From NCBI GenBank assembly GCA_003141245.1, contig PLLE01000046.1, positions 26,198 through 61,743 of the forward strand: a stretch of DNA of 35,546 nt. Direction: 5' to 3'. The notes under the pieces are model-generated. The model saw only the letters and a list, made by a program, of their open reading frames with translations. It did no database searches and was not told the DNA's origin. The stretch is from Chloroflexota bacterium. GTDB lineage: Bacteria > Chloroflexota > Limnocylindria > Limnocylindrales > CSP1-4. Positions 1 to 35,546 of the stretch are shown piece after piece (position 1 is the first letter of the stretch; each line of letters begins with the position of its first letter). The position numbers were made by a program, and so were the translations under genes.

Positions 1-540
1 GTCGTGACCGAGAACCGCGAGTTCGCCGCCGAGTGCGAGGTCATCCACATGTACGTCGCTCGCAAGCGCTACGCGCAGGGCGACGCCGAGGTCCTCCAAT
101 CGCGCCCGTACAAGTACCCGGTCAAAGTCCTCACCGAGACGACGGTCCGCGAGATCCGAGAGGGCGAGGTCGTCCTCCAGGACAAGGACTTCAACCGGAC
201 CACCGTCGCGGTCGACAGCATCGTCGGCTGCCACACCCGCCCGAGGCTCGAGCTATTCGAGGAGCTTCGCGCGGCCGGCCTCCACGTCGTCAATGTCGGC
301 GATTCGGTGCGGCCGCGAAACCTCTATTACGCGGTCAAGGAAGGCGCTGGCATCGGCCTCGCGGTCGACGAGCACCTGCTGTTCAACTCGAACCACGCGA
401 TCGTTAACGACCTGCCGCTCGACGTGCTCGGCCAGCTGACGCGTCCCGATGGCCCCGCCTACTCTCACCAGCAGATGGTTGCGCTCGCAGGGGAGCGCAA
501 CGGCAAGGCCGTGAGACCATCCCGCACCGCTGGCCGGTGA
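1..540 (+). CDS. C-terminal part of an NADH:flavin oxidoreductase / 2,4-dienoyl-CoA-reductase-like enzyme (5' end outside window)
   Basis: The reading frame is open from the first base and stops with TGA at 538-540, so the visible 179 residues are the end of a longer protein. They look like the FAD/NAD(P)-binding C-terminal domain of two-domain old-yellow-enzyme-family proteins (FadH, BaiCD and relatives). There is a short strand-rich stretch (KVLTETTVREI, VVLQDKDF), then VDSIVGCHTRPR, then the FAD-contacting signature VGDSVRPRNLYYAVKEG. In that family an N-terminal TIM barrel carries FMN and a 4Fe-4S cluster and reduces enoyl or ketone substrates, but that part is not visible here. Only 42 bases separate it from the next start on the same strand, so it is probably cotranscribed with the two Gfo/Idh/MocA genes. 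The family call is fairly safe; the substrate is unknown. Confidence 0.75.
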   Translation, partial: VVTENREFAAECEVIHMYVARKRYAQGDAEVLQSRPYKYPVKVLTETTVREIREGEVVLQDKDFNRTTVAVDSIVGCHTRPRLELFEELRAAGLHVVNVGDSVRPRNLYYAVKEGAGIGLAVDEHLLFNSNHAIVNDLPLDVLGQLTRPDGPAYSHQQMVALAGERNGKAVRPSRTAGR

Positions 541-582
541 CGGATCCCTGCAGCCACGCCTGACCTGGAGGTGCCTCCCGAG

Positions 583-1638
583 ATGAACCCGACCTTCCAG
601 CCAGAGCTTCCTGGGCCTGCGGCAGTCCGAGTCGGCCTCGTTGGGGCGGGTTTCATGGGCGAGGCACACGCGGCAGCCTGGAGGTCGCTCGGCGTCGCGT
701 CGCTGACGATCCACGACGGCGTCCCGGTGGTCGCCGAACGCCTTGCCGGCCAGTTCGGCGCAACCACCGCGCGCTCTCTGGACGACCTGTTCCACGCCTC
801 GGACGTCGTGGACGTGTGCACGCCCACCCATCTCCACCGAGAGGTCGTCGAGGCCGCGGCGGCCGCCGGGCGCCCGGTCATCTGCGAGAAGCCGCTAGCG
901 CGAACGGTCGAGGACGGCGAGGCGATGATCGCGGCCTGCCGGGCCGCCGGCGTCCCCCTCTTCGTGGCGCATGTGGTCCGCTATATCGGCGAGTACGTCG
1001 CGGCCAAGCAGGCCGTCGAGGCAGGTCGAGTCGGGCGGCTCGCGGTCATCCGCCTGAGGCGGGAGTCCTCACGGCCGAACAAAGCCGCGGATCACTGGTT
1101 CTTCGACACCGCCCGCTCCGGTGGCGTGATGATGGACCTGCTGGTTCACGATTACGACTACGCGCGCTATCTGGCCGGAGACGTTGCGTCGGTGTGGGCC
1201 AGAACCGTACGCGACACGAGCGGGGCCGAGGTCGATTTCGGCTTCGCTGTCCTGCGGCACGTCTCCGGAGCGATCACGCACATTGCCGGAGGCTGGGTCT
1301 ACCCGTGGCCGGTATTCCGGACCGGGTTCGAGATTGCAGGTGACGCGGGGCTCATCCAGTACGAGTCGTCAGATGGGGCGCCCGTGACGCCGTATCTGAT
1401 CGGGGAGCGCGATGGGGGCGAGGCCGGGACGGGACTACCGGACAGCCCGGTGGCCGAGAATCCATGGGCCCTCGAGCTCGCCGACTTCGTCGCGTCGATC
1501 CAGGGCGGCGGACCGCCCAGGGTATCGGCCCAGGACGGGCTCGAAGCTGTAAGGATCGCGAACGCGGTGATCGAATCGTCGCGGACGGGTCGTCCCGTCG
1601 GGCTGGTCGCGGCATCAGCGGCGGAGGGAGTCAGATGA
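583..1638 (+). CDS. Gfo/Idh/MocA-family NAD(P)-dependent oxidoreductase
   Basis: A 351-residue protein of normal family length. Residues 18-26 (GLVGAGFMG) form the Rossmann dinucleotide motif, and residues 101-106 (CEKPLA) are the family's conserved substrate/cofactor motif. The C-terminal two-thirds is the alpha/beta substrate domain. Members oxidise or reduce hydroxyl/keto groups on sugars, inositols and related polyols, and the specific substrate cannot be read from the sequence. The ATG at 583 is preferred because GGAGG at 567-571 lies 11 bases upstream. An in-frame GTG at 571 would sit on top of that ribosome site. The gene overlaps the next by ATGA (1635-1638), so the two are translationally coupled, and two adjacent paralogues suggest successive steps on one substrate. 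Confidence 0.85.
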   Translation: MNPTFQPELPGPAAVRVGLVGAGFMGEAHAAAWRSLGVASLTIHDGVPVVAERLAGQFGATTARSLDDLFHASDVVDVCTPTHLHREVVEAAAAAGRPVICEKPLARTVEDGEAMIAACRAAGVPLFVAHVVRYIGEYVAAKQAVEAGRVGRLAVIRLRRESSRPNKAADHWFFDTARSGGVMMDLLVHDYDYARYLAGDVASVWARTVRDTSGAEVDFGFAVLRHVSGAITHIAGGWVYPWPVFRTGFEIAGDAGLIQYESSDGAPVTPYLIGERDGGEAGTGLPDSPVAENPWALELADFVASIQGGGPPRVSAQDGLEAVRIANAVIESSRTGRPVGLVAASAAEGVR

Positions 1639-2663
1639 CGGCCAGACTCTCGATCGGGCTCGTATCGGCCGCACACGTCCACGCGGACACGTACGCGGAC
1701 ATCCTGCAGTCGATGCCGGACGTCGAGTTGCTCGGCCTCGCCGACCCCGATGCGCGACGCGGCCGGGATTTCGCGGCCCTTCATTCGATTCCTTTCCTTG
1801 GGGACGTCCCTGCCCTGCTGGCGCTCCATCCCGATGCGGTGATCGTGACCTCGGAGAACGTTTACCACCGACGCGACGTCGAGGCGGCCGCGGCCGCGGG
1901 AGTGCATGTGCTGTGCGAGAAGCCTCTCGCGACCACCGTCCAGGACGCTCGCGCAATCGTCGAGTCGTGTGCTCGAGCCGGCGTCCGTCTGATGACCGCC
2001 TTTCCGATGCGGTTCTCGCCCACGATGGCGAGAGTGGCTGCCGCGGTCGCGGCGAACGACATCGGCCGCGTGCGGGCCGTCAGCGCCGTAAACCAGGGCC
2101 AGATCCCAACCCGACACCGGGCGTGGTTTGGCGATCGTCAGCTGGCCGGGGGTGGAGCTGTAGCCGACCACACCGTTCACGTCCTCGACCTGCTTCGCTG
2201 GCTGCTCTGCGCGGAGCCGACCGAGGTCTGGGCCACGGCAAATCACATCCTCCACGCCGACCGTACGGAGGTGGAGACGGGCGCCGTCGTCGCGGTCACC
2301 TTCGATGATGGGACGATAGCGACGATCGACTGCAGCTGGAGCCGGCCGGACAACTACCCGACCTGGGGCGGGCTGAGCATGGAGATCGTCGGGGAGTGCG
2401 GCGTCCTGGACGTCGACGCGTTCCGGCAACGTTTCGTCGTCTTCGACGCGCGGGAGCCCGGAGCGAGCTGGACCTACTGGGGCAGCGACGCCGATCGCGC
2501 GATGATCAGAGCGTTCCTGGACGCCGTCCGGGATGGAGCCGAGCCGCCCGTCACCGGATTGGATGGCCTGCGGGCGGTGGAGGTGGTGCAGGCCGCTTAC
2601 CGGTCGCTGGAGCTGGGCGAGCCCGTGCGAGTGAGCGCCGTCATGCCGCCTGGCCCAGCCTAG
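1635..2663 (+). CDS. Gfo/Idh/MocA-family oxidoreductase, AHVH subfamily
   Basis: A 342-residue protein starting at an ATG that overlaps the upstream stop (ATGA), with GGAGGGAG at 1623-1630 as ribosome site. CEKPLA at 94-99 and the later GGAVADHTVHVLDLLRW segment are typical of the family. The usual glycine-rich GxGxxG near the N terminus is replaced by GLVSAAHVHA (8-17). I recall this from a subfamily whose members begin with a His-containing loop in place of the classical motif. It is probably still an NAD(P)-dependent dehydrogenase, but cofactor binding must differ in detail. Together with the preceding gene it suggests polyol or sugar-acid metabolism. The gene ends 39 bases before the convergent end of the molybdenum operon. 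Confidence 0.82.
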   Translation: MTARLSIGLVSAAHVHADTYADILQSMPDVELLGLADPDARRGRDFAALHSIPFLGDVPALLALHPDAVIVTSENVYHRRDVEAAAAAGVHVLCEKPLATTVQDARAIVESCARAGVRLMTAFPMRFSPTMARVAAAVAANDIGRVRAVSAVNQGQIPTRHRAWFGDRQLAGGGAVADHTVHVLDLLRWLLCAEPTEVWATANHILHADRTEVETGAVVAVTFDDGTIATIDCSWSRPDNYPTWGGLSMEIVGECGVLDVDAFRQRFVVFDAREPGASWTYWGSDADRAMIRAFLDAVRDGAEPPVTGLDGLRAVEVVQAAYRSLELGEPVRVSAVMPPGPA

Positions 2664-2674
2664 CGAACGAGCCG

Positions 2675-2691
2675 TCGCCGCCTGTGGGCGA
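2675..2691. terminator. Small hairpin between convergent genes, possible weak terminator
   Basis: TCGCC (2675-2679) can pair with GGCGA (2687-2691) around a 7-base loop in the 39-base gap between two convergent stop codons. Position supports a bidirectional terminator. The stem is only 5 bp and there is no T-tract on either strand, so support is weak. Confidence 0.25.
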
Positions 2692-2702
2692 GGGATTCGC
2701 AG

Positions 2703-3308
2703 TCACGGGCACAGGTTCGGGAAGGCCTCGATGGCCGCCAGCTCTTCGGGCGTATCAATGTCTGGATTCGATCCCTCGACGTCGACCTCCACCACGAGGT
2801 CAGGATGGTTTCTCAAGACCGGCCCGAAGCCACGATCAGAGCGTGCTTCGCCGGCGAGCGACCAGGCTGCGCGATGGACGAGCAGCGGGTTCGGGCCGCC
2901 GCCGTCCCGGTATCGAGGCAACACGATCGGCTTAGCCGCTGAGACGAACCCGGCCAGCAGTCGCTCGATTACGTCCACCCGGACCAGAGGTTGGTCACCC
3001 AGCAGGATCAGTGCGGCCTCGCTGGCCGAACTCACGTTCTCGAGCCCGACACGGAGCGAACTGGAGAGGCCAGCTTCCGGGTTCGGATTGCGGACACGTC
3101 GCTCTGACCGCCAACGCAGACTCCGTTCGATCTGATCGCCGTCGTGGCCCAGCACTACGACGACCTCCACGATGCCAACTGCAGCCACGGCGTCGAGCAC
3201 GTGAAGGAGCAAGGGACGGCCTCGCAGGAGGGCCAGCGCCTTCGGGCGCCCGAATCGCGACGAGGCGCCCGCCGCCAGGACGATCGCGGCTGTTCGACCT
3301 GCCTCCAT
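2703..3308 (-). CDS. mocA: MobA-like nucleotidyltransferase, MocA-type molybdenum cofactor cytidylyltransferase
   Basis: A 201-residue NTP-transferase-fold protein. Residues 11-24 (LAAGASSRFGRPKA) are the nucleotide-binding signature LAAGxSxRxGxxK. GDQP at 104-107 is the metal-binding motif of the MobA/MocA group, where MobA itself usually has GDxP. MocA joins CTP to molybdopterin to make the MCD cofactor used by xanthine-dehydrogenase-family enzymes. The start codon overlaps the xdhC stop by one base (TGATG), making it the last gene of the molybdenum-hydroxylase operon, where a dedicated cofactor-maturation enzyme is expected. A different NTP-transferase role is possible, but context argues for MocA. 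Confidence 0.82.
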   Translation of the reverse strand: MEAGRTAAIVLAAGASSRFGRPKALALLRGRPLLLHVLDAVAAVGIVEVVVVLGHDGDQIERSLRWRSERRVRNPNPEAGLSSSLRVGLENVSSASEAALILLGDQPLVRVDVIERLLAGFVSAAKPIVLPRYRDGGGPNPLLVHRAAWSLAGEARSDRGFGPVLRNHPDLVVEVDVEGSNPDIDTPEELAAIEAFPNLCP

Positions 3309-4465
3309 CAGCTCCCTGAAGGAGGGACGGGTGCGGCCGTCGAGGTTCCCTGGCCGGCCTCGCCGTGAGCCTTATCGCGCAGCGTCAGGCCAGTTCCTCC
3401 GTAGCGCGAGGCGACTATCTCGGCCATGATCGCGAGCGCAGTCTCTGCCGGCGCGCGCCCACCCAGGTCCAGCCCGACCGGGCTGCGTAGCTGGTCGATA
3501 TCCTCGGGACGAGCCCCAGCGGCGACCAGCCGTTCTCGTCTGGCGGCTCGCCTCTTGCGCGAGCCAATGGCGCCGACGTACCGGCAGCCGCGGGCAAGAG
3601 CCGTGACGATCGCGGGTTCGTCCAGCTTGACGTCGTGAGAGAGAACCACAACCGCGTCCGATGGGCCCATGCCGATCGTGTCCGCCACCTCGTCCGGCCA
3701 TCCCAGAACGAGCCGGTCGACGTCCGGGAACCGCTCCCGGGTCGCGAAGGCGGGCCGAACGTCCACGACGATCGTCTCGTACCCGAGTGCCTTGGCGATC
3801 GAGACGAGGGGGATGGCAATCTGGGCGGCGCCGACAACTATGAGCCTTGGTCGTGGAGCAAAAGCCTCGATGAAGAGCGAGCGACCGCCCAGCTCCACAG
3901 TCCGTGAGGTTCCCCTGGCGAGCGATTCGCGGGCGAGTCGGATCAGTTCGGCGTCAGCTTCCGGGTCCACAAGAGAGCCCTCGAGACGCCCGTCATCCCA
4001 GACCACGACGGCCGCGGCCGGTAGCTCGCCTTCCCCGGGCAGATGAGGTCCGGCCTCAGGCCCCGGCGAGTCGACTGGAAGCGGCGTGACCACGGCCCGG
4101 CCGTGGGTCGCACCGGCGGCCGCCGCCGCCCGCGCCGCCGACTCGACGGGTTCGCCCACCGCCGGCTCAATCAGCACGTCGATGGTGCCGCCGCAAGCGA
4201 GTCCAACATCCCACGCCTGCTCGTCGCTGATGCCATAGCGCACCACGCGCGAGCGACCAGTCGCCCTGGCTCGCTGGATCTCCTCGAAAGCGGCCCCTTC
4301 AACGCAGCCGCCGCTCACCGAGCCGGCAATCCGGCCGTCGGCCGTCCCGAGCAAGACCGCGCCCTCTGGACGCGGTGCGGATCCGAACGTGCGGACGACG
4401 ACGGCCCGGCCGATCTCGACGCCGTCGGCTCGCCAGGCCGCGAGGGTCTCGACAAGCTCCTTCAT
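3308..4465 (-). CDS. xdhC: XdhC/CoxI-family molybdenum-cofactor insertion protein
   Basis: A 385-residue protein with the two halves of this family. The N-terminal XdhC_CoxI domain has GSVSGGCVEG at 48-57, containing the conserved Cys. The C-terminal Rossmann domain begins at about residue 207 (LIVVGAAQIA) and contains the YVGAIGSRK segment. XdhC binds molybdenum cofactor, promotes its sulfuration and delivers it to the apo-hydroxylase. It is not part of the mature enzyme. AGGAGG lies just before the ATG on the minus strand. The gene follows the Mo-subunit gene after 69 bases and overlaps mocA by one base, so cofactor finishing (MocA) and insertion (XdhC) are linked to their target enzyme. 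Confidence 0.9.
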   Translation of the reverse strand: MKELVETLAAWRADGVEIGRAVVVRTFGSAPRPEGAVLLGTADGRIAGSVSGGCVEGAAFEEIQRARATGRSRVVRYGISDEQAWDVGLACGGTIDVLIEPAVGEPVESAARAAAAAGATHGRAVVTPLPVDSPGPEAGPHLPGEGELPAAAVVVWDDGRLEGSLVDPEADAELIRLARESLARGTSRTVELGGRSLFIEAFAPRPRLIVVGAAQIAIPLVSIAKALGYETIVVDVRPAFATRERFPDVDRLVLGWPDEVADTIGMGPSDAVVVLSHDVKLDEPAIVTALARGCRYVGAIGSRKRRAARRERLVAAGARPEDIDQLRSPVGLDLGGRAPAETALAIMAEIVASRYGGTGLTLRDKAHGEAGQGTSTAAPVPPSGS

Positions 4466-4534
4466 AGCGAAGCCTCCTGAGAACCAGGCCGCCCGGACCA
4501 GCTTCTCGCCGGCATTGCTCCGATCAGCCCGACT

Positions 4535-6814
4535 TTAGCTTTCTCCATCATCGTTCGTTCCCGCGTTCGCCCGGCCGCCTCGCTCTCGGAGCGCCCGCCA
4601 GACGCGCTCGGGCGTGAGCGGCAGATCGCGGATGGCGACACCCGTCGCCTCGCGAACAGCCGCCGCGGTGGCCGCGGCCACGCACAGCAACGCGCCTTCG
4701 CTCATACCCTTCGCGCCGTACGGGCCTGGGCCGTCGGCGTTCTCGATGGTCTCGCTCCGCATCTCCAGCGGAAGGTCCATGGTCGTCGGGATCCGATAGT
4801 CGATTGCCCCCAGGTTTCGAATCCGGCCCGTCTCGTCGTAGATGAAGTGCTCCATCAGGGTGTGGCCCAGGCCCATGATGGCGGCGCCTTCGTCCTGCAT
4901 CTGAACCTGGAGCCGGTTGATGGCGGTGCCTACGTCGGAGACCGTGACGTGGCGCACGATGGATATATCGCCGGTGCCCTCGTCGACTTCGGCTTCGACG
5001 GCGGTGCAATTGAGCTCGAAGAACGCAGCCGCTCCACCGAGCGGATGGTCCGCGTCACCGTCTTTGCGTGTCTCGCCGTTGCCTATGAGCTCGCCGCCCA
5101 GCTTACCCAAACCGGGCTTCAAGACCTCCATGAGTCTCAGCTCGCGGCCGGGCAGCCGTACCACGCCCCGCTCGACCGTGATGGCCGATTCGTCAATTCC
5201 GTGCAACCGAGCGGCCATTGTCCGGATCTGTGCCTGTATCGAGCTGCAGGCTTTGAGCACGGAGTTGCCCATCAGCACAGTCGATCGGCTGGCGGACGTC
5301 TGCTGGTCGTAGGGAACGATCGCGGTGTCGCCCATTACGACCCTGATTGCGTCGAGCGGCGCGCCTAGCTCCTCGGCTGCGATCTGGGCGAAGATGGTCC
5401 GCGCCCCTTGACCCATGTCCGACGTGCCGGCGTAAATCGCCACGCTGCCATCGGCCAGGAGACGGACCGTGGAATAGGACAGGCCGGTCGTGGGGCCCGA
5501 CTTGATGCCGAGCGCGATACCGCGCCCGTGACCCGGTGCCAGCGGTTTGCCCCATTCGATCATCTCGGCGGCACGCCGGAGCGTCTGTTCCCAGTCGCCG
5601 TCGGCCGGCGTATCGAAGGGGATAAACGGGTCCCCTTTTCTGGCAAGGTTGCGCAGACGGATCTCGAGCCGGTCGATTCCGAGAACGCGGGCGCCTTCGT
5701 CGATGTTCGACTCAACCGCCCAGTTGACCTGTGGGTTGCCGAAGCCGCGGAAAGCGGTGGACGGCGTCGTATGCGACAGGATGCTCCGGGCGAAGATCCG
5801 AACCGCGGGCACGTTGTACGGGCCTGCGCCGGGGTAACTCCCTTTTCCCACGACCCTGTCGGCGATGTCGCAATAGGCGCCGATGAGGTAGTCCGCCTTG
5901 ATGTCCTGAAAAGCAAGCTTGCCGTCGATGGTGAAGCCGGTTCGGACGCGGATCTCGGTGGCCGCGCGGCGTACCGCCTGGAAAGTCTGCTCGAGGCTCA
6001 GGACGAGGCGGACGGGCCGTCCTGCTCTGATTGCCGCGAACGCCACCAGGGGCTCGTACTTCGCGTGCTGCTTTCCGCCGAATGCGCCGCCGGGATCGGG
6101 CGCGAGGACCCGAACCTTCGAGAGTGGCAGGTCGAGGAGCTTCGCGAGGATCCTTTGCAGCCAATACGGATGCTGGATGGAGCTCCAGACGGCGATGCCG
6201 TTGTCATCGGGCGCGGCAATGAACGCGTGAGGCTCGATGGCGAAATGAGTGACGATCGGGAAGGAATAGGTGTTCTCGACGACGACGTCGGCATGTGCCG
6301 CCTCAATGTCGCCCCAGTCGACATGATGCTCCCGCAGGACGTTGGTTGAGGCGAGCGGGTCCTTTGGTCGTAGCGACGGATCCTGGACGAGCGGCGCATC
6401 GGGGTCGAGCGCAGCCGCGAGGGTGAAGACCGCCGGCAGCTCCTCGTACTCGACGTGGACCAGTCTCGCCCCCTCTTCCGCCGCGTCTTTCGTGTCGGCG
6501 GCAACGATCGCCACCGGCTCTCCGTGATACTTCGTCTCATCGACTGCGATCACGGGTCGATCCTCGAGCTGCGGTCCAAACCGCGGCATCGGCTGGGGCA
6601 GGTCGGCGGCAGTCATGACCAGGCGGACACCCGGGACCTGCTCCGCCTCGGATGTGTCGATCGAGATGATCTTCGCCCGCGCGCAGTCGAGCGTGACCAG
6701 CTTCGCCTCGAGAACGCCGGCGAGGCGAACGTCCGCCACATACTCCTGCAGCCCCGAGACCCGCCCGATGCCGCCGACGCGATTGGGGGACGAGCCGATC
6801 GAAGACGCGCTCAT
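4535..6814 (-). CDS. Xanthine-dehydrogenase-family molybdenum-binding (large) subunit
   Basis: A 759-residue subunit that carries the Mo-MCD active site. Recognisable segments are GGAFGGK at 242-248 and TAFRGFGNPQ at 353-362. The latter is the XDH-like loop, not the AYRCSFR loop of form I CO dehydrogenase. SDMGQGARTIFAQIAAEELG near 465 and GAKGMSEGAL at 700-709 follow. Glu706 occupies the place of the catalytic base that is usually in a GVGE context. The start at 6814 overlaps the 2Fe-2S gene stop by ATGA; the open frame extends further upstream only as a shadow of that gene. The family hydroxylates purines, nicotinate, aldehydes, quinoline-type heterocycles or, in one branch, reduces 4-hydroxybenzoyl-CoA. 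The substrate cannot be assigned. The MSE variant and the AFRGFGNPQ loop are useful for subfamily placement. Confidence 0.9.
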   Translation of the reverse strand: MSASSIGSSPNRVGGIGRVSGLQEYVADVRLAGVLEAKLVTLDCARAKIISIDTSEAEQVPGVRLVMTAADLPQPMPRFGPQLEDRPVIAVDETKYHGEPVAIVAADTKDAAEEGARLVHVEYEELPAVFTLAAALDPDAPLVQDPSLRPKDPLASTNVLREHHVDWGDIEAAHADVVVENTYSFPIVTHFAIEPHAFIAAPDDNGIAVWSSIQHPYWLQRILAKLLDLPLSKVRVLAPDPGGAFGGKQHAKYEPLVAFAAIRAGRPVRLVLSLEQTFQAVRRAATEIRVRTGFTIDGKLAFQDIKADYLIGAYCDIADRVVGKGSYPGAGPYNVPAVRIFARSILSHTTPSTAFRGFGNPQVNWAVESNIDEGARVLGIDRLEIRLRNLARKGDPFIPFDTPADGDWEQTLRRAAEMIEWGKPLAPGHGRGIALGIKSGPTTGLSYSTVRLLADGSVAIYAGTSDMGQGARTIFAQIAAEELGAPLDAIRVVMGDTAIVPYDQQTSASRSTVLMGNSVLKACSSIQAQIRTMAARLHGIDESAITVERGVVRLPGRELRLMEVLKPGLGKLGGELIGNGETRKDGDADHPLGGAAAFFELNCTAVEAEVDEGTGDISIVRHVTVSDVGTAINRLQVQMQDEGAAIMGLGHTLMEHFIYDETGRIRNLGAIDYRIPTTMDLPLEMRSETIENADGPGPYGAKGMSEGALLCVAAATAAAVREATGVAIRDLPLTPERVWRALRERGGRANAGTNDDGES

Positions 6815-7296
6815 CGGCTTCCCGCTTCTGCCACTGAGAGGACCGCCTCGAAGATCTGGTAGTAGCAGCCGCACCGGCAGAGGTTGCCGGCCAAACCCTC
6901 CTGAACCTCGGCGACATTCGGGTGCGGGTTCTCGACGAGGAGGGCCTGCGCTGCCATGAGCTGCCCGGGGGTGCAAAAGCCGCACTGAACGGCACCCTTG
7001 TCCAGGAACGCCTGCTGGAGCGGGTTGAGGTGGCCATCCCGGGCGAGCCCTTCGACGGTCAAGATCTCGGCGCCGTCCGCTTCGACGGCGAGCATCAGAC
7101 ACGAGTCCACGATCCTTCCGTCGACCATAACGGTGCATGCGCCACACTCGCCGACAAGACAGCATTCCTTCGTGCCCGTCAACTCGAGATCTTCCCGGAG
7201 AACGTCCAGCAGGGTGTGATGGACGGCTACTTCAAGCGTCCGCCGACGCCCGTTCACGGTGATCTCGATGGGAAGCGTCTTGATCACCCCACTCAT
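6811..7296 (-). CDS. Molybdenum hydroxylase 2Fe-2S subunit
   Basis: A 161-residue small subunit of normal length that passes electrons from the Mo site to FAD. The N-terminal plant-ferredoxin-type cluster is bound by Cys46, Cys51, Cys54 and Cys66 (CLVGECGACTV). The C-terminal four-helix domain binds the second cluster through Cys105, Cys108, Cys140 and Cys142 (CGFC and CRC). The last motif reads CRCGCY, where CRCTGY or CRCGTY is more usual, which adds a ninth cysteine at 144. ATGA overlaps tie it to the FAD subunit gene upstream and the Mo subunit gene downstream, so the three subunits are coupled in the order FAD, 2Fe-2S, Mo. Confidence 0.95.
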   Translation of the reverse strand: MSGVIKTLPIEITVNGRRRTLEVAVHHTLLDVLREDLELTGTKECCLVGECGACTVMVDGRIVDSCLMLAVEADGAEILTVEGLARDGHLNPLQQAFLDKGAVQCGFCTPGQLMAAQALLVENPHPNVAEVQEGLAGNLCRCGCYYQIFEAVLSVAEAGSR

Positions 7297-8168
7297 GCCT
7301 GGGCCCCCCGCTTTTCCGCAAGGCGCTCTATTGCCGTTCGCATCGCCCTCGAGCCGAGCAGGCGGAGCATCGCCATGCGGTACTCGGGGCTGGCTCGCAT
7401 CGAGCGTTTTGATGGGCTCGCTTCGGCGAACATGCGCTCGAGGACGACCTGTTTGGCGTCATCAGGTGCGCTCGGATTGGCCAGCACGTGTGTCTCGTCC
7501 TGTTCGAGGACTGGCTTCGGGCCCACGCTGCCATATGCGAGACGGGTGACCCCAGCCTCGTTCACGCTGCAGCACAGTGTCACCGACGCCAGGTCGTGAC
7601 CGCGCCGCCGCGTACGACGCAGGTGCACCGCGCCAGTCAGGCTGGCTGGAACCGGAAGCTCGATGGCGACGACGAGCTCGTTCGGCTCGAGAGAGGTGAG
7701 CCCGGAGCGAACGAAGAACTCGGAGATGGGGATGCGCCGGCTTCCGTGCGGGCCGGCGGCGACGACCACGGCACCGTAGACGAGGAGCGGTGGCGCCGTG
7801 TCCGCGGCGGGCGATGCGTTACAGATGTTGCCCGCGATCGTGGCCCGGTTCCGGATCTGGACCGAGCCGACGACAGACGCCGCCTCGGCGAGCGCCTCGA
7901 AATGCCGGCGAACCAGCCCGTTCGCCGCGAGGTCCGCCATCACGGTCGTGGCACCTATCGTCAAGACCCCGTCGCGCTCGCGGATCTCCGGGCAGAGCTC
8001 GGGGATCCGCTTGACATCGATGACCATGCCGGGCCGCGCCGAGCCGTCGCGCAGGCGGATGATGAGGTCCGTGCCACCGGCGAGGAGGCGGGTGCTCGGG
8101 CCATGAGAATCAAGAAGCGCCACCGCGTCCGCCAGGGAGACAGGCCGCTCGTACGCGAACGTCCGCAT
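7293..8168 (-). CDS. Molybdenum hydroxylase FAD-binding (medium) subunit
   Basis: A 291-residue subunit with both FAD signatures of the family, LAGGTD at 29-34 and TIAGNICNASPAAD at 110-123, followed by the CO-dehydrogenase-flavoprotein C-terminal domain. It takes electrons from the 2Fe-2S subunit and passes them to NAD+ or another acceptor. It lacks the extra 4Fe-4S-binding insertion found in the beta subunit of 4-hydroxybenzoyl-CoA reductase, so a normal oxidative hydroxylase is more likely. The stop overlaps the 2Fe-2S gene start (ATGA at 7293-7296 on the minus strand). Only 19 bases separate it from the kinase-like gene upstream. Confidence 0.93.
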   Translation of the reverse strand: MRTFAYERPVSLADAVALLDSHGPSTRLLAGGTDLIIRLRDGSARPGMVIDVKRIPELCPEIRERDGVLTIGATTVMADLAANGLVRRHFEALAEAASVVGSVQIRNRATIAGNICNASPAADTAPPLLVYGAVVVAAGPHGSRRIPISEFFVRSGLTSLEPNELVVAIELPVPASLTGAVHLRRTRRRGHDLASVTLCCSVNEAGVTRLAYGSVGPKPVLEQDETHVLANPSAPDDAKQVVLERMFAEASPSKRSMRASPEYRMAMLRLLGSRAMRTAIERLAEKRGAQA

Positions 8169-8187
8169 GTTTTGAAGCCTCCGCGGC

Positions 8188-9075
8188 TCAGAGGACCTTG
8201 TCGACCTCGTCGAGCAGCACCTGCGGCGTGGCCGCTCGGACGAAGTAATAGGGGCGGTCCGAGAACCTGGTCACCCACGTGGCGCGTGCACGGCGCAGCG
8301 GCTCAGTGTCGACCACCGGCATCGGCCAATCCGCGGCCAGCAGCTCGTTCAGCAGGAAGTAGTTCTGGAGCGAATGGAGCGTCTGGAATTGGCGCTCGAA
8401 CGGGATCATCTCCGCCAGGCTCGGATCAAAGTTGCCATCGATCGCCGGCACGATGACGACATCTACGTTGCTCGGCTCCGTGTAGAGCTCCCACGTCGGC
8501 ATGCCGCCGAAGAACTTGGCCACACCGGCTTCGGGCGCAGCCTTGTCGGCTCGCTCGGTGCCCTCGGTTCGCTTCTTGATGAAGGGCTCCCTGGAGCCCT
8601 TCACGGCGTACCCTGCGTCGTCGACGACGGTCGTTTCCGTGGAGATCAGCAGGGCGCCGCGCCGGCAGGCTTCGATCTGGCCCATGCTCTTGCCATGGTT
8701 CGACTCGCCGCCAAGGAACATCACCGTCTTGCCGTGATATCGCACGGCTGAGGCATGGAACGGGTGCTTCCCTTCGGCCTCCATTCGGAGGGCAAGCATC
8801 GCGACGACGACCTTCTGGATCGGCCCCGCCGGCCAGGGACCATTGAAGATCATCGTCCGGCCGTCGTATGAGATGGACTTGGCCCCGTCCTCGTGGAGGA
8901 CGATGTCGGGCTCCGACAGGGTCACATCGGGCGAGATCTTGACGTCGGCGAGCCGGTAGTTGAGGAAATTCAGATCCTCGAGGAGGTGCTCGCGGGGGTG
9001 ACTGCCGTAGACGTCCACCCGCAGCCGCGCGGTCTCCGCGGACATTTCTTCCGACAACTGCAGTCTCTCGTTCAT
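8188..9075 (-). CDS. HPr-kinase-like P-loop protein of unknown substrate
   Basis: A 295-residue protein. The central part resembles the catalytic domain of HPr kinase/phosphorylase and related small kinases: FHASAV at 106-111, then strand, then a P-loop GGESNHGKS at 122-130, then TTVVDDAG at 148-155 where HprK has its LVADD segment. The N-terminal 100 residues and C-terminal 140 residues are not recognised. The start at 9075 is chosen because AAGGAG precedes it; the open frame runs on to 9189 without a better ribosome site. It sits immediately before the hydroxylase genes and after the GntR gene, so it belongs to this operon. It may phosphorylate a pathway metabolite or a protein. No HPr or PTS gene is in the window, so classical catabolite control is not supported. 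Confidence 0.6.
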   Translation of the reverse strand: MNERLQLSEEMSAETARLRVDVYGSHPREHLLEDLNFLNYRLADVKISPDVTLSEPDIVLHEDGAKSISYDGRTMIFNGPWPAGPIQKVVVAMLALRMEAEGKHPFHASAVRYHGKTVMFLGGESNHGKSMGQIEACRRGALLISTETTVVDDAGYAVKGSREPFIKKRTEGTERADKAAPEAGVAKFFGGMPTWELYTEPSNVDVVIVPAIDGNFDPSLAEMIPFERQFQTLHSLQNYFLLNELLAADWPMPVVDTEPLRRARATWVTRFSDRPYYFVRAATPQVLLDEVDKVL

Positions 9076-9235
9076 GGGCTCCTTCTGCAGGCGGCCGCGT
9101 GGCGCCGTCATATTCTCCGGGTCCATACGATGGATCTCTGCCTGAGATTTCGACTTGGCGAGTGGAGTCCGACGGCATCGGGCGCCCACAGGACCATGGT
9201 CCGACGCCCGCGCCTGCGACTCGATCCTGGGCTGG

Positions 9236-10036
9236 CTATCGGCTCCGGGCGGCCGCGCCCCGGCCGCTGCGCGACCGGCTGGGTTTGGCGGCGATAGCGA
9301 TTGCCTTGGGGCGGGGAGTGGACCAACCGCCTCGTCTGGGCGGCGTACTGGCGTTGGATGCCTGGTTCGACACCGCCGGCTCGTCTATCCACGTTTCCCG
9401 GAACCTGTCGCCGGCCGAATCGAAATGGAGGTGATACGCCGTCGTTGCCAGGTCGGGATCGTGGTCGCGGAGGGCCGCGAGGATCGGGATGTGGAGGTCG
9501 GCGGCATGGCGAACGTTGACGCCGGGACTGACGAGGCTGATATAGGTGCGGGATAGCGGCTCAAGATAAGTCCAGACCCGCTGCAGCGTGTTGTTGCCGG
9601 AGATTTCGATGACGCGGGCGTGGAAGGCGACGTCTGCGACGGCCTCGGCATGGGGGTCGCCAGCGTCGGCTGCTCGCTGCATCTCCATGACATAACCCTC
9701 GAGTTCATCGAAGTCGCCGTCAGAGATATGAGGCACGGCAAGCCGCGCCCCGAGGGACTCGAGCTCGGCCCGGATGCCGTACGCCTCGAGCAGTTCAGCT
9801 TTGGTGGGATGTCGAACGCGAGCGCCGCGAAAGGCCGAGATCTCGAGAACCCCGAGGCCTTCGAGGTCGCGTATTGCCTCTCGCACGGGGGCCTGGCTGG
9901 TGCCAAGCTCCCGTGCAATCCGCGTTTCGACGATTCGGGAGCCGGGCGGATACTCACCAGCCAGGATCTGCTGCAGAAGCCGATCCTTGATCTGGTCGCT
10001 CAGGGGGCTGCGTGTGACCTGCGCGTCTCGGGGCAT
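9236..10036 (-). CDS. GntR-family transcriptional regulator, FadR/FCD subfamily
   Basis: A 266-residue regulator. Residues 11-75 form the GntR winged helix (SDQIKDRLLQQILAGEYPPG, then TSQAPVREAIRDLE). Residues 80-215 are the all-helical FCD ligand domain with its likely metal/ligand residues Asp135, His139, His182 and His204. FCD regulators usually sense organic acids or sugar acids of the pathway they control. GGAG precedes the ATG by 5 bases. The last 35 residues are basic and low in complexity and lie beyond the usual end of the family. The gene starts 11 bases after the PEP-utilizing gene stop. It is therefore in the operon and is the obvious candidate to act on the divergent region at 11857-12179. 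Confidence 0.88.
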   Translation of the reverse strand: MPRDAQVTRSPLSDQIKDRLLQQILAGEYPPGSRIVETRIARELGTSQAPVREAIRDLEGLGVLEISAFRGARVRHPTKAELLEAYGIRAELESLGARLAVPHISDGDFDELEGYVMEMQRAADAGDPHAEAVADVAFHARVIEISGNNTLQRVWTYLEPLSRTYISLVSPGVNVRHAADLHIPILAALRDHDPDLATTAYHLHFDSAGDRFRETWIDEPAVSNQASNASTPPRRGGWSTPRPKAIAIAAKPSRSRSGRGAAARSR

Positions 10037-10047
10037 CGAGTCTCCGT

Positions 10048-11856
10048 CTAGAGGCCTGTCATGAGGTCGTTCTTAGGTTGCGCGGCGGCCTGGAGGATTT
10101 CGACGAGACCAGCGGTTCCGTCGATCCGGATGCGGTCGCCGTTCATGATCTGCTCCGTAGCCACCGACGATCCGACGACTGCCGGGATACCGAATTCACG
10201 CGAGAGGACCGCTGGGTGCGCATTGATCCCACCCGCGTCGGTCACGAGGCCCACGATCTTGGTAAAGAGTACGACCCAGGCGGGGTTGGTCATCTGGCAG
10301 ACGAGTATGTCGCCGGCGCGGACATCGTCGAACTGATCCTCGCGAAGCACGACCCGTGCGATTCCTTCGACGATGCCCGGCGAGCCACCGATGCCCGTGA
10401 TCTGGCCTTTGACCGTCGAGGCCTTGCGATGGAATTTCTCGGGGAAACCCCAATTGCTCAGGTATGGGAAGGCCAACTGGGTCGGGGTGCAGGTGCCGAC
10501 CCACTCCTTCGGTCTGAAGGTGTAGGCCTTCTCGCGCTCGGCCTTGCGCTTTGACACGAGCGCCCGGGCATCCATCCCAGCGGGGTCGGCCATGAAGACG
10601 CGGAGCTCGTTGTAGCGCAGGAACACGACGTCGTCCGCGGCGTCGAGTGCCCCCATGGTCACGAGCTTCTTGCCGATCGCGAGCAGGACGAGCCGGATGT
10701 GCGCATTCGCGCCCTGGTCGATGTAAAAGTGATGGTCGGGGGTGAGCGGGGCCATCCTGAGGTTGATGTCGCGGGCCACACGCATCTCCTCGAGAGCCTC
10801 GCCCTCGAGGCCTTCGAGAATCTCCTTCGCGGCAGCGGCGATGTCGGCCGCGAGCGCGCCCATGGTCTTTGGGTAGTCGTAGTTGGTCTGGACATACCCG
10901 CGGACCAGCTCGATCACAGGCTCCATCTGCTCGCGCACGGTCGGGAAGATGAACTCATGACTCCACACCGCGTGCCAGCCATACTCCTTCTGGTAGGGTG
11001 CCACTCGCTCGGCGATGAAACGTTTGCCACGTTCGGAACCCTTGAGGGCGGCGATGATCTCGCCGGCGGTCTCGTGGCTGAAGGCGGCCGCCAGGGTCGC
11101 GTCGACTTTGGCCTCCTCCTTCATCTTCCAAAGGGCTTCGATAGAGTCCCAGTTGCGGTCCTTGGCCGAGTTCTGGAGCCGGCCCAGAAGCTGCTCGTTG
11201 ATTCTGCCGTGGGTCTTCTCCATGACCGCTCGGAGGTTGAGTGTCGCGGAGAGTTGCCCGAAGTTGAGCATCCAGTGGATCTTCCAGTGGCGATCGTGGA
11301 TGTCTATCGCGTCCTCGAACAGGCAGGCGAGCTCCATGAGGTCAAGCTTGTCTTCCTTGTCGAGCATGCCCTCGAGATAGGCGAAGTTGCGATCCATCTC
11401 CGGGACGAGACGCTCCCGCCACCAGTTGGTGAATTCGTTGCCGTACGTGGGCAGGACTGCGCCAAGATAGGCCCCGATCTTGGCCGCGTAGGCCGGGTCG
11501 TCCGGTACGACCGGCGTGGTTGCGAAGTCGTACTCGGTCGAACCGACCCGGAGACCGGCCTGGGCCGGGATGGCCGCGGTGTAGACATACCCGTTGATGT
11601 TCTTGACGATCCAGTCGGATGCGAACGGCGTCCCGAACCGACGGAACATATGGTCGCAGCTGAGCCACCAGCCGCCGATGTCGTAGTACATCGGGCTGAC
11701 CGGGTGGGGGCAGTGCAGGTCGTCGTAGACCCAGAACAGTTCCTTTTCGGCCTCAGAGTCCCAGTCGACTGGGAAGCTCTTGTCCCCCAGGAACTGCCCG
11801 AGCACTTCTTCGCCCGGGCCAACCAGAGTAGTGACCGCCTTGTTGGCAACCGCCAT
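10048..11856 (-). CDS. PEP-utilizing (phosphohistidine) enzyme resembling phenylphosphate synthase subunit 1
   Basis: A 602-residue protein starting at an ATG with GGAGGAG at optimal distance. The open frame extends upstream to 12123 without an equivalent ribosome site. Residues 485-590 are the PEP-utilizer swivelling domain with TDAGGINAHPAV, in which His547 is the expected phosphohistidine, followed by REFGIPAVVG. The N-terminal 480 residues contain FWVYDDLHCPHPVSP near 41-55 and VFLRYNELR near 411-419, but no ATP-grasp signature. A swivel-histidine protein without its own ATP domain is the architecture of phenylphosphate synthase subunit 1 and related phosphotransferases. It would need a partner to become phosphorylated. 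The divergent PPDK-like gene at 16706-18877 has that domain. The acceptor substrate is unknown. Confidence 0.75.
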   Translation of the reverse strand: MAVANKAVTTLVGPGEEVLGQFLGDKSFPVDWDSEAEKELFWVYDDLHCPHPVSPMYYDIGGWWLSCDHMFRRFGTPFASDWIVKNINGYVYTAAIPAQAGLRVGSTEYDFATTPVVPDDPAYAAKIGAYLGAVLPTYGNEFTNWWRERLVPEMDRNFAYLEGMLDKEDKLDLMELACLFEDAIDIHDRHWKIHWMLNFGQLSATLNLRAVMEKTHGRINEQLLGRLQNSAKDRNWDSIEALWKMKEEAKVDATLAAAFSHETAGEIIAALKGSERGKRFIAERVAPYQKEYGWHAVWSHEFIFPTVREQMEPVIELVRGYVQTNYDYPKTMGALAADIAAAAKEILEGLEGEALEEMRVARDINLRMAPLTPDHHFYIDQGANAHIRLVLLAIGKKLVTMGALDAADDVVFLRYNELRVFMADPAGMDARALVSKRKAEREKAYTFRPKEWVGTCTPTQLAFPYLSNWGFPEKFHRKASTVKGQITGIGGSPGIVEGIARVVLREDQFDDVRAGDILVCQMTNPAWVVLFTKIVGLVTDAGGINAHPAVLSREFGIPAVVGSSVATEQIMNGDRIRIDGTAGLVEILQAAAQPKNDLMTGL

Positions 11857-11925
11857 GGCAACTCCTCCAGTTACAGAATAAGGCGTGCTTGATCTCGGCA
11901 CCGCCTCAACCCCGCAACTCAAGTG

Positions 11926-11931
11926 GTTATA
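11926..11931 (-). promoter_or_regulatory. Possible -10 element of the minus-strand operon
   Basis: Read on the minus strand this is TATAAC, one mismatch from TATAAT, 70 bases before the ATG at 11856. No good -35 box lies 16-18 bases further upstream, so the assignment is tentative. Confidence 0.3.
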
Positions 11932-12070
11932 GCGCCTGTCCGTGCAGCGGGAACTCAGATCCTCCCGAGAGCCAGATTGGTAGTTTGTGCTCCCAGAAGC
12001 GCCACGCCCGCCATGCCGCGACGGAGCAGCGCGAGCGGATGGGCACCCGAGCCAGACGGTTCTGCCGCGG

Positions 12071-12099
12071 TTGACATTCGGGTCCGACTCACCGACAAT
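12071..12099 (+). promoter_or_regulatory. Sigma-70-like promoter of the transaldolase/mmsA operon
   Basis: TTGACA at 12071-12076 is a perfect -35 hexamer. Exactly 17 bases later GACAAT at 12094-12099 matches four of six -10 positions. Transcription would start near 12106, inside the palindrome at 12101-12118 and about 75 bases before the ATG at 12180. Confidence 0.6.
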
Positions 12100-12100
12100 C

Positions 12101-12118
12101 AAGGGCCGTATGGCCCTT
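12101..12118. promoter_or_regulatory. Perfect 7-bp palindrome at the predicted transcription start (operator or hairpin)
   Basis: AAGGGCC and GGCCCTT flank a GTAT loop, followed by two more T. It sits over the expected +1 of the plus-strand promoter, so an operator is more likely than a terminator. An attenuator-like hairpin in the transcript, or a terminator for leftward or rightward read-through, remains possible. Confidence 0.45.
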
Positions 12119-12120
12119 TT

Positions 12121-12142
12121 CATCGATCATCGATTATTGATG
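12121..12142. promoter_or_regulatory. Imperfect 22-bp AT-richer palindrome, candidate regulator site
   Basis: CATCGAT (12121-12127) and ATTGATG (12136-12142) form arms around a perfect ATCGAT core (12129-12134); 9 of 11 base pairs are symmetric. It lies just downstream of the promoter and is more AT-rich than its surroundings. The GntR/FCD protein encoded next door is the natural candidate to bind here or at 12101-12118. Confidence 0.4.
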
Positions 12143-12179
12143 CTGGGGAGTCGGGAAGTCGCAGACTTGGAGGATGCCG

Positions 12180-13268
12180 ATGACGTCAGTGAAGTGCCCG
12201 CTGCTACGCACCGCTGAGGTCGGGCAGACGGACTACTGGAACGATTCGTGCGCCTCCGAAGAGCTTGCCTACGCGATCGAGCGAGGCGCGACCGGCGCCA
12301 CCTCCAACCCCACGATCGTGCTCGAGGTTATGGGCAAAGAGAAGGGCCGCTGGGTTCCGCGCGTGAGACAGCTGGCCACCGAGAACCCGGCCTGGACCGA
12401 GGTGGAGTTGACCTGGGCGATCATCGAGGAGATTGCAGTCGCTGGCGCGGGTCTTCTGGCTCCGGTCTTCGAACGGGAGCACGGACTCAAGGGCCGGCTC
12501 TCGCTCCAGACCAACCCGGCCAACTACCCTGACCCCGAGCGAATGCTGGAGCAGGCACTCCACTTCCACGGTCTCGCCCCAAACATGCAGGTCAAGTTTC
12601 CGGTCACGGCAGCCGGCATAGTCGCCATCGAGGAAGCGACTGCGCGCGGCGTGAACATCAATGCCACAGCCTCGTTCACCGTGGCGCAGGCCCTGGCTGC
12701 GGCCGAGGCCGTCGAGCGCGGGTTGGTCCGTCTGGCTGCGACCGGCGGCGATGTCGCGTCGATGACGCCGATGTGCACCCTGATGGTCGGCCGCCTGGAC
12801 GACTGGATGCGGGTGCTCGTCGATCGGGACGAGCTGGCCGTGGACCCGTGCGCGCTCAATTGGGCCGGAATCGCAGTCCTCAAGCGAGCCTATCAGCTCT
12901 TCCAGGAGCGCGGCTATCGGAGCCGGCTGCTGGCAGCCGCCTATCGCCACCGGCTTCACTGGACCGAGTTCGTCGGCGGGGACCTGGCCATGACGATACC
13001 GCACCAATGGCAGGTTCGATTCAACGCCAGCGGCATCGACCCCAAACCCCGGATCGACCTTCCCGTCGACCCGGCCATCGTCGCCGAGCTGTCAGAACGC
13101 ATCCCCGATTTCCGGCGTGCCTACGAGCCGGACGGCCTGTCGGTCCCCGAGTTCGACACATACGGCGCAACCGTGAGGACACTGCGCAGCTTCATAAAGT
13201 CGTACCACGACCTCACCGCCGTGATCCGAGACATCGTCCTGCCAGACCCGGACGTCCGGGCCCGCTGA
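12180..13268 (+). CDS. Transaldolase-family protein
   Basis: A 362-residue class I aldolase-fold protein of the transaldolase family. Visible motifs are GATSNPTI at 38-45 (family signature TTNPSL/I), MQVKFPVT at 136-143 with Lys139 as the probable Schiff-base residue, and GVNINAT at 157-163. It is longer than ordinary TalA/B. Its N terminus (DYWNDSCASEELAYAIERGATG) fits a subgroup seen outside the pentose phosphate pathway. ATG 12180 is preferred over ATG 12174 because GGAGG (12169-12173) abuts the earlier codon and is 6 bases from the later one. As first gene of the plus operon it may cleave or transfer a three-carbon unit from a phosphorylated intermediate. No transketolase or other pentose-phosphate gene is nearby. 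Confidence 0.75.
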   Translation: MTSVKCPLLRTAEVGQTDYWNDSCASEELAYAIERGATGATSNPTIVLEVMGKEKGRWVPRVRQLATENPAWTEVELTWAIIEEIAVAGAGLLAPVFEREHGLKGRLSLQTNPANYPDPERMLEQALHFHGLAPNMQVKFPVTAAGIVAIEEATARGVNINATASFTVAQALAAAEAVERGLVRLAATGGDVASMTPMCTLMVGRLDDWMRVLVDRDELAVDPCALNWAGIAVLKRAYQLFQERGYRSRLLAAAYRHRLHWTEFVGGDLAMTIPHQWQVRFNASGIDPKPRIDLPVDPAIVAELSERIPDFRRAYEPDGLSVPEFDTYGATVRTLRSFIKSYHDLTAVIRDIVLPDPDVRAR

Positions 13269-13306
13269 CGGCTGTCATCGAGCCATTCCGCATCCAGGAG
13301 ACGCAC

Positions 13307-14848
13307 GTGACACCGTTGACGACGGGCCCGGCTGGAGCCGAGTCCGAGAAGGCCGTCGAGGTCCTGAGCCATTGGATAGACGGGCGGTCCGTCGAGGTCC
13401 GCCTCGAGCAGACCGCCCCGGTCTTCAACCCGGCCACCGGAGCCGTCATTGGGCGCGTCCCGCGCGGAGGGGCCGCCGAAGTTGACGCAGCCGTAGCTGC
13501 TGCAAGTGCAGCCTTCCCATCCTGGCGGGACACGCCGCTCATCGCTCGCAGCCAGATCTTCTTCGCCTATCGGGCCCTCGCCCACGAGCACCGGGAAGAG
13601 CTGGCCGCGCTCATCACTCGTGACCACGGCAAGACCTTCCCCGACGCTCTGGCTGAGGTCATGCGAGGCCTGGAGACGGTCGAGTTCGCCTGCGGACTAC
13701 CCGTCCACATGGCCGGAATGAACACGCCGAACGTTGCCACGAGGGTCGACACGCGCACCTTGCGCCAGCCCCTTGGCGTTGCCGCGGGGATCACGCCGTT
13801 CAACTTCCCGGCCATGGTCCCGATGTGGATCTACCCGCTCGCACTTATGACCGGCAACACCTTTGTCTGGAAGCCCTCCTCGCACACACCTGGCGCCACC
13901 CAGCTCCAAGCCGAGCTGTGGAAGGAAGCCGGTCTGCCCGACGGAGTCTTCAACGTCGTCTACGGCGGCCGCGAAGCCGTGAATGCCATCCTGGAACACC
14001 CCGGCATCGCCGCAATCCAGTTCGTCGGATCGACACCCGTGGGGCGCCACGTCTTTGAGACCGGCACAGCAAACGGGAAACGCGTCGGCTGCTACACCGC
14101 CGCCAAGAATGCGATGGTCGTTCTTCCGGACGCCGACATGGACATGGTCGCGGACGCGGCCATCGCTGCGGGCTACGGCTCGGCCGGCGAGCGATGTATG
14201 GCGCAGACGCTCGTCATTGCCGTCGGCGACGCGGGCGACCGCCTGCGGCCGATGCTGGAGGATCGAATCGGCAGGCTCAAGATTGGTCCCGGCACCGAGC
14301 CGGGCGTGGACATGGGTCCGATCTACTCGGCCGAACACCGCGCCTCGATCATCGACTGGATCGACAAGGGCGTAGCCGAAGGTGCAGAGCTGGTCGCCGA
14401 CGGAAGACCGTTCCGCCACCCGGATTATCCGGATGGGTTCTACCTGGGCGTGTCGCTGTTCGACCGCGTCACGCCGGCCATGAGCATCTATCAGGAAGAG
14501 ATCTTTGGGCCCGTTCTCGGGATCGTCCGGGCGAGCACCTTCGACGAGGCCCTTGGGCTGATCAACGCGCATAAGTACGCCAACGGGACGGCCCTCTTCA
14601 CCAGCGACGGCGGGGCCGCCCGTCGGTTCGAGCTCGAGGTCGATGTGCCGATGATCGGCATCAACGTGCCGATCCCCGTGCCTGCCGGGTACATGTCATT
14701 CGGTGGGTCGCGCGGGTCCGCCTTCGCGCAGCTCCAGATGCGCGGTGAAGACTCGATCCGGTTCTATACCCAGCAGAAAGAGGTGACCATCCGCTGGCCC
14801 GAACCGGGAAAGCGCGCTGCCTTGAGTCTCGTATTCCCCGGCAACTAG
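13307..14848 (+). CDS. mmsA: CoA-acylating methylmalonate-semialdehyde dehydrogenase-type aldehyde dehydrogenase
   Basis: A 513-residue ALDH of the MmsA branch. TPFNFPAMVPMW near 163-174 and AGERCMAQ at 293-300, with Cys297 as nucleophile, are characteristic of that branch. Classical ALDHs have GQxC at this point. MmsA/IolA enzymes oxidise malonate or methylmalonate semialdehyde with NAD+ and CoA to acetyl- or propionyl-CoA. The GTG start at 13307 has AGGAG 6 bases upstream; the open frame extending back to 12773 is a shadow of the transaldolase gene. It follows that gene by 38 bases. In this operon it probably performs the last oxidation that feeds carbon into central metabolism. Confidence 0.9.
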   Translation: MTPLTTGPAGAESEKAVEVLSHWIDGRSVEVRLEQTAPVFNPATGAVIGRVPRGGAAEVDAAVAAASAAFPSWRDTPLIARSQIFFAYRALAHEHREELAALITRDHGKTFPDALAEVMRGLETVEFACGLPVHMAGMNTPNVATRVDTRTLRQPLGVAAGITPFNFPAMVPMWIYPLALMTGNTFVWKPSSHTPGATQLQAELWKEAGLPDGVFNVVYGGREAVNAILEHPGIAAIQFVGSTPVGRHVFETGTANGKRVGCYTAAKNAMVVLPDADMDMVADAAIAAGYGSAGERCMAQTLVIAVGDAGDRLRPMLEDRIGRLKIGPGTEPGVDMGPIYSAEHRASIIDWIDKGVAEGAELVADGRPFRHPDYPDGFYLGVSLFDRVTPAMSIYQEEIFGPVLGIVRASTFDEALGLINAHKYANGTALFTSDGGAARRFELEVDVPMIGINVPIPVPAGYMSFGGSRGSAFAQLQMRGEDSIRFYTQQKEVTIRWPEPGKRAALSLVFPGN

Positions 14849-14892
14849 CACAATCGGCCATTCCGACGATCAGACCATAAAGGGGTCCGAGA

Positions 14893-15678
14893 ATGAATCC
14901 AGTGGACGCCTTCCGGCTCGACGGCAAGGTAGCCCTCGTTTCCGGGGGCGGCGGGGCGATCGGATCGACCATCGCCGTCGGGCTCGGCGGCGCGGGGGCC
15001 AGGGTCGTCGTTGCCGACATCGACCAGAAACTGGCCGACGCGGCCGCGGCGAAGGTAATCCAGGCAGGCGCCGAGTGCCTGGCGCTCGCCGCAGACATCA
15101 CCAACGAGGCGGAGGCGAGCAGGATCGTTGCCGCCGCGGTGGAACATTTCGGCCGGATCGACATCCTCGTCAACGCTGTTGGCGGCGGGGCCGGCAAGGT
15201 TCTCTTCGAGGCCCAGGACTATCCTCGTGACGCCTGGGATTGGATCATGGAGCTCAACCTCCGCAGCACGCTGGTGGCGACTCAGGCGGCGGTGCGGGCA
15301 ATGATCCAGGCAGGTTCGGGCGGGCGGGTTGTCAATATCAGCTCGGTCCGGGCCCAGCTCGGCATCGACTCCGGCTACTCCGCGTACGTGGCGGCGAAAG
15401 GGGCGATCAGCTCCCTGACTCGCCAGTGGGCGACCGAATGGGCGAAGCACGGAATAACCGTGAACGCCATCGCCCCGACGTTCGTCGACACTCCGCAGGT
15501 GGCGACGCTTCTTGGCGATCCGGCCTTCAGGGCCGGACTCGTCAGCAGGGTCCCGCTCGGCCGAATAGGCGAAACGAACGATCTCCTCGGAGCCGTCCTC
15601 TTCTTCGCTTCATCCGCCTCGTCCTTCGTCACTGGCCAGATCCTGACCATCGACGGCGGCCTCACGGCCACCCAGTAG
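14893..15678 (+). CDS. Short-chain dehydrogenase/reductase (SDR), classical type
   Basis: A 261-residue classical SDR. The cofactor motif is SGGGGAIG at 17-24. Asp42 at the end of the second strand favours NAD(H) over NADP(H). NAVGG at 94-98 replaces the usual NNAG. The catalytic residues are Ser151 (in NISS), Tyr165 and Lys169 (YVAAK), and DGG near the C terminus is also typical. It would oxidise a secondary alcohol or reduce a ketone in the pathway. A purine-rich AAAGGGG precedes the ATG by about 8 bases. It lies 44 bases after mmsA and 18 bases before the MBL-fold gene, inside one operon. Confidence 0.88.
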   Translation: MNPVDAFRLDGKVALVSGGGGAIGSTIAVGLGGAGARVVVADIDQKLADAAAAKVIQAGAECLALAADITNEAEASRIVAAAVEHFGRIDILVNAVGGGAGKVLFEAQDYPRDAWDWIMELNLRSTLVATQAAVRAMIQAGSGGRVVNISSVRAQLGIDSGYSAYVAAKGAISSLTRQWATEWAKHGITVNAIAPTFVDTPQVATLLGDPAFRAGLVSRVPLGRIGETNDLLGAVLFFASSASSFVTGQILTIDGGLTATQ

Positions 15679-15696
15679 CCTGCAGGGAGTGTCCAG

Positions 15697-16593
15697 ATGG
15701 AAAAGGTGTCGGAGAACATCTTCACCAACACGAAACTGCGGGGCTGCAATCCGAGCTACGTGATCACGGCCGACGGCGTCGTTGTGATCGACACGCCCCA
15801 GTTGCCCACGAAGGCCGTGGCGATGCGGAAGGAGGCCGAATCCAACGGTCCCATCCGCTATGTCATCAACACCGAACACCACGTTGACCACATCTTCGGC
15901 AACTACTACTTCAAGGGCGCCGGCGCGGTCGTCAACCACCAGGGCGTATACGACAATTTCATGGTCGTCTCCCCAGAGTTGGATCCGTTTGCATACGCCT
16001 ACGAGGCTCTCCCCACGCCGGCCGGCAAGGGCACTGATCTCGACGATCCCGAGGGCGTCGCACTCTGGCCGGACCGGGACGAGTACTACCGAGACCCGAA
16101 CAAGGGCAAGATCGTCTTCAGCGGAGACCTAACGCTGCGGGTCGGCGACCACACGTTCCATTGCCTCCACACCCCCGGGCACACCCCGGGCCAGATCGCG
16201 GTTCATGTTCCCGAGGAGCGCACGGTCTTCACCGGCGACACGATCTTCTCCGGATGTCAGACCTGGCTCATGTCATCAGACGTGGACCAGTGGATCGCGT
16301 CCCTCGACCGAATCCGCGCCCTCGACGTCGATCGAGTCATCCCCGGACACGGCCCGATCACCACCAAGGACTACGTCGAGACGCAGCGAGCGACCCTGAT
16401 GGAATGGAAGACGGCCGTGGCCGTGGCCGTGGCCAGGGGTTGGTCCCGCGAGGAGACGATGGCCAGGGTCAATTTCGCGGATCGTTGTCCCGTCGACATC
16501 GGCCAAGGTTACATGATGGGCTACATCCAGACGCTGAATGCCGGATCGCTATGGGACAAGCTCACAGCGACCCCGCCCGGCACCATGCGCTGA
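15697..16593 (+). CDS. MBL-fold metallo-hydrolase with Glu at the first metal-ligand position
   Basis: A 298-residue metallo-beta-lactamase-fold protein. The signature loop reads EHHVDH at 60-65, so the first His of HxHxDH is Glu60, while His62, Asp64 and His65 are kept. The remaining ligands are present: His162 (HTPGHTPGQ), Asp181 (FTGDTIF) and His218 (PGHGP). The fold hydrolyses thioesters, lactones, phosphodiesters or sulfate esters, and in flavodiiron proteins binds iron. Here a lactonase or thioesterase role within the pathway is plausible but unproven. An insertion around 100-140 (ALWPDRDEYYRDPNKG) is not part of the core fold. The gene is 18 bases downstream of the SDR. Confidence 0.82.
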   Translation: MEKVSENIFTNTKLRGCNPSYVITADGVVVIDTPQLPTKAVAMRKEAESNGPIRYVINTEHHVDHIFGNYYFKGAGAVVNHQGVYDNFMVVSPELDPFAYAYEALPTPAGKGTDLDDPEGVALWPDRDEYYRDPNKGKIVFSGDLTLRVGDHTFHCLHTPGHTPGQIAVHVPEERTVFTGDTIFSGCQTWLMSSDVDQWIASLDRIRALDVDRVIPGHGPITTKDYVETQRATLMEWKTAVAVAVARGWSREETMARVNFADRCPVDIGQGYMMGYIQTLNAGSLWDKLTATPPGTMR

Positions 16594-16705
16594 ACGGTAA
16601 TCACCTGAGGGCGTCATAGCCGGGGCGGAGACTCCGCGGTCGCCCGGCGCGCCGACCAACCGGCCACCCCGAAGCGCGGGGCGAAATGAAAGGACACGCG
16701 GGACG

Positions 16706-18877
16706 GTGGCCCTCGTCTTCGACCTCGACCACGACCATGGCCTGCCGGAGCAGGATCTGAAGAACCTGATCGGCGGCAAGGCCGCCGGTCTCAACGTCAT
16801 GGCCACGCAGCTGAAGCTGCCGGTACCGCCCGGCTTCGTGATTACCACGGCCACCTGCAACGCCTATCTGGCAGGCGGCTGGCCGGAAGGCCTCGACCAG
16901 GAGCTGCGCGAGCACATGGCCCGGACCGAGGCTGTGGTGGGCCGCCGCTTTGGCGATCCCAAGGACCCACTGCTGGTCAGCGTCCGCTCGGGCGCGCCGG
17001 TCTCGATGCCGGGGATGATGGACACCATCCTCAACCTGGGCCTGAACGAGGCGACAACCGCCGGGCTCGCCTCAGTGTCGGGCAATCCCCAGTTCGCGCT
17101 CAACTGCCACGAACGCTTCAAGAAGATGTTCAGGGAGATCGTCGGCGTCGACGTCGTCTCGGAAGATCCATGGGAGCAGCTGCGGGCCGCCTCCGAAGCG
17201 GTCTTCCGCTCGTGGAACGGCGACCGCGCTCGCACGTACAGGCGGTTCGAAGGGATCCCCAACGACCTCGGCACCGCGGTCACCGTCCAGACGATGGTCT
17301 TCGGCAATCGGGGCAACGATTCGGCCACCGGCGTGCTGTTTACCCGTGACGCCGCCACGGGTACGCCCGATCTGTACGGCGACATCATGTTCAACGCTCA
17401 GGGCGAGGACGTGGTTGCCGGAACCCACGTGACCGAGACGCTTGCTGCCCTGGACGAGCAACTCCCGGCGATCGCGGCGCAGCTCCGCGGCTACGCCCGT
17501 GATCTGGAGCGCCACTACACTGACCTCTGCGACATCGAATTCACGATCGAGCAAGGCAAGCTCTGGATGCTCCAGGTCCGTGTAGGAAAGCGCACTCCAC
17601 AGGCTGCCCTACGGATCGCAGTCGACATGGCCGAAGCCGTCGACTTCCCGCTATCCAGGGAGGAGGCCGTCAAGCGCGTTGCCAGGCACCTGTCGAATCC
17701 TCCCAAGGTCTCCGTCCGCCGCCCCGACGACCTGACCGCCCTGACTATCGGCCTCGCTGCTTCGCCGGGAGTCGCTTCGGGCGAGATCGCGACCTCGGCC
17801 GACGCCGCCGCGACGGCCGCAGACGCCGGCAGAAGAGTGATCCTGGTACGTGCCGAAACTTCGCCCGACGACGTCCACGGCATGGCCCGCGCGGCCGGCC
17901 TGCTCACTTCGAAAGGCGGATTCGTCAGCCACGCGGCAGTCATCGCCCGAGGCTGGGGGATCCCGGCCGTCGTCGGCGCGAGTGCGGTCGAAGTGGGGGA
18001 CGGAACGATCGTGATCTCCGGACGCCGTTTCTCCGCCGGCGAGACGATCTCGATCGACGGCTCAACGGGGGAAGTCTTCGCGGGCGAGGTCTGCGGCAAC
18101 GCCGAAATCGTCCCGGAGGCGGCCAAGCTGCTCTCCTGGGCGGGAGAGCTCGGTATCGGGATCGGCGATGGCCCCGGTCCGGTCGCAGATCGGGTAGCCA
18201 CGGATGGAGTGGCCGACGGTTCGGCGCTTGCCGATGTCGAGCCCTCGGGCGCTGAGAAGAGCCAGGACGACGTCGTCCGGAGCCTGCTGGTCAGAGGCCC
18301 TTCTACTCTCGAGAGCCTGGCATTGTCGCTGCTGGCGGATCCCGCGAGCCTGCGGCCGCTGCTCGACGGCGCGGTGGCCGGGGGGATGGTCGAGATCAGC
18401 GGCGGATGCAACTTCAGACTGACTGCGGATGGAAAGCTCCAGGCAGGCGAGTTGATGGTCGCCGACCGAGAGCGGTGGGGCGTCGACAACGCCGGGGCAG
18501 CGCTGGACGGCTTCGTCCCGCTCGACCATCGGATGAAGGACACGGTGACCGCCTGGCAGATGAAAGAAGTGGACAGTCAGTCGGTCCTGAACGATCACGG
18601 CGACCCGGACTACGACGCCGGGGTCCTGGCCAGACTCGGGAGCCTTCACGACGACATGGTGATATGGCTGACTGGTCTCTCGGCCGGCCTGGGGCGACTC
18701 GATGCCTATCGGGTCCGGCTCGAGCGGGCGTTGGCCCTGGCCCGAGGTGGCGACCAGCGCTACGTGGCCTCGCCTCGTGTCGAGAGCTACCACAGCGTCT
18801 GGTTCGAGCTCCACGAGGATCTGATCCGCCTCAGTGGCCGGAAGCGCGCCGACGAGATGGCCGCGGGAAGGGCTTGA
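16706..18877 (+). CDS. Pyruvate-phosphate-dikinase-like protein lacking the PEP-binding barrel
   Basis: A 723-residue protein with a GTG start. Residues 1-340 are a complete PPDK ATP-grasp domain: GGKAAGL with Lys25, SVRSGAPVSMPGMMDTILN with Arg94, and DIEFTIEQGKLWMLQ with Asp277, Glu279 and Gln290. Residues 345-470 are the swivelling domain with SKGGFVSHAAVIARG and His409 as phosphohistidine. The C-terminal PEP/pyruvate TIM barrel of true PPDK is absent. In its place are about 250 residues with a possible winged-helix segment (525-585) and a helical end. It can therefore probably phosphorylate its own His from ATP but needs another acceptor site. That is the role of the ATP-binding partner in phenylphosphate-synthase-like systems. 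It closes the operon and ends inside a strong hairpin. Confidence 0.8.
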   Translation: MALVFDLDHDHGLPEQDLKNLIGGKAAGLNVMATQLKLPVPPGFVITTATCNAYLAGGWPEGLDQELREHMARTEAVVGRRFGDPKDPLLVSVRSGAPVSMPGMMDTILNLGLNEATTAGLASVSGNPQFALNCHERFKKMFREIVGVDVVSEDPWEQLRAASEAVFRSWNGDRARTYRRFEGIPNDLGTAVTVQTMVFGNRGNDSATGVLFTRDAATGTPDLYGDIMFNAQGEDVVAGTHVTETLAALDEQLPAIAAQLRGYARDLERHYTDLCDIEFTIEQGKLWMLQVRVGKRTPQAALRIAVDMAEAVDFPLSREEAVKRVARHLSNPPKVSVRRPDDLTALTIGLAASPGVASGEIATSADAAATAADAGRRVILVRAETSPDDVHGMARAAGLLTSKGGFVSHAAVIARGWGIPAVVGASAVEVGDGTIVISGRRFSAGETISIDGSTGEVFAGEVCGNAEIVPEAAKLLSWAGELGIGIGDGPGPVADRVATDGVADGSALADVEPSGAEKSQDDVVRSLLVRGPSTLESLALSLLADPASLRPLLDGAVAGGMVEISGGCNFRLTADGKLQAGELMVADRERWGVDNAGAALDGFVPLDHRMKDTVTAWQMKEVDSQSVLNDHGDPDYDAGVLARLGSLHDDMVIWLTGLSAGLGRLDAYRVRLERALALARGGDQRYVASPRVESYHSVWFELHEDLIRLSGRKRADEMAAGRA

Positions 18878-18893
18878 GTCGGGCCCTTCCCGC
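18863..18893 (+). terminator. Strong hairpin at the end of the catabolic operon
   Basis: GCGGGAAGGGC (18863-18873) and GCCCTTCCCGC (18883-18893) are perfect 11-bp arms around a 9-base loop that contains the TGA stop codon of the PPDK-like gene. The tract after it is not T-rich, so intrinsic termination may be incomplete, but the stem and its position mark the operon end. Confidence 0.6.
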
Positions 18894-18992
18894 TCCAACC
18901 CTCGTCATGCGGTGCCGCTGTCGCGCCAGCCAGGGTGTGTCTATCCGGACGGGCGATGGTGACGAACGGCCCTGAGGGCACGCCGTCGACCC

Positions 18993-19014
18993 GTTATTCT
19001 GTCGCGAGAATAAC
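18993..19014. promoter_or_regulatory. ModE-type molybdate-responsive operator
   Basis: Perfect 8-bp arms GTTATTCT (18993-19000) and AGAATAAC (19007-19014) flank a 6-base spacer GTCGCG. The outer GTTAT...ATAAC and the spacing match the known ModE operator layout (CGTTAT, about 12 bases, ATAACG). It is 18 bases before the modE-like start, so autoregulation and control of the downstream transporter by molybdate or tungstate are likely. Confidence 0.75.
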
Positions 19015-19032
19015 CATCGGGGTGGCTGGTTG

Positions 19033-19419
19033 ATGACACAAGTCGATCCGGGCGCCGATCGCTCCAGGACCTTCCCCGCGGGCGTCCGGCCCGCCCAGCG
19101 AATCTGGCTCCACGACCAAGGCATGCCGGTCTTTGGGATCGGGATCCGCGAGCTGCTCATCCGGGTCGAGTCGACGGGATCGCTCCGTCAGGCCGCGTCC
19201 GACATGGGTATGGCATACAGCAAGGCCTGGCACATCGTGCGTCGGGCCGAGGAGCACCTTGGCTTCACGCTGCTCCAGCGACGAACCGGCGGCACAGGTG
19301 GCGGAGGCTCAGCTGTGTCCGATGAGGGGAGACGGCTCGTCGAGGCCTTCGGCGCGTTGCTCGACGAAGCGGACACGTTGCTCGACGAACTCTACGCGAA
19401 GCATTTCGGCAACTGGTAG
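19033..19419 (+). CDS. modE: ModE-type DNA-binding protein, winged-helix domain only
   Basis: A 128-residue protein equal to the LysR-like winged-helix domain of ModE. The helix-turn-helix is STGSLRQAASDMGMAYSKAWHIVRR in parts (48-71). The glycine-rich wing GGTGGGGSAVSDEGRRL (86-102) is highly characteristic of ModE (GGKGGGG in other species). There is no C-terminal TOBE/Mop molybdate-binding domain, so effector sensing must be indirect or occur through a partner. The N-terminal 30 residues are extra. ATG 19033 is chosen over the preceding TTG. A ModE-like palindrome lies just upstream, and an ABC transporter begins 80 bases downstream. Confidence 0.85.
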   Translation: MTQVDPGADRSRTFPAGVRPAQRIWLHDQGMPVFGIGIRELLIRVESTGSLRQAASDMGMAYSKAWHIVRRAEEHLGFTLLQRRTGGTGGGGSAVSDEGRRLVEAFGALLDEADTLLDELYAKHFGNW

Positions 19420-19499
19420 CACGCGGGGGACGACATCCGGATCGAGAGAGCGCCCGGACAAACACATCCACCCACAAGAGATCAGGAGGATTCCGTCAC

Positions 19500-20630
19500 G
19501 TGAAGCGGTCGTTCATCACACTGGCCGCGGCCGCTGCGCTCTTGGTCGGTGCCTGCTCGACTCCGGGGTCCGTCCCAGCGACGAGTGCCCCATCGAGCAC
19601 CGTGACTTCCAGCGCTGCGAACCCGAGCAGCGGCGCGATCACGGTCACCGACGCGATGGGCAACAACGTGACGTTTACGGCCCCTCCGACTCGGATCGCC
19701 ATCGCCGGCAAAGCTCTCTTCATGGTCGCTGACGCGGTCTATCTCTTCCCTGAGGCGTCGTCGCGCGTGGTCGCCCTCGGCAGCACCGTCCAGAACGCCC
19801 TCTCCTTCATCCCCGTCATCGATCCCGCTTACGGCAGCAAGACGATCCTCGACGCCTCCGCCGGGGCGGAACAGATCGCGGCCGCCAGGCCGGACGTCGT
19901 TCTCCTGAAGAGCAGCAACGCCACTACGCTCGGCAAGCCGCTCGCCGCGCTCGGCGTGAAGGTGGTCTACGTCGACTTCGAGACCCCGGACCAGTACGCG
20001 CGGGACCTCAAGACGCTCGGGCAGCTCTTCGCCGACGAGGTGAAGGCGCAACAGCTCATCTCGTACTTCCAGCAGCAGACCGATCGCGTCACCACCGCGG
20101 TCGCAGGCATCGCGGATGCCCAGAAGCCCAAGGTTCTGCTGCTGTACTACTCCAACAAGAACGGCACGATCGCGTTCAACGTGCCGCCGATCGGCTACAT
20201 CCAGAGCACCGAGGCACAGCTCGGTGGCGGCCAGCTCGTATGGAAGGACGCCCAGCTCGGCAACGGCTGGACGACGGTCACGCTCGAGCAGATCGCGGCC
20301 TGGAATCCCGACCAGATCTACGTCATCGCCTACTCCGGCAACGTGAACGATGTCGTGACGGAGCTCAAGGCCGATCCGCAGTGGCAGGCGCTGAGTGCGG
20401 TCAAACACGCCGCGATCTACGGCTTCCCCGGCGACTACTACAGCTGGGACCAGCCCGATCCTCGTTGGGTCCTGGGCCTCACCTGGCTAGCCGCGAAGAT
20501 GCACCCCGACCGCTTCACCAGCCTATCCATGGACACGGAGATCCGCGGCTTCTATCGGGACCTCTATGGCATGGACGATGCCGCTTACGACAAGTACGTC
20601 AAGCCCTACCTCTCCGGTGACCTGCCTTGA
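19500..20630 (+). CDS. Periplasmic-binding lipoprotein of a FecCD/BtuCD-type ABC importer, probably for molybdate or tungstate
   Basis: A 376-residue class III (BtuF/FhuD-like) binding protein. The signal peptide ends in LVGAC with lipidated Cys19, followed by a Ser/Thr/Pro-rich linker to about residue 45. ITVTDAMGNNVTFTAPPTRI is the usual first strand pair of iron/siderophore-type binding proteins. Two lobes joined by a long helix are suggested by the QIAAARPDVVLL and YARDLKTLGQLF segments. GTG 19500 has AGGAGGA 9 bases upstream. By family alone the ligand could be iron, cobalamin or heme. The ModE-type regulator and operator directly upstream favour molybdate or tungstate, as for the MolABC transporter of Haemophilus. 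Confidence 0.82.
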   Translation: MKRSFITLAAAAALLVGACSTPGSVPATSAPSSTVTSSAANPSSGAITVTDAMGNNVTFTAPPTRIAIAGKALFMVADAVYLFPEASSRVVALGSTVQNALSFIPVIDPAYGSKTILDASAGAEQIAAARPDVVLLKSSNATTLGKPLAALGVKVVYVDFETPDQYARDLKTLGQLFADEVKAQQLISYFQQQTDRVTTAVAGIADAQKPKVLLLYYSNKNGTIAFNVPPIGYIQSTEAQLGGGQLVWKDAQLGNGWTTVTLEQIAAWNPDQIYVIAYSGNVNDVVTELKADPQWQALSAVKHAAIYGFPGDYYSWDQPDPRWVLGLTWLAAKMHPDRFTSLSMDTEIRGFYRDLYGMDDAAYDKYVKPYLSGDLP

Positions 20631-21670
20631 GCCGGAGCACCGTCACAGTGGGTGCCCGCCCGGCCTGGAGCTGGGGTGCGGCGCCGGCCACTCGCAAGCT
20701 CGTGGTGATCGCCGTGCTTCTCGGTGTCGCGGTCGCGATCTCGCTCCTCATCGGCCGTTATCCCAGTCCGGGGATCATCGCGCCGGATCGGCTCGCGACC
20801 GACGACCTGGCCCAGCGCATCGTGTTCAACCTGCGGCTGCCCCGGGTCCTGACAGCATTGGCGCTGGGCATGAGCCTGTCCGCCGCGGGTGCAGTGTTCC
20901 AGCAGGTCTTCGCCAATCCCCTGGTGGACCCGGGATTTCTCGGGGTCTCGCAGGGCGCCGCCTTCGGGGCATCGCTGGCCATCATCTGCTGGGGCAGCAC
21001 AGTCTGGCTCGTGCAGGCATCGGCCGCGCTCTTCGCGTTCGCCGGCCTCGGGTTCTCCTACCTCCTCGCGCGGCGCGCGCAATTCGGCGGCTCCGTGCTT
21101 CGCCTGGTCTTCGCGGGCATAGCCGTGTCCGCACTGTTCTCAGCGGGGGTCGGCGGGCTCAAGTACATGGCCGACCCGATGAGCCAGCTCCCGGAGATCA
21201 CCTTCTGGCTCCTGGGTGGACTGGCAAGCATCACGTGGCCCCAGTTCTGGTCGATCGCGCCCGTGGTGTTCGTGAGCTTGTTCATCGTGTACCGGATGCG
21301 CTGGCGCCTGAACCTTCTGTCGCTCGACGACTCGACGGCATTCTCCATGGGCGCAAGCCCCGGGCGCGAGCGAGCGCTGCTCCTTTCCGCCGCGGTCGCC
21401 GCGACGGCGGCAGTCGTGTCCGTGTGCGGCATGGTCGGTTGGGTGGGACTGATCGTCCCGCACATTGCCCGGCGCCTGTTCGGCGCAGATGCGCGGTACG
21501 CCGTTCCCGCGGCGTTGCTGATCGGCGGGCTCTTCGGCGTATTGTGCGACGACGTCGCGCGGACGCTGCTGGCCGGCGAGATTCCCATCGGCATCCTGAC
21601 GTCGCTCATCGGCGCTCTGTTCTTCGTCGTGATCTTCATGACCTACGGACACGTGGGCGAGCAGCGATGA
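20627..21670 (+). CDS. FecCD/BtuC-family ABC transporter permease
   Basis: A 347-residue integral membrane protein with about ten hydrophobic segments. Family signatures are RLPRVLTALALGMSLSAAGAVFQ near 70-92, NPLVDPGFLGVSQGAAFGA, and the ATPase-coupling GWVGLIVPHIARRL near 265-278. The TTG start overlaps the lipoprotein stop (TTGA, 20627-20630). It forms the channel of the type II importer with the lipoprotein and ATPase on either side. Confidence 0.93.
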   Translation: MSRSTVTVGARPAWSWGAAPATRKLVVIAVLLGVAVAISLLIGRYPSPGIIAPDRLATDDLAQRIVFNLRLPRVLTALALGMSLSAAGAVFQQVFANPLVDPGFLGVSQGAAFGASLAIICWGSTVWLVQASAALFAFAGLGFSYLLARRAQFGGSVLRLVFAGIAVSALFSAGVGGLKYMADPMSQLPEITFWLLGGLASITWPQFWSIAPVVFVSLFIVYRMRWRLNLLSLDDSTAFSMGASPGRERALLLSAAVAATAAVVSVCGMVGWVGLIVPHIARRLFGADARYAVPAALLIGGLFGVLCDDVARTLLAGEIPIGILTSLIGALFFVVIFMTYGHVGEQR

Positions 21671-22440
21671 CGCCGCTCCTCACGTTCGACGAGGTGACCT
21701 TCGGCTACGGGTCTGGCACCCGCCCGGTGTTGCAACGGCTGTCGCTCGACATCGAGAGCGGAACGGCGACGGCGATCCTGGGGCCCAACGGCGTCGGCAA
21801 GAGCACGCTCCTCCACCTGGCGCTGGGTTGGCTCCGGGCTCAAAGCGGGCGCGTGCTCCTGGATGGACGGCCGCTCGACGCCTACCCCCGGCGACGGCTC
21901 GGACAGTCGATGGCGCTGGTGCCCCAGGTCGAGCGCACACCCTTTGACTACACCGTCCTCGACTACGTCCTGCTGGCACGCGCGCCATACCTTGCCCCGC
22001 TCGCCATGCCGGGGGCGGACGACGAGCGAATCGCCCGCGAGGTGATCGACGAGGTCGGCCTGGGCCAGCTGAGCCGTCGAACGATCACGACGTTGAGCGG
22101 CGGCGAGCGCCAGAACGTCCTGGTCGCCCGAGCCCTGGCACAGCAGCCCCGGCTCCTCCTGATGGACGAACCAACGTCGCACCTCGATCTCGCGCACAAG
22201 GTGCGCCTCGTCCATCTCGTGCGCGATCGCCTCGCCCGGGGAATGACGGTGCTCCTGACGACGCATGAGCCGGACGTTGCCGCCGCCATCGCGACGCACC
22301 TCGTGTTGATGCGTGACGGGCAGGTCTGCGGTTCCGGTCCGCTTGCCGACGTTTTCACGGCCGACAACCTGAGCGCCACGTACGGGGTGCCCGTGCAGAT
22401 CGCCCGGATCGACGGACGGCAGGCGGTGCTTTGGACATGA
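21667..22440 (+). CDS. ABC transporter ATP-binding protein of the FecCD-type importer
   Basis: A 257-residue ATPase with Walker A GPNGVGKST at 39-47, a Q-loop near 87, signature LSGGERQ at 143-149, Walker B LLLMDEPT at 163-170, and the H-loop in TTHEPD. The closest flavour is FepC/BtuD/MolC. The ATG overlaps the permease stop by ATGA, and the stop overlaps the methyltransferase start by ATGA. The large upstream extension of the open frame is a shadow of the permease gene. Confidence 0.94.
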   Translation: MTPLLTFDEVTFGYGSGTRPVLQRLSLDIESGTATAILGPNGVGKSTLLHLALGWLRAQSGRVLLDGRPLDAYPRRRLGQSMALVPQVERTPFDYTVLDYVLLARAPYLAPLAMPGADDERIAREVIDEVGLGQLSRRTITTLSGGERQNVLVARALAQQPRLLLMDEPTSHLDLAHKVRLVHLVRDRLARGMTVLLTTHEPDVAAAIATHLVLMRDGQVCGSGPLADVFTADNLSATYGVPVQIARIDGRQAVLWT

Positions 22441-23318
22441 GCGTCGGCGCCGACCGGCGGGCTCGGCTCCGCATCGCCGGAGCGACCGACTGGGCCGCCC
22501 TCTGGCGCAACCTCGTGTTGGCCCGGGCGCGATGTCTCGACGATGGATCGGCCGTCGATCCGCGCTCGTCGCGGTGCATCGACCCGTGGGAGTCGCGGGC
22601 GCGGGACTACGACGAGCGCGTCGCTCGCCGCTGGACCAAGCCCGACTCGACCCGTCAGTTCGTCCTTGCGCAGATCGCAGAGGGCGCCACGCTGCTCGAC
22701 ATCGGTGCCGGGACGGGGGCCTGGGCGGCGATGATGGCCCCACATGCAGCCCGCGTCACCGCGGTCGAGCGCTCGCCGGCCATGATTCGCGTCCTTGAGG
22801 AGAACCTGGCCGCTCGGGGCATCACGAACGTTAGCGTGGTGGAGGGATCGTGGCCGGAGGTCACGGTGGAGCGGCACGACTTCTCGCTATGCGCCCATGC
22901 CATGTACTGGTCCCCCGATCTCCCCGCGTTCGTTGGGCGCATGATTGCCTGCACGAGGCGTATGTGCTTCCTGGCGCTGCGGGCACCCAGCCCTCAGGGG
23001 ATCATGGCGGAGGCCGCCCTCCACCTCTGGGGCCATCCGATCGACAGCCCTAACCTCACGATCGCGACCAATGTCCTGCGCCAGATGGGGCTCAGCCCTC
23101 ACGTCCTCATGGAGCGCGGCGGGATGCGGGAGCCGCGGCAGAGCGCCAGCCTCGAGGACGCATTGCAGCGGATGAAGCGGCACTTCGGCTTGTGCGACAC
23201 GACCGAGCACGACGAGTACTTCGGTGCGCTCCTCCGACGTCGGCTGGGCTACGAGGGCGGGCGCTACGTATGGCCGCCCGACGACGGCTCGGCCCTGATC
23301 TACTGGACCGTCGAGTGA
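22437..23318 (+). CDS. Class I SAM-dependent methyltransferase
   Basis: A 293-residue protein. Motif I is LDIGAGTGAW at 87-96, motif II contains VTAVERSPAMI, and the post-motif region FSLCAHAMYW is typical of class I methyltransferases. The N-terminal 70 residues (with WALWRN-like and ARDYDERV segments) are extra. The target is unknown. ATGA and GTGA overlaps weld it between the transporter ATPase and the THEP1-like gene, so it must function with the transport operon, perhaps on a metal-chelating small molecule or a cofactor precursor. That last suggestion is inference only. Confidence 0.8.
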   Translation: MSVGADRRARLRIAGATDWAALWRNLVLARARCLDDGSAVDPRSSRCIDPWESRARDYDERVARRWTKPDSTRQFVLAQIAEGATLLDIGAGTGAWAAMMAPHAARVTAVERSPAMIRVLEENLAARGITNVSVVEGSWPEVTVERHDFSLCAHAMYWSPDLPAFVGRMIACTRRMCFLALRAPSPQGIMAEAALHLWGHPIDSPNLTIATNVLRQMGLSPHVLMERGGMREPRQSASLEDALQRMKRHFGLCDTTEHDEYFGALLRRRLGYEGGRYVWPPDDGSALIYWTVE

Positions 23319-23908
23319 AATCGTCGCGGGCGCATGGATCCTCCGACAGGCAGATCGTGATCCTGACGGGCGCACCGGGGACGGGCAAGACGACGACCTG
23401 CCGTCGGCTCCTCGACCGTGCGCGCGAGCTCGGGCTCGATTGCGCGGGCATCCTCTGCCCGGCGCGCGTCGATGACGGGGTGAAGGTTGGCATCGACGTG
23501 ATGGATGCGCGCACGGAGGAGAGTCGACGGCTCGCGGAAGTAGACGAGCTGCCCGGCAGGCTGCGGGCCGGACCGTATCGTTTCGATGAGGAAGCCGTCG
23601 CCTGGGGGATCGCCCGGCTCGGCATGGCCTGCCCGTGCGATGTCCTGATCGTGGACGAGATCGGACCGCTGGAGATGGACCGCGGAGAGGGTTGGATCAA
23701 CGCGCTCGATGTCCTGCGTGCTGGCGACTACCGCCTCGCCTTGGCGGTCGTGCGTCCATCCCTGGCGGACGCAGTTCGGACGGCGGTCAGCGCCCCGGGA
23801 GCGGCGCCAGTCCGACGGTGGGTCGTGCCGGATCGGGGGACGGTGGGCGAGCTGTTGTCGCTGGTCGAGTTGGCGTCGCGTCGGCACGCGAGGGATGACG
23901 GCGGTTAA
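23315..23908 (+). CDS. THEP1-like nucleoside-triphosphatase
   Basis: A 197-residue P-loop protein. Walker A is GAPGTGKTT at 19-27, and the Walker B region is VLIVDEIGPLEM near 110-121. The latter is the hallmark of the THEP1/NTPase family (VVDEIGPLEL). THEP1 enzymes hydrolyse NTPs with broad specificity and are sometimes encoded in molybdenum- or tungsten-related clusters, where the physiological role is open. The GTG start overlaps the methyltransferase stop (GTGA); the open frame extending back to 23192 is a shadow. It is the last gene before the tRNA fragment. Confidence 0.82.
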   Translation: MKSSRAHGSSDRQIVILTGAPGTGKTTTCRRLLDRARELGLDCAGILCPARVDDGVKVGIDVMDARTEESRRLAEVDELPGRLRAGPYRFDEEAVAWGIARLGMACPCDVLIVDEIGPLEMDRGEGWINALDVLRAGDYRLALAVVRPSLADAVRTAVSAPGAAPVRRWVVPDRGTVGELLSLVELASRRHARDDGG

Positions 23909-23944
23909 TGTGGCGGGCCGGCGAAGAGGCGGCAGCGGTCACGC

Positions 23945-23987
23945 TCTGCTTGGGAAGCAGACACTCTGCCAGCTGAGTTACTCCCGC
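23945..23987 (-). pseudogene. 5' fragment of a tRNA-Gly(CCC) gene, 3' half missing
   Basis: On the minus strand from 23987 the sequence gives a normal tRNA 5' part. The acceptor strand is GCGGGAG, followed by TA. The D-stem ACTC/GAGT encloses an AGCTGGCA loop, then G. The anticodon stem TCTGC/GCAGA encloses loop TTCCCAA with anticodon CCC (plus positions 23952-23954). After tRNA position 43-48 the T-stem, the TTCGA loop and the 3' acceptor strand (CTCCCGC expected) are absent. The following bases do not pair with GCGGGAG. It cannot make a functional tRNA. It lies exactly between the accessory block and lipB. Confidence 0.65.
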
Positions 23988-24002
23988 TCGGAGCAGAGAG
24001 AC

Positions 24003-24008
24003 TTATAG
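24003..24008 (-). promoter_or_regulatory. Possible -10 element in front of the tRNA-Gly fragment
   Basis: TATAAG on the minus strand, 15 bases before the tRNA 5' end, is where the promoter of a tRNA gene would be. No clear -35 box was seen. If real, the truncated tRNA may still be transcribed. Confidence 0.3.
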
Positions 24009-24065
24009 CAGATCGCGCGCCGTGAGCGGCGGTCTCGCCCGGCACGCGCCGCGGCGTTTGATATC

Positions 24066-24893
24066 GTGGCGGACATGGATCGCCACGCACAGGACCCGCC
24101 GCCAGGACCCGCCGCCGCAGCCCCGCCGATCGCCGCGTGGTGGCTCGGCCGGACGCGGTATCGCGACGCATGGGAGCTCCAGCATCGCCTCGTGGCAGCT
24201 CGCGCCGCGGGCTCGATCGGAGACCAGCTGCTGCTGCTGGAGCACGAGCCGGTCCTGACGCTCGGCCGCCACTCCGACCCGACCCATGTGCTGGCGAGCC
24301 CAGCCGAGCTGGCCGCCCGCAACATCGAGCTGATCCGGACCGAGCGCGGCGGCGAGGTCACGTATCACGGCCCGGGTCAGCTCACCGCCTATCCAATCGT
24401 TCGTCTGGCCGACCGCTCGCTCTTCGTCCGGTCGTTCGTCCGGGCGCTGGAAGCCGCCCTTTCGGAGACATGCGCCGCCTTCGGTGTCGAAGCCGCGCCG
24501 AAGGAGGGATTCCCCGGTTGCTGGTGCGCGGCGGGCACGCGCAAGATTGGCGCCGTCGGAGTTAGAGTGGAGCGCGGCGTGACCTACCACGGCATCGCCC
24601 TCAACGTCTCGGTTCGGCTGGCCGACTTCGACTTGATCGACGCCTGCGGCATGCCCGGGATCGAATCGACCTCGATCGCACGCGAGCGAGACGAGGGCGC
24701 CGAACCCCCGACCGAATCGGTCGCGCAGGCGGCCGCGGAGTTCGCGCTAGCTCTCGCCCGAGCCCTCCGAGCGCCGCTCGCCGGGACCCTCCCGCCACGC
24801 GCTAGCCCGACCCGCTCACGCAGGGAGCTGGACGCGCTGCTCGCCGACACGGCCCACGCGTCGGCCCTCGCCACGCCCTCGGGGACCCGCTGA
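24066..24893 (+). CDS. lipB: Lipoyl(octanoyl) transferase LipB
   Basis: A 275-residue protein with all LipB signatures: RGGEVTYHGPGQLTAYPI from 94 to 111, the TRKIGAVGV segment with catalytic Lys160, HGIALNV at 175-181, and the catalytic Cys194 in ACGMPG. LipB moves octanoyl groups from acyl carrier protein to the lipoyl domains of 2-oxoacid dehydrogenases or GcvH in the cytoplasm. GTG 24066 is taken as start, and ATG 24075 is equally possible because neither has a strong ribosome site. About 20 N-terminal and 60 C-terminal residues exceed the core. It overlaps the next gene by one base (TGATG). Confidence 0.93.
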   Translation: MADMDRHAQDPPPGPAAAAPPIAAWWLGRTRYRDAWELQHRLVAARAAGSIGDQLLLLEHEPVLTLGRHSDPTHVLASPAELAARNIELIRTERGGEVTYHGPGQLTAYPIVRLADRSLFVRSFVRALEAALSETCAAFGVEAAPKEGFPGCWCAAGTRKIGAVGVRVERGVTYHGIALNVSVRLADFDLIDACGMPGIESTSIARERDEGAEPPTESVAQAAAEFALALARALRAPLAGTLPPRASPTRSRRELDALLADTAHASALATPSGTR

Positions 24894-25888
24894 TGGGCGC
24901 CGGCCTCTTCGAACTGCGCCGCGACGCGATCACCGGCTGGTGGGTCGCCACCGTCGTGGACCGCCAGTTCCAGCGCGGCCGCTTCTCGCTGCGCGCCGGG
25001 GCAGTGGATGACGAAGGCGTCTGCCAGAACTGCACTCAGCCGGCGGGGGAGGGGATTCGTGTGCGCACCCTGAAGGACTACGCGTTTCATCTGGTCGGCA
25101 CGGATGAAGAGGCGCGCGAAATGGAGCGCAGCCTCGCGCAGGTGGCCCTGTCTCAGGCCCGCGCCTCAGGCAGCTGGCGAACGATCGTCGCGCCTCCGGG
25201 CGAGCATCGACCGCTGCAGCTCATCGGCAGCGGGCCGCTGTGCGAGATGCTTTCCGTGGCCCGGGGGGCGATCGCCGAGGCTGCTCGCCTCGGCCAGACC
25301 GAATACTTGCAGGTGGTGCAGAACTGGGGCGCCCAGGCCGGCGCCCGAACGAATCACCTGTGCCTCGACCTGTACGATCTGCCGCAGATTCCGCATCGCG
25401 TCTCGGAGGAGATCGGCGGCGCGGCGCGCTACCTGATCCGCGAGGGCGAGTGCCCGTATTGCCGGATCGCGCGCGAGGAGTCGAAGGCCGGGACGCGGCT
25501 GATCTGGCAGGACGCTGCGAGCGTCGCCTTCGCGCCATTCGCGTCGCGCTCGCCGTTCGAGGTGTGGGTCGTGCCGCGCCGCCATGCCGCGGACTTCGGG
25601 CGGGCGGAGGACGCCGACATCGCTTCAACTGCCGAGGCTCTGCGCCAGGTGCTGTCGCGTCTCGCCCGCCTCGACGGCCCACCGCACAACCTCGTGCTGC
25701 ATACGGCGCCCCTCCGCGAGCGGGTCGACTCGACGTACCATTGGCATTGGGAGATCCACCCACGACTGCGAGAGATCGCGGGGCTCGAGTTGGGCACGGG
25801 TCTGCCGGTGAACCCGGTCTCTCCCGAAGAGGCCGTCGAGGAACTGCTGCGCCACCAATCCGAAGGGGAAACCGCAGGAACGCCATGA
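24893..25888 (+). CDS. Galactose-1-phosphate-uridylyltransferase-like (HIT superfamily) protein with altered active site
   Basis: A 331-residue protein with the two-lobed GalT architecture. A zinc-type pair CQNC is at 44-47 and CPYC at 187-190. The loop QNWGAQAGARTNH (143-155) matches the GalT AGAS-loop. The C-terminal YHWHWEIHPR (282-291) matches the second HIT-like half. The GalT active site HPHxQ, whose second His is the covalent uridylyl acceptor, here reads HLCLD (155-159), so Cys157 takes the place of the nucleophile and Asp159 that of Gln. Standard GalT chemistry is therefore doubtful. The one-base overlap with lipB suggests a shared operon, but no link to lipoate is known to me. Confidence 0.7.
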   Translation: MGAGLFELRRDAITGWWVATVVDRQFQRGRFSLRAGAVDDEGVCQNCTQPAGEGIRVRTLKDYAFHLVGTDEEAREMERSLAQVALSQARASGSWRTIVAPPGEHRPLQLIGSGPLCEMLSVARGAIAEAARLGQTEYLQVVQNWGAQAGARTNHLCLDLYDLPQIPHRVSEEIGGAARYLIREGECPYCRIAREESKAGTRLIWQDAASVAFAPFASRSPFEVWVVPRRHAADFGRAEDADIASTAEALRQVLSRLARLDGPPHNLVLHTAPLRERVDSTYHWHWEIHPRLREIAGLELGTGLPVNPVSPEEAVEELLRHQSEGETAGTP

Positions 25889-26039
25889 GACGAGGGGGAT
25901 CTGCACGGCGTCACAGCGGCGTAGCCACCGCCGTCACAGCAACCCGGTGCGCTTCCGCGCGCCTGTATATGTCGGCATCGCAGACAGCGGCGGCAAGAGA
26001 TTGGCTATCCAGACCACCACCTGGCGCGCGGGTGTCGGC

Positions 26040-26663
26040 ATGACAGTGACGGCCGAAAAGCCCGCCGATCGTGCCTTCGTCGAGGAGCTCTTTGCCCGCC
26101 ACCACGCGGAGATCTACGCCTATCTGATGCGCATGATGCGTGACGGAGATCTGGCCGCCGATTTGGCGCAGGACACTTTCATCCGAGCCTACCGCGCCCT
26201 CGAAAGCCTCGAAGACAGGGCCAAGGCCCGAGCCTGGCTGTACCAGATCGCCCATCGAATCGCCCTCGACGAGATCCGCCACCGACGCATCGTCCGCTTC
26301 CTGCCCCTCACCGGTGAGTCCTACGGCGCCGCTCCCTCGGCCGAGCATCTGGCCATGGAGATGCGCCTCTCCGGTCCGCTGGCTCGCGCCCTGGCTCGAA
26401 TTCCCGAGCGGCAGCGAGCGGCCCTGCTGATGGCCGAAGTCGGCGACCTCAGCGGCCTGGAGCTGGCCGACGCCCTGGGCGTCAGCCACGTCGCCGCACG
26501 CGCCCTGCTGACCCGTGCCCGCGAGAGTCTGCGCCAGACCCTCGCCGACGAGAGGCGGCAAGAGAAGGAGCGCGAAGCCGCGCTCGATGTCGCCTTCGCC
26601 GAGAAGGCACGTGTCGCGGACCCGCGCCGTCGCACCGACGATTCGAAGGGGGCAGATCGATGA
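26040..26663 (+). CDS. ECF-type RNA polymerase sigma factor
   Basis: A 207-residue group 4 sigma factor. Region 2 runs over about 14-80 (FARHHAEIYAYLMRMM, then LAQDTFIRAYRAL, which binds core polymerase and the -10 element). Region 4 covers about 115-165 (RIPERQRAALLMAEVGDLSGLELADALGVSHVAARALLTRARE) and reads the -35 element. ATG 26040 is preferred; the longer frame from 25947 adds residues not typical of the family. The 151 bases upstream (25889-26039) hold no other recognised feature. ATGA overlap with the next gene pairs it with its membrane anti-sigma factor. Confidence 0.9.
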   Translation: MTVTAEKPADRAFVEELFARHHAEIYAYLMRMMRDGDLAADLAQDTFIRAYRALESLEDRAKARAWLYQIAHRIALDEIRHRRIVRFLPLTGESYGAAPSAEHLAMEMRLSGPLARALARIPERQRAALLMAEVGDLSGLELADALGVSHVAARALLTRARESLRQTLADERRQEKEREAALDVAFAEKARVADPRRRTDDSKGADR

Positions 26664-28711
26664 GCCCCGAGTTGGATCGCGCCGCGATGCGCGCCGCAGA
26701 GCGCGCCCACGAGAAGGCCCGCATGCGGGCGGCCGAGGCGATCGACGTCGACCTCCAGCCGGCCGACGCGGCCTGGCTCTCCGAACATCTGAGCGGCTGC
26801 GCCGACTGCCAGTCAGTCGCCGCCGAGTATCGCGCCCTGCACGACGAACTTCGCGGGCTGGCCAGCCCCGAGCCGCCCCGGGACCTGTGGGCTCGCACCT
26901 CCGCGGCGCTTGACGGCGTGGATCGGCCCGGCGCGCGCCGCTCCGGCCAGAGCGTCAGCTCTCGCCTGGGCCTCGCCGCCTTCAGCCGCTCGTTCCTCGG
27001 GTCGGCTGTGGCGGTCGGGATCACGGTCGCCGTGGCCGGCCTGTCGCTGCTCTCGCAGGGGCCGCTCCACGTTCCGGGCCCCGGCCTGGCCGACACCGGC
27101 GCCATCGCCCTCGCCACGGTCGGGCCGAGCAGCGGCGGGCAGGCGCCGCTGACCGTGGTCGACGGCACGAGTTACTGGATCGCGCCCGAGAACGGCGTCT
27201 ATCAGATCAGGGGCGGGGCCGCGGACTGCACTGGGACGGCCGCGAGCTGCGCCGTGACGAGAGGCGACGGGACGGTCCTCGGCTCGATCGTCAGTAAGGA
27301 CGCGGTCTCTGCCGTGATAGGTCCTAACGCCGAGCAGGCGGCCGTCTGGACGACCGACAAGATCGTCGTCCTGCCGCTCACGATGTCGGCGCCCGAGACG
27401 GTGTCGATCGATCTGCTGACGCCGCAGCCAGCGCTCACCGTGGGACCCTCGGAGCCGCCGCGCGTCACCGCCAGGCCCTCCGCCACGCCCGATGCCAGGC
27501 CCTCCGCCAGGCCCTCCGCCAGGCCCACCGCCAGGCCCTCCGCCAGGCCCACCGCCAGGCCCTCCGCCACGCCCACCGCCACGCCCACCGCCACGCCCAC
27601 CGCCACGCCCACCGCCACTCCCTCCGCCAGGCCCTCCGCCACGACGCCGGCGGCGGTCGCTGCTCAACCGACGGCGATCCTGGATGGCTACAGGGTGGTC
27701 GGCCGCGCCCCGGAGTTCTCCGCGGACGGCTCGTGGGTCGCCTTCTCGGCGCGCCCCGCAGATCTGAGCGTGGGTTCGGACGTGTACGTCTGGCGGACCG
27801 GGTGGGAACGCGCTCAGGCGATCACGACGAGCCACGCGGATCTCTTCGCCGGGTGGTTCGGGCAGCGGATCCTGATCAGCGAGTTCGCGACGGGTGGGTC
27901 CGGGGATGATGCGACCTCATATGTATACGACCCGGTCTCCGCCGCCGTAACGCGGATCGACCGCCAGATGCTCCTGCCCGCGGTCGACCCGACCGGTACG
28001 TATCTCGTGTACTGGTCGGGCACGGTCGCGTTCAACTCGGCGACCGGTATGTGGGAGCCCGGCCAGGGCGACCTCTACTTCGACGCGTGGGCTAATCTCG
28101 AGCTCGTCCCGGCCCAGTTCGGCGAGGCGGTCGGTCAGCCGACACCGAAGCCCACGGCGACCCCGTCGGAGAAGACGGCCGCCAGCATGCAGCCGAGCGA
28201 TGACGCCAGCCCCGCCGTGACGGCGCCGGGTGCGTCGGTGAGCGACGAGGCGCCCCTGGCCGCGGGCGACCAGGTTTCGGCGACGCCCGAGACGTCGGTG
28301 TCGCTGCCACAGCTGCTGCCGGTCGCGTTGGGTCCGGGCACCGTCCGGAACTGGACGATCCGCTGGGATTCCTCCGGCCGGTACCTGGCGATCTGGGTGG
28401 CCGATCCGTCGCCGACCGACGCGGGTCACGTGACTCTCCTTGCGGTCGACCCGAATACGCGGCTGCTCAACACCGCTGGGCCGCTGCTGTCGGCGCCGGC
28501 CCGCTCGAACATCGCGTTCGACGACACGGACCTCGTCTACACGTCACCGACGCAGGGCGGCGACGGCAAGACATACATCGTGCCGTTGCCGGAGGTGCCG
28601 CCTACTTCTCCCGTGATACCGGCGGCCACGGCCCCGAGCGACAGTTCCGGCTCGGGCCAGCCGCCCACGGGCGACTCGACGCCGATCCCAAGCGATCGCC
28701 CGGGGAACTAG
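26660..28711 (+). CDS. Membrane anti-sigma factor with zinc-finger motif, Pro/Ala-rich linker and large extracytoplasmic sensor region
   Basis: A 683-residue protein. The cytoplasmic part contains a ZAS-like HxxxCxxC (His43, Cys47, Cys50) for binding the sigma factor. One membrane helix spans about 111-133. Outside, residues 140-265 have strand-rich repeats. Residues 270-328 form a four-residue periodic linker (ARPS, ARPT, ATPT). Residues 335-650 look like a WD40/TolB-type beta-propeller (GRAPEFSADGSWVAFSA, VDPTGTYLVYWSG, WDSSGRYLAIWVA), interrupted by another Ser/Pro/Thr-rich stretch near 490-560. The C terminus is Ser/Pro-rich. This suggests an envelope sensor that spans the cell wall and controls the upstream sigma factor. 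The signal is unknown. Confidence 0.8.
   Translation: MSPELDRAAMRAAERAHEKARMRAAEAIDVDLQPADAAWLSEHLSGCADCQSVAAEYRALHDELRGLASPEPPRDLWARTSAALDGVDRPGARRSGQSVSSRLGLAAFSRSFLGSAVAVGITVAVAGLSLLSQGPLHVPGPGLADTGAIALATVGPSSGGQAPLTVVDGTSYWIAPENGVYQIRGGAADCTGTAASCAVTRGDGTVLGSIVSKDAVSAVIGPNAEQAAVWTTDKIVVLPLTMSAPETVSIDLLTPQPALTVGPSEPPRVTARPSATPDARPSARPSARPTARPSARPTARPSATPTATPTATPTATPTATPSARPSATTPAAVAAQPTAILDGYRVVGRAPEFSADGSWVAFSARPADLSVGSDVYVWRTGWERAQAITTSHADLFAGWFGQRILISEFATGGSGDDATSYVYDPVSAAVTRIDRQMLLPAVDPTGTYLVYWSGTVAFNSATGMWEPGQGDLYFDAWANLELVPAQFGEAVGQPTPKPTATPSEKTAASMQPSDDASPAVTAPGASVSDEAPLAAGDQVSATPETSVSLPQLLPVALGPGTVRNWTIRWDSSGRYLAIWVADPSPTDAGHVTLLAVDPNTRLLNTAGPLLSAPARSNIAFDDTDLVYTSPTQGGDGKTYIVPLPEVPPTSPVIPAATAPSDSSGSGQPPTGDSTPIPSDRPGN
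27469..27641 (+). repeat. 12-base tandem repeat encoding the Pro/Ala/Arg/Thr linker
   Basis: About 14 imperfect 12-base units of the type GCCAGGCCCTCC, GCCAGGCCCACC and GCCACGCCCACC lie head to tail in frame, so length changes by slippage would add or remove four residues without frameshift. The coding strand is almost free of T and rich in C. It encodes the linker of the anti-sigma factor. Confidence 0.9.
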
Positions 28712-28855
28712 CCGGTCGGGGCGCGGACGCGTCGCCGACCGTGCCCGCCGAAGCCGCACGCTGGAGTTGGCCGCCTCGACACACCGTGGCTGAAGTCAGC
28801 CCGCGGGTGGGCGTCGATGCCCAATGCGCTGTATCCTTCGCACGACCTTTAAGGA

Positions 28856-28873
28856 CCGGCACGGAGAGGCCGG
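28856..28873 (+). promoter_or_regulatory. PyrR-type RNA-binding hairpin upstream of the pyr operon
   Basis: CCGGC (28856-28860) pairs with GCCGG (28869-28873) around the loop ACGGAGAG. The loop and flank ACGGAGAGGCC match the conserved PyrR recognition pattern CCNGNGAGGCU at 9 of 11 positions. The next bases AAAGGAGG (28874-28881) are a strong ribosome site, so PyrR bound here would be expected to block translation initiation, as described for mycobacteria. The 28712-28855 stretch before it shows only a weak TATCCT (28832-28837). Confidence 0.6.
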
Positions 28874-28890
28874 AAAGGAGGACTGCGCCT

Positions 28891-28914
28891 GTGCAGGGCA
28901 GCGAGAATCGATGA
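28891..28914 (+). CDS. Possible 7-codon leader ORF coupled to pyrR
   Basis: GTG at 28891 begins the reading VQGSENR and ends with TGA at 28912-28914, which overlaps the pyrR ATG (28911) as ATGA. Its ribosome site GGAGG (28877-28881) is 9 bases upstream. The pyrR ATG itself is 29 bases from that site and has no good one of its own. This arrangement suggests that ribosomes load at the leader and reinitiate at pyrR. The ORF is too short to judge by coding statistics. Confidence 0.45.
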
Positions 28915-29480
28915 CCGACCGGCAGATCATGACCGGGGACGAGATCCGACGAGCGATCGTTCGGATCTCCCATGAGATCGTCGAGAAGCAGGCCGGCACG
29001 CAGGGCCTGGCGCTCGTCGGCATCCAGCGCCGTGGCGTCCCGCTCGCTCGGCGGATAGCCGACGCGATCGAGGAGCACGAGGGGGTCCGTCTTCCCGTCG
29101 GTGCCCTCGACATCACCTTCTACCGCGACGACCTGTCGCTCGTCGCCCAGCAGCCGATCGTCAAGGGCACGGACCTGCCGTTCGACCTGAACGGCGCCAC
29201 GGTCGTGCTGGTCGACGACGTGCTGTACACGGGCCGAACGATCCGCTGCGCGATGGACGCCCTGATCGACTTCGGGCGGCCACGCGCGATCCGACTCGCC
29301 GTCCTGATCGACCGCGGTCACCGCGAACTCCCGATCCGCGCCGATCACGTCGGCAAGAACGTGCCCACCTCGCGCGAGGAGATCGTCAGGGTCCACGTCG
29401 CCGAGATCGACGGCGGCGACGAAGTCACAATCGCGCGCCAGGTCCGCACCGATGAGCCGGCCCAGGCAGGCCACCAATGA
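28911..29480 (+). CDS. pyrR: Bifunctional pyr operon regulator / uracil phosphoribosyltransferase PyrR
   Basis: A 189-residue protein of normal PyrR length. The PRPP-binding loop is [17 protein letters not shown] near 98-114. [16 protein letters not shown] (36-50) and [12 protein letters not shown] (63-74) are characteristic of PyrR. It binds pyr mRNA when UMP is high and has weak uracil phosphoribosyltransferase activity. ATG 28911 starts at the family-conserved [12 protein letters not shown]; the longer frame from 28824 runs through the RNA hairpin. The stop overlaps pyrB by ATGA. Confidence 0.95.
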
Positions 29481-30529
29481 GCGTCGCGACCGAGGCCGAT
29501 GCCGCCCCGGTCAAGGGCGCCGCTCCGAGCCAGGACGTTGTCTGGCACCACCGCCATCTCCTGGACGTGGATGTCGTCACCTGGCCCGAGATCGATTTGA
29601 TCATGCGGACCACTGACGAGATGAAGGGGATCCTGGCCCGCCCCATTCGCAAGGTCCCAGCCCTCAACGGCCGCCGCGTGACGACCCTCTTCTACGAAGC
29701 CTCCACACGCACCCGGGTCTCGTTCGAGACCGCGGCCCGCAATCTTTCGGCGGACGTCGTGAGCGTTGCCACGGCCACCTCGTCGGTGACCAAGGGCGAG
29801 TCGCTCGTGGATACCGTCCGGACCCTGGAGGCCCTCGGCGCCGAGATCCTGGTGATGCGCCACTCCGTCTCGGGCGCGCCATATCTGGCGGCTGAGATCT
29901 TCGGCGGCCACGTCCTCAACGGCGGCGACGGCTGGCATGCCCACCCGACGCAGGCCCTCCTGGACCTCTACACGATGCGCCAGCATCTCCCCGGCGGCGA
30001 CCTTCATGGCCGCAAGGTCGCGATCGTCGGCGACATCCTCCACTCGCGCGTGGCTCGCTCCAACATCTGGTCGCTCACCGCCGCCGGAGCCGATCTCTGG
30101 CTCTGCGGCCCGGCCACTCTCTTGCGGGGAATGGACCGCTGGGCGACGGCGTGGGGCGGGGGCGCGGTCCCGGGCCATGGCCGGTTCCACGTTACGAGCG
30201 ACGTCGAGGCGGCTCTTCGGGACGCGGACGTGGTGATGGCCCTGCGGATCCAGCGCGAACGTATGCAGGGCGGCCTGCTCCCGTCGCTGCGCGAGTACGC
30301 GGCCCGCTTCGGGCTGAACGCGGAGCGCGTCTCGCTGGCCAAGCCCGAGGCGATCGTGATGCACCCCGGGCCTATGAACGAGGGCGTGGAGATTGCCCCG
30401 GACGTGGCGATCAGCGGCCGAGCGGTGATCACCGAGCAGGTGGCTAACGGCGTCGCCGTTCGAATGGCGTTGCTGTACCTGTTGGCCGGCGCGCACGAAG
30501 CGGCCCACGCGGGCGAGGCTGGCCGATGA
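29477..30529 (+). CDS. pyrB: Aspartate carbamoyltransferase catalytic subunit
   Basis: A 350-residue enzyme making carbamoyl-aspartate from carbamoyl phosphate and aspartate. Signatures are [12 protein letters not shown] (73-84), whose STRTR binds carbamoyl phosphate, the SSVTKGES loop with Lys106 (from the adjacent subunit), and HPTQALLDL (156-164). No pyrI regulatory subunit gene follows, consistent with regulation by PyrR instead of allosteric nucleotide control. The first 25 residues are an extra low-complexity lead. ATGA overlaps link it to pyrR and pyrC. Confidence 0.96.
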
Positions 30530-32004
30530 GCCCGAAGGCATCGGGCGCGGCTCTCGGCCCCAAGGTGGGCGAGACGGTCGAACGGTTCGAGCTCGAGAAG
30601 GCCTGGCTGGTCGACCCCGTCTCCGGGCGGGAAGGTCCCGGCGAAGTCGTCGTCATCGACGGCATCCTCGAGTCGGTCGTGTGGCTCGAAGGCGCTGAGG
30701 CCGCGGGCATCACCGCCGAGGGTGTCGTCGTCGCCCCGGGCTTCTTCGACCTCCACGCGCACTTCCGCGAGCCCGGGTTCGAGGACGCGGAGACGGTCGC
30801 CACCGGCGTGGCGGCCGCCGCGCACGGCGGCTACACCACGGTCGCACTCATGCCGAACACCTCGCCCGCGCTGGACGAGCCCGGCGTGCTGGAGAGGATT
30901 CGATCGGCCTCTCGCGCCAGCGGCTCACCCGTCGAGGTTCTCGCCTTCGGTGCCGTCTCGGTCGGTCGGGCAGGCGAGCAGCTCTCCGCCATGGGCGAGC
31001 TGGCCGACGCCGGCGTGATCGGCTACTCGGACGACGGAGCGCCGGTTCGAACGCCCAAGCTGCTGCGAAGCGCCCTGCTCTACGCTGGCATGCTCGGTCT
31101 ACCGGTCGTCGAGCACGCCGAAGACCTCGAGCTGACCGCCAACGCCGAGGCGAACGAGGGCTATGTGGCCTCGATCCTCGGCCTGCAAGGCTGGCCCACG
31201 GCGGCCGAGGTCTCGGCCGTCTCGCGCGACCTCGCCGTCCTCGAGGACGCGTTGCGCGACGAACCGCGCGCCAGGCTGCACCTAGCCCATCTGTCGACGG
31301 CCGCCTCGCTGGAGTTGGTCCGCCGTGCCAGGGCCGCCGGTCTGCCCGTTACATGCGACGTTACGCCGCACCACCTCGCGCTCGCCGACGAGTGGATCGC
31401 CGGCGCACGACGCTGGTCGTGGGAGGCGCTCTCGGACGACGGCACGTCTCGCGATCCCTGGGCCGACGGGGCACTGACCGCCCCGCCGTACAACCCCGCA
31501 CTGAGGGTCAACCCGCCCCTCCGCACGCCGGCGGATGCCGCCGCGTGCCTGGCCGCGCTGCTCGATCGGACGGCATCGGCGGTCGCCACCGACCACGCCC
31601 CGCACACAGTCGTGGACAAGGAAGTCGAGTTCGGGCGTGCCTCAAACGGCATCAGCGGCATCGAGACGGCTTTGGGCGTGGTGCTCGCGCTCGTCGACGC
31701 GGGCAAGCTGCCCCTCGGCTGTGCCATCGCCGCACTCACCACCGGACCCGCCGGTGTCGTGGCGTGCTGGCCGACCGCTGCCGCGACGCCGGCGGCTCGA
31801 AAGCGCGGTCTCACGGAAGGCGAGCCCGCGGATCTGGTCGTCTTCGACCGCGCCGATCGCTGGCAGGTCACGCCGGAGTCGCTGCGGTCCAAGGGCAAGA
31901 ACTCGCCGCTGCTGGGCCGCGAGCTGTCCGGGCGGGTGCTGATCACGATCGCCGGGGGGCGGCTGGCCTTCGAAGATCCCCAGGCCGGCGACGACGAACC
32001 CTGA
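30526..32004 (+). CDS. pyrC: Dihydroorotase (class I)
   Basis: A 492-residue amidohydrolase that cyclises carbamoyl-aspartate to dihydroorotate. Metal ligands lie in DLHAHFREPG (75-84), in CDVTPHHLAL and in ATDHAPHT. It is longer than the usual 425-450 residues because the loop after DEW holds an insertion of about 25 residues (ARRWSWEALSDDGTSRDP region) before the substrate-binding RVNPPLR. The N terminus also has about 20 extra residues. The start overlaps the pyrB stop by ATGA. A 160-base gap follows before the next start. Confidence 0.94.
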   Translation: MSPKASGAALGPKVGETVERFELEKAWLVDPVSGREGPGEVVVIDGILESVVWLEGAEAAGITAEGVVVAPGFFDLHAHFREPGFEDAETVATGVAAAAHGGYTTVALMPNTSPALDEPGVLERIRSASRASGSPVEVLAFGAVSVGRAGEQLSAMGELADAGVIGYSDDGAPVRTPKLLRSALLYAGMLGLPVVEHAEDLELTANAEANEGYVASILGLQGWPTAAEVSAVSRDLAVLEDALRDEPRARLHLAHLSTAASLELVRRARAAGLPVTCDVTPHHLALADEWIAGARRWSWEALSDDGTSRDPWADGALTAPPYNPALRVNPPLRTPADAAACLAALLDRTASAVATDHAPHTVVDKEVEFGRASNGISGIETALGVVLALVDAGKLPLGCAIAALTTGPAGVVACWPTAAATPAARKRGLTEGEPADLVVFDRADRWQVTPESLRSKGKNSPLLGRELSGRVLITIAGGRLAFEDPQAGDDEP

Positions 32005-32164
32005 GACCGTGGGCGTCGATCGCTCCGGCCGGAGGCGTGGACGGCGGCCCGGCCCCCTGTCCATCGGGGCGTGGGAGGAAGCGCGCGTCGTGCGAGAATA
32101 TGAGGCCGCGCGGCGGGCGCCTCGGTAACCGCCATTGCTCCGCATTGAGGAGAACGCAGAGCCA

Positions 32165-32491
32165 GTGCCAGTCCTTGCGACCTTCTTCTCAGTCCGCCGC
32201 GGGCGCGACCCCTTCTTCAAGTTCTTCATGAAGACGCTTCTGCCGCGCCAGATGAAGCAATACGAAGAGAAGTTCGGGGTCAAGTTCATCGGCTGGTACA
32301 ACGTTGCCTACGGCTGGGACTTCGACAACGTGATCCTGCTGGACCTGCCCGACTACGCGACGCTCGACAAGCTCGAACGCGACGAGGCAACCCGGGCCCT
32401 CGGCCACCGCGCCGGGGAGTGGATGTTCGAGCGGCACCATTCAATGTTCCTCCGGGAGCGCATCGGCCCGGACCTCGAGTTCAAGGGATAG
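32165..32491 (+). CDS. Small unknown protein, possible dimeric alpha/beta-barrel (NIPSNAP/ABM-like)
   Basis: A 108-residue protein starting at GTG 32165, with GAGGAG 12 bases upstream. An in-frame TTG at 32135 has no ribosome site. The order strand (VLATFFSVR), helix (DPFFKFFMKTLLPRQMKQYEEKFG), strand (VKFIGWYNVAYG), strand (NVILLDLPDYATL), helix (KLERDEATRALGHRAGEWMF) fits a ferredoxin-like dimeric alpha/beta barrel. I do not recognise a precise family. It lies inside the pyr operon between pyrC and pyrK, 13 bases before the next gene, so it may be cotranscribed, but no role in pyrimidine synthesis is evident. Confidence 0.6.
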   Translation: MPVLATFFSVRRGRDPFFKFFMKTLLPRQMKQYEEKFGVKFIGWYNVAYGWDFDNVILLDLPDYATLDKLERDEATRALGHRAGEWMFERHHSMFLRERIGPDLEFKG

Positions 32492-32504
32492 GGAGACGAC
32501 CGCG

Positions 32505-33461
32505 ATGGATACGAGCCGCAACGACCTGCTCGGCGAGCTCGCGGCGGACGCCGCCCTGGAGCGAACCGACTTCCTTGCATCGGCCTCGGCGCAGCTGGGC
32601 CGCTTCCTCGACGGCAACGAGGCCCGCATCCGAGAGCTTGGCGGCGTGGTTCTGATCGACGACGAGGTCGACTACCTCGCCATCGCCGAGGACATGACGT
32701 TCCGCAGCCGCAGCCGCTATCTGGACGAAGCCACCGGCAAATGGGTCAACGAGACCGAGACGATCGAGACGGCCTCGGAGCTGGTTGAGCTGTACAACCT
32801 GGCCGATGTCTTCGCCGCCTTCACCGAGGCGACCAAGCTCGAGGCCGGGCTCGAGGCCGAACCGACCGCCGAGGCCGACCTGCTTCGCTCGGCCGACGCC
32901 GCGCCCGAGGAGGCTGTAGCGCTCGGTGGCGAGAACCCGTACGCGGCCGCCGCCGACGACTGGGCCGCCGCCCACGACGACGAGGAGGCTCCCGAGACCG
33001 AGGAGGAGGCCGCCGAGCGGCTGTACGACCTGGCCCTCGCGTTCCAGGAGCGCAGCCAGCAGACCGAGGCCCATCTCCTCGAGCAGTTCGAGGCCGCGGC
33101 TTCGGCTCTGACCTCCGTCCTGGGCGACCTGATCGTCGTCGACGACGAGGACGAGCGACTGACCCTGCGCGCTTCCGGCGCCTTCGCGGCCGAGGTCGTG
33201 CCCGAGGAGGAAGAGGCCTCCGGTCAGTGGCGCAAGCTCGACGGGCCCGATGAGATCGTCGAGTTCTACGATCCCACCGACATCTTCGGCGACCTGGCCG
33301 ATGCCCTTGCCGAGGCCTTCCCGGACCTGGCCGAAGAGGCCCCATCGGACGCCGGCACCGAGGATGTCGAAGGCGAAGCGGGCGACCACGAAGAAGGCGA
33401 CCACGAAGCGGGCGACCACGAAGCGGGCGCAGAAGGCCAGGAGGGCGGCGACCGCCGGTGA
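32505..33461 (+). CDS. Acidic unknown protein with two copies of one domain and a His/Asp/Glu-rich tail
   Basis: A 318-residue, strongly acidic, cytoplasmic-looking protein (no signal or membrane segment). Two regions align with each other: about 10-109 (LGGVVLIDDEVDYLAIAED..., then TASELVELYNLADVFAAFTEA) and about 172-271 (LGDLIVVDDEDERLTLRAS..., then GPDEIVEFYDPTDIFGDLADALAEA). This shows an internal duplication. The halves are joined by an acidic Ala/Glu linker. The tail (290-311) repeats the unit EAGDH and could bind metal, but this is speculation. ATG 32505 has AGGGAG 9 bases upstream. The stop overlaps pyrK by GTGA, so it is translationally coupled to a pyrimidine gene. I do not recognise the domain. 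Confidence 0.72.
   Translation: MDTSRNDLLGELAADAALERTDFLASASAQLGRFLDGNEARIRELGGVVLIDDEVDYLAIAEDMTFRSRSRYLDEATGKWVNETETIETASELVELYNLADVFAAFTEATKLEAGLEAEPTAEADLLRSADAAPEEAVALGGENPYAAAADDWAAAHDDEEAPETEEEAAERLYDLALAFQERSQQTEAHLLEQFEAAASALTSVLGDLIVVDDEDERLTLRASGAFAAEVVPEEEEASGQWRKLDGPDEIVEFYDPTDIFGDLADALAEAFPDLAEEAPSDAGTEDVEGEAGDHEEGDHEAGDHEAGAEGQEGGDRR
33375..33431 (+). repeat. 15-base tandem repeat encoding EAGDH units
   Basis: Three full units of the GAAGCGGGCGACCAC type (33375-33389, 33390-33404 with two changes, 33405-33419) and a partial fourth lie in frame at the 3' end of the acidic-protein gene. Copy-number change would alter the His-containing tail in 5-residue steps. Confidence 0.85.
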
Positions 33462-34321
33462 CGATGCGCCTGGTTTCGGCCGAGCTCGTCGACAGCCGGC
33501 AGATTCTGCCGGGTCAGTGGGTCCAGTCGTTCCACGCGCCTGAGCTCGCCAGCGGTTCGCGAGCCGGTCAGTTCGTCCACGTCCGCACCGGCGACTACTC
33601 CGGCCTGGTTCTGCGGCGGCCGTTCTCGATCAACACCGCCGACCCGGCCACGGGCATCGTCACTCTCCACTTCCGAACGGTCGGCCGCGGCACCGAGTGG
33701 CTCACCCGCGCCCGCGAGGGCGACCGGCTGGACATGCTGGGTCCGCTGGGACGCCCGTTCGAGGTCGACCCTCGCAGCCGTCATCTGCTGCTCGTCGCCG
33801 GCGGCCTGGGAATAGCCGGGATCCGGATGCTCGCCGACGAAGCGGTCCGGGACGGTCGCCAGGTCGTGATCCTGTTCGGGGCGCAGAGTGCCTCGCTCGT
33901 CTACCCCTCCAGCCTGCTGCCCGACGAAGTCGAGTACGTCGTGGCCACGGACGACGGCTCGCTCGGCCATGACGGCTTCGTGACCGAGCTTATGGTCGAC
34001 TACGAGGCGTGGGCCGACCAGGCCTTCGCCTGCGGTCCCCATCCGATGCTCAAGCGCCTCGCAGCCCTGGCCGCCGGCCGCCGCGAGCGCCTCGGCGTGG
34101 CGACCCTCGGACGCAAGAGGGGCGGTGGCAAGCATGACCCGCTTGGGTCCACTGCCGCGCGGCGCAAGGCCTTCCTGCAGGTGTCGATGGAGCAGACGAT
34201 GGGCTGCGCAGTCGGGGCCTGCCTGGGGTGCACCGTTATCGGCGTCGACGGTCCGCAGCGGGTCTGTCGCGAGGGACCGGTCTTCGCCGCCGAGGAGATC
34301 GCTTGGGAGTCGATCGCGTGA
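33458..34321 (+). CDS. pyrK: Dihydroorotate dehydrogenase electron-transfer subunit
   Basis: A 287-residue ferredoxin-reductase-type subunit that carries FAD and a 2Fe-2S cluster and passes electrons from PyrD to NAD+. LRRPFSI near 50-56 binds FAD, and GGLGIAG near 114-120 belongs to the NAD domain. The C-terminal cluster ligands are Cys250, Cys255, Cys258 and Cys270 (MGCAVGACLGC, VCREGPVF). Before the cluster there is a basic Gly/Arg/Lys-rich insertion (about 205-238) not usual in PyrK. GTG 33458 overlaps the previous stop (GTGA) and has AGGAGGG 12 bases upstream; ATG 33464 is the alternative. GTGA overlap leads into pyrD. Confidence 0.94.
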   Translation: MTMRLVSAELVDSRQILPGQWVQSFHAPELASGSRAGQFVHVRTGDYSGLVLRRPFSINTADPATGIVTLHFRTVGRGTEWLTRAREGDRLDMLGPLGRPFEVDPRSRHLLLVAGGLGIAGIRMLADEAVRDGRQVVILFGAQSASLVYPSSLLPDEVEYVVATDDGSLGHDGFVTELMVDYEAWADQAFACGPHPMLKRLAALAAGRRERLGVATLGRKRGGGKHDPLGSTAARRKAFLQVSMEQTMGCAVGACLGCTVIGVDGPQRVCREGPVFAAEEIAWESIA

Positions 34322-35514
34322 AGACCAAGAAGAGGGTCGTCATCTCGGCCGACGTTCGTTCGCCCAAGGCCGCCAGGGTGAAGCGCACTCCGACCGTTCG
34401 AACGATCAAGAGCGCCATCGTGCCGGTGGATCGAACGACCCGCTCCGGCAACGTCAGGCCTCGGGTCGAGATCGGTGGAGCGGCCGTCGCCGACCTGGGC
34501 GCGCCGGTCGCCGTCAGGCCGTCGCTGGCGGAGCGCGAGGCCCTCGATCGAATCGACCTCTCGGTGGAGCTGGCTCCGCAACGGGGGCTCCGGCTGCTGA
34601 ATCCGATCATGGTCGCCTCGGGCACCTTCGGCTACGGCGTCGAATACGGCGAGGTCGTCGACGTCCAGCGGATCGGCGCCATCTGTTGCAAGGGCACGAC
34701 CCTGCGGCCGCGAGCCGGCAATCAGCCGCCTCGGGTCACCGAGACGCCCGGCGGGATGCTCAACTCGATCGGCCTGCAGAACCCCGGCGTGGACGCCGTG
34801 ATCGAGAAGTACGGCCCCGTCTGGCAGGGCTGGAAGGTGCCGGTCATCGTCAACGTAGCCGGCGAATCGATCGACGACTACGTCGAGGTGGCGCGCCGGC
34901 TCGACGGCGTTCCGGGCGTGGCCGGGATCGAGCTCAACATCAGCTGCCCCAACGTCGGCAAGGGCGGGCTGCAGTTCGCCATCGATCGCGACGCCGCTCG
35001 CGCCGTCACCGCCGCGGTCCGGCGAGCGACCGACCTGCCTCTGCTGGTCAAGCTCTCGCCCAACGTGGCCGACGTCCGGCCCATCGCCAAAGCGATCGAG
35101 GAAGCCGGCGCGGACGCGATCACGGCCATCAATACGCTGTCGGGCCTGGCGGTCTCGCCCGATCGGACGCGCGCCTTCCTGGGCAACACATACGGTGGGC
35201 TCTCCGGCCCGGCCATCAAGCCCGTGGCGCTGCGGATCGTTTACGAGGTGGCGCAGGTCGTCTCGATCCCGATCGTGGCCATCGGCGGCGTGACGAACCT
35301 GGGGGACGTGCTCGACTTCTTCGCCTGCGGCGCGATCGCGGTCCAGGTCGGCACGGCGATCTTCGCCGACCCGGAGCTGCCGGTCCGCCTCGGTGAGGAA
35401 CTGCGCGCGGAGTGTCTTCGTCGCGGGCTCGCCTCGTATGGGCCGCTCGTCGGAACGGCTCTGCCAAAGCGCGCCGGGGCATCGTCCGCCAAGGGCGCCG
35501 AATACCGGCCCTAG
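34318..35514 (+). CDS. pyrD: Dihydroorotate dehydrogenase (class 1B, NAD-linked) with N-terminal extension
   Basis: A 398-residue FMN enzyme oxidising dihydroorotate to orotate. Core signatures are NPIMVASGTFGYG (95-107), NSIGLQNPG (149-157), and ELNISCPNVGKGG with Cys210, the class 1 active-site base, plus VAIGGVTNLGDVLDF. Adjacency to pyrK supports class 1B. The core begins near residue 80. The first 80 residues are basic and Thr/Val/Arg-rich and are absent from typical PyrD (about 305 residues). GTG 34318 overlaps the pyrK stop (GTGA), and apart from a GTG at 34564 inside the first core strand no better in-frame start was seen, so the extension is probably translated. Confidence 0.94.
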   Translation: MKTKKRVVISADVRSPKAARVKRTPTVRTIKSAIVPVDRTTRSGNVRPRVEIGGAAVADLGAPVAVRPSLAEREALDRIDLSVELAPQRGLRLLNPIMVASGTFGYGVEYGEVVDVQRIGAICCKGTTLRPRAGNQPPRVTETPGGMLNSIGLQNPGVDAVIEKYGPVWQGWKVPVIVNVAGESIDDYVEVARRLDGVPGVAGIELNISCPNVGKGGLQFAIDRDAARAVTAAVRRATDLPLLVKLSPNVADVRPIAKAIEEAGADAITAINTLSGLAVSPDRTRAFLGNTYGGLSGPAIKPVALRIVYEVAQVVSIPIVAIGGVTNLGDVLDFFACGAIAVQVGTAIFADPELPVRLGEELRAECLRRGLASYGPLVGTALPKRAGASSAKGAEYRP

Positions 35515-35531
35515 GCCGAAGGGAGGCTGGC

Positions 35532-35546
35532 ATGACGACCATTCGA
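35532..35546 (+). CDS. Start of the next gene in the pyr operon (truncated by window end)
   Basis: ATG 35532 follows GGGAGG (35521-35526) by 5 bases, and five codons (MTTIR) are visible. Position after pyrD suggests pyrF or pyrE, but nothing in the visible residues shows it. Confidence 0.45.

Follow-up and report, generated by a model that had tools for sequence, protein, structure and literature searches.

What joins a molybdenum hydroxylase, a phosphotransferase resembling a split PEP synthase and a transaldolase/MmsA branch, all facing away from one shared control region in a soil or sediment Chloroflexota bacterium? The genes lie in a window of 35,546 nt, which is the whole stretch of DNA analysed (positions 26198-61743 of contig C26 of G000, a 2.54-Mb, 47-contig genome assembly); close named relatives are Chloroflexota MAGs, some of them labelled Limnocylindrales and CSP1-4. 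The open reading frames and protein families match the two divergent operons and the gene names given in the first-pass annotation. One operon is on the minus strand (2703-11856) and the other on the plus strand (12174-18877), separated by a divergent control region of 317 bp (11857-12173):

2703-3308, minus: MobA-like NTP transferase (PF12804, NTP_transf_3), read as the MocA cytidylyltransferase of Mo-hydroxylases
3308-4465, minus: XdhC, Mo-enzyme maturation (family match)
4535-6814, minus: Mo-hydroxylase large subunit, 759 aa (Pfam Ald_Xan_dh_C, MoCoBD_1 and MoCoBD_2)
6811-7296, minus: 2Fe-2S subunit (family match)
7293-8168, minus: FAD subunit (family match)
8188-9189, minus: HprK-like P-loop protein with the P-loop GGESNHGKS, likely start 9045-9075 (AlphaFold/Foldseek)
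9236-10036, minus: GntR/FCD regulator, candidate operator binder (family match)
10048-11856, minus: PEPu602, a 602-aa PEP-utilizer, predicted substrate-binding and swivel component of a dikinase, His547 (PpsA homology, structural model)
12071-12099, plus: putative promoter of the plus operon, TTGACA, 17 bp, GACAAT (consensus match, read from the sequence)
12122-12137, strand not assigned: operator ATCGATCATCGATTAT, proposed GntR/FCD site (conserved motif)
12174-13268, plus: transaldolase-like enzyme, Schiff-base Lys141 (PF00923)
13307-14848, plus: MmsA-type CoA-acylating semialdehyde dehydrogenase, start 13274 or 13307 (TIGR01722)
14893-15678, plus: SDR dehydrogenase (family match)
15697-16593, plus: MBL-fold hydrolase (family match)
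16706-18877, plus: PPDK723, 723 aa, PPDK-type ATP-grasp plus swivel domain (His409), the TIM barrel being replaced by a C-terminal domain

The large subunit begins at an ATG (start 6814) in a 4-nt overlap with the 2Fe-2S gene. An Rfam scan of the window gave no matches.

Co-inheritance of the gene set

The window's gene set is more than a chance assembly, as it recurs in many other genomes, those of the same family included, often in rearranged order. A scan of GTDB genomes yielded 250 relatives of PEPu602, of which 80 were kept, and neighbours were counted in the 48 loci whose downstream flank reached 6 kb or more; some protein searches covered 400 Chloroflexota genomes and others 40 chosen genomes, with Fisher tests of association. 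Among 33 genomes of the window's family, a sample that limits but does not remove the effect of shared ancestry, the HprK-like protein and PEPu602 always occur together: 18 genomes carry both and 15 carry neither (P = 1e-9). PPDK723 occurs in 17 of the 18 module-positive and none of the 15 module-negative genomes (P = 1.5e-8), the sole exception being G427, where the beginning of the gene lies at the edge of a contig; the MBL gene is distributed in the same proportions (17/18 versus 0/15, P = 1.5e-8), one 41% paralog aside. The transaldolase is only loosely tied to the module (17/18 versus 10/15, P = 0.07). The first-pass annotation had staked its reading beforehand on co-occurrence of the set across genomes, which these distributions bear out.

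A conserved operator and its candidate regulator

The motif ATCGATNATCGATNAT is common to the regions upstream of the transaldolase gene in relatives, and its copy at 12122-12137, just downstream of the TTGACA-17-GACAAT promoter-like sequence, is the sole exact copy in the 2.54-Mb assembly; a second copy with one mismatch overlaps it (12129-12141). With one mismatch allowed, the collected loci hold 174 distinct sites, versus 0.3 expected from mononucleotide shuffling. An exact site is found in 15 of 20 module-positive genomes versus 9 of 380 other Chloroflexota genomes (400 in total; P = 3e-17), and nearly every site in module-positive genomes lies on a contig that carries module genes. The genes nearest the sites encode the transaldolase, PEPu602, a DUF1097-like membrane protein, UPF0261, GntR, SDR, cupin, PPDK723, transketolase and dehydrogenases, and further sites stand upstream of branched-chain-type ABC permeases, aldehyde dehydrogenases and a GH3 glycosidase.

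The GntR/FCD protein is the candidate binder of the 12122-12137 operator, because sites adjoin its own gene upstream of the GntR orthologs in L020, L147 and L158. The classical FCD operator (TNGT..ACNA) was rejected: the window's control region has no copy of it, and in relatives it was found 11 times versus 4.6 expected, with no clear enrichment. A conserved operator in the shared control region, together with the co-occurrence of the genes across genomes, supports the earlier proposal of one regulon, and the best reading is that the two operons would constitute a single GntR-controlled catabolic regulon. The operator also offers a handle for finding inducer and substrate.

A predicted two-component dikinase

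PEPu602 is a full-length homolog (24% over 607 columns, E 1e-32) of the Azoarcus KH32C PpsA, whose gene lies in a cluster annotated as phenylphosphate synthase/carboxylase, although a long branch sets PEPu602 relatives apart from the PpsA/CreH references. It lacks the PEP/pyruvate TIM-barrel domain, and the column of its swivel histidine (His547) is invariant in 33 homologs. The best structural match to its AlphaFold model (pLDDT 87) is rifampin phosphotransferase (RPH; 5fbu, E 3.6e-19), a likeness reported for HpeH too (PMC12167813). Carriers of PEPu602 include Chloroflexota, Acidimicrobiia, Rubrobacteraceae, cultured Thermogemmatispora, Paracoccaceae/Rhodobacteraceae and the megaplasmid of Thermomicrobium roseum.

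PPDK723 likewise has no PEP/pyruvate TIM barrel, and only PPDK_N and PEP-utilizers domains were detected in it; its earlier description as PPDK-like holds for the ATP-grasp and swivel domains but not for the barrel. The C-terminal third of the protein (~220 aa) matches a separate ~200-aa gene that adjoins truncated PPDKs (Mycobacterium avium, Diaphorobacter plasmids), so that PPDK723 looks like a gene fusion. A separate PpsB/CreI-type ATP-grasp protein is present in relatives such as Thermomicrobium roseum. The ATP-grasp partner of PEPu602 is PpsB-like in 12 loci and PPDK723 in 21, with both in none, and no PpsB homolog was found in the G000 assembly at E<=1e-15; on the simplest reading of these two observations, PPDK723 appears to replace PpsB as the partner. 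The HprK-like protein and PpsB also never share a locus.

PEPu602, supplying the substrate domain and swivel histidine, and PPDK723, supplying the ATP-grasp, would together form an ATP-dependent small-molecule dikinase. The first-pass term "split PEP-synthase-like phosphotransferase" was right in kind and can be sharpened to a probable two-component dikinase of the PpsAB/CreHI/HpeHI type with the ATP-grasp partner swapped. PPDK723 would be the ATP donor for PEPu602, and its possession of a swivel histidine of its own means that it may not simply serve PEPu602.

The HprK-like protein matches no Pfam or NCBIfam family. Its AlphaFold model (pLDDT 88) has PEPCK (E 2e-7) and HprK (E 3e-4) as best Foldseek matches, both with low TM-scores. 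In 35 homologs the P-loop GGESNHGKS is invariant through the lysine, and its last serine is at least 90% conserved. The P-loop and kinase fold of the HPr kinase/PEP carboxykinase superfamily are thus present. A catalytic Asp-Asp after the P-loop is the reference motif of the superfamily; around the spacing at which this pair would be expected, the protein reads S-T-E-T-T, of which E-T-T is invariant, with Thr-Glu in place of the pair. As a guess, the HprK-like protein may regulate the dikinase.

The molybdenum hydroxylase

As in Mo-hydroxylases of the XDH family, the window's set comprises Mo, 2Fe-2S and FAD subunits, Moco motifs, a catalytic glutamate, which aligns with that of 4-hydroxybenzoyl-CoA reductase and quinoline 2-oxidoreductase, and the helpers XdhC and MocA. 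The enzyme scores under every NCBIfam equivalog cut-off, so that no such family assigns it a substrate. Mo subunits are found near PEPu602 in 47 of the 48 loci, from Chloroflexota to Rhodobacteraceae. From one lineage to another the large subunits share no more than ~33-37% identity (37% for the window and T. roseum, 34% for the window and Thermogemmatispora), so that the pairing with PEPu602 has outlasted a strong divergence.

Beyond the plus operon, positions 19030-22440 encode an HTH protein of the LysR type that looks like the N-terminus of ModE, followed by FecB/FecC/FecE-type ABC genes; the latter are possibly a MolABC-kind molybdate/tungstate uptake system serving the Mo enzyme. Elsewhere on the same contig (L015, G000:C26:6200-26197), a second Mo-hydroxylase set with CoxG, GntR and sugar-type ABC genes (9027-14902) adjoins a truncated copy of the transaldolase (residues 1-53) that has kept a degenerate operator (9269).

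A proposed lower pathway

The transaldolase-like enzyme matches PF00923 (TAL_FSA) at 121 bits, with Lys141 aligned to the transaldolase lysine motif, and MmsA scores 625.7 bits against TIGR01722 (cut-off 448.5). Homologs of this transaldolase occur in inositol (iol) clusters without the dikinase/Mo module, and L130 encodes a DKG kinase and L147 a DKG kinase/aldolase, both above curated cut-offs. These genes, with MmsA, are features of the iol pathway and suggest an inositol-like end of the pathway, whereas its upper part is here replaced by the dikinase and Mo-hydroxylase. IolB, IolD and IolE were all absent from the window, where only two Gfo/Idh/MocA genes (571-2663) were found. MmsA occurs in just 12 of the 48 PEPu602 loci, and neither it nor the transaldolase is an obligate part of the module. 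The transaldolase is probably no simple replacement for IolJ, as it coexists with IolC and a DeoC-type aldolase in the iol cluster of a Clavibacter plasmid; nor are PEPu602 and PPDK723 likely to be the DKG kinase, as the operons of L130 and L147 hold a DKG kinase besides PEPu602.

A PF04199 hydrolase ("cyclase") is encoded in 33 of the 48 loci; this family (cyclase3) was not found in G000, so that the MBL protein is no more than a candidate ring-opener there. No histidine- or HD-type phosphatase was seen in the window, though relatives carry one, a point against the pathway proposed below.

Paralogs of the transaldolase-like gene are found in inositol clusters in L024, L028 and L030-L034, in L024 beside transketolase and MmsA, and make a DKG-transaldolase route conceivable. 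Just upstream of the regulon (window 571-2663 and L015 16798-19997) are genes for a PfkB kinase (IolC-like) and an old-yellow-enzyme-type (OYE) reductase, along with the two Gfo/Idh/MocA (GFO) genes; OYE and GFO genes also adjoin the module in L058 and L020/L092.

Proposed pathway, known relatives and alternative explanations

The whole is best explained, and we think probably so, by a GntR-controlled regulon in which a dikinase of PEPu602 and PPDK723, a Mo-hydroxylase and a ring-opening enzyme would feed an inositol-like lower pathway. The dikinase would phosphorylate a hydroxyl group of an imported ring compound, and the three-subunit Mo-hydroxylase would then oxidise the phosphorylated compound, most likely at a carbon beside a ring heteroatom. 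From the neighbouring genes we guess that a hydrolase (the MBL-fold protein here, the PF04199 protein in many relatives) would open the ring, and that the SDR or zinc dehydrogenases would oxidise the opened chain. The lower pathway, presumed like the ring opening, would proceed through transaldolase/transketolase here, or DKG kinase and aldolase in some relatives, and then MmsA, and would end in triose units and either acetyl-CoA or propionyl-CoA. A cyclitol or an oxygen heterocycle derived from a sugar would suit as substrate; transporters are sugar-type in some loci and branched-chain-amino-acid-type in others, and indicate no single substrate.

The order of the first two steps is drawn by analogy: characterised dikinases phosphorylate first, and the Mo-hydroxylase should therefore act on a phosphorylated substrate, the reverse of the sequence in the first-pass annotation, which placed hydroxylation ahead of phosphorylation. 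In CreHI-type chemistry, a P450 acts on the phosphate ester after the dikinase, and the P450 version of the cluster was seen on a Rhodococcus plasmid. PpsAB, CreHI and HpeHI are dikinases of phenol, 4-cresol and hydroxyphenylethanones, respectively. With HpeHI and its relatives (PpsAB), phenolics are phosphorylated first and a carboxylase then acts on the phosphate ester (PMC12167813, PMC9618137); the authors of the HpeHI study considered the reason for phosphorylating such compounds before breakdown unclear (PMC12167813). PEPu602 shares with these systems its layout (a substrate domain and a C-terminal swivel histidine), full-length similarity and the RPH-like fold (PMC12167813). Unlike them, the present system has, instead of a PpsB-type ATP-grasp, a PPDK-type partner that carries a swivel of its own and an additional C-terminal domain, a Mo-hydroxylase instead of a carboxylase or P450 as the next enzyme, and an added HprK-like protein.

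It is unlikely that two unrelated pathways, the dikinase with its Mo-hydroxylase and an inositol-type transaldolase-MmsA-SDR branch, stand side by side and share the intergenic region by chance. The presence of the transaldolase family in inositol clusters without the module, and the absence of transaldolase and MmsA from many PEPu602 loci, would be expected on such an account, but the MBL and PPDK723 genes of the second operon are co-inherited almost perfectly with the first, 27 of 81 loci keep the transaldolase divergent from PEPu602, and one operator lies upstream of genes from both operons. PPDK723 and PEPu602 might instead recycle PEP, pyruvate and AMP in central metabolism with no phosphorylation of a substrate, as their PPDK-type ATP-grasp and swivel domains and a PEP-hydrolase-like gene near some homologs could suggest; the absence of the PEP/pyruvate TIM barrel from both proteins, and the RPH-like substrate domain and full-length PpsA similarity of PEPu602, make this decidedly unlikely. 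Least credible, indeed very improbable, is an action like that of the PigC/RedH ligases, in which the substrate is activated for condensation and no stable phosphate ester forms: PEPu602 does score against the RedH and PigC profiles, but only over its C-terminal part and far under the cut-off, and its neighbours are catabolic and transport genes.

A further alternative retains the mechanism but makes the substrate a simple N-heteroaromatic, for instance a hydroxypyridine, with transaldolase, transketolase and MmsA serving carbon recycling only. The 3-hydroxypyridine dehydrogenase of Ensifer adhaerens HP1, a Mo-hydroxylase, reportedly depends on a similar pairing, with a PEP-utilizing protein as well as a PPDK; that system is not known to have a transaldolase, transketolase or MmsA branch. 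Such a substrate appears improbable here, as the loci read showed no recognisable gene for a pyridine-diol ring-cleavage dioxygenase or for the maleate pathway, and the inositol-type kinases and aldolases, with the GH3 glycosidase beside an operator site, suggest a carbon skeleton closer to that of a sugar.

A full-text search for a described pathway with the pairing of dikinase and Mo-hydroxylase found none, most subscription journals being outside its coverage. More tentatively, as a proposal that we doubt slightly more than we believe, the regulon may represent a further class of phosphorylation-primed catabolism, in which an aryl-phosphate-type dikinase tags a hydroxylated ring for a Mo-hydroxylase whose product passes to transaldolase/transketolase and MmsA, and in which the Chloroflexota have replaced the classical ATP-grasp subunit by a PPDK-derived protein, usually with a degenerate HPr-kinase-like partner and under one conserved operator. 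In kind, the system would extend known phosphorylation-primed catabolism to a Mo-hydroxylase with a swapped kinase partner. A kinase of the HpeHI kind is tied to a Mo enzyme across lineages that include Chloroflexota, Acidimicrobiia and Rhodobacteraceae, as well as in cultured Thermogemmatispora and Thermomicrobium, and the coupling is therefore directly testable.

Variants and recurrent neighbours of the module

A compact version of the module in L135-L139, L142 and L158, cultured Thermogemmatispora included, draws on genes for PpsB, the PF04199 hydrolase, the Mo-hydroxylase, a histidine phosphatase and fumarylacetoacetate-hydrolase-like and monooxygenase-like proteins, of which single loci may lack some, and offers a practical model for bench work. 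UPF0261 (Tm-1-like; 17 of 48 PEPu602 loci) and PEP-hydrolase-like (11 of 48) genes often form a pair beside PEPu602 with the operator upstream (L152 14966-17073; L073 4550-6653). A membrane protein of ~240 aa with no Pfam match, DUF1097-like by eye, is encoded in L129 (5784-6506) and 11 other loci, often beside or between the transaldolase and PEPu602 genes with the operator upstream, and is possibly a transporter.

Follow-up and report, generated by a model that had tools for sequence, protein, structure and literature searches.

A tRNA-Gly(CCC) 5' half beside lipB in a Limnocylindrales genome: probable attachment-site remnant of an accretion island

Integration at tRNA genes usually takes the 3' form. 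Islands with a 5' fragment are a minority of the Islander catalogue, amounting to 159 of 3919 in the part of its description cited here, which also lists only four tandems of three or more and drops candidates without an integrase (PMC4383910). In archaea, pTN3-like integrases use the 5' half of the tRNA gene and place the tRNA under the promoter of the integrase, and the cited passages call this 'seldomly encountered in bacteria' (PMC8371274). The integrase gene of these elements is disrupted upon integration, according to the cited part of a second paper (PMC5495485).

Here we describe a bacterial locus that bears on such 5'-side integration. The window, by which we mean the whole analysed stretch of 35,546 nucleotides, comes from a Chloroflexota draft genome of 2.54 Mb in 47 contigs that is 92% complete (GCA_003141245.1, labelled G000; the window contig is C26). 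A preliminary description had placed a truncated tRNA-Gly(CCC) gene in it, at a junction of accessory and housekeeping genes. We consider it very likely that this half is an att site that has been displaced and now forms the lipB edge of an accretion island; the elements of the island would restore the tRNA gene, each supplying a new 5' half and a new promoter.

A truncated tRNA-Gly(CCC) gene at an accessory/core boundary

The locus comprises the following features, in window coordinates:

19085..23908, plus strand: accessory module left of the half, with Pfam matches to HTH (LysR/ModE-like), Peripla_BP_2, FecCD, ABC ATPase, methyltransferase and NTPase_1
23937..23944, minus strand: junction motif GCGTGACC, the eight bases directly behind the half; taken as the probable left end of the integrated element
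23945..23987, minus strand: tRNA-Gly(CCC) 5' half, nt 1-43 (nt 1 = 23987), with acceptor 5' strand, D-arm and full anticodon arm
23950..23956, minus strand: anticodon loop TTCCCAA (anticodon CCC), presumed 7-bp att crossover region
23988..24012, minus strand: leader of the half (TCTGCTATAAG...CTCCGA), promoter-like and common to the half and intact copies in the genus
24066..24893, plus strand: lipB (Pfam PF21948), the first core gene, divergent from the half and present in 20 of 21 genus genomes

The truncated gene is real and runs from 23987 down to 23945, on the minus strand, which had previously been left unstated. The acceptor 5' strand, D-arm and anticodon arm are present behind a TATAAG element, as had been claimed. 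Through nt 43, and with the CGA before nt 1 included, 45 of 46 bp are identical to the genome's own intact tRNA-Gly(CCC), which excludes a chance origin, and TATAAG lies at 24007-24002 of the minus strand, within the leader. The leader was defined from genus copies aligning over query positions 1-64 or beyond and from the aligned leaders. As far as its sequence goes, the half is almost undecayed.

The T-arm and 3' acceptor strand are missing. ARAGORN called no tRNA gene in the window and an Rfam scan of the whole window at the gathering threshold gave no match at all; fitted to 23987-23928, the Rfam tRNA model scored 29.1 bits, barely above the 29.0 cut-off. That alignment pairs CTGCCGC as a 3' acceptor strand, with six of seven pairs. 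Because acceptor pairing this good occurs in 37% of random 30-nt stretches from the same contig, the loss of both parts stands as first described, and a T-armless tRNA was rejected on the same ground. The half thus lacks the complete cloverleaf of a functional tRNA.

The preliminary description had also allowed for a regulatory role of a transcribed fragment. A truncated tRNA that is still functional, or a regulator resembling a tRNA, with TATAAG as its promoter, would agree with the promoter-like leader, with the near absence of mutations in the half and with the weak acceptor pairing. That pairing is at chance level, however, the fragment folds no better than shuffled sequences (z 0.18), the sequence behind the half differs between families, and the lack of decay is explained by recent displacement. 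Nothing conserved was found beyond the att-like features, and we give this explanation hardly any credence.

The genes on the two sides of the half have very different distributions. To its left, the NTPase and FecCD genes each occur in three of the 21 genus genomes, including this one, while PyrB, to its right, occurs in all 21. The left module (19085-23874) has 84.7% DNA identity over 4.8 kb to a contig of another genome (G017:C158), where other genes follow and neither a tRNA half nor lipB is adjacent. This homology ends at 23874, 71 bp short of the half. On the lipB side, 19 other genus genomes have a LipB locus; in 17 of them homology ends at 24005-24060, and the genes upstream of lipB vary between genus genomes. 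Rare genes on the left, a universal gene on the right and homology that stops on both sides together mark the half as an accessory/core boundary, in agreement with its first placement. A tRNA-Ser called by ARAGORN in a related locus (L328) was taken as false, as it lies inside a coding homologue of the NTPase gene.

Only 78 bp separate the GTG start of lipB from nt 1 of the half. No half was found within about 1.5 kb of any other lipB locus in the genus, so that a half at lipB is not conserved. We surveyed lipB-tRNA distances in 107 family genomes, using 93 of 101 lipB rows (eight weaker second fragments were dropped) and all 104 tRNA rows. There were 26 pairs, from 25 genomes, of lipB and the tRNA-Gly(CCC) 5'-half pattern on the same contig; every one is divergent, and the distances range from 82 bp to 69 kb, with the window pair at the low end. 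In 45 of the 70 genomes with both, lipB and the tRNA are on separate contigs, and the distance is not resolvable in such drafts. An empty site, as expected for a tRNA-targeted island, occurs in G106, where ARAGORN calls an intact tRNA-Gly(CCC) 71 bp from a lipB start extrapolated from the alignment.

These data bear on a secondary-site event, in which an element end with leader and half would have landed next to lipB, with the ancestral tRNA gene at some other place. Such an event would fit the occurrence of the same leader type at element ends in the genus and the other genus lipB loci without a half, but the family-wide divergent order and the empty site in G106 speak against it, and we regard it as highly improbable. 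An assembly error is also unlikely, since halves occur in many independently assembled relatives and the locus fits the family-wide gene order.

Series of halves in this genome and its relatives

An intact tRNA-Gly(CCC), which the preliminary description had proposed to look for, was found by ARAGORN on a different contig from that of the window half (C3:15590, minus strand). Two further 5' halves lie on C3, at 19654 and 23608, on the strand of the intact gene and on its 5' side. Leaders differ between halves and intact genes inside this genome. In C26:1-49600 no second half, even a decayed one, was found at E<=5, and the far end of the element starting at the window half is therefore not seen. 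The missing 3' half was probably not deleted and presumably belongs to the intact gene that C3 carries today. Elsewhere in the genome, a degenerate copy resembling tRNA-Gly(TCC) (G000:C42:751-820, L038) is well preserved in its 3' part but broken in its 5' part, and looks like a conventional 3'-fragment scar.

An FMN reductase gene occurs twice in this genome (G000:C26:7-252 and G000:C3:24686-25285), as well as beside lipB in G003 and upstream of a half in G016, and is probably mobile array cargo. Relatives of the far-left genes of C26 occur in other genomes, either within array cassettes or close to tRNA-Gly copies.

We then counted sites in relatives; the counts cover the stretches examined, not every pattern match, and contig-edge sites and a weaker half-like copy (G029:C53:11082) fall outside the pattern. 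In the genus we counted 25 halves, which come from 13 of its 21 genomes, together with 13 intact copies and four sites interrupted by assembly gaps; 39 genomes of other genera have 38 intact copies and six halves. All 14 pairs of neighbouring sites on one contig share a strand. Where a half and an intact gene lie on one contig, in relatives and on C3, the half is on the 5' side of the intact gene (11/11), which is the fragment-upstream-of-tDNA order of the 5' configuration. In these cases an intact tDNA and its cognate fragment bracket an island; the intact copy corresponding to the window half is on another contig. The same kind of half thus recurs in relatives, always with 0.4 to 7.9 kb of other DNA between same-contig neighbours. 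Relatives with the same fragment and no island, which the preliminary description had named as contrary evidence, were not encountered.

The position of the break is nearly uniform. In 30 of the 31 halves the tRNA sequence ends with the anticodon loop TTCCCAA or shortly behind it, and a few are decayed there; the exception (G006:C31:66813) keeps the T-arm and breaks after it. The sequences behind the halves form junction families that are common to genomes and genera. Junction TCTGAGCCTCCC was found at ten places in seven of 126 order genomes, in two genera. Others are CATGGCGATGGGCCGG-like, CCGTCTGCTCCCGCG, TCAG..GGCCATGCC-like and the window's own GCGTGACC, which stands at the same offset behind halves in three genera (G014:C47:7576, G029:C53:12903 and G081:C122:9771). 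The break position and the recurring junction families are explained by site-specific recombination but not by chance deletion. A plain deletion scar, in which the 3' half of a second tRNA-Gly(CCC) copy would have been lost without such recombination, could account for a single half beside core genes on a contig without an integrase. Given the anticodon stem-loop break shared by all halves but one, the recurrence of GCGTGACC behind halves of three other genomes and the accessory nature of the left-hand genes, we consider it very unlikely.

The window half has a leader of the genus type, not of the TTGAC/TAGAAT type found in many other genera. Pfam matches identify array cargo as an MMPL transporter with a TetR regulator and a metallo-beta-lactamase-fold protein on C3, NiFe hydrogenase subunits in G014, and a kelch-repeat protein and a nucleotidyltransferase in G013. 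HTH proteins and a weak match to a DUF6036 nucleotidyltransferase adjoin the integrases.

Three further observations concern these arrays. One of the 25 genus halves (G007:C212:2983, L210) is a tRNA-Gly(TCC) 5' half with the same break after the anticodon loop, and a second glycine tRNA may have been hit the same way. A palindrome or near-palindrome (CGGAGGGCTAGCCCTCCG-like) lies 15-25 bp behind several halves (L067, L087, L075, L192 and L184), possibly as a recombinase arm site or a terminator. Directly upstream of one tRNA-Gly(CCC) are methylase, DUF3883-like and helicase-like genes with weak matches to defence models (L101, G001:C45:100329-106408).

Tyrosine recombinases and viral contigs

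In four genomes (G002, G007, G015 and G054), a tyrosine recombinase gene (PF00589) starts 50-90 bp upstream of the intact tRNA and points away from it. The arrangement recurs in G013, where the tRNA is gapped, and in G016, where the integrase gene is broken. Intact tRNAs with an adjoining recombinase have one leader type. The R-K-HxxR-W-Y positions, which we take to be those with assigned roles in recombinases, are present in the alignment. Against the integron integrase model TIGR02249 the recombinase scored 46.4 bits, with a cut-off of 265, and these recombinases are also far below the Xer cut-offs.

G054 belongs to another genus, and its LipB is 62-68% identical to the window's LipB. Its integrase is 87% identical to that of G002, above the 80-84% found inside the genus, which points to transfer of the integrase between genera. 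Among the best 80 loci from a scan of 84,980 species genomes, six were close integrase relatives (at least 79% identity); one is from a Ca. Limnocylindrales MAG and the others are from 'Chloroflexi bacterium isolate fen_' MAGs. On plasmids, only matches below 60% identity were found.

Integrases of this family are present in six of the 14 intervals between neighbouring sites in relatives, one of them broken (G016), and absent from eight. At the window copy the island has no tyrosine integrase: a PF00589 search of the genome gave five matches, on C6, C33, C20 and C40, and none of the described type on C26 or C3. We therefore regard the window copy as what remains of an island, or as an accretion boundary, and do not call it a complete island. 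A tyrosine recombinase at a tRNA gene with cargo, a trait of tycheposons, was seen in relatives only.

Related integrases also lie directly downstream of tRNA-Gly(CCC), in the same direction, at three loci (L177, G030:C57:146595-147587; L198:5089-6009; L096:7930-8604), and the gene may be targeted from both sides.

A viral contig (3300032516_001510, L314) carries an integrase of 48% identity, followed by a divergent tRNA-Gly(CCC) 5' half ending TTCCCAAG and then by phage sequence, with head-protease and major-head genes to one side and a portal gene to the other. A second contig (L307) is 98.6% identical to it over 4.6 kb, so the two were counted as one lineage. The half is a probable attP of such an element, judging from this layout. 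As a similar tRNA-Gly is carried by some Pseudomonas phages, it may instead be a decayed phage tRNA. The alpha junction was absent from the viral contigs.

On another viral contig (L304, IMG/VR 3300036761_004159), an integrase of 52% identity (570-1481) is divergent from an intact tRNA-Val(GAC) (353-429), whose first 46 nt equal those of the G000 tRNA; this is probably a related element at another tRNA. One contig from a 19-mer search was rejected because its arrangement differed: its tRNA-Gly(CCC) is degenerate and the integrase lies downstream.

A proposed course of events and comparison with known systems

The first interpretation, an island insertion at a tRNA gene, holds up with its side corrected. 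Because the piece kept is the 5' half, elements would have entered on the 5' side, opposite to the usual case, and would have rebuilt the tRNA using a 5' half and a promoter that they brought with them. The ancestral tRNA-Gly(CCC) would have stood about 75 bp from lipB and divergent from it. A tyrosine recombinase, acting on the site now in the window, would have joined its anticodon loop TTCCCAA with an element carrying its own promoter and tRNA-Gly(CCC) 5' half. The host 5' half would have remained beside lipB, and at the far end the host 3' half, joined to the element's 5' half, would have made up a working tRNA gene under a new promoter. As this was repeated, further elements would accumulate between the old half and the intact gene, which would move on each time, and every junction would be marked by a half. 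The series in this genome would accordingly run from the lipB half on C26 through about 50 kb of accessory DNA and a contig break to the two halves and intact gene on C3.

A more specific version is tentative, and we think it considerably less likely true than false. Here an anticodon-loop recombinase supplied in trans would stack small, mostly integrase-less cargo cassettes 5' of tRNA-Gly(CCC), each replacing the 5' half and promoter and leaving a promoter-bearing half behind. If so, this would be an integron-like system on a tRNA gene, with tRNA expression set by the last cassette.

On the broader reading of a displaced att site, 5'-side tRNA integration is recurrent at a lipB/tRNA-Gly(CCC) hot spot in a poorly known Chloroflexota lineage. 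The serial halves would be a record of successive insertions, and a phage carries an apparent matching attP. The system would allow a test of how well a tRNA gene withstands one promoter swap after another, and islands of this class would be missed by catalogues that demand an integrase per island.

The locus resembles the 5'-fragment islands of Islander, which, in the cited part of that work, are bracketed by a tDNA and a tDNA fragment and have an anticodon-centred crossover (PMC4383910). Unlike them, it belongs to a series of halves in which eight of 14 intervals are without an integrase of the described type. With pTN3-like integration it shares a restored tRNA gene parted from its original promoter, as the cited sections of two papers describe (PMC8371274, PMC5495485), but here the host is bacterial and the integrase gene stands whole beside the tRNA. 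Tycheposons are likewise cargo elements bounded by a tRNA and equipped with a tyrosine recombinase, and the cited portion of their description mentions no serial halves (PMC10872708). Like integron cassette arrays, these series have serial cargo units with common ends at one chromosomal site; unlike integrons, their ends are tRNA halves and the recombinase reaches 46.4 of the 265 bits required. Titles and abstract openings in the literature searched gave no tRNA-Gly(CCC) half arrays or islands in Limnocylindrales. Integration on the 5' side is thus known and rare, and the new part is its occurrence in series, mostly without an integrase, at a single hot spot that extends across the family.
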